Positions 1 to 48,599 of a stretch of DNA of 48,599 nt are shown here, in pieces. How positions within the stretch are numbered: the stretch's first letter is position 1; each line of letters opens with the position of its first letter. The stretch covers positions 1 to 48,599 of the forward strand of contig JAFSNR010000091.1 in the NCBI GenBank assembly GCA_017443345.1. The letters run 5' to 3'. The position numbers were made by a program, and so were the translations under genes. Below the pieces are notes generated by a model that was not told the DNA's origin, ran no database searches, and saw only the letters and a list, made by a program, of their open reading frames with translations. This stretch comes from Prevotella sp. GTDB lineage: Bacteria > Bacteroidota > Bacteroidia > Bacteroidales > Bacteroidaceae.

Positions 1-537
1 CAACTGTTGGGGAGTGACGCAGAGGAACGAGGCGATGGCATTCAGGGGAAGATGGCGGGCGATGCCCGGGCAGCGGCGGAGCAGCAACTCGTAGCGTTCG
101 AGGGGCGTGGCGCGGTGGAGGTCGGTGTAGCGGGCACGGGCCTGACTGAGCAGGTGCTCGGCAATGAGGCAGCGCAGATCCATCGACTTCTTATCCTGAC
201 TGAACCGCTTCACCAGCTGTTCGCCGCTGACACGGATGATGCGGGTGGGTACCATCGCCTCGATCGTCGTCAGCGCTGGGCCACCGTCGAGACAGGCGGG
301 ATAGTCGCCAGCAAACTCGCCCTCGAACGAGAACCATGTGATGTGTTCCTTGTCGTCGCTGATGCCGTGAGTCACGTACTTGAAGCACCCCTCGGTGACG
401 AAGCCGAACCACCGTGCGGGGTCGCCCTCGCGCTCCAGCTGTTCGCCCTTGCGGTACTCCACCTTCTTGCCCTCGCGCTCGCAAAACTCGCGCAGCGCCT
501 TGATGTCTAATCTGTTATTGCTGAATTTTTGTTCCAT
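1..537 (-). CDS. Crp/Fnr-family transcriptional regulator, partial (3' end outside window)
   Basis: The reverse strand is open from an ATG at 537 to the window edge, giving 179 residues without a stop. Residues 20-110 look like a cyclic-nucleotide-binding (cupin) domain: an early YRKGEQLEREGD stretch, then a core with WFSFEGEFAGDYP. A helical linker follows (QARARYTDLHRATPLERYE), and the visible end (LPLNAIASFLCVTPQQL) is the start of the winged-helix reader, the usual order in Bacteroidetes Crp-like activators. The rest of the HTH lies beyond base 1. These proteins bind DNA as dimers and respond to a small ligand or redox signal; the ligand cannot be read here because Bacteroidetes members often lack the cAMP-binding residues. 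A TACCTTTG box lies about 20 bp upstream. The family call is firm, the target genes unknown. Confidence 0.85.
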   Translation of the reverse strand, partial: MEQKFSNNRLDIKALREFCEREGKKVEYRKGEQLEREGDPARWFGFVTEGCFKYVTHGISDDKEHITWFSFEGEFAGDYPACLDGGPALTTIEAMVPTRIIRVSGEQLVKRFSQDKKSMDLRCLIAEHLLSQARARYTDLHRATPLERYELLLRRCPGIARHLPLNAIASFLCVTPQQL

Positions 538-555
538 CGTCCTATAGATTTCGGG

Positions 556-565
556 TGCAAAGGTA
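556..565 (-). promoter_or_regulatory. Bacteroidetes -7 box upstream of the Crp/Fnr gene
   Basis: Read on the minus strand this is TACCTTTGCA, a match to the Bacteroidetes -7 consensus TAnnTTTG, placed about 20 bp before the ATG. No convincing TTTG -33 box is seen at the expected 19-20 bp spacing. Confidence 0.55.
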
Positions 566-640
566 CGTAAAAATATTGAGACTCTATAACAATGGGACGG
601 AACATTTTTATATAATAAATCTTATTAAAATGGGGTTCAC

Positions 641-665
641 TCACACGGGGACAGTCCCCCTGTGA
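641..665. repeat. REP-like imperfect palindrome
   Basis: A 12-bp arm (TCACACGGGGAC) faces its reverse complement across a single A, with one mismatched pair. Such GGGGACAGTCCCC-centred palindromes resemble REP elements mobilised by single-strand transposases. No transposase lies nearby. It sits between the Crp-like gene and the broken toxin-antitoxin block and could also act as a terminator-like hairpin. Confidence 0.5.
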
Positions 666-746
666 TTTCAATAATCCAATATCATGCCCAACGAAAACTG
701 GCGCTCCAGAACCTTTTTGCTAATCCTCATAATTTTCCGAGTTTTA

Positions 747-777
747 TTTGATTATTCAAAAAAAAGTCGTATCTTTG
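747..777 (+). promoter_or_regulatory. Promoter of the RelB-like antitoxin gene
   Basis: TTTG at 747-750 and TATCTTTG at 770-777 are separated by 19 bp, a good match to the Bacteroidetes -33/-7 promoter. The antitoxin ATG follows at 804. Confidence 0.75.
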
Positions 778-803
778 CCCCCGAGAACAAAAAGATAACG
801 ATT

Positions 804-1067
804 ATGACGCAGATATTAGTAACATTGAACGAGGATGCGACAACGCAGCATGTACGCAAGGCCATTGAATTGCTTCGCGGTGTGGCATCGGTCAAAGTAT
901 TCAAGGGCAACGCAGAGAAGGTGGCCGAAAAACGTCGCCAGGAGGCATACGTCAAAGAGTCGTTGACACGGGCTTTCGACGAGGTGAAGCGTGCCAGACG
1001 GGGTGAGCACAAGATGATGACCGACGAGGAGTTTATGGCTGAACTTAAAGCAGAGGGTATAGCATGA
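804..1067 (+). CDS. RelB-like antitoxin of a type II toxin-antitoxin pair
   Basis: An 87-residue protein. The longer open frame starting at 684 runs through the promoter, so the ATG at 804, 27 bp after the -7 box, is the likely start. The N-terminus (MTQILVTLNEDATTQHVRKA) could form a beta strand and helix for DNA binding. The rest is highly charged and helical, as expected for a toxin-wrapping tail, and ends in a MTDEEFMAELKAE segment. The stop overlaps the start of a downstream toxin frame (ATGA at 1064-1067), the coupling typical of relBE operons. The toxin is truncated, so this antitoxin is probably an orphan. The exact antitoxin family (RelB, ParD or Phd-like) is uncertain. Confidence 0.7.
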   Translation: MTQILVTLNEDATTQHVRKAIELLRGVASVKVFKGNAEKVAEKRRQEAYVKESLTRAFDEVKRARRGEHKMMTDEEFMAELKAEGIA

Positions 1068-1210
1068 AGGTGAAGTTCATCCCCTCTGAAGAGTTCATGC
1101 GCCAGTTTAAGCGACTGGCCAAGAAATATCCGTCGCTGGTAAGCGAGCTGTCGATTCCAACTCATACTGTGTCTGGGCTGACAGCAGAATCTTTGCGGGA
1201 AGTCCGATAG
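1064..1210 (+). pseudogene. RelE/ParE-type toxin, 3'-truncated remnant
   Basis: The frame opens at the ATG overlapping the antitoxin stop and encodes 48 residues. The first 30 (MKVKFIPSEEFMRQFKRLAK then KYPSLVSELS) match the first strand and helix of RelE-superfamily toxins, which normally reach 85-110 residues. After codon 30 the sequence changes character and ends at a TAG at 1208. The beta sheet and the catalytic residues are missing, so no ribonuclease activity is expected. The break coincides with the tail of the opposing HigA-like gene, so the two were probably joined by a deletion or rearrangement near 1150-1160. Confidence 0.75.
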
Positions 1211-1406
1211 TATTCTCTATCTTCACTGCCAATTCTGTTGTAAGAGCACGTTTCCCATTGAGCACCTCACTCAGATGTGAGGGCTGTGTGCCAAGCATCT
1301 TGGCAAATTCTTTCTGGCTAATACCACGCTCTTCAAGTTCAGGCTTGATCATCATCCCCGGATGAACTGCCATGAAAGGTGCAGGGTTTTCATTTCTTGT
1401 TGCCAT
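1107..1406 (-). CDS. HigA-family antitoxin (XRE-type HTH) with a chimeric tail
   Basis: From the ATG at 1406 (an in-frame ATG at 1418 is also possible) this encodes 99 residues. An opening FMAVHPGMMIKPELEERGIS is the signature start of HigA antitoxins, followed by a Cro/C1-type helix-turn-helix (QKEFAKMLGTQPSHLSEVLN) and the ALTTELAVKIENTIGLPAK helix. HigA proteins bind and inhibit HigB mRNA-interferase toxins and repress their own operon. Here the last 15 or so residues are read from the antisense strand of the truncated relE, so the C-terminus is not native. No intact HigB toxin lies upstream (1407-1637); at most there are short open frames. It may survive as a stand-alone regulator. Confidence 0.8.
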   Translation of the reverse strand: MATRNENPAPFMAVHPGMMIKPELEERGISQKEFAKMLGTQPSHLSEVLNGKRALTTELAVKIENTIGLPAKILLSAQTQYELESTARLPATDISWPVA

Positions 1407-1637
1407 AGTGAGTATCATCTAAACTTAAAACTGTTATTCTAATGCCGCCGTCAAACTCGCGGAAAAGTATGCGCTCCACCATTCCGTTGACAACCCTGAT
1501 GGAACTCTTGCCATTGGTTCCTGTATTTTGTGGCAAAATTACAAACAAATTCCCAAATACGGGAATTGTTTCGCTTTATTCTTCCATATTTTAACAAATA
1601 ATATACTTTTAAGAGGTTATGAACGTTTATGTCCACA

Positions 1638-2222
1638 CTACCATCCTTTAATCTGGAAACAAACTCCGATGTTGACTCCCAAACTGTGAATCAGTTTACT
1701 ACGATAATCATTCCGATTGGTATCAAACGCTTTGATAAGGTAAGTTTCATCACTCACAGAAGCCAACACTCCAATATTTGGTGTAATATGCATTTTAACT
1801 CCGATACTAGGTGATATATATAGGCTAAAGCCCTGCTTTTCCTTCGAGAGGGAGAATTTCTCATTAGTTCCTACATTCTTCGCATTGAACAGTGCGAATC
1901 CTCCAACACGAAGATTGGCATAAGGCGAAAACCGCTTGTCATGAAAGAAATAGTGTGAACTGAGGAAAACGGGAATAGCGGAAAACTTGTATTTCTGATG
2001 ATGACTATATCCAATTCCCGCTCCAATACAAAACTGCTCGTTTATGAATTTCTCATGCAAATAATTAACGGATAAACATCTGTCACCATATTCACCTATG
2101 CCCTGCTCAAAAGAGAAGTCAACGACATTCAGACATCCTCCTTCGGCATCGAAGGTGGTCTGTGCCTGCCCCGCCACCCAGACGAGGGCGAACAGCGCGG
2201 TGATGATAGTCCTCTTGTTCAT
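1638..2222 (-). CDS. Secreted outer-membrane beta-barrel-like protein
   Basis: The product is 194 residues from the ATG at 2222. An extra ATG two codons upstream is less likely, because MNKRTIITALFALVWVAGQAQ forms a clean signal peptide ending in AQA. The mature part alternates hydrophobic and polar residues with glycine-rich turns (IGAGIGYSHH, LRVGGFALFN, SPSIGVKMHI, LGVNIGVCF), the pattern of an 8-strand outer-membrane barrel. It ends in a strand plus GW rather than the usual terminal phenylalanine. Function is unknown; the general fold call is reasonable. It is a single-gene unit with its own -7 box. Confidence 0.65.
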   Translation of the reverse strand: MNKRTIITALFALVWVAGQAQTTFDAEGGCLNVVDFSFEQGIGEYGDRCLSVNYLHEKFINEQFCIGAGIGYSHHQKYKFSAIPVFLSSHYFFHDKRFSPYANLRVGGFALFNAKNVGTNEKFSLSKEKQGFSLYISPSIGVKMHITPNIGVLASVSDETYLIKAFDTNRNDYRSKLIHSLGVNIGVCFQIKGW

Positions 2223-2251
2223 AATCAATAGTTATTTGGTTTGAAATCGAT

Positions 2252-2285
2252 GGCAAAGTTATGATGAATAAGCGAACCACACAAG
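2252..2285 (-). promoter_or_regulatory. Promoter of the outer-membrane protein gene
   Basis: On the minus strand TAACTTTG lies 30 bp upstream of the ATG, and a CTTG sequence (one mismatch to TTTG) lies 20 bp further upstream. The match to the Bacteroidetes promoter is good. Confidence 0.6.
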
Positions 2286-2427
2286 GATTAAAACGAGAAA
2301 TCACCATCGGGGCCTTATCCTACAAGACGACCTACACTACGATGACGACACCATCGCCCAGGTCCTCGGCATCAAGCCCGCCTCCATCCGCACCCTTCGT
2401 TCACGAATCAAAGGGCGGGAGAGGTAA
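2272..2427 (+). pseudogene. Remnant of a helix-turn-helix regulator (C-terminal end)
   Basis: A 51-codon frame with no ATG ends at TAA 2425-2427. Its last part (YDDDTIAQVLGIKPASIRTL then RSRIKGRER) reads like the recognition half of a LuxR- or sigma-region-4-like HTH, where 'IAQxLGIKPASIRTLRSR' places the second and third helices. The upstream half carries no recognisable domain, and the promoter of the opposing gene overlaps it. The most likely reading is the leftover 3' end of a regulator gene. A chance open frame cannot be excluded. Confidence 0.35.
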
Positions 2428-2454
2428 GACGGGGGCATGATAGTGTACGCAGTA

Positions 2455-3000
2455 CTACTGTGCAAAGAGCTCGTCCAAGAAGGTATAGAAGGCGGGATCT
2501 TCGCCGACGACGACTTTGACAATCTTACCAGCCGGATCGATCACCACCTTTGTGGGGAAGCCCTCGATATTGTACTGGACGCCTAAGGTACGCAACTGCT
2601 CGTCGGGACAGCGCACTTGCAACCATGGCAGCTGGTGCTCGGCAACGGCAGCCTTCCATTTGGCCTCAGTGTCGCGACAGTCAATACCAAGAATCTCCAT
2701 CTTATCCTTATGCTTGGTATAAGCCTCCTTCATCTTGGGGATACCACGGATGCACCAGATGCACCAGGAACCCCAGAAGTCGAGCACGACATATTTGCCT
2801 CTGAGTGAGGAGAGTTTCAGCGAATTGCCTTGAAGGTCAGGCAGTTCGAAATCGGGTGCCAAGTCAGTATCAGCAGCGGCTGTCTCCATCTGCTCCGTCT
2901 TGGCAGCAAGTGTATCGGTCGTCTTCGGGCGCAGCCCACAAGAAGCCACCAGCGACACTGTCACTGACAGCAAGGCAATGATCAATAATGATTTCTTCAT
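2455..3000 (-). CDS. TlpA/ResA-like thioredoxin-fold lipoprotein
   Basis: This 181-residue protein has a lipoprotein signal (LLSVTVSLVASC, lipid-bearing Cys21), a short linker, and a redoxin domain from about residue 48. The active site is W79-C80-I-W-C83, and the cis-proline is in GFPT (P149). The fold matches TlpA/ResA-like periplasmic thiol-disulfide oxidoreductases, which reduce or rearrange disulfides in exported proteins or apocytochromes. The lipid anchor places it in the periplasm. It lies just downstream of a symporter gene on the same strand (37 bp gap) and may share its transcript. The substrate is not predictable. Confidence 0.9.
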   Translation of the reverse strand: MKKSLLIIALLSVTVSLVASCGLRPKTTDTLAAKTEQMETAAADTDLAPDFELPDLQGNSLKLSSLRGKYVVLDFWGSWCIWCIRGIPKMKEAYTKHKDKMEILGIDCRDTEAKWKAAVAEHQLPWLQVRCPDEQLRTLGVQYNIEGFPTKVVIDPAGKIVKVVVGEDPAFYTFLDELFAQ

Positions 3001-3036
3001 AATCTGTTATTCTTTATTGTATTTTGAATTTAATGA

Positions 3037-4560
3037 CTATTCGTAGCACTTGAAAATACTGTCGACTGTCTGCTGCGGTAGTTTCTTCGTCATCAGGCTG
3101 ACCAGCCACACAACGGGGAAGCCGCCGACCATGGCGATGGCACCACAGTTGATGGGATTGATGGGATTACCCAGAAGCATATTGATGACGGTGAGACCAA
3201 CACCCCAGACGAAACAGGCCCAGACGGAGGCAGTGGTGACGCCACGCCAGTAAAGACCAAGCATGAAGGGAGCCAGGAAAGCACCCGCAAGGGCTCCCCA
3301 GGAGATACCCATCAGTTGGGCGATGAACGTCGGCGGATTCAAAGCAATCATCAGTGAGATGACGATGAAGAACATGATGAGCACACGCATCACCACGACC
3401 TTACGACGCTCAATCTTCTCAGCCACAATATCGTCGATGGTACCATCCTCCACCTCACCAGGGAGTGATTTCTTGTCACGATAGATGAGGTCGAGCGTCA
3501 TCGTTGACGACGAGGTGAGCACGAGCGAGGCCAACGTTGACATGGAGGCTGAGAGCACAAGCAGTACCACGAGGGCGATGAGTACATCGGGCAGGGTGAC
3601 CAGCATGGCAGGCACAATCGAGTCGAAGGCTATCTTGCCTGTTGCCTCGTTGATCACGGGATCATAGAGACGACCGAAGCCACCCAGGAAATAACAGCCA
3701 CCAGCCACAACGAAAGCGAAGAGCGTAGAGATAATGGTACCACGTTTGATGGCGCTCTCGTCAGAGATGGAGTAGAACTTACCCACCATCTGAGGCAGTC
3801 CCATCGTACCTAATGAGGTCAGGATGACCACTCCCAGGAGTCCCCAGGGATCAGGGCCAAACCAAGAGGCGAAGCCACCATTCACGGAAGGATCGGCATC
3901 TGAGGGGATGGCAGCCAACTTATCGACAGCTGAAACCAGACCTCCCTGAGCATTGAGCACAGCCAGGATGACAGCCACGATACCGAAGAGCATGATAATG
4001 CCCTGGATGAAGTCGTTCATCGCAGTGGCCTTGTAACCACCAATGATCACATAGACAGCGGTAAGGATGGACATGATAACCACGCAATACTCGTAGGGGA
4101 TGTCGAAGCCCATCTCGAAGAGGCGTGAGATACCACTATAGACACCAGCTGTATAAGGAATCAGGAACACGAAGGCGATGACGGATGCCACCACACGGAG
4201 CCCCTGATCGCCAAAGCGCGTGCCAAAGAAGTCGGGCATGGTACGCGACTCGATATGCTGTGTCATCAGCTTCGTGCGACGGCCCAGGATGAGCCATGCC
4301 AAGAGTGAGCCGATGATGGCATTGCCGATGCCAATCCAGGCACTCGACAGACCGTATTTCCAACCGAACTGTCCGGCATAGCCCACGAAGACCACTGCCG
4401 AGAAATAAGAGGTACCGAAGGCAAAGGCCGTGAGCCAGGGACCCACAGAACGTCCGCCAAGAACAAATCCGTCAACACTTCTGGCCTGCTGGCGTGAGTA
4501 CACACCCACACCTACCATCACGACCAGGAAAATAACCGTTAAAAGAACTTTTATAATCAT
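3037..4560 (-). CDS. Sodium:solute symporter (SSS family)
   Basis: A 507-residue integral membrane protein with about 13 hydrophobic segments, the LeuT-fold architecture of the SSS family. Early motifs (SVDGFVLGGRSVGPWLTAFA, then GTSYFSAVVFVGYAGQFGWKYG) match the TM1-TM2 region of PutP/SGLT-type carriers, and a later GFGRLYDPV stretch lies after TM8. These carriers use the sodium gradient to import sugars, amino acids, organic acids or vitamins; the substrate cannot be read from the sequence. A porin gene lies 33 bp upstream on the same strand, so the pair could move one solute across the outer and then the inner membrane. Confidence 0.93.
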   Translation of the reverse strand: MIIKVLLTVIFLVVMVGVGVYSRQQARSVDGFVLGGRSVGPWLTAFAFGTSYFSAVVFVGYAGQFGWKYGLSSAWIGIGNAIIGSLLAWLILGRRTKLMTQHIESRTMPDFFGTRFGDQGLRVVASVIAFVFLIPYTAGVYSGISRLFEMGFDIPYEYCVVIMSILTAVYVIIGGYKATAMNDFIQGIIMLFGIVAVILAVLNAQGGLVSAVDKLAAIPSDADPSVNGGFASWFGPDPWGLLGVVILTSLGTMGLPQMVGKFYSISDESAIKRGTIISTLFAFVVAGGCYFLGGFGRLYDPVINEATGKIAFDSIVPAMLVTLPDVLIALVVLLVLSASMSTLASLVLTSSSTMTLDLIYRDKKSLPGEVEDGTIDDIVAEKIERRKVVVMRVLIMFFIVISLMIALNPPTFIAQLMGISWGALAGAFLAPFMLGLYWRGVTTASVWACFVWGVGLTVINMLLGNPINPINCGAIAMVGGFPVVWLVSLMTKKLPQQTVDSIFKCYE

Positions 4561-4593
4561 ATCATCTATAAACTCTAAACTATCAACTATTTA

Positions 4594-5682
4594 CTAAAAC
4601 GCTACCTGTACCTGTGCCTGCAGCCAATTGTAATCTTTGCTACTGATGTTCTCACCACAGAGACAACGGGTGTATTGAAACTGCAAACGGCACTTCTTAT
4701 AGAACCAGTACTGCAGACCGATGGTCAGGTTAGTCTGGTCCCATCCGTCCACCTTCGTATTGCGATCGAAGGTCTCGCCACTAGCTACGACGTCAAGTGC
4801 ATCGACCACAGGGATGCAGACGGTGGCATAGCCGCCACGAGAGCCAACATCACCATCCTGACCACCGAGCCACTCGGCACGGATGCTGGCAGGACGAGCC
4901 TCCTTATATTTTGCCGGTGAGTAAGCCTGAGTCTTATACTCGGCACCCACACTATAACGGTTTCGCTTATAGTTGTCGCCAACCTTGATATCAGGATTCC
5001 ATGCAGCCGTATTCACGGCACAGCCCGTACCCAGATAACCAGAGGCCACGATGCGGAAGCCCTGCATCGGACGCACCTCGAGTTTAGCGATAAAGTCTTT
5101 TTGGTTGTTAAGGTCCCTACGGTTGATTCCTTGTCCGCTCATCAGTGCTAGTTCGTAATGAAGGAATCCCTTGGCGAGGTCACCATAGACCTCTAATCCC
5201 ATGTCACGGCCATAGTTCACACCATTGAGGGGATCGGGACCTTCACCTGCCAGATAGAGCACCGCCTGAGAATAGACGTCGATGAGCTCGAGCTGTGTCG
5301 GCGACATCGGATTCTCCATCGAGTAGGAATGTTTGAACTGTCCGAGACGGACGGTCAGCTCATTGCCCTTGGTGATGCGATAATCAGTGTAGAATTCCTG
5401 GACGCAACTGGAGAAATCGTGCATAAACAGGAACGACCAGCGGTCGGTAATGCGTGCTTTTGCCCACAGCAATGTACGTTTAAGGTTATAGGCGTTGGTT
5501 TTGTTACCATTGGGATCCTGGTACGACCAGCCTCCCTGTGCATAGCCATTCAGGGTGATTCGACTCTTGAGGTCTTTCATCCAATCAGTCTTGTTACTCT
5601 CCTGTTGCCCCATAGCGGCAACGCTGCTGAACACAGCCATGACTACGGCCAGTGTCCGCCACTTGTTTGTTTTCTGTTTCAT
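4594..5682 (-). CDS. OprO/OprP-like outer-membrane porin
   Basis: The open frame reaches 5739, but the ATG at 5682 (MKQKTNKWRTLAVVMAVFSS) gives a normal signal peptide ending near AAMGQ and avoids overlapping the upstream gene. The mature protein of about 338 residues starts with RITLNGYAQGGWSYQDPNG and shows repeated amphipathic strands (VRLGQFKHSYSMENPMSP, FRIVASGYLGTG, YSVGAEYKTQ), ending in aromatic VQVAF. This matches the phosphate-selective porin O/P family, which in Bacteroidetes forms small-solute or anion channels. The substrate is unknown; the neighbouring symporter suggests a shared one. Confidence 0.8.
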   Translation of the reverse strand: MKQKTNKWRTLAVVMAVFSSVAAMGQQESNKTDWMKDLKSRITLNGYAQGGWSYQDPNGNKTNAYNLKRTLLWAKARITDRWSFLFMHDFSSCVQEFYTDYRITKGNELTVRLGQFKHSYSMENPMSPTQLELIDVYSQAVLYLAGEGPDPLNGVNYGRDMGLEVYGDLAKGFLHYELALMSGQGINRRDLNNQKDFIAKLEVRPMQGFRIVASGYLGTGCAVNTAAWNPDIKVGDNYKRNRYSVGAEYKTQAYSPAKYKEARPASIRAEWLGGQDGDVGSRGGYATVCIPVVDALDVVASGETFDRNTKVDGWDQTNLTIGLQYWFYKKCRLQFQYTRCLCGENISSKDYNWLQAQVQVAF

Positions 5683-5701
5683 TTTGTCATTGTATGATTG
5701 G

Positions 5702-6817
5702 TTATTTATTAATGATTTTGCTTTCGATACGCCGGGCACGGGTCTCTGAGGCTGCCGATAGTTTGCCTTTCAGATACGACTCGATCATCAGACCTGCCAT
5801 CGGTGCTGCCAGATCGGCACCAAAGCCACCATGTTCTACATAGACGGAGATGGCGATTTTCGGATCATTCATGGGAGCAAAGGCGATAAAGGCCGAATGG
5901 TCTTCGCCAGGATTCTCTATGGTGCCAGTCTTGCCGCAGATGGGATAGGAAGCCTTAATACAAGTGGCTGTACCCTTCTCAACAGCGAGACGCATGCCTT
6001 CGATCACAGGCGCATAGGCGGCTGGCGCCACCTTTGTCTGTCGTTTCGTGAGATAACGCTGATTCTTGGTTTCCTTATGGATATGCGGAACATAGTACCA
6101 ACCACGATTGGCAATCGTGACTGCGAGGTTACAGAGTTGGAGGGGTGTACAGGTGACATCACCCTGTCCCATGCCAGCCCACCAGATGGTCTTGCCATCC
6201 CATCCATCCTTATAGCGACGGTTCAGGTAGTCGGCTCCTGCCAGAAGTCCGCCCTGCTCGCCTGGGATATCAATGTGCATGGGACCGCCCAAACCCATCG
6301 ACTGCATATAGGAACGCCAAGTGGTAATAGCCTCATCGCGGGAGGCATACATGAAGTCGTCGTTGATCATCGAACCGAAGTTGACGATAAACCACGTGTT
6401 GCACGACTGTGCGAGGGCGTCCTTCAGATTGAGTGGTGAACGGTGCTGATGACAACCCACCTTGATATTACCATCCGTGATACCGCTGTTGCACGCCATC
6501 TTTGTATCAGGTGTGACAAAGCCTTCAGAGAGTAGGGTCAGTGCCTGGGCCGTCTTAAAGGTTGACCCTGGAGCCTGAGGTTTGCCAATGGCCTGACGCA
6601 CATCACTGCCATTAGGGGTGTTCGTTGCCAGACAGAGAATCTCGCCATTGGCAGGATTGATGGCCACGATGGCACCCGTCTTCCCCTTCAGCAAGCGTTC
6701 GCCCAACTGTTGCAGCATGGGGCGAAGGGTCAGTGGCCCGTCGGTGGGCAGACCCTGTGCCGCGAGCGTGAGACTCAGGGACAGAAGACAGATGATGGAT
6801 GTCAGTAGACGACGCAT
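5702..6817 (-). CDS. Short penicillin-binding protein (transpeptidase domain only)
   Basis: A 371-residue protein with a signal peptide (ending near LAAQG) directly followed by a transpeptidase domain. The three active-site motifs are present: S85-T-F-K88, S138-C-N140 and K296-T-G-T. It therefore resembles the catalytic half of PBP2-type enzymes, which cross-link peptidoglycan in the periplasm. A class B PBP is usually near 600 residues with a membrane anchor and an N-terminal dimerisation module; that module is absent here. A cleavable signal would make it a soluble or loosely held enzyme. The gene follows glmS by 9 bp, linking sugar-precursor synthesis with wall cross-linking in one probable transcript. 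Confidence 0.88.
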   Translation of the reverse strand: MRRLLTSIICLLSLSLTLAAQGLPTDGPLTLRPMLQQLGERLLKGKTGAIVAINPANGEILCLATNTPNGSDVRQAIGKPQAPGSTFKTAQALTLLSEGFVTPDTKMACNSGITDGNIKVGCHQHRSPLNLKDALAQSCNTWFIVNFGSMINDDFMYASRDEAITTWRSYMQSMGLGGPMHIDIPGEQGGLLAGADYLNRRYKDGWDGKTIWWAGMGQGDVTCTPLQLCNLAVTIANRGWYYVPHIHKETKNQRYLTKRQTKVAPAAYAPVIEGMRLAVEKGTATCIKASYPICGKTGTIENPGEDHSAFIAFAPMNDPKIAISVYVEHGGFGADLAAPMAGLMIESYLKGKLSAASETRARRIESKIINK

Positions 6818-6826
6818 ACAGAAAAA

Positions 6827-8671
6827 TTATTCGACGGTCACAGATTTTGCCAAGTTACGAGGCTGGTCAACGTTCTTACCCTTGCACACAGCCACATGAT
6901 AAGCCAGAAGCTGCAGAGGGATTGTTGCCACCAGCGGCTCGAGACACTCCATGACATCAGGCAGTTCGATGACCTCGTCAGCGATACGGGAAATGGTATC
7001 ATCTCCTTTCGAGACAAGAGCGATCACCCTACCCTGACGAGCCTTGATCTCCTGGATATTAGAGAGAACCTTCTCATACATGGCGTTATGAGTAGCAATG
7101 ACGATGACGGGCATATCCGAGTCGATGAGGGCGATAGGACCATGCTTCATCTCGGCAGCAGGATAGCCTTCGGCATGGATATATGAGATCTCCTTCAGTT
7201 TCAACGCGCCTTCGAGTGCTACAGGATAAGAGTAACCACGACCCAGATACAGGAAATTATGGGCATAAGTAAAGGTACGCGCGAGGTCGGCCACCTTGTC
7301 GTTGGTCTTCAGCACCTCGCGGATCTTGTCAGGTATCTCACTGAGCCCTCTCACAATCTTCAGATATTCATCGCGATGGATGGTACCCTTAGCCTCGCCC
7401 ATTGCCAAAGCGATCATCGTCAGAACCGTCACCTGACCAGTGAAAGCCTTTGTAGAGGCCACACCAATCTCAGGACCCACATGGATATAGGTTCCCGTGT
7501 CAGTAGCCCTCGGTATCGACGAGCCGATGGCGTTACAGATGCCATAGATGAAAGCACCTTTCTGCTTGGCCAATTGGACGGCAGCCAAGGTGTCGGCAGT
7601 CTCACCACTCTGGGAGATGGCCACCACGACATCGTCCTTGCCGACAACAGGATTGCGGTAACGGAACTCGCTAGCATACTCCACCTCGACGGGGATGCGC
7701 ACCAACGACTCGATAATCTGCTTGCCAATCAATCCTGCATGCCACGATGTACCACAGGCCACAATGACCACCCGCTTGGCATTCAGCATCTGACGGCGAT
7801 AGTCGATCAGGGCAGAAAGCGTCACATGATCAGCCTCCACGTTCACACGTCCACGCATACAGTTAGTCAGGCACTCAGGCTGTTCGAAGATTTCCTTGAG
7901 CATGAAGTGCGGGAAACCACCCTTCTCTATCTGTCCAAGGTCTATATCGACGGTCTTTACCTTCAGTTCCTGCTCCTCACCGAGAATGCTAACGACCTTC
8001 AGGTCCTCACCACGACGGATCACGGCGATGTTGCCATCCTCGAGATATACCACCTTATCGGTATACTCCACGATGGGACTGGCATCGGAGCCCAGGAAGA
8101 ACTCGTCGACACCAATTCCTACCACCAGCGGACTCTGCTTACGGGCAGCGATAATCTGATCAGGATCACGCTTGTCGAGCACGGCGATGGCATAGGCGCC
8201 AATCACCTGATAGAGCGCCACCTGCACGGCTGTCAAGAGATCGAGATGCTTATGTTCCTTGATATATTCGATGAGTTGCACAAGCACCTCGGTATCCGTA
8301 TCTGAAACAAATTTCACGCCCTTGGCCTGCAGTTTCTCCTTCAGTTCAGCATAGTTCTCAATGATGCCGTTGTGGATAATGGCCAAATTATGGCTCTCGG
8401 AAAAATGAGGATGGGCATTGCGCGATGAAGGCTCACCATGAGTAGCCCATCGGGTGTGGGCAATACCGATATGACCACTCACATCCTTATCGTTACAGTA
8501 TTCGCAAAGATTGTCGACCTTGCCCTTCGATTTATAGACATTCAACTCACCGTTACCATTAATCATGGCTACGCCAGCACTATCGTAACCACGATATTCC
8601 AAACGACGCAGCCCTTTAATCAGGATAGGGAAAGCATCCTTATTCCCTATATAACCAACTATTCCACACAT
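6827..8671 (-). CDS. glmS: Glutamine-fructose-6-phosphate aminotransferase
   Basis: This 614-residue cytoplasmic enzyme makes glucosamine-6-phosphate from fructose-6-phosphate and glutamine, the first step towards UDP-GlcNAc for peptidoglycan and LPS. The N-terminal nucleophile Cys2 (MCGIVGYIG) and HTRWATHGEPS and HNGIIENY motifs mark the class II glutaminase domain (about 1-240). Two SIS domains follow, with CGTSWHAGL, SQSGETADT and STKAFTGQV motifs, and the terminal LAKSVTVE is typical. The length is normal. No glmS ribozyme is seen upstream, as expected outside Firmicutes. Confidence 0.98.
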   Translation of the reverse strand: MCGIVGYIGNKDAFPILIKGLRRLEYRGYDSAGVAMINGNGELNVYKSKGKVDNLCEYCNDKDVSGHIGIAHTRWATHGEPSSRNAHPHFSESHNLAIIHNGIIENYAELKEKLQAKGVKFVSDTDTEVLVQLIEYIKEHKHLDLLTAVQVALYQVIGAYAIAVLDKRDPDQIIAARKQSPLVVGIGVDEFFLGSDASPIVEYTDKVVYLEDGNIAVIRRGEDLKVVSILGEEQELKVKTVDIDLGQIEKGGFPHFMLKEIFEQPECLTNCMRGRVNVEADHVTLSALIDYRRQMLNAKRVVIVACGTSWHAGLIGKQIIESLVRIPVEVEYASEFRYRNPVVGKDDVVVAISQSGETADTLAAVQLAKQKGAFIYGICNAIGSSIPRATDTGTYIHVGPEIGVASTKAFTGQVTVLTMIALAMGEAKGTIHRDEYLKIVRGLSEIPDKIREVLKTNDKVADLARTFTYAHNFLYLGRGYSYPVALEGALKLKEISYIHAEGYPAAEMKHGPIALIDSDMPVIVIATHNAMYEKVLSNIQEIKARQGRVIALVSKGDDTISRIADEVIELPDVMECLEPLVATIPLQLLAYHVAVCKGKNVDQPRNLAKSVTVE

Positions 8672-8711
8672 ACTTAGACTATCTTTTTGTCGTTAAAGTT
8701 TTGATTTCGGC

Positions 8712-8743
8712 TGCAAATTTACATATTTTCCTTGAAAAACAAA
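8712..8743 (-). promoter_or_regulatory. Promoter of glmS
   Basis: On the minus strand TAAATTTG is preceded by TTTG at 18 bp spacing, 41 bp upstream of the glmS ATG. It is divergent from the promoter of the aldo-keto reductase gene. Confidence 0.6.
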
Positions 8744-8815
8744 GCAAAAAGACAGTATTTTTCTATTTTTAGTATAAATCGCCTTTATCCCCTCGCAGTA
8801 AAATTACGGATATTA

Positions 8816-8849
8816 TTTGGAATTATCAAAAAATATTTGTACTTTTGCA
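8816..8849 (+). promoter_or_regulatory. Promoter of the carbohydrate operon
   Basis: TTTG at 8816-8819 and TACTTTTG at 8840-8847 have exactly 20 bp between them. The aldo-keto reductase ATG follows at 8875. This is probably the start of one transcript running through to GH31, since the following genes are closely spaced. Confidence 0.75.
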
Positions 8850-8874
8850 GCCATAACCAACTTATTACTGACTT

Positions 8875-9825
8875 ATGGTATACAACGAAATCGGAAAGAC
8901 TGGCATGCGGGTATCGAACATCAGTTTCGGTGCCTCTTCATTGGGTGGTGTGTTCCACGGTATCCGTGAGGACGAAGGCATCCGTGCCGTACATGTCGCC
9001 GTGGATAACGGCATCAATTTTATCGACGTATCTCCCTACTACGGTCACTTAAAGGCCGAGATGGTACTTGGTAAGGCTCTGAAAGAGATACCACGTGACA
9101 ACTATTATCTCTCGACGAAGGTAGGCCGCTACGGCAAGGACGGCGTGAACACCTGGGACTACAGTGCCCAACGTGTCACAGACAGCGTCTATGAGAGTAT
9201 GGAACGCCTGAATGTCGACTATATCGACCTCATCAATGTCCATGACATCGAGTTCCAGGCTGCCCTCGAAGGAGGTCTGCAGAAAGTATGTGACGAGACA
9301 TTGCCCGCCCTCGTGGCCCTGAAGAAGAAGGGTGTCGTAGGACATGTGGGCATCACCGACCTACAGCCCGAGAACCTGCGCTGGGTCATCGAGCACTGTG
9401 AGGAAGGAACAGTGGAAAGTATCCTGAACTTCTGTCACTACAGCCTCAACGACACCTTATTACAAGATTTCCTTGGTTTCTTCGAACAGCATGGTGTAGG
9501 CGTCATCAATGCCTCACCCCTCTCCATGGGTCTGCTTTCTGAACGTGGCGCTCCTGACTGGCATCCGGCTTCTAAGGATCTGAAGACGGCCTGTGCCAGA
9601 GCTGCTGCTTACTGCCACGAGAAAGGCTACCCCATCGAGAAACTGGCCATCCAGTTCTCTACGAGTTGTAATCCTCGCATTGCCACCACACTCTTCAGTA
9701 GTGCCAATCCTAATAATGTACTCAAGAACATCAACTATGTGAATGACCCCATGGACGAAGCACTCGTCAAGGAAGTACAGCATATCATCGGCGATCAGAT
9801 GTTTGTCAGATGGAAGAACTCCTAA
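8875..9825 (+). CDS. Aldo-keto reductase, probable L-galactose/L-fucose 1-dehydrogenase
   Basis: A 316-residue TIM-barrel oxidoreductase. The AKR tetrad is visible as D51, Y56 (DVSPYYG), K82 (STKVGRYG) and H123 (INVHD). Residue order and length resemble L-galactose dehydrogenase and L-fucose/D-threo-aldose 1-dehydrogenases, which oxidise the anomeric carbon of the sugar to a lactone with NAD(P)+. The next gene encodes a COG3618-type lactonase and the one after a zinc dehydrogenase, the set described for L-galactose use in Bacteroides vulgatus. That context supports a sugar-1-dehydrogenase role. L-galactose versus L-fucose cannot be settled from the sequence. There is no signal peptide, so it acts in the cytoplasm. 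Confidence 0.82.
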   Translation: MVYNEIGKTGMRVSNISFGASSLGGVFHGIREDEGIRAVHVAVDNGINFIDVSPYYGHLKAEMVLGKALKEIPRDNYYLSTKVGRYGKDGVNTWDYSAQRVTDSVYESMERLNVDYIDLINVHDIEFQAALEGGLQKVCDETLPALVALKKKGVVGHVGITDLQPENLRWVIEHCEEGTVESILNFCHYSLNDTLLQDFLGFFEQHGVGVINASPLSMGLLSERGAPDWHPASKDLKTACARAAAYCHEKGYPIEKLAIQFSTSCNPRIATTLFSSANPNNVLKNINYVNDPMDEALVKEVQHIIGDQMFVRWKNS

Positions 9826-9835
9826 ACCTGCAGCT

Positions 9836-10774
9836 ATGAACTACCCCATTATCGACGCCCACAGCCATTTATGGCTTCAACAGAACACTTCGTGGAACGG
9901 GAAACCCATCCACAGTCTGAAGAACGGCCGTTCGCTGTTTCTTGGTGAGGTTGTACAGATGCTGCCACCCTTCATGATCGACGGCAAAAATACGGCAGAG
10001 GTATTCCTCTCCAATATGGACTACGCCCAAGTATCAGCAGCTGTTGTCGTACAAGAGTTTATCGACGGTCTTCAGAACGATTACCTCACCACCGTCAGTT
10101 TGCAGTATCCTGACCGATTCATCACCTGTGGCATGGCCGATTATCTACACGATGGTTTCTACGAGCAGGCACTCCAACTTATGGCCGTTAAGGGATTCAA
10201 GGGGATGGCCATCCCAGGCCATCGTCTGTTGGGCAGAAGCCTAACCTCCCCAGAGATGATGCACATGTTCCACGAAATGGAGCGCCGCAACGTCTTTCTC
10301 TCCATCACTCTCGCTGACGGAGACAGACAGGTGGGAGAACTGCGCGAAGTGATTTCCGAGTGTCCCAAACTCCGTATTGCCATTGGCCACCTGGGCATGG
10401 CCAATCCTCCACAGACCCCCTGTTGGGAGAATCACGATTGGCAGATGCAGATCAAGTTGGCTCAGCACGACAACGTCATGATCGAGACGGGAGGCATCAC
10501 CTGGCTCTACAACTCAGAGTTCTATCCATACCCCTCTGCCATCCGTGCCATTCGTGAGGCAGCAGGTCTCGTGGGAATGGACCGCCTGATGTGGGGCAGT
10601 GATTATCCACGCACCATCACCGCCATCACCTACCGCATGTCGTACGATTTCATCGTGAAGAGTACAGAACTCACCAGCGAGGAAAAGCAACTGCTACTGG
10701 GTGACAATGCACGCCGCTTCTACGGCTTCCAGCATCTCAAAGAATTAAGTTATATTAAAAATATGTCAGAATGA
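9836..10774 (+). CDS. Amidohydrolase-superfamily sugar lactonase (COG3618-like)
   Basis: From the ATG at 9836 the protein has 312 residues; the upstream open frame overlaps the previous gene and looks spurious. The start MNYPIIDAHSHLWL carries the metal-binding H9-x-H11 pair. Later metal or substrate positions are in IPGHRLLG, IAIGHLGMAN and LMWGSDYPRT (conserved Asp). Amidohydrolase-2 members of this kind include L-fucono- and L-galactono-1,5-lactonases, which open the lactone made by the preceding dehydrogenase. The gene starts 10 bp after the aldo-keto reductase and overlaps the next gene by 4 bp, so the three are translated together. The lactonase role is inferred from family and context. 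Confidence 0.8.
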   Translation: MNYPIIDAHSHLWLQQNTSWNGKPIHSLKNGRSLFLGEVVQMLPPFMIDGKNTAEVFLSNMDYAQVSAAVVVQEFIDGLQNDYLTTVSLQYPDRFITCGMADYLHDGFYEQALQLMAVKGFKGMAIPGHRLLGRSLTSPEMMHMFHEMERRNVFLSITLADGDRQVGELREVISECPKLRIAIGHLGMANPPQTPCWENHDWQMQIKLAQHDNVMIETGGITWLYNSEFYPYPSAIRAIREAAGLVGMDRLMWGSDYPRTITAITYRMSYDFIVKSTELTSEEKQLLLGDNARRFYGFQHLKELSYIKNMSE

Positions 10775-11790
10775 AAGCAATACAGATCAGCGAACCTTCT
10801 GTGATGAAGGTGATCGACATCGCCGAACCCCAGATGGGTGACGATGAGGTATTATTGAGAATGAAATATGTAGGTTTCTGTGGTAGTGACCTCAGTACCT
10901 ACCGTGGTGGTAACCCTATGGTGAAGATGCCCGTTGTACCTGGTCATGAAGTGGGTGCCGAGATTGTCAGCGTAGGCAAGAACGTGCCCGAAGGTCTGAA
11001 GCCAGGCATGACCGTTACCGTCAATCCCTATACCAACTGTGGCAAGTGTGCCTCCTGCCGTAACGGTAGGGTTAACGCCTGCCAACACAACGAGACGTTG
11101 GGTGTACAGCGCTGGGGTGCTATGCGCGAATACCTCGTGCTGCCCTGGGAGAAAGTCATCCCTGCTGGGCTGCTCACACCCCGTACCTGTGCACTGATCG
11201 AACCCATGAGTGTGGGATTCCACGCTGTCAGTCGTGCACAAGTGACGGATATCGATGTGGTGCTCGTCATCGGCTGTGGCATGGTGGGAATGGGTGCAGT
11301 GGTTCGCTCAGCCCAGCGTGGCGCTACCGTTGTGGCTGCCGATATCGACGACGAGAAACTGGCCCTGGCCCGTCAGATGGGTGCCAGCTATACCATCAAC
11401 ACCCAGACGGAGGATGTTCACGCCCGTCTGCTGGAGATGACCTCCGGTTTTGGTCCAGATGTGGTTATCGAGGCTGTAGGCAGTTCTCCTACCTATCAGA
11501 TGGCCGTCGACGAGGTGGCCTTCACCGGACGTGTCATCTGCATCGGCTATGCCAAGACAGAGGTGTCGTTCCAGACCAAGTATTTCGTTCAGAAGGAGCT
11601 CGACATCCGTGGTTCGCGCAATGCGCAACCCTCTGACTTCCGTGCTGTCATCCATTATCTGGAGCGAGGCACGTGTCCCGTCGATCAGCTTATCAGCCGT
11701 GTCGTAAAACCTGAAGAGGCACCAGAGGCTATGCAACAGTGGGCTGCAGCACCAGGCAAAGTATTCCGAATCCTAGTAGATTTCCAGTAA
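10771..11790 (+). CDS. Zinc-dependent alcohol dehydrogenase, probable L-galactonate/sugar-acid oxidoreductase
   Basis: A 339-residue medium-chain dehydrogenase. Catalytic zinc ligands are C37, H59 and E60 (FCGSD, PGHE). Structural zinc cysteines are C90, C93, C96 and C104. The Rossmann loop is GCGMVGMG. The C-terminal region (DIRGSRNAQPSDFRAVI) is strikingly like that of E. coli LgoD/YjjN, which oxidises L-galactonate to tagaturonate; I recall this from memory and could not align it. Placed after a sugar 1-dehydrogenase and a lactonase, it is the expected third step. Other sugar-acid or polyol substrates remain possible. Further steps to pyruvate and triose phosphate are not in this window. 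Confidence 0.82.
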   Translation: MKAIQISEPSVMKVIDIAEPQMGDDEVLLRMKYVGFCGSDLSTYRGGNPMVKMPVVPGHEVGAEIVSVGKNVPEGLKPGMTVTVNPYTNCGKCASCRNGRVNACQHNETLGVQRWGAMREYLVLPWEKVIPAGLLTPRTCALIEPMSVGFHAVSRAQVTDIDVVLVIGCGMVGMGAVVRSAQRGATVVAADIDDEKLALARQMGASYTINTQTEDVHARLLEMTSGFGPDVVIEAVGSSPTYQMAVDEVAFTGRVICIGYAKTEVSFQTKYFVQKELDIRGSRNAQPSDFRAVIHYLERGTCPVDQLISRVVKPEEAPEAMQQWAAAPGKVFRILVDFQ

Positions 11791-11791
11791 T

Positions 11792-13615
11792 ATGAAAAGA
11801 ATCGTTCTATCCTTTTTCGCTGTCCTCATAGGACTATACGCCTGGGCACAGCAGGCCGTCTCACCAAACGGTAAGATCGTCATCGCTCAACAAGAGGCCG
11901 GCCTCGTCATCAGTTACCAGGGACAGCAGGTACTCAAGCTCCCCACTGTGGGTTTCGAGAATGCCTCTACTCCTACCCCACTCGTCTTCCGTCGCACACT
12001 GAAGGAAGACTATCGTATGCTTGCAGGCAAACGCCTTCAGTGCAGCAATGAGGCTAATGAATATCTCGCCTCCCTCGGCAACGACGTCCTGTTGGTTGTC
12101 CGTCTTTACAACGATGGCATTGCTTTCCGCTATGAGTTGTCTGGACTCTGCGATGCCACTCTGCCCCGTGAGCTTACCACCTGGCAGATTCCCGAAGGTA
12201 TGAAACGTTGGATGCAGAACTGGTGCGACGCCTACGAGGAGTACTTCCCCCTGGCGACCACCTACAAACAGGCACCCCGTCTTCCTCGTTATGAGAAGAG
12301 TGCAGAAGGCTATGCCTCCCGTTGGGGCTATCCTGCCCTACTTGAGCCCGTCGACGGTGTCTTCGCCCTGATCTCAGAAGCCAATATCGAACGTCGTCAG
12401 AGTGCTTCCTGTCTCTATAACGACGGCGAGCTCTATCATGTCACACCTGCTGAGAACGATGTAAAGATCTCTGGTGAGTGGCATAGTCCTTGGCGCACGC
12501 TCATCCTTGGCTCGCTCGCCGATATTGTTTCCTCCACCCTCATCACCGATGTCTCAGAGCCTTGTATGCTGGCTGATACCGACTGGATTCAGCCTGGTGT
12601 GGTATCCTGGATCTATTGGGCCTACAACCATGGCAGCAACGATTACAATATCATCTGCAAATACGTCGACCTGGCCGTGAAACTCCATCTTCCCTACGTG
12701 CTTATCGATGCCGAGTGGGACGAGATGAAAGATGGCAAGACCGTAGAGGACGCAGTGAAATATGCTGTCGACAAGGGCATACGTCCCATGATCTGGTACA
12801 ACTCCTCCGTAGGTTGGGTTGATGGTGCTCCCACACCTAAGTATCGCCTGAACAAGCCTGAGGACCGCGAACGTGAGTTTGCCTGGTGCGAGAAGATCGG
12901 AGTGAAAGGTGTGAAGATCGATTTCTTCTCAGGTGACAACCAGATGAACATGGACTTCTGTCTCGACCTTCTCCAGAGCGCTGCGCGTCATCACCTCCTC
13001 GTGAATTTCCATGGTGCCACCATTCCCCGTGGTTGGCAGCGCACCTATCCGAATCTGCTCTCTACGGAAGGCGTGCTCGGAGCCGAGTGGTATAACAACA
13101 ATGAAGCACTCACCACACGTGCAGCCCGTCATAACGCCACACTGCCCTTCACTCGTAATGTCATTGGTCCGATGGACTACACCCCTTGTGCTTTCAGTGA
13201 CTCGCAGAACCCACACATCACCACCAATGCCCATGAGCTGGCACTGACGGTGCTCTATGAGAGTGGCCTGCAACACCTCGCTGATAGTCCTGAAAGTTTC
13301 CTCGCACAGCCAGAGGCTGTACAGCAGTTCCTCGGACAACTGCCCACCATCTGGGACGAGACGCGTCTTGTCTGCGGCTATCCTGGTGAGAGCGTAGTCC
13401 TAGCACGCCGTCATGGCTCCACCTGGTACGTGGCAGGCATCAACGGGCGCGACGAGACTCAGACGCTTAACTTCGACCTCAGTTTCATTCCCGCCAAGGA
13501 AATTCAGGTTTTCAGCGACACCGCTGAGAAGCCTTGGGACATCAGTACCCAGAAAGTCCTTCCTACGAAGGTCACCTGTCAGCCACGAGGCGGTTTTGTC
13601 TATGTAATCAAATAG
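11792..13615 (+). CDS. Secreted glycoside hydrolase family 97 (retaining type)
   Basis: A 607-residue exported enzyme with signal peptide ending near LYAWAQQ. The N-terminal beta-sandwich (about 25-270), TIM barrel (270-540) and C-terminal sheet match GH97. The motif GVKGVKIDFFSGDNQ places an Asp (D377) where the retaining GH97 subgroup, such as the B. thetaiotaomicron alpha-galactosidase, has its nucleophile; the inverting SusB-type enzymes use glutamates elsewhere. Known retaining members act on alpha-D-galactosides or the stereochemically related beta-L-arabinopyranosides. It starts 1 bp after the zinc dehydrogenase. Its exact substrate is open. Confidence 0.9.
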   Translation: MKRIVLSFFAVLIGLYAWAQQAVSPNGKIVIAQQEAGLVISYQGQQVLKLPTVGFENASTPTPLVFRRTLKEDYRMLAGKRLQCSNEANEYLASLGNDVLLVVRLYNDGIAFRYELSGLCDATLPRELTTWQIPEGMKRWMQNWCDAYEEYFPLATTYKQAPRLPRYEKSAEGYASRWGYPALLEPVDGVFALISEANIERRQSASCLYNDGELYHVTPAENDVKISGEWHSPWRTLILGSLADIVSSTLITDVSEPCMLADTDWIQPGVVSWIYWAYNHGSNDYNIICKYVDLAVKLHLPYVLIDAEWDEMKDGKTVEDAVKYAVDKGIRPMIWYNSSVGWVDGAPTPKYRLNKPEDREREFAWCEKIGVKGVKIDFFSGDNQMNMDFCLDLLQSAARHHLLVNFHGATIPRGWQRTYPNLLSTEGVLGAEWYNNNEALTTRAARHNATLPFTRNVIGPMDYTPCAFSDSQNPHITTNAHELALTVLYESGLQHLADSPESFLAQPEAVQQFLGQLPTIWDETRLVCGYPGESVVLARRHGSTWYVAGINGRDETQTLNFDLSFIPAKEIQVFSDTAEKPWDISTQKVLPTKVTCQPRGGFVYVIK

Positions 13616-13618
13616 GAT

Positions 13619-14935
13619 ATGGAAAAGCAACAACAATCTCTGATAACGAAGGACGGGGTCAGCTTTCTGCTGCCTTTCATCCTGATTACCTTCTGCTTTG
13701 CGCTTTGGGGCTTCGCCAATGACATCACGAACCCCATGGTAAAAGCCTTCTCGAAGATCTTCCGTATGAGTGTTACCGATGGAACACTCGTGCAGGTGGC
13801 CTTCTACGGTGGCTATTTCTGTATGGCCTTTCCTGCGGCCATCTTCATCCGCAAGCACAGTTACAAGGCTGGTGTCCTGATGGGACTCGGACTATATGCC
13901 ACTGGCGCCCTGCTGTTCTTCCCTGCGAAGGCCGTTGGCATCTATGGCTGTTTCCTTATCGCCTACTTCATCATGACCTGTGGACTGTCGTTCCTCGAGA
14001 CATCGTGTAACCCTTATATCCTGACGATGGGACCAGAGGAGACTGCTACACGACGACTGAACATGGCCCAGTGTTTCAACCCCTGTGGTTCCATCATTGG
14101 CATGTTCGTGGCTATGAACTTTATCCAGGCCAAACTCAATCCCATGAGCAGTGACGAACGCGCATTTCTGAGTGATGCAGAGTTTGAGGCCCTCAAGGAT
14201 GCCGATCTCAGTGTGCTCATCTCACCCTATCTCATCATCGGCCTCGTCATCGTGGCCATGCTGATCCTCATCCGTCTGGTGAAGATGCCCAGATTCGGTG
14301 ATGCCAATCACGACGTACATGTCTTCGTCACCCTGAAGCGTATCTTCTCGCTGAGGTACTACACCGAGGGTGTCATCGCCCAGTTCTTCTACGTAGGCGC
14401 ACAGATTATGTGCTGGACCTTCATCATCCAGTATGGCACACGTGTCTTTATGGCCGAGGGTATGGACGAGCGGAGTGCTGAGGTTCTCTCCCAGCAGTTC
14501 AACATCTACGCGATGCTCTTCTTCATCTGCTCACGCTTCATCGCTACGTTCCTCATGAAGTATGTCAAGCCCGCCATGCTCCTGGCTGTCTTCGGCATCC
14601 TGGCGATGCTCTTCACTGCAGGTGTCATCGCCTTCCAGGATCGTACGGGTATGTACTGTCTCGTCTGCGTCAGCGGCTGTATGTCACTGATGTTCCCAAC
14701 CATCTACGGCATAGCCCTCAATGGTCTGGGCGACGATGCCAAATTCGGAGCAGCAGGTCTCATCATGGCCATCTTGGGCGGATCCATCCTGCCTCCTTTG
14801 CAGGCGATGATCATCGATCAGGGCACGGTCTTCGGCAACTTCCCAGCCACCAATGCCTCGTTCGTACTCCCATTCATCTGCTTCCTCGTCGTCACCATCT
14901 ACGGCTACCGCACCCACGTAGTCCGTGGCATGTAG
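13619..14935 (+). CDS. FucP/GluP-like sugar:H+ symporter (MFS)
   Basis: This 438-residue protein has 12 predicted membrane segments and the features of the FHS family: FCFALWGFANDITNPMV in TM1, followed later by GLSFLETSCNPYILTMGPEE, which closely matches the FucP/NagP/GluP substrate-site region, and NGLGDDAKFGAAGLIMA near the C-terminus. Members import L-fucose, glucose/galactose or N-acetylglucosamine with protons across the inner membrane. Co-location with L-sugar oxidation genes fits a carrier for L-galactose or L-fucose. It begins 3 bp after the GH97 stop. Confidence 0.92.
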   Translation: MEKQQQSLITKDGVSFLLPFILITFCFALWGFANDITNPMVKAFSKIFRMSVTDGTLVQVAFYGGYFCMAFPAAIFIRKHSYKAGVLMGLGLYATGALLFFPAKAVGIYGCFLIAYFIMTCGLSFLETSCNPYILTMGPEETATRRLNMAQCFNPCGSIIGMFVAMNFIQAKLNPMSSDERAFLSDAEFEALKDADLSVLISPYLIIGLVIVAMLILIRLVKMPRFGDANHDVHVFVTLKRIFSLRYYTEGVIAQFFYVGAQIMCWTFIIQYGTRVFMAEGMDERSAEVLSQQFNIYAMLFFICSRFIATFLMKYVKPAMLLAVFGILAMLFTAGVIAFQDRTGMYCLVCVSGCMSLMFPTIYGIALNGLGDDAKFGAAGLIMAILGGSILPPLQAMIIDQGTVFGNFPATNASFVLPFICFLVVTIYGYRTHVVRGM

Positions 14936-14969
14936 CTTCGACCACACCCATCAATAACAACCAATCATC

Positions 14970-17900
14970 ATGAAGAAAACCATCTTATTACAACTATTGC
15001 TCGGATGGGCTACCTTAATGGTAGCCCAGAGCTCAACCATCTGTCATCAGGACGGAAGCATAACCTTCAAGTACAAGAACCCACAGGCCAAGGAGGTCTT
15101 GGTGGATGTACAGTTTGCTGGACGCAACGCCATGCAGCGCGATGCTGACGGTATCTGGACAGCCACCCTTGGACCTGCTGCCCCCGACATGTATCCCTAC
15201 TGCTTCATCGTCGATGGCGTCAGCGTCATGGATCCTGAGAATCCGCAGTACTTCCCCAACGAGGGTTTCAAGAACAGTCTCCTGGAGATTCCTGCCCGTG
15301 AAGGTCAACTGGCTCACGACATTCTCGATGTGCCTCATGGCCAATTGGAGTATATCCACTACTATTCCAAGAGTCTGGGTGCGACCAATCAGGCCGTGGT
15401 CTATCTGCCGCCAAAATATAAAGAGAACCCAGAGAAGAGCTATCCCGTCTTCTACCTGATCAGTGGGACTACCGATACAGAGGAGGTGTATTATAAAGTG
15501 GGCCGCATGAACTATATCCTCGACAATCTCCTGGCCGAAGACAAGGCTGAGGAGATGATCGTGGTATTGCCCTATGGTAATCCCTACAAGTTGTTGGCCG
15601 CACCACCCGCCATGGCTTCTGGTGCTCCTCAGACACGATTTGGACAAGATGTGTTCAGCAACGATCTGAACAATGACCTGATGCCTTACGTAGAGCAGCA
15701 CTACCGCACTATCAACGATGCCGATCATCGTGCCATTGGTGGTTTCTCGCGTGGTGGTAACCAAGGACTCTTCAATGGTCTGAGTCATCTCGATAAGTTC
15801 TCTTATCTCTGCAGCTACAGTTCGTTTACCTCGACGGATATCCCCAACGTTTACGACAACGCCGCCGACACGAACAGTAAGATCCATCTCTTCTGGTTGG
15901 GCGTGGGTACCGATGATTTCCTCTATGGCAATGCGCGCGACTATATGGAGTTCCTCGACAAGAAGGGCATCCGCTCTGTGAAGGAGTTCACGCACGATAA
16001 GTTCGGCCATACCTGGATGAACGCCAAGTATTTCCTCTCGAAGACCCTACCTCTGCTCTTCAACCCCAAAGCTGCAGAAGAAGCGATGAAGAACGCGCAG
16101 CCTGCACCTGCTGCCACTGGCAAAGAACAGCAGTTCACGCCTGGTGTGATGGCACGCCTCTTCCCCAAAACCATTATCTCACCCGAATACAAGTACGACA
16201 GCGTCATCTTCCGTATGAAGGCCCCCGATGCCAAGGAGGTCTTGTTGGCTGCCGAGATTCTGCCGAAGCCGATGGCCATGGAGCGCGACAGCGACGGCAT
16301 CTGGAGCATTGAGATCGATGAACATATCTACGAGGCATTTACCTATTATTTCCTGGTGGACGGCACTCCCGTAGCCGATCCTCAGAACATGTATCTCGCC
16401 CCATCCAAGGGTTTCAAACCCAGCATCTGCAACAATCCCGCCAGCACTTTCCACTATGCCACTATGGCCGAGATGGAGCATGGTGTCGTGAGCTATGACC
16501 TGAACGATGGTAAAGCCTGCTATCGTCCAGCAGGAGGGGAACCGCAGTTTGTGATCCAACTGATTCCTGGAAAAGATGATACCATCGAGAGCTGGTTTAA
16601 GATTGGTGGTGCCGACGTGATGGCTGATAAGTTCATAGCAGCCAAGAAACTTCCACCGTTCTGCATTACCACTGGCGAGACAGGATGCTGCGAAGGTAAA
16701 AAGTGTGATAAGAAGGTCTACACACTTCGTGCAGACGACTACGCCACATGGCCTGAGCGACGTCATGCCTTAGAGTCGATCCTCGATTCACTGATGCTGC
16801 AGTCAGCCGTCAAAGGTGAGATCAGCCTCAACCTGCCTCTCTTCCAGACGAAATACACAGCCGACCCTGCCCCATTGGTAGTGGGCGACACGCTGTTCCT
16901 CTTCACCTCCCACGATGCCTCACCTGAGGATATCCCTGATCTCAACGAGAAGAGTTCGGCTGGCTTCTTCATGTACGACTGGCTCTTGTGGAGCACCACC
17001 GACATGGTGAACTGGACGGAGCACGGTGCTGTAGCCTCTCTGAAGGACATTCCCTGGCGCAGTCGAGAGAACGGTGCCTGGGCCATCCAGACCGTGGAGC
17101 GCGATGGTAAGTACTACCTCTATGCCCCACTCCACGGACACGGTATCGCTGTCTTGAAAGCCGACTCCCCTTACGGTCCTTTTAAGGATCCCTTGGGTAA
17201 GCCTCTGGTGTGGGACCAGAGCAACTGGTTCGACATCGACCCTTCGGTCTATACTGATACTGACGGACAGGCTTACCTGTATTGGGGAAATCCCCACACC
17301 TTCTACGCCAAACTCAATGATGACATGATTTCGCTGAAGAGTGAGGTGACAAAGTTGCCCCACATCAAGCATTATCAGGAGGGTCCATGGTTCTATCAGC
17401 GCAATGGCCATTACTATTGTGCCTTTGCCTCTACCTGTTGTCCTGAGGCCCTTGGCTATGCCATGAGCGACTCTCCTACTGGTCCTTGGGAGTGGAAGAA
17501 CTACATCATGCGTCCCACCTTGCGCGATCGTGGCAATCATCCTGGCATCTGCGACTTCAAGGGCCACTCGTATGTGTTTGGCCAGAACTACGACCTGATG
17601 CACCTCGACACCTTCATTCACCACGAGCACCGCAGTGTCTCTGCCGCTGAGATGACCTATAACGAGGACGGCACCATCCAACAGGTGCCCTATTGGCTCG
17701 ATCAGGAACCTTTGAAACAGCTCTGTTGGCTGAATCCCTACCAGCGCGTAGAGGCTGAAACCATGGCCTGGGGCTACGGACTGAAGAGTGCCAAGATGGG
17801 TATCGAGAACACGGGTGTCGTTGCCGACATGCCCACCTCCACAGGCAAGAAGAATATGTATATCTTCGATATCAACGATGGCGAGTTCATCAAACTCCGT

Positions 17901-18155
17901 GGTGTCGATTTTGGCGCTGGCGCCAAGAAGTTCTCCATCACGGCTGCCTCAACAGGCAGTTGTAAGGTGACCCTCCGACTCGATGGTCAGGATGGTCCCG
18001 TGATTGGTGAGGCCTTGATTTCAAAGACGGGTTCGGTAGAGAAGTACAAGGCCTTCAGCACGAAGGTCAGCAACGCAACAGGTGTTCACGACCTCTACCT
18101 CTGCTTCGACAACAGCTCAGGCGATGTGCGCCTCGACTGGTGGCAGTTCAAGTAA
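14970..18155 (+). CDS. Multidomain secreted esterase (CE1-like) - GH43 - CBM6 protein
   Basis: A 1061-residue exported protein. After a signal peptide (1-20) comes an E-set sandwich (about 22-108), then a CE1-type alpha/beta esterase (about 115-365) with S260 (GGFSRGG), D315/D316 (GTDD) and H347 (FGHTW). A second E-set (about 388-490) leads into a degenerate stretch (500-615) that resembles part of another esterase without its catalytic core. The GH43 five-blade propeller follows (about 620-915) with D632 (TADPAP), D757 (DIDPSV) and E804 (YQEGPW). A C-terminal CBM6 starts near RVEAETMAWG and ends in LDWWQFK. Together these fit removal of feruloyl esters and arabinofuranose from arabinoxylan. 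Chain order and motifs are seen; the substrate is inferred. Confidence 0.9.
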   Translation: MKKTILLQLLLGWATLMVAQSSTICHQDGSITFKYKNPQAKEVLVDVQFAGRNAMQRDADGIWTATLGPAAPDMYPYCFIVDGVSVMDPENPQYFPNEGFKNSLLEIPAREGQLAHDILDVPHGQLEYIHYYSKSLGATNQAVVYLPPKYKENPEKSYPVFYLISGTTDTEEVYYKVGRMNYILDNLLAEDKAEEMIVVLPYGNPYKLLAAPPAMASGAPQTRFGQDVFSNDLNNDLMPYVEQHYRTINDADHRAIGGFSRGGNQGLFNGLSHLDKFSYLCSYSSFTSTDIPNVYDNAADTNSKIHLFWLGVGTDDFLYGNARDYMEFLDKKGIRSVKEFTHDKFGHTWMNAKYFLSKTLPLLFNPKAAEEAMKNAQPAPAATGKEQQFTPGVMARLFPKTIISPEYKYDSVIFRMKAPDAKEVLLAAEILPKPMAMERDSDGIWSIEIDEHIYEAFTYYFLVDGTPVADPQNMYLAPSKGFKPSICNNPASTFHYATMAEMEHGVVSYDLNDGKACYRPAGGEPQFVIQLIPGKDDTIESWFKIGGADVMADKFIAAKKLPPFCITTGETGCCEGKKCDKKVYTLRADDYATWPERRHALESILDSLMLQSAVKGEISLNLPLFQTKYTADPAPLVVGDTLFLFTSHDASPEDIPDLNEKSSAGFFMYDWLLWSTTDMVNWTEHGAVASLKDIPWRSRENGAWAIQTVERDGKYYLYAPLHGHGIAVLKADSPYGPFKDPLGKPLVWDQSNWFDIDPSVYTDTDGQAYLYWGNPHTFYAKLNDDMISLKSEVTKLPHIKHYQEGPWFYQRNGHYYCAFASTCCPEALGYAMSDSPTGPWEWKNYIMRPTLRDRGNHPGICDFKGHSYVFGQNYDLMHLDTFIHHEHRSVSAAEMTYNEDGTIQQVPYWLDQEPLKQLCWLNPYQRVEAETMAWGYGLKSAKMGIENTGVVADMPTSTGKKNMYIFDINDGEFIKLRGVDFGAGAKKFSITAASTGSCKVTLRLDGQDGPVIGEALISKTGSVEKYKAFSTKVSNATGVHDLYLCFDNSSGDVRLDWWQFK

Positions 18156-18187
18156 ATGACAAAGTATCAATTAAGAAATAAGAATTT

Positions 18188-20554
18188 ATGAAGTATTTGA
18201 AAGGACTTTTGATCATGAGTGTTACAGCATTAATGTCAGGCTGTAACACCGCTGTAGACATCGAGCAGCAAGTGAATGAACTCTATGCCAAGATGCCTCA
18301 GGAGGAGCGCATCGCCCAGTTGAAGAGCATGTATATGGACGATCTCTTCAATGAACAGGGACAGCTCGACACGGCGAAGTGTCGCGAACTGATTCCCTAT
18401 GGCATCGGACATTTCTCACAGTTCTGTATGCAACAGCCCCGAGACCCTAACGACCTGCGCAACCGTGCCATCGCCATTCAGGACTGGCTGATGCACAACA
18501 CGCCCAACGGCATCCCAGCCTTGTTGCACGAAGAAGTGCTCTCAGGTGTCAACACCTTGGGCTCCACCATCTATCCCCAGCAGATTGGGCAGGCTTGCTC
18601 CTTCAATCCCGAATTGGCTGAACTGAAGACACTCCAGACGAGTACCACCCTCCGTAAGATGGGAGGTGTGCTGGCCTTGTCGCCCATGGTCGACGTATGC
18701 CGCACACCCAGTTTCAACCGTTTGGAAGAGTCCTATGGCGAGGACGGCTATCTCTCTGCCGTGATGGGAACAGCCTTCGTCAAGGGTCTCCAGCAGGGTA
18801 ACCTGAAAACTGGTGTAGGCGCCTGCTCCAAGCACTACCTTGGCTATGGTGGTGGTGGCGATGCAGAGGAGAAGGAGATGATGGAAGAGATCCTGCTGCC
18901 CCACGAGACGATGATCCGTCTGACGGGTAGTGTAGCTGTGATGCCTGGCTATCATGATGTTCATGGCATCCGTTGTGTGGCCAACAGTGAGATCCTCCAG
19001 GACATCCTTCGTAGCTATGTGGGCTTCGATGGTATGGTGGTGAGCGACTATACTGCCATCGACCAGATTCCCAATATCAATGATACCATCCAGAAGGCTG
19101 CTGCTGCCATCAACAATGGCAACGACGTCGACTTCCCCTTTGGTGCCAACTACAAGTTCCTGCAAGAGGCCATCGACAAAGGCCTTGTTAAGCCTGAGGT
19201 GCTGGAGCGTGCCGTGAAGAATGTGCTCCGCACCAAGTTCCGTATGGGCCTCTTCGATCAGGACGCCTATCTTTACAGCAAGGAGGATATCAAGCTCGAC
19301 ACTCCCGAAGAGCGTCAGACAGCCTACGACATCGCCACCCAATCGGTGGTGCTGCTGGAGAACAATGGTGTGCTGCCTCTGAAGGATGTCAAGAACATTC
19401 TCGTCACAGGTCCTAATGCCAACTCTATCTGGGCCATGTGTGGCGACTATACCTATCCTGCCATGTCTTACTTCTGGAAGATGGTGATGGATGTGGCCGA
19501 TCGCGACAATCCCCACATCGTGAAACTGCTCGAAGGCATGCAGAACCACAAGCCCGAGGGTCTCAACGTGATGTATTCTCGTGGTTGCGACTGGACAGAG
19601 GTTATCGAGACCAAATACGGAGAACTGGGCGATGCTCGCGCTTGGGAGTATTATCTGCTGAACCGCAAGGTGGACTCTGGCGAGAAAGCCGATAAAGCCG
19701 AGGCCCTGAAGATGGCCAAGGAGGCTGATGTCATCATTGCTGCCGTAGGTGAGAATGTGATGCTTTGTGGCGAGAACCGCGATCGCCAGGGACTCCGTCT
19801 GCCTGGCAAACAGGAGCAGTATGTTGAAGAGTTGCTGAAGACGGGCAAGCCCGTAATACTCGTGATGTTTGGAGGTCGCGCCCAGGTCATTTCGGGCATC
19901 GCAGAGAAGTGTGCCGCCATCATCCAGGCTTGGTATCCTGGTGAGGAAGGCGGTAACGCTGTAGCCGACATTCTCTATGGTAAGGTGTCGCCTTCTGCCA
20001 AGCTCTCTGTCAGCTATCCAAACACGGAGATCAACGAGCCCATCTGCTACAACTACAATGCCGAGAAGGATGCCCGCGTGGCATGGCCCTTCGGCTATGG
20101 ACTCAGCTATACCACGTTTGAGTATCAGAACCTGCAGGTGAACAGTGAGGCCCAGACCTCCGACGACTTTGTCGAGCTCACTTTCCAGGTGAAGAATACG
20201 GGTGAGGTCAAGGCCGACGAGATTGCCCAGATCTATCTCTCGCCTCTAACCCCTAACCCCTCACCTCTAACCTCTAATACTATTCGTCCTATCCAGTTGC
20301 AGGGTTTTGCCCGCATCTCACTGGAGCCTGGACAGACCAAGACCGTTACAACCCGTCTCTACGTGGAGCAGTTGGGCTTCTACAGCCACGAGAACAACAT
20401 CCGCCAGTGGAACATCGAGCCTGGTACGTTCCTCGTGAAAGTGGGCGCTTCTTCTCAGGACATCAAACTCCAGCAGCAGCTTGAGCTTAAGGGTAAAGCC
20501 GTGACCAAGCCTCTGCGCGACCACTATTTCTCAGAGAGTATCGTTTCGCAATAA
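18188..20554 (+). CDS. GH3 family glycoside hydrolase, lipoprotein
   Basis: 788 residues with a lipobox (LMSGC, Cys19), so probably anchored in a membrane and facing the periplasm. The N-terminal TIM barrel contains NRLEESYGED, the KHYLGYG substrate-site motif and the nucleophile D287 in MVVSDYTAI. An alpha/beta sandwich follows (GENRDRQGLRLPGKQEQYVE), then a fibronectin-III-like end (FGYGLSYTTFEYQNL). This is the layout of beta-xylosidases and beta-glucosidases. The FnIII part carries an in-frame insertion (LSPLTPNPSPLTSN, near residue 690) encoded by a dispersed repeat. It sits 32 bp after the esterase-GH43 gene and 7 bp before GH31. A beta-xylosidase role is inferred from context. Confidence 0.93.
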   Translation: MKYLKGLLIMSVTALMSGCNTAVDIEQQVNELYAKMPQEERIAQLKSMYMDDLFNEQGQLDTAKCRELIPYGIGHFSQFCMQQPRDPNDLRNRAIAIQDWLMHNTPNGIPALLHEEVLSGVNTLGSTIYPQQIGQACSFNPELAELKTLQTSTTLRKMGGVLALSPMVDVCRTPSFNRLEESYGEDGYLSAVMGTAFVKGLQQGNLKTGVGACSKHYLGYGGGGDAEEKEMMEEILLPHETMIRLTGSVAVMPGYHDVHGIRCVANSEILQDILRSYVGFDGMVVSDYTAIDQIPNINDTIQKAAAAINNGNDVDFPFGANYKFLQEAIDKGLVKPEVLERAVKNVLRTKFRMGLFDQDAYLYSKEDIKLDTPEERQTAYDIATQSVVLLENNGVLPLKDVKNILVTGPNANSIWAMCGDYTYPAMSYFWKMVMDVADRDNPHIVKLLEGMQNHKPEGLNVMYSRGCDWTEVIETKYGELGDARAWEYYLLNRKVDSGEKADKAEALKMAKEADVIIAAVGENVMLCGENRDRQGLRLPGKQEQYVEELLKTGKPVILVMFGGRAQVISGIAEKCAAIIQAWYPGEEGGNAVADILYGKVSPSAKLSVSYPNTEINEPICYNYNAEKDARVAWPFGYGLSYTTFEYQNLQVNSEAQTSDDFVELTFQVKNTGEVKADEIAQIYLSPLTPNPSPLTSNTIRPIQLQGFARISLEPGQTKTVTTRLYVEQLGFYSHENNIRQWNIEPGTFLVKVGASSQDIKLQQQLELKGKAVTKPLRDHYFSESIVSQ
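20243..20280 (+). repeat. CTAACCCC-type dispersed repeat inside GH3 (family A)
   Basis: CTAACCCCT-like units encode LTPNPSPLTSN in the FnIII-like part of GH3. The copy shares about 30 bp with copies in topB and rsmF. Confidence 0.85.
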
Positions 20555-20561
20555 GACGAAC

Positions 20562-22727
20562 ATGAAGAGAACCTTATTATCAACCATTCTGCTGCTGTCC
20601 GTCAGCATCAGTAACACGGCTCAGACTCCCTTCGGCAAGGGGAGTCTGATCGTAAAACCTGTTGCCAAGAACGCCGTCAGGATTCAGTATTCAGAGGGTG
20701 CGGCCAAGAGCGATCTGCCTGATTGGCTCTACGTGCGTCATGACGAGGTGAAGCAGCAGGACATCTCCTTCAGCATCGATGCTGCCCAGCAGACTGTCAA
20801 GGTCTGTAACCAACAGGGCCAGCCTGTGTTCACAGCCATGAACCATCAGCTGAACAATGGTGAGGCCACACTCACATTCGTTTCCCCTCAGGATGAATAC
20901 CTCTTCGGACTCGGACAGTTCCAGGATGGCTACAGCAACGTGCGGGGTCTCTCACGCCGACTCACCCAGGTGAACACCCAGATCTCCATCCCCATGCTCG
21001 TCTCGAGCAAAGGCTATGGCATTCTGTGGAACAACTACGGCCTGACGGAGTTCAACCCCTGCAGCCAGAGTGTCCGTCTGGCTATTGTAAACCGTAAACC
21101 AACTGTAAACTCCGAAATTGTCGATGTCACCTCGACGGAGGGAGGCAAGAAAGAGTTGCGCGAGCGCCATATTTTCGAAGCCACGATCGACGTCGCAGAG
21201 ATGGGCGACTATTCGCTTTTGCTCGATGTGGGTCAGAAGATGGCCCGTCGGCATAACCTCTCGATTGATGGCCAGAACGTCATCGAGATGCAGAACCTGT
21301 GGCTGCCACCCACCGCCTCTGCGATTGTTCATCTGGAGGCAGGTCGCCACACGATTGAGGCAGAGCTGACGAAGGACGATGTCCCCACCCTTTATTATAA
21401 TCAGGTTAAGGATCAGACCACCTTCCGTTCACCCATCGCTGATGCCGTCGACTATACCGTCTTCATCGGCACCCCTGATGAGATTGTCGCCACCTATCGC
21501 GAGCTGACGGGTGAGTGTCCCCTCATGCCTGAGTGGGCACTGGGTTATATCCACTGTCGCGAGCGTTTCCACTCCTCCGATGAGATCCTGCAGACAGCCC
21601 GCCGATTTCGCGACGAGCAGATGCCTCTGAGCGTCATCGTACAGGACTGGCAGTGGTGGGGCAAGTACGGTTGGAATGCCATGCAGTTCGATGAGGACTA
21701 CTATCCCGATCCCAAGGCGCTGACTGACAGTCTCCACCAGATGGACGTGCGCCTGATGGTGAGCGTCTGGAGCAAGATCGACTCTACCTCTGTCGTAGGG
21801 CGCGAGATGAAACAGAGCGACTATTACATCCCAGGCACCGACTGGATCGATTTCTTCAATCCCGAGGCGGCAGCTGCCTACTGGCAGAACTTCCGCGAGC
21901 GCCTCGTGCCCCTGGGTATCGACGCCTGGTGGCAGGATGCCACAGAGCCTGAGAACGATGACCTTGCTGGGCGCAGAGTGAACAACGGCAAATGGGCTGG
22001 CGAACAAGTGCGCAACATCTTCCCCCTGCTCGTCAACAAGACCGTTTACGAAGGACTCGTCGAGGCTGGTCGCGAACCCATGATCCTCACGCGCTGCGCA
22101 TTCGCTGGCATCCAGCGTTATGGCTCGGCTATGTGGAGTGGTGATGTAGGTAACGACTGGGAGACCTTCCGCCGACAGATTACCGCTGGTCTGGGCATGC
22201 AGGCAGCAGGCATCCCCTGGTGGACCTACGATGCAGGCGGATTCTTCCGTCCACAGGACCAGTACACCAACCAGGATTACATTGAGCGCATGCTCCGTTG
22301 GATCGAGACGAGTGTCTATCTGCCCCTGATGCGCGTACATGGTTATATGAGCAACACCGAGCCCTGGAACTACGGCCCCGAGGCTCAGGCCATCATCACC
22401 AAGTGTCTGAAGGAACGCGAACGTCTGCTGCCTTATATCAAGAAGTGTGCCGAGCGCATCTCGACAGAGGGTTACACGCTGATGCGTCCTCTCGTGTTCG
22501 ACTTCGCCAGCGATCCTGAGGCACTGAAGCAAAAGTATGAGTACATGTTCGGTCCCGAGCTGCTCATTAGTCCTGTCACTGAGCCTGGTGTCACCGAGTG
22601 GACCACCTACCTGCCCCAGAACAAGAACGGCTGGCGCGATCAGCGTACGGGTAAAAAATTCGAAGGTGGCCAGTATGTGACCACCCCCGTCGATAAGACT
22701 TATATTCCTGTTTTCGTTCGAGAATAA
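20562..22727 (+). CDS. GH31 family alpha-glycosidase (probable alpha-xylosidase), 3'-truncated
   Basis: 721 residues with a signal peptide (about 1-20). The N-terminal sandwich precedes a barrel with the nucleophile D459 (WWQDATEPEND) and acid/base D528 (MWSGDVGNDW). The WQWWGKYGWNAMQFDE and WIDFFNPEA segments are typical of YicI-type alpha-xylosidases, and a PA14-like insertion may lie at 190-270. The chain stops at DKTYIPVFVRE. In the family this point is normally followed by a glycine-rich turn and a further beta domain of roughly 100 or more residues, so the 3' end appears lost. The stop lies within 30 bp of an opposing truncated sensor gene. A short repeat (about residues 175-183) is also inserted in frame. 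Confidence 0.88.
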   Translation: MKRTLLSTILLLSVSISNTAQTPFGKGSLIVKPVAKNAVRIQYSEGAAKSDLPDWLYVRHDEVKQQDISFSIDAAQQTVKVCNQQGQPVFTAMNHQLNNGEATLTFVSPQDEYLFGLGQFQDGYSNVRGLSRRLTQVNTQISIPMLVSSKGYGILWNNYGLTEFNPCSQSVRLAIVNRKPTVNSEIVDVTSTEGGKKELRERHIFEATIDVAEMGDYSLLLDVGQKMARRHNLSIDGQNVIEMQNLWLPPTASAIVHLEAGRHTIEAELTKDDVPTLYYNQVKDQTTFRSPIADAVDYTVFIGTPDEIVATYRELTGECPLMPEWALGYIHCRERFHSSDEILQTARRFRDEQMPLSVIVQDWQWWGKYGWNAMQFDEDYYPDPKALTDSLHQMDVRLMVSVWSKIDSTSVVGREMKQSDYYIPGTDWIDFFNPEAAAAYWQNFRERLVPLGIDAWWQDATEPENDDLAGRRVNNGKWAGEQVRNIFPLLVNKTVYEGLVEAGREPMILTRCAFAGIQRYGSAMWSGDVGNDWETFRRQITAGLGMQAAGIPWWTYDAGGFFRPQDQYTNQDYIERMLRWIETSVYLPLMRVHGYMSNTEPWNYGPEAQAIITKCLKERERLLPYIKKCAERISTEGYTLMRPLVFDFASDPEALKQKYEYMFGPELLISPVTEPGVTEWTTYLPQNKNGWRDQRTGKKFEGGQYVTTPVDKTYIPVFVRE
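21085..21112 (-). repeat. GTTTACAG-type repeat in GH31 (family C, inverted)
   Basis: TTGTAAACCGTAAACC and CTGTAAAC on the plus strand are the reverse complement of the units found in the PorE-like gene. Confidence 0.6.
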
Positions 22728-25204
22728 TTTTTGATCTTACGGCCGAACAGCTTCCACAGGATGCCTGCTGCAACCACGAGGTAAATCAACCAAGCCCACC
22801 AGGTGCGATACCAAGGTGTGCCGATGATGATATCGAGACGGCTTTCATATTCGCCCATCGTACCGTCGTCCTTGAACATCCGCACACAAAGGGTGTACGA
22901 ACCGCCAGGCAATCCCATATAGTTGATGTTCGGGTTCAGGGGATCCGTCTTCACCCAGGTATCGTTATAGCCCTCCAGACGATAGATGAAACGTGTGGCG
23001 TTCTTCGCACCGCCATTGTCCGAGGCCATCTGGATGGTGAAGTGGTTCTCGTTGGATTTCAGGTATAGTGTCTGAGTATCGAACAAAGCCTTTTCCAGCA
23101 GCACATGTCCCTCATATTCACGACCTGCCTCTACCAGCTGATCGTAAATGACGAGCCCGCTGAACACGGGCTTTTCCTCCTTGTCGTCACCAGCCAGTTT
23201 GCGCGTGTTGATCACGTCGAGACCGTCCTGTCCGCCTATCAGCAACAGACCTTTCTTCGAGTAATAGACAGCACGCTGGTTGAACGGTCCGGGCTGCAGT
23301 CCGTCGCGGTCGCTAAAGCTGCGCACGGCAAACGTCCAGACACCGTTTTCCTGCTTGGGGGTGATGTTCGATACGCCATGATCCGTCACGGCCCAGATGG
23401 TACCCCGCTCATCTTCCGTTAGCGCCACGACACTGTTGCCATAGAAGCCCGACTTCATATCGAGCAGCGTACTCTGCTTCGTCCTGCAGTCGAACACGTT
23501 GACACCCGATGCCGATCCCTGCCAGATGAGTCCTCTGTGGTCCATCAGTGCCTGGGTGGTCGACGATGAGATGGTGTACGATTTCTCATCGTGGGGCAAC
23601 GGCATATTGATCAGTTTCATCGTGCTGGGGTTGATCATCGTACAGTATTCCGAGTTACCAAGGATAATCCAGCCCGAGGCACTCCTGCCGATGCTGTTGG
23701 TCCAGTCGGTCTTGATGGTGGAGTTCTTCGTGGTCCAGGAGCGTTGCTCGCCTGTCCGCTTGTCGATGCGTACCGCACCACCGCCTAAGACGCCCAACCA
23801 GATGTTACCCCGATGGTCTTCCGTGATACCCCAGATATTGTTCGTCATGAAGGCACTGCCAGGAGTGGCTGCCGTGTAGTTCTTCCACTGTCCGTTGCGA
23901 TAGCTGATCAGTCCGCCTTCCCACGTACCGAACCACAGCGTGCCGTCCTTCGCCGTATAGCTGCCCACGATGACATCGTTCAGTGCACCGATGCTATGTT
24001 TGTCATAGCGCTCCTCCACCTCCATCGTCTCAGGATCGACCTTCAGGATACCACCCGAGTTCAGACCCAGCCAGAAGTGGCCCTCCTGGTCCTCCGTGAT
24101 GGCATTGATGTCGCCCAGTTGTAGACTGGCGAAGTTCGACATGGCATCGGCACTCATCGCCACACCGTTCTTATACGTAGCCACCCACATGCGCCCCAGC
24201 TGGTCCTCATAGAGGTGCTTGGCGGTGATATCGGGCAGGGAGGTCTCGTCGCCCTTCACATTCGTAAACTGGCGCCACTCCTTGTTCTTGAAGTCGAGCA
24301 ACAGCACGCCCAGGTGGTCGGTAGCCACCCAAAGATAGCCCTTCTGGTCGTAGCGCACCTCCCAGACGATGATGTCGTCAGGCACGTCCTGGAAGCCCTT
24401 GGCACGCATCAGTTCCGTCAGCGACGTGTACCAGCGCTGATCCTCAGGCACATGGATATAGGTACCCGTGGAGTGCGTGATGACCCACGTGATGCCGTCC
24501 TTGTCGTAATAGATCCAATACTCGTTATAGGTGTCGTGCAGACTGCGCCTGACGTAGTCATCCTTCCACAGCACCTTGCCCCGCTGGTCGTCAATGCACA
24601 ACAGCTCACCCAGGTTCGACACAACCAGCATGCCCTCCTTCGAACGAGCGTAATTCATGATACCGAAATCCTTCGGGAACTCCCCGTCCTTATAGCCGAA
24701 TGGGAAGTTGAGCAGCTTCTTCGTAGCCGGATCATAGATGTAATAGCCGTTATCCCACGTCTTCACGAAGAAGCGCTTCGTCTCAGGGTCGACATAGAGG
24801 TTCTCGGCACCACCCTCGATGCCGAACTCAGCCAATGCCCACGTAGGCCATCTTTCCACCGTCTCCGTGATGGGGTCGTAGACGGCATAGTTGAAGCCGT
24901 GGTCCAGCCACAGGCGACCGTCGTAGGCCTCCATGATCGATGTCACGCGGTTGGATCGGAGCGTCGTCGTATCCCGCTCAAAGGAGTAGAACGTACGGAA
25001 GCGATAGCCGTCGTAACGGCACAGACCGAAGGGTGTGGGCAACCACACGTAGCCCCGTGAGTCGCGCAGGATGCAGTTCACCTGCGAATTGGATAATCCG
25101 TCTCTCGTGTCGAGCCTGCGGAATCTGATATCTGGAATCACTGCCTGCGCCAGGAGCGGCAGGAAAATAAGCGCCAAGAGGAGTCGTCTAAACTGATTGT
25201 TCAT
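22700..25204 (-). CDS. Two-component regulator propeller protein, truncated hybrid sensor (HTCS-like)
   Basis: 834 residues. A signal peptide or leader (to about 22) precedes roughly fourteen Reg_prop repeats forming two seven-blade propellers, each recognisable by patterns such as DSRGYVWLPTPFGLCRYDG, EDHRGNIWLGVLGGGAVRID and DERGTIWAVTDHGV. A Y_Y_Y domain (about 700-795) and one membrane helix (WWAWLIYLVVAAGILWKLF) follow. In hybrid two-component systems this helix is followed by dimerisation, kinase, receiver and AraC domains, some 500 residues. Here the protein ends 14 residues after the helix (GRKIKNYSRTKTGI). It can still bind a glycan in the periplasm but has no output domain. The end overlaps the GH31 3' end by 28 bp, so both were probably cut by one deletion. 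Confidence 0.88.
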   Translation of the reverse strand: MNNQFRRLLLALIFLPLLAQAVIPDIRFRRLDTRDGLSNSQVNCILRDSRGYVWLPTPFGLCRYDGYRFRTFYSFERDTTTLRSNRVTSIMEAYDGRLWLDHGFNYAVYDPITETVERWPTWALAEFGIEGGAENLYVDPETKRFFVKTWDNGYYIYDPATKKLLNFPFGYKDGEFPKDFGIMNYARSKEGMLVVSNLGELLCIDDQRGKVLWKDDYVRRSLHDTYNEYWIYYDKDGITWVITHSTGTYIHVPEDQRWYTSLTELMRAKGFQDVPDDIIVWEVRYDQKGYLWVATDHLGVLLLDFKNKEWRQFTNVKGDETSLPDITAKHLYEDQLGRMWVATYKNGVAMSADAMSNFASLQLGDINAITEDQEGHFWLGLNSGGILKVDPETMEVEERYDKHSIGALNDVIVGSYTAKDGTLWFGTWEGGLISYRNGQWKNYTAATPGSAFMTNNIWGITEDHRGNIWLGVLGGGAVRIDKRTGEQRSWTTKNSTIKTDWTNSIGRSASGWIILGNSEYCTMINPSTMKLINMPLPHDEKSYTISSSTTQALMDHRGLIWQGSASGVNVFDCRTKQSTLLDMKSGFYGNSVVALTEDERGTIWAVTDHGVSNITPKQENGVWTFAVRSFSDRDGLQPGPFNQRAVYYSKKGLLLIGGQDGLDVINTRKLAGDDKEEKPVFSGLVIYDQLVEAGREYEGHVLLEKALFDTQTLYLKSNENHFTIQMASDNGGAKNATRFIYRLEGYNDTWVKTDPLNPNINYMGLPGGSYTLCVRMFKDDGTMGEYESRLDIIIGTPWYRTWWAWLIYLVVAAGILWKLFGRKIKNYSRTKTGI

Positions 25205-25226
25205 GATTAGCTTGAATTTTATGTCA

Positions 25227-25235
25227 GCAAAAATA
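25227..25235 (-). promoter_or_regulatory. -7 box upstream of the sensor gene
   Basis: On the minus strand this reads TATTTTTGC, a match to TAnnTTTG about 22 bp upstream of the sensor ATG. The -33 element is not clear. Confidence 0.4.
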
Positions 25236-25310
25236 CAAACAATTACGATAATAAAAGTCGTTTTATCATTTATTAACTATCCTGTCAGCCATAATCCTGC
25301 CTAAAAGTCG

Positions 25311-25318
25311 TATCTTTG
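25311..25318 (+). promoter_or_regulatory. -7 box upstream of the 629-residue secreted protein
   Basis: TATCTTTG lies 31 bp before the ATG at 25350, so this gene has its own transcript, divergent from the sensor. No exact TTTG was found at 19-20 bp upstream. Confidence 0.5.
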
Positions 25319-25349
25319 CCACAGAAATAAACCAACGAATAGCTAACTT

Positions 25350-27239
25350 ATGATAAAGAGACTACTTATTATTGCAGTGGTAGCTGCCACGACTGCCTTA
25401 ACCGTTCAGGCAGGCAAGTACCAGAACTTCAAAGTGTCGTCCTATATCCGTGCCCAGGACGTGGCGCGCATGGCCGATGACAAGTTCCTTAACGACACCT
25501 GGCAGACCGTCAGCTCACAGGTCGACCTCGACAAAATCTACCTCGAGACCCACCGAGATGCCTTCACCGTCGACGAGAAGACCATGCTCAAGGTGAAGAA
25601 GTTCTTCCTCTCGAAAGGACTGGAGGTTGGAGGCGGCATTACCTATACCCGCTCCGAGCCCACCGACTTCGAGACCTACAGCTATGCCCGTGAGAACGAG
25701 CGCCGCCAGGTGAAGGAGGTGGCAGAGTACACCGCCCGTCTCTTCGACGACTTCATCCTCGACGACTTCTTCTTCATCGACCTGAAGAACGACGACGAGA
25801 TTGCCGCCAAGGAGAAGAGCGGCAAGAGCTGGACCGACTACCGTCTGCGCCTCATGGCCGACGCAGGTCGCGAACTCGTTGTCAACCCCGCCAAGAAGGT
25901 CAATCCCAAGGTGAAGGTCATCATCAAGTATCCCAACTGGTACGACCATTTCCAGGGCCTCGGCTTCAACCTCGAGGAAGAGCCCCTCTACTTCGACGGC
26001 CTCTGGACTGGCACCGAGACGCGCGACCCAGGGTCAGCCCAGCACCTGCAGAACTACCTCAGCTATAACATCGTGCGCTACTTCGACAACATCGCCCCAG
26101 GCAAGAATGGAGGCGGATGGGTTGATGCAGGCGGCATCCACATGAGCATGGACCGCTATGCCGAACAGCTCCATCTGACGATGCTCTCCAAGACCCCCGA
26201 GATCATCCTCTGGAACTACATGCAGCTCTACGAGGTGAAGATCATGCCCCAGATGCGCGCCAAGTGGCAGGAGCCGGGTGTCAGCTTCAACTACGACGAG
26301 ATGACAGCCCCCTTCACCAAGGACGGCAAGACTGTCACCCCCTCGACGATGGCCCGCTTTGCCGACGTCACCCTCCATCAGACCGACAAGCTCATCTCCC
26401 AGCTGGGCCGCCCCATTGGCCTCGCCTCCTATAAGCCCTACCACTCCACGGGCGAAGAGTTCCTCCAGAACTACCTCGGCATGATTGGCCTGCCCATGGA
26501 CATGTATCCCCAGTGGCAGGAGCGCCAGCAGATCCTGCTCACCCAACAGGCCGCCAAGGATCCCCAGATTGTGGCTCGCATCAAGGCCCAGCTGAAGAAA
26601 GGCGGCGATGTCATCATCACCACGGGTCTGCTCAAGGCCATCAAGGACCAACTCGCCGATGTCTGCGAACTCGAATGCGGCGACCTGAAGGCCATCGTCA
26701 ACGACTTCGGCTGGTTCGGCAAGTCCGGGCGCGAGTTCATCATCCCCCAGGTGAAGTACTACACCAACGATGCCTGGGAGGTCGTCAGTGCAGGCCGTCC
26801 CCTCAACGGCGGCGTCTCAGGCTACCCCATCCTCCTGCGCGACACCTATTCCAAGGGCATGCTCTTCGTCCTGACCATCCCCGACGACTTCGGCAACCTC
26901 TACGACTATCCCGCAGGTGCCCTGAACATCATCCGTCGTGCCATGAGCAAGGACGTGGGCGCCTATATCGAAGGACCGTCGAAGGTCGCCCTCTTCCCCT
27001 ACGACAACAAGACCCTCGTCGTCGAGAACTTCAACGACGAAGCCGTCTCGCTGCGTGTCGTCATCAACAGTCAGGTGAGCACCCTGCGCAACCTCCTCAC
27101 AGGCCAGCAGCTGCAGCCCGCGCAGATACCCTCCGTCACCGGCTTCTTCCGATACAACCGCTTCTTCGGCTACCCCGATGGCTCGACGGTCTTCGACCTC
27201 CAGCTCCCCGCCCACAGCTACGTCGGATTAGGCTATTAA
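25350..27239 (+). CDS. Secreted protein of unknown function, possible unclassified glycosidase-like fold
   Basis: 629 residues with a signal peptide (MIKRLLIIAVVAATTALTVQ, cleaved near AGK). I do not recognise the family. The first 390 residues read like a TIM barrel: alternating strands and helices with acidic residues at strand ends (GLEVGGGITYTRSEP, LDDFFFIDLKNDDE, PKVKVIIKYPNWYDHFQ, IILWNYMQLYEVK). Residues about 395-520 look Rossmann-like (KKGGDVIITTGLLKAIKDQL), and the last 100 are beta-rich (TLVVENFNDEAVSLRVV). This barrel/Rossmann/sandwich order recalls GH42-like enzymes, but no catalytic pair can be assigned. It has its own promoter, a terminator and high GC, and sits beside a glycan sensor, suggesting carbohydrate work. 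Confidence 0.75.
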   Translation: MIKRLLIIAVVAATTALTVQAGKYQNFKVSSYIRAQDVARMADDKFLNDTWQTVSSQVDLDKIYLETHRDAFTVDEKTMLKVKKFFLSKGLEVGGGITYTRSEPTDFETYSYARENERRQVKEVAEYTARLFDDFILDDFFFIDLKNDDEIAAKEKSGKSWTDYRLRLMADAGRELVVNPAKKVNPKVKVIIKYPNWYDHFQGLGFNLEEEPLYFDGLWTGTETRDPGSAQHLQNYLSYNIVRYFDNIAPGKNGGGWVDAGGIHMSMDRYAEQLHLTMLSKTPEIILWNYMQLYEVKIMPQMRAKWQEPGVSFNYDEMTAPFTKDGKTVTPSTMARFADVTLHQTDKLISQLGRPIGLASYKPYHSTGEEFLQNYLGMIGLPMDMYPQWQERQQILLTQQAAKDPQIVARIKAQLKKGGDVIITTGLLKAIKDQLADVCELECGDLKAIVNDFGWFGKSGREFIIPQVKYYTNDAWEVVSAGRPLNGGVSGYPILLRDTYSKGMLFVLTIPDDFGNLYDYPAGALNIIRRAMSKDVGAYIEGPSKVALFPYDNKTLVVENFNDEAVSLRVVINSQVSTLRNLLTGQQLQPAQIPSVTGFFRYNRFFGYPDGSTVFDLQLPAHSYVGLGY

Positions 27240-27253
27240 AAGCCCCCATAAGA

Positions 27254-27280
27254 ATATCCCCCGGCATTGCCGAGGGATAT
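27254..27280 (+). terminator. Terminator hairpin after the 629-residue gene
   Basis: ATATCCC pairs with GGGATAT, with an inner CGGC/GCCG stem around ATT. It lies 15 bp after the stop codon and is followed by TTCATTT. The opposing Fic gene ends at 27303, so the hairpin may serve both directions. Confidence 0.75.
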
Positions 27281-27302
27281 TTCATTTAAGCCTTCAAGAA
27301 CG

Positions 27303-28460
27303 CTATTCGCCTGCGATGAGTTCATTAAACAACGCTAAGCCCTTTACTGTCAGCAGGTATTTCTGTCGCGGATGACGAGGTTTATCTGGGTATAATAGAC
27401 TGACGTAGCCTTCAGCTATTGAAGGAGTCAGGTAAAGATTCAAGAAGTTATCCCTTCCTTTTAGATTCAGACCATTCATCATTTCCTTCACTGATAATTG
27501 CTTATCTCTAATGACCTTGATAAGGCTGATGATATTATAGTTGCTTGTTTGCAGCTTGTCCTGTACTTGTCCTGTACTTGTTCCGAGCTTGTAGGGTATC
27601 TTCTCAGATTCTGGCATTTTCCACTCTTCAGGCCCAACTATCATCATGTACCTATTTTTTAGCGTATTATTCTCACCTAGCAGCAGATTACGGAAAAAAC
27701 GTACCAAGAATATTGATTCGTAGTTGATACCCTTCTTTAGGTTGCGATAGTTGGCACGTACCAGCGCATTACGGAAATACCATGAGTGACGTTCAAACAA
27801 TTCATTATTAACATCAAATCCCTGCGAGCGCAGATACTTAATAATGAAAACGGCTGTAGTACGAGTATTGCCTTCTCCAAAGGGATGTATTTGCCAGAGA
27901 CCAGCTACAAACTTAGCAAGATGTTCCACCACCTGATCCTTGTTCAAGGCAAAATAGTTAAACTGGTGTTCCTGCTCCAAATCATATTCTATTGTCATAC
28001 GCAGATCCTGCCATCGGCCATAGAGTACACTATCTCCTTGCAAAACCCATTCCTTTTTCGAAATATCATAATCACGGAATCGACCTGCATGTTTAAATAC
28101 ACCTTCAAATATGGCGCGATGAATAGCAGACAACCCAGCGACGCTATAAGTAAAGGCATCTGTCTGAAGTAGCTTCGAGATGTTGCTCGATACCCTGTCA
28201 GCCTCTTCTGTATCTTCATCCCCTTCGTCGTGAGCAGTCTTCTTTACATAGTACTGCTTTACTAGTTCACGAGCCTCGTCAATGGTGATTTCACCCTCAA
28301 TATTCCTACGTGCTGTATCTTGCAGATATTCCGATGTCTTCAGTCCGTCCACAGCCTGTAACCCAATAGCTACGCGCCATGCTTCAGCACGCTCTATCTG
28401 TTGAGTCTCCCCTTGGCGGATATACTCGTCAAAGTTGATATAAAGATCTTTCTCGTCCAT
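27303..28460 (-). CDS. Fic-domain protein with N-terminal VbhA-like inhibitory segment
   Basis: 385 residues. The Fic core (about 100-230) has the active-site loop H192-PFGEGN-T-R200, matching HPFxxGNxR, with the catalytic His and the Arg that positions the phosphates of the nucleotide. Fic enzymes transfer AMP from ATP to hydroxyl side chains of target proteins. Residues 28-72 (AIGLQAVDGL, then EGEITIDEARELV) resemble the VbhA-type antitoxin segment that blocks the ATP site; the usual inhibitory Glu seems to be Asp (D38). The C-terminal third looks like a winged helix (DKQLSVKEMMNGLN and on). It is a single gene with its own -7 box; the target is unknown. Confidence 0.9.
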   Translation of the reverse strand: MDEKDLYINFDEYIRQGETQQIERAEAWRVAIGLQAVDGLKTSEYLQDTARRNIEGEITIDEARELVKQYYVKKTAHDEGDEDTEEADRVSSNISKLLQTDAFTYSVAGLSAIHRAIFEGVFKHAGRFRDYDISKKEWVLQGDSVLYGRWQDLRMTIEYDLEQEHQFNYFALNKDQVVEHLAKFVAGLWQIHPFGEGNTRTTAVFIIKYLRSQGFDVNNELFERHSWYFRNALVRANYRNLKKGINYESIFLVRFFRNLLLGENNTLKNRYMMIVGPEEWKMPESEKIPYKLGTSTGQVQDKLQTSNYNIISLIKVIRDKQLSVKEMMNGLNLKGRDNFLNLYLTPSIAEGYVSLLYPDKPRHPRQKYLLTVKGLALFNELIAGE

Positions 28461-28477
28461 TATTTCAATTTTTCCTA

Positions 28478-28487
28478 TGCAAAGATA
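28478..28487 (-). promoter_or_regulatory. -7 box of the Fic gene
   Basis: On the minus strand TATCTTTGCA lies 18 bp upstream of the start codon, a strong match to the Bacteroidetes -7 consensus. Confidence 0.6.
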
Positions 28488-28579
28488 GGTATATTTTTCG
28501 AGAATACCAAAAGAAATTGATAAATTGATATTTTTAGAAAAAACAGTGTTGATAATATCACAGAAAGGTTACTATAAGT

Positions 28580-28621
28580 AATAACTATATTATATAATTA
28601 TAATTATATAATATAGTTATT
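28580..28621. repeat. 42-bp perfect palindrome, all A/T but four bases
   Basis: Two 21-bp arms meet without a loop; the half-site inside each arm is ATAACTATATTATATAATTA and its exact reverse complement. It lies in the 450-bp gap between the Fic and dehydrogenase genes, with no coding content. A cruciform, a protein-binding site or a small mobile-element end are possible. Confidence 0.9.
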
Positions 28622-28661
28622 TAAATCTTGGATGCTATAGTAATACATAAAATCGCAAAAA

Positions 28662-28690
28662 TATCAATATATCAATATGTCAATATGTCG
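28662..28690. repeat. 8-bp tandem repeat with a small hairpin
   Basis: About three copies of TATCAATA/TGTCAATA run into ATGTC-GAA-GACAT, a five-pair hairpin. It is noncoding and AT-rich. Confidence 0.6.
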
Positions 28691-28723
28691 AAGACATGTT
28701 GTTGTGTATTTTAGGTTCACATA

Positions 28724-28785
28724 ATAAGCGCCGCTTATCGTGTGACAAGCGACGCTTAATCAGAAATAAGATTATCTTATTTTCT
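28724..28785. repeat. Cluster of three hairpins in noncoding DNA
   Basis: ATAAGCG-C-CGCTTAT (28724-28738), AAGCG-A-CGCTT (28747-28757) and an 11-pair stem CAGAAATAAGA-TTA-TCTTATTTCTG (28761-28785) follow one another. The first two share the AAGCG/CGCTT arms. There is no T-run after them on the plus strand, so a standard terminator is unlikely. A structured RNA or a degenerate mobile-element end would fit. Confidence 0.7.
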
Positions 28786-28865
28786 GAGAAGCCCTATTTC
28801 TAAGGCTCGCCCAATTCTTGATAGAACAAAAACACGCATAATAGTCTACTATATCAACTAAAAAG

Positions 28866-28899
28866 TTTGGTTATTCTTCAAAAAAACAGTAACTTTGCA
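28866..28899 (+). promoter_or_regulatory. Promoter of the hydroxyacid dehydrogenase gene
   Basis: TTTG at 28866-28869 and TAACTTTG at 28890-28897 have 20 bp between them, an ideal Bacteroidetes promoter. The predicted transcript start is only about 10-20 bp before the ATG. Confidence 0.8.
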
Positions 28900-28913
28900 T
28901 CGGTTCTTTGAAA

Positions 28914-29876
28914 ATGATGAAGAAAATGAAGATAACGATTCTTGACGGGTATACGGCTGATCCTACGGGAGAGGCTTGGAAGGGGCTAGAGACCCTTGGC
29001 ACGGTGACAGTCTATGAGCGGACGAAGCCGGAGGAGACCATCCTCCGGGCGAAGGAGGCGGAGATTGTGCTGACGAACAAGGTGTGTCTGCGAAGAGAGG
29101 AGATGGAGCAGCTGCCCAAGCTGAAATATATCGGCGTGCTGGCAACGGGGTATAACGTGGTGGACGTGGAGGCTGCCCGCGAACGTGGCATCATCGTCAC
29201 CAACGTACCGGCCTACAGCACGGAGAGCGTGGCACAGATGGTGTTTGCCCATCTGCTGACCATCACGAACCGCACGGAGCACTATACAGCACTCAACCGC
29301 AAAGGGGCGTGGACGGCCAGTCCTGACTTCTGTTACTGGGACACGTCGCTCACCGAACTGGCTGGCAAGACGTTCGGCATCGTGGGACTGGGACATATCG
29401 GCCAGCGCGTGGCTGCCATCGCACATGCCTTCGGGATGAAGGTCGTGGCCTTTACCAGCAAGTCGGCTGAAGCCCTAACGCCATCTGTGGAGAAAAGGTC
29501 GCTCGACGAGCTGTTGGCCGAGAGCGACGTGCTGAGCCTGCATTGTCCGCTGACGCCTGACACGAAGCACCTGATCAACCGCGAGACGCTGCAGCAGATG
29601 AAGCCATCGGCCATCCTGATCAATACGGGTCGCGGGCCCTTGGTGAAGGATGAGGACGTGGCTGAAGCCCTCAGCAGCAACCGTCTGAGAGCCTTCTGCG
29701 CAGACGTCCTCACGGAGGAGCCTCCACAGGCTGACCATCCGCTGCTCGGCTGCGAGAACGCGTTTATCACGCCCCACATCGCCTGGGCTACGGCTGAGGC
29801 CCGTGCCCGTCTGCTCGACGTCGCCATCAACAACATCAGGGCCTTCCTGGAGGGCAAGCCGAAGAATGTGGTGTAA
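28914..29876 (+). CDS. D-2-hydroxyacid dehydrogenase (glycerate/hydroxypyruvate-type)
   Basis: About 320 residues. The best family match for the start is MKITILDGYTADPTG at 28926, but ATGs at 28914 and 28917 are also in frame. The NAD-binding motif GLGHIGQRVA lies mid-chain. The catalytic Arg is in INTGRGPLVKDED, the Glu in LTEEPPQADHPL and the His in ITPHIAWAT. The protein resembles glycerate dehydrogenases, which interconvert hydroxypyruvate and D-glycerate in the cytoplasm. Related 2-hydroxyacids such as glyoxylate or phenylpyruvate cannot be excluded. Confidence 0.9.
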   Translation: MMKKMKITILDGYTADPTGEAWKGLETLGTVTVYERTKPEETILRAKEAEIVLTNKVCLRREEMEQLPKLKYIGVLATGYNVVDVEAARERGIIVTNVPAYSTESVAQMVFAHLLTITNRTEHYTALNRKGAWTASPDFCYWDTSLTELAGKTFGIVGLGHIGQRVAAIAHAFGMKVVAFTSKSAEALTPSVEKRSLDELLAESDVLSLHCPLTPDTKHLINRETLQQMKPSAILINTGRGPLVKDEDVAEALSSNRLRAFCADVLTEEPPQADHPLLGCENAFITPHIAWATAEARARLLDVAINNIRAFLEGKPKNVV

Positions 29877-29894
29877 CAAGAAAATGGCAGATTA

Positions 29895-29926
29895 TTTGGA
29901 GATTGAAGAATAAATGATTACCTTTG
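29895..29926 (+). promoter_or_regulatory. Promoter of the DUF3467-topB unit
   Basis: TTTG at 29895-29898 and TACCTTTG at 29919-29926 have 20 bp between them. The next ATG is at 29950. The following genes are closely spaced on the same strand. Confidence 0.75.
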
Positions 29927-29949
29927 CAAAAAATTTATAGAAAAAGAGT

Positions 29950-30264
29950 ATGAACGAGAATAAGAACGAGCAGGGATTGCAATTGGAACTGCCACAGGAG
30001 GTGGCACAGGGTGAGTATGCTAACTTCGCCATCATCACACATTCGAGCAGTGACTTTATCATGGATTTTGCACGCGTGATGCCTGGACTGCCAAAGGCGC
30101 AGGTGAAGAGCCGCATCATCCTGGCTCCTGAGCACGCCAAGCGACTGCTGGGGGCGCTGCAGGAGAACATCATGCGCTACGAGAAGGAGTATGGACCTAT
30201 CAGAATCCCGAATCAGGGACCAAGTACGGCTGCACCCTTCGACCTCCCGAAAGGTGAGGCATAG
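29950..30264 (+). CDS. DUF3467 domain protein
   Basis: A 104-residue cytoplasmic protein. The core (GEYANFAIITHSSSDFIMDF, then ARVMPGLPKAQVKSRIILAP) matches DUF3467, a small family common in Bacteroidetes whose function is not known. A charged N-terminus and a proline-rich tail flank it. It is 15 bp upstream of topB and shares its promoter; whether it acts with topoisomerase III is unknown. Confidence 0.85.
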   Translation: MNENKNEQGLQLELPQEVAQGEYANFAIITHSSSDFIMDFARVMPGLPKAQVKSRIILAPEHAKRLLGALQENIMRYEKEYGPIRIPNQGPSTAAPFDLPKGEA

Positions 30265-30279
30265 AAACACGGACTCCCT

Positions 30280-32217
30280 ATGATTGTATGTATTGCTGAG
30301 AAACCCAGCGTGGCCAGGGACATCGCCCGGATCATCGGAGCAACGGCCTCGCACGATGGGTATATGGAAGGTAACGGCTATCAGGTGACCTGGACATTCG
30401 GCCACCTGTGTACGCTGAAGGAGCCTGGCGACTACACCCAGGCGTGGAAGCCGTGGGCACTGACGCAGCTGCCGATGGTGCCCCAGCGATTCGGCATCAA
30501 GCTCATCGAGGACAGCGGCATCAAGAAGCAGTTCGCCACCATCGAGCGACTGATGCAGGCAGCTGACGGCATCGTGAACTGCGGTGACGCCGGACAGGAG
30601 GGTGAGCTCATCCAGCGATGGGTGATGCAGAAGGCGCAGGCGACCTGCCCCGTGAAGCGTCTGTGGATCTCGTCGATGACTGACGAGGCCATCCGTGAGG
30701 GCTTTGCGAACCTGAAGGACCAGGCCGACTACCAGCCGCTGTATCTGGCAGGGCTCTCGCGTGCCATCGGCGACTGGCTGCTGGGCATGAACGCCACACG
30801 ACTCTACACACTGAAATACGGTCAGAACCGTCAGGTGCTCTCCATCGGACGTGTGCAGACCCCTACCCTCGCACTGATCGTGAACCGTCAGAAGGAGATC
30901 GAGAACTTCAAGCCCGAACCCTATTGGGTGCTGGCAACAGTGTATCGCGACACGACCTTCACGGCCACCAAGGGGAAGTTCACCTCGAAGGAGGAGGGCG
31001 AGAAGGCCTTCGCCACCATCGAGGGCAAGCCCTTCACCGTGACGAAGGTGGAGAAGAAGGAGGGCAAGGAACAGCCGCCACAACTCTACGACCTCACGTC
31101 GCTGCAGGTGGACTGTAACCGCAAGTTCGGCTACTCGGCAGAGATGACGCTGAACCTGATACAGAGCCTCTACGAGAAGAAATTCACGACCTATCCCCGT
31201 GTGGATACGCAATATCTCTCGGATGATATCTACCCCAAGTGTCCGCAGACACTCAACGGCCTGTATCAGACGAAATTCGGCGGGGTGGCTCCCTATGCGG
31301 AGCTGATCAAACCCATCGGCGGCAAACCGCTGAAGAAGACGAAACGTGTGTTTGACACGTCGAAAGTGACTGACCACCATGCCATCATCCCCACTGGCGT
31401 CATCCCCCAGAACCTCAGCGACGCTGAGCAGAAGGTGTTCGACCTCGTGGCCCGCAGATTCATCGCCGTCTTCCTGCCGGATTGCAAGTTCTCGACGACG
31501 ACGGTACTTGGAGTGGTTAGAGGTGAGGGGCAAGGGGTTAGAGATAACTCTGAGGCTGAAGATAGCGTGGAATTTAAGGTGACGGGCAAGGAGATTCTGG
31601 ATCCAGGCTGGCGCGTGGTCCAGGGCAAAGATAGGCCAAAAGAGGAAGAAGAAGACAATTCTCTAACCCCTAACCCCTCACCACTAACCCCTGACACCCC
31701 CGAAGAACGCACGCTGCCGACTTTCGTAAAGGGTGAGAGCGGCGACCACAAGCCCACGCTCACGGAGAAGTGGACCACACCACCACCTTATTATAACGAG
31801 GCCTCGCTGCTGAGGGCGATGGAGACGGCTGGCAAGTTTGTGGAGGACGAGACGCTGCGTGCTGCCATGAAGGAGAACGGCATCGGACGCCCTTCCTCGC
31901 GTGCAGGTATCATCGAGACCCTCTTTAAGCGACATTACATCAAGCGAGACCGCAAACGACTGATCGCCACTCCGACGGGTATCGAACTCATCGACCTGAT
32001 CCGTGAGGAGCTGCTGAAGAGCTGTGAACTGACAGGTATCTGGGAGAAGAAGCTGAGGGACATCGAGCACCAGAAATACGATGCCAAACAGTTTATCGAC
32101 GAACTGAAGGTGCAGGTGGCTACCATCGTGCAGGAGGTGATGAGCGACCCCAGCAATCGTCGCGTGACGGTATTGAGCGATGCCGAACTGAAGAAACTTA
32201 AGTCGCCCAAGAAATAA
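30280..32217 (+). CDS. topB: DNA topoisomerase III
   Basis: 645 residues. The TOPRIM start (MIVCIAEKPSVARDIARIIG) includes the conserved acidic and lysine residues, DAGQEGELIQRW follows, and the active-site tyrosine is in FTTYPRVDTQYLSDDIY. Type IA enzymes of this kind cut one strand and pass another through, resolving replication and recombination intermediates. Two in-frame insertions near residues 412-420 and 461-470 come from one dispersed repeat in opposite orientations; the second encodes LTPNPSPLTPDTPEE. Both lie in a loop after the catalytic core and leave all core motifs intact. There are no C-terminal zinc fingers, which fits the short TopB form. Confidence 0.96.
   Translation: MIVCIAEKPSVARDIARIIGATASHDGYMEGNGYQVTWTFGHLCTLKEPGDYTQAWKPWALTQLPMVPQRFGIKLIEDSGIKKQFATIERLMQAADGIVNCGDAGQEGELIQRWVMQKAQATCPVKRLWISSMTDEAIREGFANLKDQADYQPLYLAGLSRAIGDWLLGMNATRLYTLKYGQNRQVLSIGRVQTPTLALIVNRQKEIENFKPEPYWVLATVYRDTTFTATKGKFTSKEEGEKAFATIEGKPFTVTKVEKKEGKEQPPQLYDLTSLQVDCNRKFGYSAEMTLNLIQSLYEKKFTTYPRVDTQYLSDDIYPKCPQTLNGLYQTKFGGVAPYAELIKPIGGKPLKKTKRVFDTSKVTDHHAIIPTGVIPQNLSDAEQKVFDLVARRFIAVFLPDCKFSTTTVLGVVRGEGQGVRDNSEAEDSVEFKVTGKEILDPGWRVVQGKDRPKEEEEDNSLTPNPSPLTPDTPEERTLPTFVKGESGDHKPTLTEKWTTPPPYYNEASLLRAMETAGKFVEDETLRAAMKENGIGRPSSRAGIIETLFKRHYIKRDRKRLIATPTGIELIDLIREELLKSCELTGIWEKKLRDIEHQKYDAKQFIDELKVQVATIVQEVMSDPSNRRVTVLSDAELKKLKSPKK
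31515..31545 (-). repeat. Family A repeat in topB, inverted copy
   Basis: The same sequence as the other A copies but on the opposite strand. Read in the topB frame it encodes VRGEGQGVRD. Confidence 0.85.
31660..31693 (+). repeat. Family A repeat in topB, direct copy
   Basis: CTCTAACCCCTAACCCCTCA followed by CCACTAACCC encodes LTPNPSPLTP. It lies 115 bp after the inverted copy. Confidence 0.85.
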
Positions 32218-32250
32218 TAAATCGGAAGTCATATCGTTATTTATAATGGT

Positions 32251-34314
32251 ATGCGAAGACTTTCCATCATATGCCATATACTCGTCTGCACCGTGCTGAT
32301 CGTCAGCTGCGGTGCAGATCAGGCCATGAAGAAGGGCGACAAGTTCCTTGCCGTCGGAGAATACTATGACGCTGCCGTGCAATATCGTAAGGCCTACACG
32401 CAGACACCGTCGAAAGAACGGAAACTGCGAGGCGAACGTGCCAGGAAACTAGCGGACTGTTATCGTCGCATCAACCTGACCAACAAGGCCATCGCAGCCT
32501 ATAACAACGTGGTGCGCTATAAGCAGGCCGACTCGCTGACCTATCTCTATCTGGGGCAGCTCTACATGAAGAATGGGAACTATAAGGAGGCGGAAAAGCA
32601 GTTCAAAACTGCGGTGGATAGTTTACAGTTTACGGTTTACAGTTTACAGTTTTCAGCTGATTCGGCTTTGGTGTTGGCGAAGAACGGACTGAAGTCGGCG
32701 CAGATGGCAAACCAGTGGCGGAAGGAGGGCTCGGACTATACTGTGAAGCGGATGGACATCTTCAACTCAAGGCGCGCAGAATACTCGCCCATGTTGGGAG
32801 GCGAGGAGGACAACCAGCTCTACTTCACCTCTACGCGCAACCAGGCGCAGGGCGATGAATACAGCGGCATCACGGGGGCCAAGGCAGCTGATATCTTCAT
32901 GTCGCAGAAAGACGACAAGGGGAAGTGGGGAAAGCCACAGAGCATCGACTCGGAACTGAACAGCAACTACGACGAAGGGGCCTGCTGCTTCTCGCCTGAC
33001 GGGAAGACGATGTATCTGACGCTGTGTAAGACGGATCCCAACTATCCGCGCTATGCAACCATCGCCGTCTCCAATCGCAGTGACGCAGCATGGAGCAAAC
33101 CCAAGGAACTCGTTATCGCCAGCGATACGTTGTACAGCTATGCCCACCCTGCCGTCAGTCCTGATGGCGAGTGGCTCTACTTCGTCAGCGACATGCCTGG
33201 CGGCATGGGAGGACTCGACATCTGGCGCTGCCGTCTGCTGAGTCATGGGGAGCCTGGAGCCGTTGAGAATCTGGGGGAACCTGTAAATACGCCTGGCGAC
33301 GAGATGTTCCCCACGTTCAGACCTAATGGGGATTTATACTTTTCATCAAACGGACATCCCGGGTTCGGAGGTTTGGACGTGTTTTTCGTCGATGCCAGTG
33401 ACAAAAAACGCATCCAACACCTCGGCTGGCCGCTGAACTCTCAGGGCGATGACTTCGGCATGACTTTCGAGGGCAAGCTTAATCAGGGATACTTCTGTTC
33501 GAATCGGGGTGACAATCGCGGCAACGACCATATCTACAGCTTCTATAATCCGGAGATCATCCAGACCGTCAAAGGCTGGGTCTACGAACAGGACGGCTAT
33601 GAGCTGACAGCTGCACAGGTCTACATGGTGGGCAACGACGGGACGAACCTGAAACTCAGCGTGCGTGGCGACGGCTCGTTTACGCAGGAGGTGAAGCCTG
33701 GTGTCGACTACGTCTTCCTTGGCACCTGTAAGGGATTCCTGAACCACCAGGAGGAACTGCACATCGCACCCGTCACGAAATCGAAGGAGTATACGCTGCA
33801 GTTCCCACTGGCCAACATCTCTGCCCCCGTACTCATCGAGAACATCTTCTACGACTTCAACAAGGCTACGCTGCGCCCAGAATCTGCTGAAGCCCTGAAT
33901 GAACTCGTCAGACTGCTGAACGAGAACCCCAATATCACCATCGAGCTCTCAGCCCACACGGACTGTCGGGGTTCGGACCAGTATAACGAACGGTTGTCGC
34001 AACAGCGCGCGGAGAGTGTGGTCGGCTATCTGATAGAGCACGGCATTGCCGCCGACCGTCTGACGCCAAAGGGATACGGTGAGGGCAGGCCAAAGCATAT
34101 CAAGAAGAAGGTGGCAGAAAAATATCCGTTCCTCAAGGAGGGCGATGTGCTATCTGAAGCCTTTATCACCACGCTCCCTGAGGAACAGCAGGAACTGTGT
34201 CACCAACTGAACAGGCGCACGGAGTTCAGAGTACTGCGGACAACTTATGGCCTATTCGATAAGGAAGGTAAATTAATACAAAGGCCAACAACAGCAGAAC
34301 CGCCCACAGATTGA
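32251..34314 (+). CDS. PorE-like outer-membrane lipoprotein (TPR, propeller, CRD, OmpA-C)
   Basis: 687 residues with a lipobox (VLIVSC). In order come TPR-like helices (about 25-150), a PD40/WD40-type beta propeller (about 165-430, e.g. SPDGKTMYLTLCK and SPDGEWLYFVSDMPGG), a carboxypeptidase-regulatory-like sandwich (about 440-520), and an OmpA C-terminal peptidoglycan-binding domain (IFYDFNKATLRPESAEALNE, HTDCRGSDQYNERLSQQRAE). This is the layout described for PorE of the type IX secretion system, which anchors the machine to peptidoglycan. Other OmpA-like lipoproteins share it, so T9SS membership is inferred. A repeat-derived LQFTVYSLQF insertion lies at the end of the TPR part. Confidence 0.85.
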   Translation: MRRLSIICHILVCTVLIVSCGADQAMKKGDKFLAVGEYYDAAVQYRKAYTQTPSKERKLRGERARKLADCYRRINLTNKAIAAYNNVVRYKQADSLTYLYLGQLYMKNGNYKEAEKQFKTAVDSLQFTVYSLQFSADSALVLAKNGLKSAQMANQWRKEGSDYTVKRMDIFNSRRAEYSPMLGGEEDNQLYFTSTRNQAQGDEYSGITGAKAADIFMSQKDDKGKWGKPQSIDSELNSNYDEGACCFSPDGKTMYLTLCKTDPNYPRYATIAVSNRSDAAWSKPKELVIASDTLYSYAHPAVSPDGEWLYFVSDMPGGMGGLDIWRCRLLSHGEPGAVENLGEPVNTPGDEMFPTFRPNGDLYFSSNGHPGFGGLDVFFVDASDKKRIQHLGWPLNSQGDDFGMTFEGKLNQGYFCSNRGDNRGNDHIYSFYNPEIIQTVKGWVYEQDGYELTAAQVYMVGNDGTNLKLSVRGDGSFTQEVKPGVDYVFLGTCKGFLNHQEELHIAPVTKSKEYTLQFPLANISAPVLIENIFYDFNKATLRPESAEALNELVRLLNENPNITIELSAHTDCRGSDQYNERLSQQRAESVVGYLIEHGIAADRLTPKGYGEGRPKHIKKKVAEKYPFLKEGDVLSEAFITTLPEEQQELCHQLNRRTEFRVLRTTYGLFDKEGKLIQRPTTAEPPTD
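32620..32656 (+). repeat. GTTTACAG-type repeat in the PorE-like gene (family C)
   Basis: Four units of AGTTTACAG/GGTTTAC encode SLQFTVYSLQF in frame at the end of the TPR region. Confidence 0.85.
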
Positions 34315-34615
34315 CGGGAATCTCGGCTGTAGGAGCCGTTGCCACGAAAACCTCGATCCAGCCCAGCATCATGCGAAGGCCGCCAATGAACAGACCACGC
34401 AACACCTGTAATCCTCCGAATGCGAAGAACAGCGCCACGCCTACTACGACGCAGAACAACGTCCACAACTGGGACAGACGGCGCGCAGTCAAGAGTCTAC
34501 GCTCGGGCAGGCTCTGCATCACCCGCTCAGTAAATCCGTCGTCTTCAATCTGCTGCTGGGCAGCCTGCTTGAAGAAGCTCTCTAACATCATATCGTCTCT
34601 ATCAGTCATAGCCAT
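34226..34615 (-). CDS. DUF5056-like membrane protein, possible anti-sigma partner
   Basis: 129 residues. A cytoplasmic N-terminal segment (MLESFFKQAAQQQIEDDGFT, then ERVMQSLPERR) is followed by two hydrophobic segments (LWTLFCVVVGVALFFAFGG and VNLWAVLLLLAFVLIYLP). The start overlaps the sigma-factor gene by 14 bp and the 3' end overlaps the PorE-like gene by 89 bp on the other strand. A membrane protein translated together with an ECF sigma factor suggests an anti-sigma role, though no zinc-binding anti-sigma motif is seen. It is small and conserved in Bacteroidetes; its function is not established. Confidence 0.75.
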   Translation of the reverse strand: MAMTDRDDMMLESFFKQAAQQQIEDDGFTERVMQSLPERRLLTARRLSQLWTLFCVVVGVALFFAFGGLQVLRGLFIGGLRMMLGWIEVFVATAPTAEIPVNLWAVLLLLAFVLIYLPYRIGHKLSAVL

Positions 34616-35138
34616 TCTGTTTTAAATAGTTTGCCATTTTTTCTTTGCCTCGTCTCAAGTGCGACTTCACCGTGTTGTCCGCAATCCCCGTGATCTTACT
34701 GATCTGGTCGATGGGATAGCCGTCGATGAGTTGCAGCGTGATACAGGTGCGTTCATCAGGTTTCAAAAGCGCCAAGGCTGCGTAGATATCCATCTTCAAC
34801 GTCTCATTGGAAGAGACCGTCTGACGGGCGACACCTACGGAGGTATCCACGTCCTCCGTCTGCTTCCGCGAGCGCACCTCGTCGTAGAACACGTTGTAAG
34901 CGATTCGCATGAGCCACGTAGAGAAGCTCGACATGGCGCGGAACTTCGCGATGTTCACGTAGGCCTTGATGAACGTTTCCTGTGCCAGATCGTCGCTCAG
35001 CTGTTCGTCTCCCAGCGTCTGATTCAAGAAGAATCGACGCACAGGCGACTGATATTTCCTGACAAGCTGGTCAAAAGCCTTCTTGTTTCGGAATACCGCC
35101 ACCTGCGTCACGAGAGATATATCGCTGAGCTCCGCCAT
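34602..35138 (-). CDS. ECF-type RNA polymerase sigma factor
   Basis: 178 residues. Region 2 is visible as FDQLVRKYQSPVRRFFLNQT, DLAQETFIKAYVNIAKF and STWLMRIAYNVFYDEVRSRK. Region 4 is ALALLKPDERTCITLQLIDG followed by the HTH ISKITGIADNTVKSHLRRGK. These sigma factors switch on an envelope or stress regulon once released from a membrane partner. The gene lies between a PspC-domain gene and a DUF5056 gene in a four-gene minus-strand cluster, so its own promoter and partners are probably in this operon. Confidence 0.95.
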   Translation of the reverse strand: MAELSDISLVTQVAVFRNKKAFDQLVRKYQSPVRRFFLNQTLGDEQLSDDLAQETFIKAYVNIAKFRAMSSFSTWLMRIAYNVFYDEVRSRKQTEDVDTSVGVARQTVSSNETLKMDIYAALALLKPDERTCITLQLIDGYPIDQISKITGIADNTVKSHLRRGKEKMANYLKQNGYD

Positions 35139-35157
35139 TTTTTTTGTTTACTGTCAA

Positions 35158-35349
35158 CTATACCAGTTTCTTCTCGGGCATGACGATCCACAGAACGAAG
35201 TAGAATATCAGTCCACTGAAGCATGTGAAGAGCGTCAGGAAAGCGTATGCGATTCTTACCAGAACGGGGTCGAAATCCAGATACTCGGCGATGCCGCCAC
35301 AAACCCCTGCCCATACTCTGTCATTAGAGCGTTCCAATTTTTTTGTCAT
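35158..35349 (-). CDS. PspC-domain small membrane protein
   Basis: 63 residues covering a single PspC domain: RVWAGVCGGIAEYLDFDPVL, then a membrane helix (YAFLTLFTCFSGLIFYFVLW) and VMPEK. PspC proteins sense or regulate envelope stress; single-domain forms are common in Bacteroidetes. Its start overlaps the upstream gene's stop by 4 bp, and the sigma factor follows 19 bp downstream. Confidence 0.9.
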   Translation of the reverse strand: MTKKLERSNDRVWAGVCGGIAEYLDFDPVLVRIAYAFLTLFTCFSGLIFYFVLWIVMPEKKLV

Positions 35350-36047
35350 AACTCTGTCTTATTAATGTCGTTGTTGATGTTGCTTGATGTATTATTATAC
35401 TGAGAGTCGTTTCCCGCGTTCCTCGACTGACGGGCGATGAACCACTTGCCGAGTCCGATGAAGAAGACGAGAGCACCGATGCCAAATCCTACCTTACCAG
35501 CGACGATGCCGAGGAAGATGGCCAGTCCTATGCCAGTGAACATCTGTCGGAGACCTTTCTGATAGTCATCGTCATCGATCTGAGCGGCACGTTCCTTCAA
35601 CAGTTCATCAGGTATCGGCTGTCCTTTCTCCATTGCCATCTGAGCCAGCTTCAGCCGCTCCTTGCGGTTCTTGTTGACAAAGTAGAAGATGGCGATGATA
35701 ATGAATACCGGTGCGAGCACGAACATGATAAAGATGATGACGATAGACATGATCATCCAGCCGATGGCTTCGTGGCCAATACCACCGAACACCTCTTCCA
35801 AGATACCTTTCACATCCTCGTCAGTTTCGATTCTGATTCGTTTGCCGTTCACATAAGCATCGATGCTGTCACCGCTTGATGTTTCTGCTACGGCTGTGGT
35901 GTCAGAAAAGGCTTCGATTGCGTCCTGATTGTTTTGTGTAGAGTCCACCTGCTCCGTACGTGGCGTATGGCGGTGGTTCTGTGCTACTGCGTCGGCATTC
36001 AAGCTGAGCGTGAGCACCATTGCGATTGCGATTAAATACTTCTTCAT
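35346..36047 (-). CDS. DUF6249-like membrane protein
   Basis: 233 residues. A signal peptide (to about AVAQN) is followed by a polar region rich in Thr, Asp and Gln. Then come a hydrophobic segment (IMSIVIIFIMFVLAPVFIII), a basic loop with NRKERLKLAQMAMEKGQPIP (the part recognisable in DUF6249), and another pair of hydrophobic stretches rich in glycine. It is the first gene of the cluster with PspC, the sigma factor and DUF5056. A membrane-stress role is plausible but unproven. Confidence 0.75.
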   Translation of the reverse strand: MKKYLIAIAMVLTLSLNADAVAQNHRHTPRTEQVDSTQNNQDAIEAFSDTTAVAETSSGDSIDAYVNGKRIRIETDEDVKGILEEVFGGIGHEAIGWMIMSIVIIFIMFVLAPVFIIIAIFYFVNKNRKERLKLAQMAMEKGQPIPDELLKERAAQIDDDDYQKGLRQMFTGIGLAIFLGIVAGKVGFGIGALVFFIGLGKWFIARQSRNAGNDSQYNNTSSNINNDINKTEL

Positions 36048-36103
36048 ATTTCTATTGAATTTTAATTTCTACACCTTTTTGACGTAACAAATCATAAATT
36101 AGT

Positions 36104-36113
36104 TGCAAAGTTA
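36104..36113 (-). promoter_or_regulatory. -7 box of the ECF-sigma operon
   Basis: On the minus strand TAACTTTGCA lies 57 bp upstream of the first gene. No clear -33 box is visible, which would fit a promoter needing an alternative sigma factor or activator. Confidence 0.55.
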
Positions 36114-36136
36114 GTGGTTTTTCTCATATTTTTTTT

Positions 36137-36144
36137 TAATTTTG
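36137..36144 (+). promoter_or_regulatory. -7 box of rsmF
   Basis: TAATTTTG lies 21 bp before the GTG start at 36165. The open frame extends upstream through it, which argues that translation does not begin earlier. Confidence 0.5.
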
Positions 36145-36164
36145 TACGCAAATTCGACGAACTG

Positions 36165-37370
36165 GTGAATTTACCCGAGGATTTTATCCGTGAAACGGGG
36201 CTGGTGATGGGCGAAGAGCGCATGAACCGCTTCCTGGGAGCCTTCGATGAAGAGGCGCCCACGAGCATTCGTCTGAACCCCCGAAAGATATCTCTAACCC
36301 CTCACCCCTCACCACTAACCACTAATATGGTTCCTTGGTGCCAGGAGGGATTCTATCTTCAGGGACGGCCACGGTTCACGTTCGACCCTCTCTTCCATGC
36401 AGGCTGTTACTATGTGCAGGAGGCTGCATCGATGTTCATCACCCACATTCTCCGAACATATCTCACTCCCCACTCCACATTATCAGCCCTTGACATGTGT
36501 GCTGCCCCTGGGGGGAAGTCTACGGCCTTGCGCACGGTCCTGCCTGAGGGGAGCCTGCTGGTATGCAACGAGCCCATCGCCAATCGTGCGCAGATCTTGC
36601 TGGAGAACATCACGAAATGGGGCTGGTCCGACTGTATCGTTACGAACAACTACCCCCGTGATTTCCGTAAGGCAAAGGCCACGTTCGACCTGATTCTCTG
36701 CGATGTGCCCTGCTCAGGCGAAGGCATGTTCCGTCGCGATCCTGCCACCATCGGCGAGTGGAATCTGCAGAATGTCGAGAAGTGCTGGCGCCTGCAGCGT
36801 GAGATAGTTGCCGATGCCTGGGAGTGTCTCAATCCGGGTGGCCTATTTATATATAGTACGTGTACCTTTAATACAAAGGAGAACGAGGAGAACGTCAGAT
36901 GGATTCTGGAGACCTACGATGCAGAAGTGCTCGAGATTCCAACGGATCCCTCCTGGAACATCACTGGCTCGCTGCTGAAAGGGTTTGAGGCGCCCGTCTA
37001 TCGTTTCATCCCAGGTATCACCCGTAGCGAAGGACTTTTTGTTTGTGCGTTGCGCAAGAAAGGGACGCTTGCTCGCGCGCCGAGAAAGAATCTTTCTCTC
37101 AAAGTGCTGAAGCCAGACCTTCCAGAAGGCGATTTCCCACAGACGGACCTCCCCTACCCCGAGGCACTGAAATACCTGCGTGGCGAAGCCCTTGTGCTCC
37201 CTGCTGACACGCCTCGAGGCATCGTCAACGTCACGTATCATGGCATCGCACTGGGACCTGTCAAGAATATCGGCAATCGAGCCAACAACCTCTACCCCAA
37301 AGCCTGGCGCATCAAGACCACCCATTTGCCCACTGAGGCACCGGAGGTGATTGAAGAATTGAAAAATTGA
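36165..37370 (+). CDS. rsmF: 16S rRNA m5C methyltransferase (RsmF/YebU-type)
   Basis: 401 residues from the GTG at 36165, which gives the family-typical beginning (NLPEDFIRETGLVMGEERMN). The SAM-binding motif is DMCAAPGGKST. The two catalytic cysteines are in DVPCSGEGMFRRD and YSTCTFNTKENEENVRW. A C-terminal domain (about 290-401) would bind rRNA. RsmF methylates cytosine 1407 of 16S rRNA. An in-frame dispersed-repeat insertion encodes SLTPHPSPLTTN between the N-terminal domain and VPWCQEGFYL. The last codons and the stop lie in another tandem repeat (GAATTGAA units). Confidence 0.9.
   Translation: MNLPEDFIRETGLVMGEERMNRFLGAFDEEAPTSIRLNPRKISLTPHPSPLTTNMVPWCQEGFYLQGRPRFTFDPLFHAGCYYVQEAASMFITHILRTYLTPHSTLSALDMCAAPGGKSTALRTVLPEGSLLVCNEPIANRAQILLENITKWGWSDCIVTNNYPRDFRKAKATFDLILCDVPCSGEGMFRRDPATIGEWNLQNVEKCWRLQREIVADAWECLNPGGLFIYSTCTFNTKENEENVRWILETYDAEVLEIPTDPSWNITGSLLKGFEAPVYRFIPGITRSEGLFVCALRKKGTLARAPRKNLSLKVLKPDLPEGDFPQTDLPYPEALKYLRGEALVLPADTPRGIVNVTYHGIALGPVKNIGNRANNLYPKAWRIKTTHLPTEAPEVIEELKN
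36291..36325 (+). repeat. Family A repeat in rsmF
   Basis: It encodes SLTPHPSPLTTN, inserted in frame between two conserved parts of the methyltransferase. Confidence 0.85.
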
Positions 37371-37404
37371 AGAATTGAAGAATTGAAGAATTGAAAAATT
37401 GAAG
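37350..37404. repeat. GAATTGAA-type tandem repeat between rsmF and thyA (family D)
   Basis: About six ATTGAAGA/ATTGAAAA units encode the last residues of RsmF and its stop, then fill the gap before thyA. Confidence 0.9.
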
Positions 37405-37407
37405 TAT

Positions 37408-38202
37408 ATGAAACAATATTTAGACATCCTCAATCGCATCCTTACTGAAGGGACTGAGAAAGGTGACCGTACAGGCACTGGGACCATCAGTATCTTTGGT
37501 ACGCAGTCGCGCTATAACCTCGACAACGGTTTTCCCCTGCTCACCACGAAGAAACTCCACCTGAAGTCAATCATCTACGAACTGCTCTGGTTCCTGAAGG
37601 GCGACACCAACGTGAAGTATCTGCAGGAGCATGGCGTCAGAATCTGGAACGAGTGGGCTGACGAGAACGGAGAACTGGGTCCCGTCTATGGGCACCAGTG
37701 GCGCTCGTGGCCCGACTATAATGGTGGTACCATCGACCAGATACAATACGTGCTGGATCAGTTGAAGAACAATCCCAACTCCCGTCGTATGATTGTCTCT
37801 GCCTGGAATGTGGCAGAAGTGAACAAGATGGCCTTGCCCCCTTGTCATACCATCTTCCAGTTCTATGTGGCAGGTGACCGATTGTCGCTACAACTCTATC
37901 AGCGCAGTGCCGACACCTTTCTGGGTGTGCCTTTCAACATTGCCAGCTATGCCCTGCTGCTGCAGATGATGGCACAGGTGACGGGCTATAAGCCAGGTGA
38001 CTTTATCCACACCACTGGCGACACACATCTCTACCTGAACCATATCGAGCAGGCGAAGCTACAGCTGACTCGCGAGCCACGACCCCTGCCAACGATGAAG
38101 ATCAATCCTGATGTGAAGAGTCTCTTCGATTTCCAGTATGAGGATTTCGAGTTGGTAGGTTACGATCCCCATCCTCATATTAAGGCGGAAGTGAGCGTGT
38201 AA
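37408..38202 (+). CDS. thyA: Thymidylate synthase
   Basis: 264 residues from the ATG at 37408, exactly the length of E. coli ThyA. It converts dUMP to dTMP with methylene-tetrahydrofolate. The catalytic cysteine is in [13 protein letters not shown]. Also visible are the phosphate-binding [11 protein letters not shown] and [20 protein letters not shown]. It precedes folA, which regenerates tetrahydrofolate from the dihydrofolate released by ThyA. Tandem repeats separate it from both neighbours. Confidence 0.98.
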
Positions 38203-38235
38203 AAGTAAAAAGGTAAAAAAGTAAAAAGGTAAAAT
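38203..38235. repeat. GTAAAAAG tandem repeat between thyA and folA (family F)
   Basis: Four 8-bp GTAAAAAG/GTAAAAAA units fill the whole gap and run up to the folA ATG. Confidence 0.85.
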
Positions 38236-38725
38236 GATTAGTATTATTGCGGCGGTGGCGAAGAATAGGGCCATCGGATATGAGAACAAACTGATCTATT
38301 GGTTGCCGAATGATCTGAAGCGATTTAAGGCGCTGACGACGGGGCATACGATTATCATGGGACGTAACACATTCTTGTCGTTGCCCAAGGGTGCCTTGCC
38401 CAATCGTCGGAACATCGTCCTGACCCGTTCGCAGAAAGCGTTCCCAGGGTGCGACGTCTATGCCTCACTGGAAGACGCGCTGGCCCATTGCAACCAAGAC
38501 GAGGATGTCTATATCATCGGTGGTGCCAGCGTCTATCGCCAGGCTCTCCCCTTGGCCGATCGTCTCTGTCTGACGGAGATCGACGACACCCCAGAGAATG
38601 CCGACACCTTCTTCCCACCCTACGAGGATGAGTGGCAAGAAGAAAGCCGCGAGGACCACCCTATCGATGATCGTCACGACTTCCGCTATTCCTTCGTCGA
38701 TTATATCAGAAAACAGGCAGAGTGA
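38234..38725 (+). CDS. folA: Dihydrofolate reductase
   Basis: 163 residues. Conserved features include the start MISIIAAVAKNRAIGYENKL, WLPNDLKRFKALTTGHTIIM (with the Asp that protonates the substrate), GRNTFLSLP and the cofactor-site VYIIGGASVYRQ. It reduces dihydrofolate to tetrahydrofolate with NADPH. The gene lies 31 bp after thyA, a classic pairing. Its 3' end overlaps the opposing hydrolase gene by 20 bp. Confidence 0.97.
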   Translation: MISIIAAVAKNRAIGYENKLIYWLPNDLKRFKALTTGHTIIMGRNTFLSLPKGALPNRRNIVLTRSQKAFPGCDVYASLEDALAHCNQDEDVYIIGGASVYRQALPLADRLCLTEIDDTPENADTFFPPYEDEWQEESREDHPIDDRHDFRYSFVDYIRKQAE

Positions 38726-39509
38726 TCAGCTGCTGCATGATGGTCTTGGCCATCCGCTCGTGACCTGCATCGTTGGGATGGAGGCGATCTTTCTCAGCAC
38801 TCTTGAAGAACTGGGCCATCTCGTCCATCAGCGGATAGAGTCCACAAAGCGCGTTCAGATCGATTACAGGCACAGCCCACAGATTGCCTGCCTCCTTCAC
38901 TGACTGCACGTAGGCATCGAGATATTCCCCACAGAGGTTTGTATAGTCCTCGCGAGGCTGCCAGTTCTTCTCGTTGGCATAGAACTCAGCACGGTGAATA
39001 GGCGTCATCAGCACAATCTGCTTCGTGGGATACATCCGCTTGACATAGTCGAGGGCCTTGTTGATACGTCCCCTATACGTCGAGTCGCCCATCACAGGAT
39101 AGCGATGCAGACGGTCTACGGGATGCTTCTGCTCATGGATGCCAGCCACCACTTTCTCAGGACGCTCTGTGAACCACTCGCCGATGGGTATGCCTGCATT
39201 GTAGTCATTAGTACCAATGAAGATCAGGATGGCGTCGAAATCGTCGCCGTGCTCTGCCTTCAGCTTATCCGCCTGTCGTGGGATATCATTCCACTGGCGA
39301 CCGCTGACACCATAGACAAAAGGCTCTATCTGGAGCCAGTCCTGCAGGTAGTTCCAGTACTTCAGCTTCGAACCATCGTTTCGCGGATCAGTGATAGAGT
39401 CACCAAAGTAAGCCACGCGCTTCCCCTGCCAAGGATGGCGGATGAGAGACTGGGCCGACACAGGTACTGTCAGGAGAACCACAAAAAGGGAAATCAGAAA
39501 TCGTTTCAT
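38706..39509 (-). CDS. Secreted SGNH/GDSL-type hydrolase
   Basis: From the ATG at 39509 it has 267 residues and a signal peptide (MKRFLISLFVVLLTVPVSAQ); the longer frame would run through the promoter. The SGNH blocks are present: block I with the catalytic Ser in YFGDSITD, block III with Asn in IFIGTNDYN, and block V with Asp and His in KDRLHPND. The family includes acetyl-esterases that deacetylate plant polysaccharides as well as lipases. The substrate cannot be read from the sequence. It is divergent from the TonB receptor gene. Confidence 0.9.
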   Translation of the reverse strand: MKRFLISLFVVLLTVPVSAQSLIRHPWQGKRVAYFGDSITDPRNDGSKLKYWNYLQDWLQIEPFVYGVSGRQWNDIPRQADKLKAEHGDDFDAILIFIGTNDYNAGIPIGEWFTERPEKVVAGIHEQKHPVDRLHRYPVMGDSTYRGRINKALDYVKRMYPTKQIVLMTPIHRAEFYANEKNWQPREDYTNLCGEYLDAYVQSVKEAGNLWAVPVIDLNALCGLYPLMDEMAQFFKSAEKDRLHPNDAGHERMAKTIMQQLITLPVF

Positions 39510-39527
39510 AAGTTTTTGCTTTTGTGA

Positions 39528-39560
39528 TGCAAAGATACGAAAAAAAACAGTACCTTTGCA
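39528..39560. promoter_or_regulatory. Back-to-back -7 boxes of the SGNH hydrolase and TonB receptor genes
   Basis: On the minus strand TATCTTTGCA (39528-39537) faces the hydrolase gene, and on the plus strand TACCTTTGCA (39551-39560) faces the receptor gene. Only 13 bp separate them, so the two promoters must overlap and probably compete for polymerase. No clear -33 boxes are visible. Confidence 0.6.
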
Positions 39561-39587
39561 TCTGATTTCCAATTTTTAACAAAGAAA

Positions 39588-41642
39588 ATGTACAAACCGA
39601 CATTCAACATGAAGCGCCAGGTCCTGGTGTTCCGACATTTCGGAAACAAGGGCTACTCGCTCTTTGCCTGTCTGGGGCGTGAGGTCGTATGCAGCGTGCT
39701 GTCTGTAGCCACACTGACCTATGCCTCTGCGGAAAGTGTCTCCACGCATCCTGTGGTGACTGATTCTGCCTCGATGACGACAGCGCGAGAGATGATGCTC
39801 GAGGAAGTCAGTGTGACTGGATCGAGGACGCCCCTGACGAAAAGTCAGGCTGCGAGAATGGTAACTGTACTGGATCGCCGCGACATTGCGCAGGCTCCCG
39901 TACAAAGTATTAACGATTTGCTGAAATACGCCGTGGGCGTGGATGTGCGCCAGCGAGGACCCATCGGGGCCCAGACAGACATCTCGATACGCGGCGGTAC
40001 CTCCGAACAGATTATCCTGCTCTTGAACGGCATCAACATCTGTGACCCGCAAACGGGCCACAACGCGATGGACCTGCCAGTAGACCTGAGTGAGATTGTG
40101 CGCATTGAAGTACTCGAAGGTCCCTCAGGAAGAGTCTACGGTTCGTCATCGCTCGTGGGAGCCATCAATATCGTGACAAGGCCAGACTCAGAGACCAGTG
40201 CCAACGTGACGTTGGAAGGTGGAAGCTACGGCTACGGCAAGGTTAGCGCCCGTGCCAATCTGAAACAGAAAGCCTGGAACAACCAGCTCAGTGCAGGCTA
40301 CTCCCGCAGCGACGGATACTCGCGCTCGAAAGCAGGAACCCTGAACACCGACTTCAGCGGCTCGAAGGCTTTTTATCAGGGACAATTCGAAAGCAATGAC
40401 GTCAACATCAACTGGCATCTGGGTATCGCAGACAAAGGTTGGGGCTCGAGCACGTCCTACGCCTCACCGAAATGGCAGGCCGACGACCAATACGAGCACA
40501 CCACGAAGATCTATTCAGCCATCCAGGCAGAGACCCACTGCGGCAAACTCAGACTGATGCCTAGCATCTATTGGAATCAGAACTACGATCGGTATGAGGG
40601 GTATCGGGATCAGCCCGAGAAGATGAAATACAACTACAATCGTACGGACGTGTACGGTGTGAACCTCAGCAGTTATTTTGACTGGGTAGCAGGGCGCACT
40701 GCCTTCGGAGCAGAAATCAGAAACGAGGATCTGGTGGGTGGAAACCTGGGAGAGCCCCTCTCGCAGACACACCATATCAAAGGTACTGACCGCGATTATA
40801 CGTTGGGCGTCAACCGCACGAACATCAGCGGCTATCTGGAACATAATCTGCTGTTGGAGCATCTGACTGTGTCAGCAGGGCTTGTAGCCGTCAAGAACAC
40901 CTGGAGCAACATGAACATGAGCATCTACCCAGGTATCGACCTGAGCTATCGCCCCAATAGCAACTGGAAGCTCCACGCCTCGTACAACACCTCGCTCCGC
41001 ATGCCGTCGTTTACGGAGATGTACTACAAACTGCAGGGCTATCAGGCCGATCCTCACCTGAAACCTGAGGAGATGCAAGCCGTCGAAACGGGCTTTACTT
41101 TTCACTCTTCACTTTTCACTTTTAACACTGCCCTCTGGTACCATCACGGCAAGAACATGATCGACTGGATAATGGACACGTCGAAGGGAACAGAGGCCGT
41201 CTGGCAGAGTGTGAACCACACCAAGATCAACAGCCTAGGCCTCGAACTCGGCACAACATTCTTCATTCGGAATTCCAGATTCGCGATGAATTACAGTTAC
41301 ATCCACCAAGACAAGGTGCAGGAAGAACACATCGTGTCGCAGTACGCACTCGAGTATCTGCGGCATAAACTGACAGCAACAGCTGATGTGCCTCTGACCA
41401 AGCGGCTGACACTGGGCCTGCACTTCAGATGGCAGGACCGCGTGGGACAATATACCGACTTCGACGGAGCAGTACACGACTACGAGCCCTATGCCCTACT
41501 CGATGCCCGACTGACGTGGTTGCAGAACAAATGGAAGATCTATGCCGAAGCCACCAACCTGCTCGACAAGCGCTACCACGACTACGGGCTGGTGGAACAG
41601 CCAGGAAGATGGATCATCGTAGGAACAAGTATCAGACTATAA
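39588..41642 (+). CDS. TonB-dependent receptor, BtuB-like
   Basis: 684 residues. The N-terminal region (KRQVLVFRHFGNKGYSLFAC, then SVLSVATLTYASAES) is a long signal typical of Bacteroidales TonB receptors. A TonB-box-like region and plug domain follow (VTVLDRRDIAQAPVQSINDL, QTDISIRGGTSEQIILLLNG, EVLEGPSGRVYGSSSLVGAI). A 22-strand barrel ends in a terminal beta signal. The layout is closest to BtuB cobalamin transporters in this phylum. No cobalamin riboswitch fits in the short upstream gap. A repeat-derived TFHSSLFTFN segment is inserted in a barrel loop (about residue 505). Confidence 0.82.
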   Translation: MYKPTFNMKRQVLVFRHFGNKGYSLFACLGREVVCSVLSVATLTYASAESVSTHPVVTDSASMTTAREMMLEEVSVTGSRTPLTKSQAARMVTVLDRRDIAQAPVQSINDLLKYAVGVDVRQRGPIGAQTDISIRGGTSEQIILLLNGINICDPQTGHNAMDLPVDLSEIVRIEVLEGPSGRVYGSSSLVGAINIVTRPDSETSANVTLEGGSYGYGKVSARANLKQKAWNNQLSAGYSRSDGYSRSKAGTLNTDFSGSKAFYQGQFESNDVNINWHLGIADKGWGSSTSYASPKWQADDQYEHTTKIYSAIQAETHCGKLRLMPSIYWNQNYDRYEGYRDQPEKMKYNYNRTDVYGVNLSSYFDWVAGRTAFGAEIRNEDLVGGNLGEPLSQTHHIKGTDRDYTLGVNRTNISGYLEHNLLLEHLTVSAGLVAVKNTWSNMNMSIYPGIDLSYRPNSNWKLHASYNTSLRMPSFTEMYYKLQGYQADPHLKPEEMQAVETGFTFHSSLFTFNTALWYHHGKNMIDWIMDTSKGTEAVWQSVNHTKINSLGLELGTTFFIRNSRFAMNYSYIHQDKVQEEHIVSQYALEYLRHKLTATADVPLTKRLTLGLHFRWQDRVGQYTDFDGAVHDYEPYALLDARLTWLQNKWKIYAEATNLLDKRYHDYGLVEQPGRWIIVGTSIRL
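41095..41126 (+). repeat. TTCACTTT-type repeat in the TonB receptor gene (family B)
   Basis: TTCACTCTTCACTTTTCACT and neighbouring bases encode TFHSSLFTFN in a predicted barrel loop. Confidence 0.75.
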
Positions 41643-41647
41643 AAGCA

Positions 41648-41677
41648 ATTAATCCCCGCCAGCCAGCGGGGATTAAT
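41648..41677. terminator. Bidirectional terminator between the TonB receptor gene and dnaA
   Basis: A perfect 12-bp stem (ATTAATCCCCGC with GCGGGGATTAAT) around CAGCCA lies 5 bp after the receptor stop and directly after the dnaA stop. On the minus strand a short T-run follows. It can serve both converging genes. Confidence 0.9.
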
Positions 41678-43089
41678 CATTTCTTCAACTTGAAGGAATT
41701 CTCTATGCTTGAGATTTCAGACTGGAAGGCCTGATCGACCTTCAAACGCTGCTCTATAATATTGCAGGAGTGGATAACGGTAGAGTGATCGCGGTTGCCG
41801 ATGAGCTGTCCGATACGGCCTGCTGGCATACGGGTGTACTTGGAGGCAAGATACATGGACACCTGACGCACCTGGACATAACTGCGCTTGCGGCTCTTGC
41901 TGAACACGCTCTGCTGACTGATGCCGTAGTGATGGCACACCTTCTCGAGGATATCGTCGATGGTGAGAGGGTGATTGTCCACCTTCACAGCGCGCTTGAT
42001 GACACGCTCAGCCAGTTTCATATCGATATTCGTGTTGTAGACGATCGAATAAGCCATCAGGGAGTTGACCACACCCTCCAGGTCACGGACACTGCCGTTA
42101 GCTGTATCAGCGATAAACTGGATCACGTCAGCAGGAATCTTCAGACCGTCACGACGACACTTGGCGTTGAGGATGTCGATGCACAACTGGGTGTTGGGCT
42201 TCTCGAGCTCGGCAATCAGTCCACAGGAGAAACGGGTGAGCATACGGTCCTGCAACCACTTGAGATCGACAGGAGGACGATCGCTCGCCAGGATTATCTG
42301 CTTCCCAAGACGGAACAGATGGTCGAAGATATGGAAGAAGGTAGCAACAGTCTTCTCGGCAGTAGCCCACTCCTGGACATCGTCAACAATCAGCACATCG
42401 ATCGTCTGGTAGAAGTTGATGAAGTCGTTGACGGTGTTCTGACGGCTGGCATCGGTGAACTGCACCTGGAACAGACGGGCAGAGACATAGAGCACACGTT
42501 TCTGCGGGTAAGTCTCCTTACAACTAAGACCTATAGCATTAATAAGGTGTGTCTTACCACAACCAGAAGGACCATAGACGAAGAAGGGATTGAAAGTCGA
42601 CTTACCTGGATGCTCTGCGATAGAGAGTCCGACGGTGCGTGGCAGCTTGTTACTGTCGCCCTCGATAAACGACAGGAAAGTCTTCTTGGGATCAAGTTGT
42701 GGATTCAGCTGCTGAGGCGTGGCAGCATCGAGGAGGTCAGGACCTTTGTTAACCAGAGGTCTGACTGGCACCTCGTCGATTTGGGCACCAGGCCCTTCGC
42801 TCTCCACATCCGTCGTGGTGTTATTCGTCTTATCCGTGAGAATCCTGTAACGAAGAGAGACGTTCGCGCCGAACACGCGCAGGATAACCTTACTTAATAG
42901 TCCCACGTAGTACTGCTCCAAGTACTCGTAGATGTACGGACTTGGAACTTGCACCAAGAGATCGTTCTCGGCCTCGGAGTAGGACTCGAAGACGAGTGGT
43001 GCAAACCACGTTTTGAACTGCTGCTCTGACACATTGGCCTTAATCAGACGAAGGCAGTCGTCCCAGAGCGCCTGATGACTATTATTCAT
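41677..43089 (-). CDS. dnaA: Chromosomal replication initiator DnaA
   Basis: 470 residues, the normal length. Domain I (DCLRLIKANVSEQQFKTWFA) interacts with helicase loaders. A variable linker follows, then the AAA+ core with Walker A GPSGCGKTHL, Walker B VLIVDDVQEW and the arginine finger region (ILASDRPPVDLKWLQDRMLT). Domain IV binds DnaA boxes (IGQLIGNRDHSTVIHSC). It binds the origin and opens it for replication. Being minus-strand and upstream of an MCE-amidase-folB group, it is close to, but not proof of, the origin. Confidence 0.99.
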   Translation of the reverse strand: MNNSHQALWDDCLRLIKANVSEQQFKTWFAPLVFESYSEAENDLLVQVPSPYIYEYLEQYYVGLLSKVILRVFGANVSLRYRILTDKTNNTTTDVESEGPGAQIDEVPVRPLVNKGPDLLDAATPQQLNPQLDPKKTFLSFIEGDSNKLPRTVGLSIAEHPGKSTFNPFFVYGPSGCGKTHLINAIGLSCKETYPQKRVLYVSARLFQVQFTDASRQNTVNDFINFYQTIDVLIVDDVQEWATAEKTVATFFHIFDHLFRLGKQIILASDRPPVDLKWLQDRMLTRFSCGLIAELEKPNTQLCIDILNAKCRRDGLKIPADVIQFIADTANGSVRDLEGVVNSLMAYSIVYNTNIDMKLAERVIKRAVKVDNHPLTIDDILEKVCHHYGISQQSVFSKSRKRSYVQVRQVSMYLASKYTRMPAGRIGQLIGNRDHSTVIHSCNIIEQRLKVDQAFQSEISSIENSFKLKK

Positions 43090-43157
43090 TCGGCGATGTC
43101 GTTATTCTTTTTAATTTTTGTTGTTACAAGACTTAGGCTTGTCGATTTTAATTGTGG

Positions 43158-43191
43158 TGCAAAGTTCGGCATTTTTTTTCAAACCACCAAA
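43158..43191 (-). promoter_or_regulatory. Promoter of dnaA
   Basis: On the minus strand GAACTTTG lies 69 bp upstream of the ATG, and TTTG sits exactly 20 bp before it. The only departure from consensus is G for T at the first base of the -7 box. Confidence 0.65.
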
Positions 43192-43442
43192 TCTCAAAAA
43201 ACGTCTGTCGTGTGTACATTCTTTCGTAACTCACTATCTCATGGGCACTTAGCGTGTTTCACGGAGCTATATGACCAAAACCCCACTTGCAGAAATTGAA
43301 CTGTTTGTAAATCAACCACTTAGCATCTGCACGAAAACTGTGTATCACACAGAAATACCCTGTATACCCATTTCCTATAAGGGAAAGCCCGAGTTTCACC
43401 GGCAGACTTTTGCCCCTCCCCGTTATTTAGACAATTTTTAAA
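43192..43442. other. Noncoding gap upstream of dnaA
   Basis: This 251-bp stretch holds no convincing reading frame. I looked for TTATNCACA-type DnaA boxes; only loose resemblances such as TGTGTATCACACAG appear, so an origin is not supported. A TTTCACCGGCAG stretch has no obvious meaning. It may contain upstream regulatory sites for dnaA. Confidence 0.4.
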
Positions 43443-44345
43443 TTACTTCTGTTTCTTGCCAAATAATGACACATGGACATAGCGCCCGGGATGAGCCTTG
43501 AGGTCGATGATCAGCGAGTCGAGATGGGCTGCTGTCGAGTTCAGATTATTGTAGATGCTGGGGTCTGTCAGGAACCTGCCCACAGTGCCCTCCTTGCTGT
43601 TCAGCTTGTCAGTGAGCGCCTGCACATTCTGCAGCGTTGCGTCGACTCTTGCCAACGTAGCCGCCAGGTCGAGCGTATTGAGGTTATGCGTCAGGGTGTC
43701 GACATTATTGAGCACACCATCAGCAGTGGCCAGCATGCCGGGAAGCTTCTGGTTCAGCGCAGCAGAAATCGCCGTTAGGTCTTTAGACACCTTGGTGAAG
43801 TCGGCTGTCATCTGTTCGATATGGTCGAGCGAGTTTCTCAAAGAAGGATCCGACAGCAGCTGATTGACATTATAGAGGATAGAGTCGAGTTTCGGCAGGG
43901 CCTTCTCCAAGTGGGGAACAAGGTTCTCGACCTTTCCAAGCGCACCCTTCTGCAGTCCGCCATTGATGGTATCGCCTGGTTCCATGATATCGTCGAAGTC
44001 AGGCCCGAACTGCACCTCGAGCTTGATGTTACCCAGCAGGTCACTGGCAATCTCTGCATAGCTGCCTTTGGGGATATGCATCTTATTGTCGATGCCGAGC
44101 TCAGCCACGATTTCGCCATTATTCTCGTAATCGTAGATGATGCGTTCCACCACACCGATGCGGTAACCATTGGCATAGATAGGACTCGAAGCCGAAAGTC
44201 CGCTGATATCATCGAATTTCACGTAGTAATGATTATCCGACGAGAACAGAGTCAGTCCTTTCAGGAACTGGAGGCCGAAGTAGAGCACCACGATTCCGAT
44301 GACGGCTACCAATGCGATTTGGATTTCTTTTGCATACTTCCTCAT
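43443..44345 (-). CDS. MlaD-family (MCE domain) lipid-transport protein
   Basis: 300 residues. One N-terminal membrane helix (IQIALVAVIGIVVLYFGLQF) anchors it in the inner membrane. The MCE domain follows (about 38-115: YYVKFDDISGLSASSPIYAN, GYRIGVVERI, ASDLLGNIKLEVQFGPD). The C-terminal half is helical with repeating polar heptads (NSLDHIEQMTADFTKVSKDL, TLTHNLNTLDLAATLARVDA), a likely coiled coil spanning the periplasm. MlaD-type proteins form hexamers that move phospholipids between membranes. The gene lies 11 bp after the cell-wall amidase gene, in one transcript with it. Confidence 0.93.
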   Translation of the reverse strand: MRKYAKEIQIALVAVIGIVVLYFGLQFLKGLTLFSSDNHYYVKFDDISGLSASSPIYANGYRIGVVERIIYDYENNGEIVAELGIDNKMHIPKGSYAEIASDLLGNIKLEVQFGPDFDDIMEPGDTINGGLQKGALGKVENLVPHLEKALPKLDSILYNVNQLLSDPSLRNSLDHIEQMTADFTKVSKDLTAISAALNQKLPGMLATADGVLNNVDTLTHNLNTLDLAATLARVDATLQNVQALTDKLNSKEGTVGRFLTDPSIYNNLNSTAAHLDSLIIDLKAHPGRYVHVSLFGKKQK

Positions 44346-44356
44346 AATATCTGCTG

Positions 44357-45769
44357 TTATTTGATTCCTTTATTCTTCTTAAACTCACGGATGGCCTCAT
44401 TCACATCGACGCGCTGATTATCCTTGAAGGCAATGATGAAAGCCTCAGGGAACTTGTCGAGGATACTGCGGCGCAGACGGTAGATCTCATTATAGTTGGT
44501 CGAGTTGCCCACCGTATACTTGAAGATTCCACCCTCCTGATAGCTGCCCACATCCGTAAGCCCCTTGAAACGGCGGTCAGTGGACTTCAGGCGCGAAGAG
44601 CTGATCAGTATCTGTACCTTGAACACAGGTTCCGATACCAGCGGCTTTGCCTCTACTGCGGGCTGCGGCTGTGGCTCTACGACTGGCTGCGGCTTTTCCT
44701 CCACTGCGGGCTTAGTCTCTACAACAGGCTGTGGCGCCTCCTGAACAGGATTCTGAGGTGCAACCTCGGGGGCTGATTCCTCTACGACGGGTTCCTGTGG
44801 GGCCATCACGGGAGCCATCACGGGGGCTACCACGAGCTGTTCCTCCTCCACTGGTGGCGTCTCGGGCTCCTTCACCTTTGTCTTCTTGGAGGGCTTCACC
44901 TTCACCTGATCCTGCGGAATCAGTTGGGGGATCTTCGCCTCCTTGCTTTCGGGCTCGGGCTGATAGGGGATGGTGATCTTATGTCCACTGTGCTTCTTGT
45001 AATAAGCTAGGAAGGCATTGAAGATACCACGTGCATACTGGCCCTCGGCAGCCTTCGAGTTCATATAGTTCTCCTCATCCCGCGTGGAGATGAAGCCAAG
45101 CTCTATCAGACAGCCAGGCATGGATGACAGACGGAGCACAGCGAGGTTATCCTGCTGGGCACCCATGTCCTTACGCCCTGTGGCCTGACAGACATAGCGC
45201 TGCATATATTTCGCCAGTTCCACACTGTTCTCCATGTTCTTGTCCTGAATGAACTCAAACATGATATTGCTCTCAGGCGAATTGGGGTCGTAGCCCTGAT
45301 AAGTCTGTTTGTAGTCCTTCTCAAGCAGGATGACGGCGTTCTCACGCTTGGCCACTTCCAGATTCTCATCCACGCCGTTCCGCTTACCCGTGCGCTTGCT
45401 CTTGCCAAGGGTGTAAGTCTGAAAACCTCGGGCAATGCGGCCTCTGGGCACCGCGTTGATATGAACGGATATGAAGAGGTCGGCCTTGTTGTTGTTCGCA
45501 ATCTCAGCACGACGGTAGAGCTCCACGAAACGGTCCGTCTTTCGCGTATAGATCACCTTCACGTCAGGGCAGTTGCGCTCCACCATCTGTCCGAAGGCGA
45601 GAGCGAACTTCAGCGTCAGGTTCTTCTCCTTCGAGATGGCACCGATGGCACCAGCGTCTGATCCACCGTGCCCGGGGTCGATCACCAGTGTAAACTTCTT
45701 ATTGGCTCCACAGACCATCACCGTTCCACAGAGCAACAATATGCTGAATATATATCTTAATCTTTTCAC
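44357..45769 (-). CDS. N-acetylmuramoyl-L-alanine amidase with C-terminal SPOR-like domain
   Basis: About 470 residues from the GTG at 45769, the most likely start because the open frame above it runs through tandem-repeat DNA. A signal peptide precedes the Amidase_3 domain (about 25-260): zinc ligands in DPGHGGSDAG, RRAEIAN and ISVHINAVP, and the catalytic Glu in LIELGFIS. A proline/valine/glutamate-rich linker (about 270-385) spans peptidoglycan. A C-terminal module (FKVQILISSSRLKSTDRRFK and on) resembles SPOR and would target septal glycan strands. The enzyme cuts the amide bond between N-acetylmuramic acid and the stem peptide. It is translated downstream of folB. Confidence 0.93.
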   Translation of the reverse strand: MKRLRYIFSILLLCGTVMVCGANKKFTLVIDPGHGGSDAGAIGAISKEKNLTLKFALAFGQMVERNCPDVKVIYTRKTDRFVELYRRAEIANNNKADLFISVHINAVPRGRIARGFQTYTLGKSKRTGKRNGVDENLEVAKRENAVILLEKDYKQTYQGYDPNSPESNIMFEFIQDKNMENSVELAKYMQRYVCQATGRKDMGAQQDNLAVLRLSSMPGCLIELGFISTRDEENYMNSKAAEGQYARGIFNAFLAYYKKHSGHKITIPYQPEPESKEAKIPQLIPQDQVKVKPSKKTKVKEPETPPVEEEQLVVAPVMAPVMAPQEPVVEESAPEVAPQNPVQEAPQPVVETKPAVEEKPQPVVEPQPQPAVEAKPLVSEPVFKVQILISSSRLKSTDRRFKGLTDVGSYQEGGIFKYTVGNSTNYNEIYRLRRSILDKFPEAFIIAFKDNQRVDVNEAIREFKKNKGIK

Positions 45770-45800
45770 CTTTAACTTCTCACTTCTCACTTCTAACTTC
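45763..45800. repeat. Family B repeat between folB and the amidase gene
   Basis: TTTAACTTCTCACTTCTCAC and flanking units span the folB stop codon region and the GTG start of the amidase. Confidence 0.85.
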
Positions 45801-46164
45801 TTTCAAAGTGCACTTCCACTCCCGCGCCTTGGCAGTCGGCACCCATGGGAGGATTCTGTTTCGTCAGCTTCAGATCGATGGACGAGACCTGCGGGAAACT
45901 CTTCTCGATGGCCCGGACGATTCTGCCAGCCACATGTTCCAACAGTTTCGAGGGCTGTCCCATCTCCTGAGCCACCAGCTCGTAGAGCGATGCATAGTTC
46001 AACGTGTCCTGCACCTCGTCGCTCGTCATGGCCTGCTCCAAAGGATAGCCCACGCGGATGTCGAGGATGAAGTCGCCGCCTACCTGACGCTCCTGAGGCA
46101 TCACCCCATGGAACGCATGAAAGCGCAACTCACGCAGAAAAATATATCCCTCAACAACCTTCAC
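45793..46164 (-). CDS. folB: Dihydroneopterin aldolase
   Basis: 123 residues from a GTG at 46164, the only start codon in frame after an upstream stop. The family pattern is present: LRELRFHAFHGVMPQERQVG (with the active-site Glu), DTLNYASLYELV and LLEHVAGRIVRAIEKSFPQV, with the catalytic Lys in the LKLTKQNPPM segment. FolB splits dihydroneopterin into 6-hydroxymethyl-dihydropterin and glycolaldehyde for folate synthesis. The start lies in the TTCACTTC-type tandem repeat, 3 bp after the stop of the upstream gene. Confidence 0.93.
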   Translation of the reverse strand: MKVVEGYIFLRELRFHAFHGVMPQERQVGGDFILDIRVGYPLEQAMTSDEVQDTLNYASLYELVAQEMGQPSKLLEHVAGRIVRAIEKSFPQVSSIDLKLTKQNPPMGADCQGAGVEVHFERS

Positions 46165-46176
46165 TTCTCACTCTAC
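46159..46176. repeat. Family B repeat at the NrdJ-like/folB junction
   Basis: CTTCACTTCTCACTCTAC contains, on the minus strand, the TGA stop of the first gene and the GTG start of folB. Confidence 0.75.
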
Positions 46177-46785
46177 ATTTTCCTGTTCCAAGTCATCATG
46201 AGCACCTGGGAGGTACTTCTTCAAGGCACGCTCCACACCCGTTTTCCACGTGTTGATGCTCTCATCCTTCAGCGAGAGCGAACCCACGAGCTTGATTACG
46301 TGCTCCAGCGGCATACGGTAACGCAGCACGCCCGAGATCAGTTTGGCGTAGTTCCAGTACTCAGGATTGAACTTCTCCGAGAGGCCCTCGACGGTGGTCT
46401 TATAGCCACGTTTGTTCTCGAACTGGAAGTCATAGCGCTTCGTGCCGTCAGGATTCACCTGCTTGATAATCTTGCCATGTACGACGTTCTTGGGCAGGAT
46501 GATGCCCTCCTCGTCGTCCTGCAGACCAGTGAAGATCTCATAAGGATAGCCATCGAGCAGACCTACGAGCGCCACCCATTTCTCCTTGTTGTTCTGGAAA
46601 CGCACCACGTCGCACTCCAGCGACTGGGGCCTGACCTCGGCAATCTCGGGGATCACCGTCATCAGATTCTTCTCCAGCACCGTCACAATCTGATCCTCAG
46701 AGAGGGGTGCATTCTGTTTCTGACCAGCCTGTGCCAACTCGTGCGCCACGCGCTTCAATGTCTCTTTACGTACATCTTCTTCCAT
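46168..46785 (-). CDS. Stand-alone NrdJ C-terminal-like domain protein
   Basis: 205 residues. Residues about 55-190 (RFQNNKEKWVALVGLLDGYP, YEIFTGLQDDEEGIILP, SEKFNPEYWNYAKLISGVLR, SINTWKTGVERALKKYLPG) resemble the region after the catalytic barrel of Bacteroidetes adenosylcobalamin-dependent ribonucleotide reductase. The ten-stranded catalytic barrel with its active-site cysteines is not encoded here, and neither is the cysteine-rich tail usual in NrdJ. An N-terminal helical piece (1-50) is extra. It could be a regulatory subunit like the NrdJb of split enzymes, or a relic. The identification is from memory of the family, so moderately sure. Confidence 0.6.
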   Translation of the reverse strand: MEEDVRKETLKRVAHELAQAGQKQNAPLSEDQIVTVLEKNLMTVIPEIAEVRPQSLECDVVRFQNNKEKWVALVGLLDGYPYEIFTGLQDDEEGIILPKNVVHGKIIKQVNPDGTKRYDFQFENKRGYKTTVEGLSEKFNPEYWNYAKLISGVLRYRMPLEHVIKLVGSLSLKDESINTWKTGVERALKKYLPGAHDDLEQENVE

Positions 46786-46803
46786 AATCCGACAATTTTT
46801 GGG

Positions 46804-46813
46804 TACAAAGGTA
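46804..46813 (-). promoter_or_regulatory. -7 box of the NrdJ-like/folB/amidase/MlaD operon
   Basis: On the minus strand TACCTTTGTA lies 19 bp upstream of the ATG at 46785. The following four genes are spaced by 3-23 bp, so this is probably the head of one operon. Confidence 0.55.
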
Positions 46814-46820
46814 CGAATAA

Positions 46821-46852
46821 ATTAAGAATTAATAATTAAGAATTAAGAATTA
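46821..46852. repeat. TTAAGAAT-type tandem repeat in a divergent promoter (family E)
   Basis: Four ATTAAGAA/ATTAATA units occupy the space where the nitroreductase -33 box is expected. Confidence 0.8.
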
Positions 46853-46856
46853 TTTG

Positions 46857-46864
46857 TATCTTTG
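46857..46864 (+). promoter_or_regulatory. -7 box of the nitroreductase gene
   Basis: TATCTTTG lies 18 bp before the ATG. The region where the -33 box should be is taken up by a TTAAGAAT-type tandem repeat. Confidence 0.6.
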
Positions 46865-46881
46865 CAGCAAAAATCATCAAA

Positions 46882-47619
46882 ATGAAATCAATTCTGACTC
46901 GAAGAACCATCCGCAAGTATGCCGACAGAGCAGTTAGCGACGAACTGCTGAACCGTCTGATGAGCGAGGCAGCACGCACCCAGACGATGGGTAACCTGCA
47001 GCTTTACAGCGTCGTTGTCACCCGTTCCGCAGAGATGAAGGCCCAGCTCTCGCCTGCCCATTTCAACCAACCGATGGTGAAAGAAGCTCCCGTGGTGCTG
47101 ACCATCTGTGCCGATTTCAATCGCACCAGTTCCTGGGCCAAGTGTCGCAACGCCGTGCCAGGCTACGACAACTTCCTCTCGTTTATCAACGCTGCCACCG
47201 ACGCTCTGCTCTATGCTCAGACACTCTGCAACCTCATGGATGAAGAAGGGCTCGGCTACTGTTATCTCGGCACCACCGTCTATCAGCCTCAGCAGATCAT
47301 CGACATCCTGCAGCTACCCCGTCTCGTCATGCCTGTCGCCACGCTCACCGTCGGCTGGCCCGCAGAAGAGCCTCCCCTCTCCGACCGTCTGCCCCTGGAG
47401 AGCTTTGTCCATCAGGAGACCTATCACGACTACCTCAGCTCCGACATCGACACCTATTATATATATAAGGAGGAGTTGGAGGAGAATCGCCACTTTGTCG
47501 AGATCAACCACAAGGAGACCCTCGCCCAGGTGTTCACCGACATCCGCTACACCCGCAAGGACAACGAAATGATGTCTGAAGGCCTGCTCGAGGCCCTCAG
47601 ACACCAAGGTTTCCTATAA
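46882..47619 (+). CDS. Nitroreductase-family oxidoreductase
   Basis: 245 residues. The start MKSILTRRTIRKYADRAVSD shows the FMN-phosphate-binding arginines of the family (RRTIRKY). NAATDALLYAQTLCNLMDEE and GLGYCYLGTTVYQPQQIIDI follow the usual helix and strand order, and VATLTVGWPAEEP is the late FMN site. Such enzymes reduce nitro groups, quinones or flavins with NAD(P)H in the cytoplasm; the natural substrate is not clear. Confidence 0.92.
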   Translation: MKSILTRRTIRKYADRAVSDELLNRLMSEAARTQTMGNLQLYSVVVTRSAEMKAQLSPAHFNQPMVKEAPVVLTICADFNRTSSWAKCRNAVPGYDNFLSFINAATDALLYAQTLCNLMDEEGLGYCYLGTTVYQPQQIIDILQLPRLVMPVATLTVGWPAEEPPLSDRLPLESFVHQETYHDYLSSDIDTYYIYKEELEENRHFVEINHKETLAQVFTDIRYTRKDNEMMSEGLLEALRHQGFL

Positions 47620-47624
47620 AGCGT

Positions 47625-47714
47625 TTAGAACTTGCAGCGAACACCTGCGAGCAGCATGCCCTGTTGACCGATACCCAGCTCGACATCGCTCAAAAACCCC
47701 GCCCAATTTTTCAT
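47625..47714 (-). pseudogene. C-terminal remnant of an outer-membrane beta-barrel protein
   Basis: A 29-codon frame ends in DVELGIGQQGMLLAGVRCKF then TAA. The final strand with terminal Phe is the mark of a beta-barrel protein's last strand. The seven residues after the ATG (MKNWAGFL) look unrelated. Only this end is left; nothing upstream continues it, and a tandem repeat lies next to it. Confidence 0.5.
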
Positions 47715-47728
47715 TGAGCAGGGAATTC

Positions 47729-47769
47729 TTCACTTTTCACTTTTCACTTCTCACTTCTCACTTCTAACT
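47729..47769. repeat. Family B repeat after the smalltalk gene
   Basis: Five TTCACTTT/TTCTCACT units; the last one supplies the smalltalk stop codon. Confidence 0.85.
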
Positions 47770-47865
47770 CCCCATACACGAGGTCGTGCCGAGGGCGGTG
47801 AGTACTGCTGAGATAATCGAAGCCAGTATCTGCAGCGTCCACTTAAGCGTTTCCTTCTTCGTCAT
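47764..47865 (-). CDS. Smalltalk-type small peptide
   Basis: 33 residues: a basic start (MTKKETLKWTLQ), one hydrophobic helix (ILASIISAVLTALG) and a TTSCMGS end whose Cys could be lipidated. This matches the family named 'smalltalk protein' in Bacteroidetes, which occurs beside HU-like DNA-binding proteins; its role is unknown. The last codon and stop (AGT TAG) come from the start of a TTCACTTC-type repeat. An unusually strong Shine-Dalgarno lies 4 bp upstream. The HU-like gene precedes it on the same strand. Confidence 0.85.
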   Translation of the reverse strand: MTKKETLKWTLQILASIISAVLTALGTTSCMGS

Positions 47866-47869
47866 AGTT

Positions 47870-47877
47870 CACCTCCT
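47870..47877 (-). promoter_or_regulatory. Strong Shine-Dalgarno site of the smalltalk gene
   Basis: On the minus strand this reads AGGAGGTG, 4 bp before the ATG. Almost no other gene in the window has such a site, as usual in Bacteroidetes. Confidence 0.7.
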
Positions 47878-47889
47878 TTCCTAAATTCA

Positions 47890-47958
47890 GAATTCTTCAA
47901 TTTTTCAATTCTTCAATTCTTCAATTTTTCAATTCTTCAATTCTTCAATTCTTCAATT
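47890..47958. repeat. TTCTTCAAT-type tandem repeat between HU and smalltalk genes (family D)
   Basis: About seven units of the same family, opposite orientation, fill the gap between the HU-like stop and the smalltalk leader. Confidence 0.9.
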
Positions 47959-48598
47959 AGTTGCCAAGGTCGAACCCACCGCTTTCGCCGCTCTTAGTGA
48001 ACGTCTTGCTTGCTACAGCAGAAGTCTCACCGTCGAGGATGGCAATGGCCTTGATGGTCGTAGTAGCGCTCAGTGTGATAGCCTCAGAGTAGAGCGTACT
48101 CTCTGCGCTTGGCTCACTACCGTCAGTGGTGTAGCGTACCTCTGCGCCCTGAGGACCCTGGATAGTCACCTGAGTGGTGTCAGTGAACGGAGAAGTTCCT
48201 GAGATCTCAGGAGCCATTACGCTCTCGGTCTCTGAGCCTGTCGAAGAGCCACCACCGCTGTTCTCGGAACCCGAACCACCGTTCTCAGAGCCTGAACCTG
48301 AGTTCGAACCAGAGCTCTCACCGTTCTGCGCCTTCCACTCTGCCACAGCAGTGGCGATGGGCTTCAGGGTGGTTACGCTCTTCTCCTTGCCGTTGATAAC
48401 GACCTTCTGAGTTGCGATGATGTTACGCAGCTCCAGCGTGCAGTGATCCTTGAAGGCAGGGCCACAAAGGTTGTCCAGCTTCGTGGAGTCAGGCAGGAAT
48501 CGGATGTGGATTGCCTTGACGACGTCGTTCGGATTCAGACCGTCCATAGCCGCGATGTTGGGTACAGCCGCGTCCTTCTTCACCTCAGCTGTGGGATA
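47957..48598 (-). CDS. HU-HIG-like DNA-binding protein with CHB_HEX-like domain, 5' end outside window
   Basis: The frame is open to the window edge (214 codons visible including the stop). The first part (AIHIRFLPDSTKLDNLCGPA and ELRNIIATQKVVINGKEKSV) looks like the later half of the HU-HIG fold, a variant of the bacterial HU protein. A Ser/Gly/Glu linker (NSGSGSENGGSGSENSGGGS) follows, then a beta-sandwich resembling CHB_HEX_C_1/Fn3-associated modules (APEISGTSPFTDTTQVTIQG, EVRYTTDGSEPSAESTLYSE). These modules are normally extracellular. The paired smalltalk gene confirms the family context. The function is unknown. Confidence 0.8.
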   Translation of the reverse strand, partial: YPTAEVKKDAAVPNIAAMDGLNPNDVVKAIHIRFLPDSTKLDNLCGPAFKDHCTLELRNIIATQKVVINGKEKSVTTLKPIATAVAEWKAQNGESSGSNSGSGSENGGSGSENSGGGSSTGSETESVMAPEISGTSPFTDTTQVTIQGPQGAEVRYTTDGSEPSAESTLYSEAITLSATTTIKAIAILDGETSAVASKTFTKSGESGGFDLGN

Positions 48599-48599
48599 G

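Follow-up and report, generated by a model that had tools for sequence, protein, structure and literature searches.

We propose that an operon of a Prevotella, probably a ruminal one, couples the trimming of side chains on maize-type complex xylan to the uptake and oxidation of L-galactose, and we give this reading a probability of about 0.7. The proposal rests on gene content, gene order, a promoter-like site, homology and a linkage that recurs in other genomes, from which we infer every substrate, location and reaction. The L-galactose pathway and the maize xylan substrate are both already known; the linkage of release to catabolism was not seen in the open literature searched.

Organization of the operon

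The window (the whole stretch of DNA analysed, 48,599 nucleotides) carries eight + strand genes between 8875 and 22727, with intergenic gaps of -4 to 34 nt (from the first gene, encoding an aldo-keto reductase or AKR, to the last, encoding a GH31, successively 10, -4, 1, 3, 34, 32 and 7 nt). A promoter-like -7 element, TACTTTTGC (8840..8848, + strand), which we take to be the Bacteroidota -7 consensus, stands 26 nt upstream of the AKR gene. The window holds 19 matches to promoter-like TANNTTTGC, where 3.15 would be expected. Its + strand copy at 8840 is followed next by one at 25311, so that 8875-22727 looks like one transcription unit; no further + strand copy of TANNTTTG was found between 8840 and 23995. 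No SusC or SusD Pfam domain was found among the ten proteins of 8875-27239.

The sequence-only reading had drawn a single probable operon over 8875..27239. This stands for 8875-22727 but not beyond, where a kinase-less sensor (22700-25204) is encoded on the - strand and the gene for a 629-residue protein has a separate promoter-like site (25311); both lie outside the operon. The 629-residue protein was rejected as a component of the system on account of this site and because it lies on the lactonase's contig in none of six other carriers; as part of another transcription unit, it also lost its place as a candidate for the missing alpha-L-galactosidase. The searches run with it gave no family. 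The GH31 seemed short and adjoins the kinase-less sensor, which raised the possibility of a contig chimera at 22.7 kb. This was rejected for the GH31, since the ends of four relatives (73-77% identity, 720-752 aa) coincide with its own or differ from it by about 25 residues at most; the protein is complete.

Proposed oxidation and uptake of L-galactose

The AKR (8875..9825, + strand; PF00248) matches PDB 7LH6, an "L-galactose dehydrogenase", over its full length (475 bits over 1-316), and its five best distinct PDB matches all carry that name. It is predicted to convert L-galactose to L-galactono-1,5-lactone. The next gene (about 9836..10774, + strand; an alternative upstream ATG at 9743 would make it overlap the AKR gene) encodes a COG3618-type lactonase, a call that rests on PF04909 (Amidohydro_2) and on the HxH/H/D residues; H9, H11, H185 and D256 are invariant in 19 of 19 aligned sequences (the window's and 18 relatives). 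Its score against the NCBIfam L-fucono-1,5-lactonase model is 28.7 with a cut-off of 400, so it is not that equivalog, and it would convert L-galactonolactone to L-galactonate. The third enzyme is an RspB/LgoD-like zinc alcohol dehydrogenase (10771..11790, + strand; ADH_N/ADH_zinc_N) with RspB 4ILK as its best PDB match and Cys/His/Glu motifs that presumably supply the zinc ligands. Its putative reaction leads from L-galactonate to D-tagaturonate. Neither the lactonase nor the zinc dehydrogenase reaches the cut-off of any NCBIfam model listed. The MFS carrier (13619..14935, + strand) is of the FucP type according to TIGR00885 (599 bits, cut-off 280), while a second FucP model, NF007524, gives 246, under its cut-off of 427; its substrate may well be L-galactose.

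The match of this trio to the L-galactose route of Bacteroides vulgatus, claimed from the sequence alone, is upheld: BVU_0219, BVU_0220 and BVU_0222 of Phocaeicola (Bacteroides) vulgatus are the same three enzyme types, although the likeness is one of type. The role of BVU_0220 and the order of the BVU genes are presumed. The oxidation genes of the present operon differ from the P. vulgatus pathway in sharing one unit with hemicellulases. Roles in the L-galactose pathway are given for BVU_0219 and BVU_0222 in the excerpts consulted of PMC12632266.

D-tagaturonate would enter central metabolism through UxaB and downstream enzymes. A D-tagaturonate reductase is present on contig C159 of this genome (NF002969, 628.6 bits, cut-off 359), and altronate dehydratase (PF04295) was not found in this assembly, which is 92% complete; this counts against the proposal. 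In addition to UxaB, the genome has UxuA and a UxuB-like gene, and we considered that the mannonate branch might replace the dehydratase. We set this rerouting aside and regard an assembly gap as likelier, since relatives carry the enzyme: within the same-genus sample, 20 of the 22 genomes that bear the lactonase have it, as do all six genomes behind named loci.

Probable side-chain enzymes encoded in the operon

The remaining four genes, all on the + strand, encode carbohydrate-active enzymes (CAZymes). The GH97 (11792..13615) has a signal-peptide-like start and 5XFM as its best PDB match; it is of the retaining type, with D377 and E426 at positions that are conserved in two retaining GH97s, 5XFM and 3A24, which makes it a probable alpha-D-galactosidase or beta-L-arabinopyranosidase. 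The protein encoded at 14970..18155, which also has a signal-peptide-like start, fuses a feruloyl-esterase-like part with a GFSRG motif to a GH43 and a CBM6. Near full-length relatives (about 85% identity) exist in genomes G020 and G018, and matches in other genomes span either half alone; the GH43-CBM6 half shares 57% identity with the GH43-CBM6 enzyme encoded in the xylan locus of Bacteroides xylanisolvens XB1A. A GH3 of the beta-xylosidase/alpha-L-arabinosidase type with a lipoprotein-like start follows (18188..20554; best NCBIfam model NF052329, 459 bits, below the cut-off of 1050). The GH31 (20562..22727) is alpha-xylosidase-like, its four best PDB matches all being alpha-xylosidases.

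L-galactose and alpha-xylose are both constituents of maize xylan, for which GH31, GH95 and GH43 are named (excerpts of PMC4491172, PMC7176698 and PMC9301459). The CAZyme families found here correspond to the ones named for the side chains of maize xylan, in agreement with the proposal that the hydrolases fit arabinoxylan side chains. The attribution to cereal arabinoxylan in general was too broad: the portion consulted of PMC9301459 reports that the L-galactose side chain was detected in maize, with none detected in oats, wheat or wild rice. We propose that the esterase-GH43-CBM6 protein, GH3, GH31 and GH97 would be exported and remove ferulate, arabinose, beta-xylose, alpha-xylose and probably also alpha-D-galactose. 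Alpha-L-galactose would be freed by a GH95 whose gene lies on another contig, next to GH10-esterase and CE6-CE1-type genes; FucP would import it, and the AKR, lactonase and zinc dehydrogenase would convert it to D-tagaturonate.

Candidate enzymes for the release of L-galactose

The L-galactose-cleaving enzyme is probably encoded outside the operon, and we consider the likely alpha-L-galactosidase to be this GH95 on contig C77 of the same genome, in a locus with a propeller sensor kinase, SASA (CE6-type)-CE1, GH10-CE1 and GH3. It aligns with 4UFC (BACOVA_03438, a characterised alpha-L-galactosidase) at 1014 bits and shares its T-x-N-x-N motif. It has Thr where AfcA has His, a difference that is not decisive, as 7KMQ also has Thr.

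The sequence-only reading had instead offered the GH97 for this step, besides the 629-residue protein. The GH97 clade is indeed the commonest side-chain CAZyme around the oxidation module (8 of 20 linked loci besides the window), and if it were an alpha-L-galactosidase, release would be fully encoded in the operon. However, its key residues align with those of retaining alpha-galactosidase-type enzymes, and alpha-L-galactose has no stereochemical relation to alpha-D-galactose or beta-L-arabinopyranose. GH97s adjoining xylan genes act on pNP-alpha-D-galactoside in B. ovatus (excerpts of PMC4491172) and in a capybara metagenome-assembled genome (PMC8810776). We therefore put the GH97 aside as the likely enzyme. 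It is very unlikely that the clade recurring near L-galactose genes has this activity, which would be new for GH97 and would let the operon alone release, import and burn L-galactose; it is likewise very unlikely that, with release wholly encoded in the operon, the GH95 serves another glycan.

Recurrence of the linkage in other genomes

Among the 108 other loci that carry the lactonase, 20 have side-chain CAZymes close by; for the remaining 88 no close one was found in the fetched stretch, some of these stretches being short. In Prevotella locus L128, a single run comprises CE6-CE1-type, GH43, GH10-CE1, lactonase, GH95 and GH3 genes, the lactonase sitting between the GH10-esterase and a GH95 of the BACOVA_03438-like kind. 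A GH95 also adjoins AKR-lactonase-dehydrogenase in L043/L073 (genome G019), the two being separated by a 156-aa ORF encoded on the opposite strand. The order in L041 (G020) is GH29, AKR, lactonase, dehydrogenase, GH97, FucP, esterase-GH43, GH3. In B. xylanisolvens XB1A, AKR-lactonase-MFS-dehydrogenase stands immediately upstream of GH43, GH3 and GH43, followed by genes matching GH31, GH97 and GH43-CBM6 and, further on, by two SusC-like genes, CE6-CE1-type, HTCS-like and GH95 genes. Identity to the XB1A counterparts is only 31-32% for the operon's GH31 and GH97 (32% over 72% of the length for the GH31), so that these two are probably not orthologues of them.

With ten side-chain CAZymes of this genome as references, 10 close relatives were counted in the 574 kb that surround 38 other lactonase genes and 1 in 533 kb of control (p=0.008), and 17 against 2 with a looser cut (p=0.0006); these p-values are optimistic because the genomes are related to one another and the control stretches are non-random. 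An earlier control count (9 vs 0 and 21 vs 2 genes) was biased, its references coming partly from the lactonase loci themselves, and was replaced. GH97 occurs within 15 kb of the lactonase in 2 of 19 places (0.19 expected) and esterase/GH43 in 3 of 25 (0.24 expected). Well-supported branches of the tree force at least 7 changes of the label "linked", which is only weakly clustered (8 out of 500 shuffles gave a value as low). The linkage of module and CAZymes is more than chance. The direct linkage of release and catabolism that had been suggested is supported by its recurrence and its enrichment over control in the 38-locus set, with the likely release enzyme, the GH95, on another contig. Such linkage is not confined to this genome: B. 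xylanisolvens and several Prevotella have it as well.

Alternative explanations

The module might oxidise L-fucose, alone or with L-galactose, the glycosidases serving fucosylated plant glycans such as xyloglucan and the GH31 being a xyloglucan alpha-xylosidase. The carrier's score over the TIGR00885 cut-off would suit this, as would a fucose isomerase in 16 lactonase loci (in one, L039, the one small gene tested is a RhaM-type mutarotase), the GH29 upstream of the operon in G020, and the presence among the GH31's best PDB matches of CjXyl31A, which prefers xyloglucan (excerpts of PMC4491172). Yet a close side-chain CAZyme is found in 0 of those 16 loci, and this genome's FucI is not in the operon, being found only on contig C72, away from the module genes. 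The AKR's five best matches point to L-galactose, no fuconate dehydratase-type gene is in the operon by Pfam domains, and the zinc dehydrogenase fits L-galactonate oxidation. The kinship of the GH43-CBM6 half with the XB1A xylan-locus enzyme also argues for xylan, and we judge the L-fucose explanation unlikely.

It is very unlikely that a widespread L-galactose module adjoins unrelated hemicellulases in this contig by chance. In favour of this, the CAZyme partner is not the same from locus to locus, none was found in the stretches fetched for 88 of the 108, and in L124, the closest relative, the GH97 is the one side-chain CAZyme retained at the module. Against this stand the short gaps and single promoter-like site, the enrichment over control, the GH97 and esterase/GH43 places near the lactonase, and the same pairing in Bacteroides.

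Comparison with known systems

Among known complex-xylan systems, the nearest to the operon are PUL-XylL of B. ovatus and, in XB1A, the complex-xylan locus that is probably PUL 43. They have GH31, GH97, GH43-CBM6 and GH3 in common with the operon, and GH95, GH10, CE6-CE1-type genes and a sensor kinase in common with the other contig of this genome. In XB1A, L-galactose genes adjoin the complex-xylan locus, as a counterpart of the linkage in the operon, and the carrier of that set is 31% identical to the FucP-type carrier here. By contrast, the Prevotella operon has no SusC/D, the set is split over two loci, the esterase is fused to GH43-CBM6, and the catabolic genes belong to the same transcription unit.

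E. coli LgoD (L-galactonate 5-dehydrogenase) presumably catalyses the reaction proposed for the operon's zinc dehydrogenase. The two share the zinc dehydrogenase superfamily, but no NCBIfam equivalog passes its cut-off for the operon enzyme, and the likeness is one of family. The dual L-glucose/L-galactose lgu cluster of Luteolibacter LG18 (excerpts of PMC12632266) shares an AKR-type sugar dehydrogenase and a sugar-acid dehydrogenase leading to D-tagaturonate; unlike the operon, it includes downstream genes, the word lactonase is absent from the paper, and the cluster's legend names no glycosidase.

To our knowledge, accounts of L-galactose catabolism in gut Bacteroidales have named no clear dietary source, and those of complex-xylan loci do not say what becomes of the L-galactose released. 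The gene order here and in B. xylanisolvens joins the two and points to maize-type xylan side chains as a dietary origin of the L-galactose used by gut bacteria. It thereby becomes directly testable whether rumen Prevotella and human gut Bacteroides supply this pathway from maize fibre. In addition, the fusion of an esterase to GH43-CBM6 suggests what role the GH43-CBM6 enzymes of PUL-XylL might have; their significance is called unclear in excerpts of PMC4491172.

Organization of the putative operon

The window covers all of contig C42 (48,599 bases). Eight genes occupy positions 8875–22727 on the + strand, with intergenic gaps of 10, −4, 1, 3, 34, 32, and 7 nt. There are 19 copies of TANNTTTGC, taken here as a promoter-like motif of the phylum, in the window, where 3.15 would be expected. 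One + strand copy at 8840 lies 26 nt upstream of the first gene, and the next on this strand, at 25311, is 30 nt upstream of a gene encoding a 629-residue protein. This layout favors a single putative unit of eight genes, with the 629-residue gene in another. The sequence-only reading had drawn a single operon across 8875..27239; its part up to 22727 stands, but the 629-residue gene, with its own motif, falls outside it, as does the − strand gene at 22700–25204, to which a − strand motif at 25227–25235 belongs. This last gene encodes a sensor that has two-component-regulator propeller repeats and a Y_Y_Y domain and ends just past its last membrane-like segment; the final 28 nt of the gene coincide with the end of the convergent GH31 gene. 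No kinase domain was found in it, and it may be an HTCS remnant or a kinase-less HTCS variant.

Oxidizing enzymes, carrier, and downstream steps

The first protein of the operon is an aldo-keto reductase (AKR). It matches L-galactose dehydrogenases over its full length (PDB 7LH6, 475 bits; the next four distinct sequences bear the same name), which bears out the assignment made from the sequence alone. The second, the lactonase, belongs to Amidohydro_2, and its H9, H11, H185, and D256, presumably the active-site residues, are invariant in 19 of 19 aligned sequences. Its score against the NCBIfam L-fucono-1,5-lactonase equivalog (28.7 bits, cut-off 400) rules it out as a member. The third, a zinc dehydrogenase, has RspB as nearest PDB entry, and none of the NCBIfam equivalogs listed for it exceeded its own cut-off. 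The FucP carrier clears the threshold of one NCBIfam model (599 vs. 280) and falls short of that of a second (246 vs. 427).

BVU_0220 of Phocaeicola vulgatus was reportedly described in a 2014 Biochemistry paper as the lactonase of an L-galactose route. BVU_0219 is the L-galactose dehydrogenase and BVU_0222 the L-galactonate dehydrogenase of this route, which runs via D-tagaturonate (PMC12632266, excerpt). Our assembly (4.16 Mb, 204 contigs, 92% complete) carries a tagaturonate reductase gene (NF002969, 628.6 bits, cut-off 359) together with a UxuB-like and a UxuA gene on contig C159. A search of this assembly for altronate dehydratase (PF04295) found none. Among the 36 sampled genomes of the same genus, it is present in 20 of 22 with the lactonase and 5 of 14 without (Fisher p = 0.0008), and 6/6 genomes behind named loci have it as well. 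Its absence here probably reflects an assembly gap.

Hydrolases and substrate fit

The four best PDB matches of the GH31 are all alpha-xylosidases. The protein is complete, as four relatives (73–77% identity) stop at the same "IPVFVR/IR" or no more than about 25 residues beyond. A 1061-residue protein joins an esterase (GFSRG motif), a GH43, and a CBM6; near full-length relatives of this fusion occur in two other genomes (G020 and G018), and elsewhere matches span one half or the other. The best NCBIfam model of the GH3 is of xylosidase/arabinosidase type, with a score below cut-off. Read from the sequence by eye, the hydrolases have signal peptide-like or lipoprotein-like starts and the three oxidizing enzymes do not, which suggests that release takes place outside the inner membrane and oxidation within it, with import in between.

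FAXG, alpha-L-Galp-(1-2)-beta-D-Xylp-(1-2)-5-O-feruloyl-L-Araf, is a feruloylated side chain that was found in popcorn maize, at a level between the detection and quantification limits after dilution, and was not detected in oats, wheat, or wild rice (PMC9301459, excerpt). Corn xylan carries alpha-xylose too, and the enzymes named for its recalcitrant linkages are GH31 alpha-xylosidase, GH95 alpha-L-galactosidase, GH43/GH51, and beta-xylosidase (PMC7176698, excerpt). Judged by families, the enzymes of the window would match the maize side chain bond by bond, alpha-L-galactosidase excepted.

A candidate alpha-L-galactosidase on another contig

GH95 was counted at four places in this genome, and three were examined (contigs C77, C147, and C197). 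The C77 copy carries the T-x-N-x-N motif and scores 1014 bits against 4UFC. This PDB entry represents BACOVA_03438; its Thr370 makes contact with the O6 atom of L-galactose, and the fucosidase AfcA has His at that position (PMC4491172, excerpt). The corresponding residue is T in the C147 copy and H in the C197 copy. Since 7KMQ also has T there, the residue in the C77 GH95 is supportive, not decisive. The C77 locus (L070, 1–12554) comprises a propeller sensor with HisKA (cut by the stretch edge), a SASA (CE6-type)-CE1 esterase, a GH10-CE1 xylanase-esterase, the GH95, and a PA14-GH3; the block recurs in RUG383 (L221) at 84–95% identity. These genes make up a second complex-xylan locus, which probably acts jointly with the window operon, and its GH95 could supply the alpha-L-galactosidase step absent from the latter.

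In the most similar operon (L041, genome G020), a gene of the GH29 alpha-L-fucosidase family (14634–16250) lies upstream of the AKR, and genes of the same BLAST cluster hold this position in L054 and L063. The L041 GH29 may be an alternative alpha-L-galactosidase.

Linkage in related genomes

We searched 100 genomes for the lactonase and found it in 39, including that of the window. The surroundings of every one of the 38 other lactonases, at most 20 kb each, were analyzed with 80 named loci, at least three loci being in both sets. L041 contains GH29, AKR, lactonase, dehydrogenase, GH97, FucP, esterase-GH43-CBM6, and PA14-GH3. L128 (RUG069) holds CE6-CE1-type, GH43, GH10-CE1, lactonase, GH95, and GH3 genes in one run. 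In L138, four consecutive genes encode a GH43-CBM6-type protein (80%), a GH31 (77%), a small hydrolase, and the lactonase, and CE6-CE1-like and GH10-CE1-like genes lie within the same 21 kb. GH95 adjoins AKR-lactonase-dehydrogenase in L043/L073 (G019), with an opposite-strand 156-residue ORF between, and GH31 and GH97 flank the lactonase in L126 and L134, the latter with opposite-strand ORFs between.

In Bacteroides xylanisolvens XB1A (L179, L219, L220), a divergent LacI gene is followed by AKR, lactonase, MFS, and dehydrogenase genes and directly by GH43, GH3, and GH43 (Pfam). Next come BLAST matches to GH31, GH97, GH43-CBM6, and, weakly, GH43, then two SusC-like genes; farther along lie CE6-CE1, another GH43-type gene, an HTCS-like sensor, and GH95. 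The family order is that of the consecutive B. ovatus genes BACOVA_03422–03425 (GH31, GH97, GH43-CBM6, GH43; PMC4491172, excerpt). A promoter-like site at 13505 of L179, between dehydrogenase and GH43, suggests that catabolic and GH43 genes are on separate transcripts in XB1A, in contrast to the single putative unit of the window.

A lactonase tree was quickly built from 109 sequences (the window and 108 others), leaving out 3 duplicates and 7 stretches without a recognized lactonase ORF from 118. Linked lactonases, with a close relative of a side-chain CAZyme nearby, number 21 of 109 including the window. The partner seen most often is GH97, which occurs in 8 of the 20 linked loci other than the window; esterase/GH43 and PA14-GH3 follow with 6 each. 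Because the label changes at least 16 times, 7 of them forced by starred branches, and is only mildly clustered (8/500 shuffles equally low), the pairing was gained or lost more than once.

Alternative explanations

A chance neighborhood of module and hemicellulases is highly improbable. Using ten CAZymes of the window's genome as reference, close relatives (identity at least 45%) number 10 in 6/38 lactonase loci (574 kb after subtracting 4 kb per locus) versus 1 in 1/38 controls (533 kb; p = 0.008), and relatives at E ≤ 1e-20 number 17 versus 2 (p = 0.0006); both p-values are optimistic, as the genomes are related and the controls are not random. Controls were the first ≤20 kb of contig 2 in 36/38 genomes, and 13/38 stretches were below 10 kb. 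Among lactonase-bearing congeners, with places merged by hand, 2/19 GH97 places (0.19 expected) and 3/25 esterase/GH43 places (0.24 expected) lie within 15 kb of a lactonase. Against the release and oxidation of maize-xylan L-galactose, 88/108 other loci are unlinked in the retrieved stretch, some stretches being short, and 16/108 carry a fucose isomerase (FucI), with a close side-chain CAZyme in 0/16.

Such FucI-bearing loci, one with a RhaM gene, would fit a module that oxidizes L-fucose, as would the FucP carrier and the GH29 ahead of the AKR in the related operon; we regard this as unlikely, the AKR being of the L-galactose type and the genome's own FucI lying on contig C72, away from the module genes. 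That the operon GH97 is itself the alpha-L-galactosidase, as the sequence-only reading considered, is very unlikely. In the PDB, this GH97 is nearest to 5XFM (274 bits), followed by two alpha-galactosidases, one named retaining. Its D377 and E426 fall on positions that are conserved in 5XFM and 3A24 and that we assume to be those of the catalysts of retaining GH97. GH97 enzymes beside xylan genes are active on pNP-alpha-D-galactoside in B. ovatus (PMC4491172, excerpt) and a capybara MAG (PMC8810776), and small amounts of alpha-D-galactose residues indicate an alpha-D-galactosidase for corn xylan (PMC7176698, excerpt).

Three elements were known beforehand, namely the L-galactose pathway, the activity of GH95, and the complex-xylan PUL. 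We found no statement linking release and L-galactose oxidation in the excerpts of PMC4491172, PMC4855328, PMC11784079, and PMC8656163 or among the titles and abstract openings of the papers that literature searches listed, subscription literature being outside the scope. What appears to be new is a single predicted transcription unit that would join side-chain trimming, L-galactose uptake, and oxidation, a pairing that recurs within the genus.

Fucose isomerase loci, host, and neighboring genes

Fucose isomerase lies beside L-galactose genes in L038 (checked with Pfam), L039, L047, L142, L144, L146, L147, L151, L152, L159, L163, L168, L171, L174, L176, and L190; a RhaM mutarotase accompanies them in L039, the sole locus checked. 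Fucose isomerase and xylan side-chain CAZymes are thus two alternative partnerships of the L-galactose module. The C72 fucose isomerase (L270, 9299–11122) shares 87% identity with its counterpart inside L038, an L-galactose locus from another Prevotella, and BLAST of the 20 kb around it gave no match to the carrier or the oxidizing enzymes of the window.

Among the 80 named records, the nearest lactonase (89% identity) is from "uncultured Prevotella sp. RUG383". Many are Prevotella/Prevotellaceae, a good part of these with titles that name ruminant samples, and others are Bacteroides or Phocaeicola; on this basis, a ruminal Prevotella is the probable host.

The exported-looking 629-residue protein (25350–27239) has no significant match in Pfam, NCBIfam, or PDB. 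Relatives of 74–85% identity occur in 6/35 other same-genus genomes, and residues 24–292 have relatives of 28–30% from two further families; many acidic and aromatic residues are invariant. It possibly represents an unrecognized glycosidase family. Its gene adjoins one on the − strand (27303–28460) for a member of the Fic/DOC family whose C-terminal domain is Fic-like.
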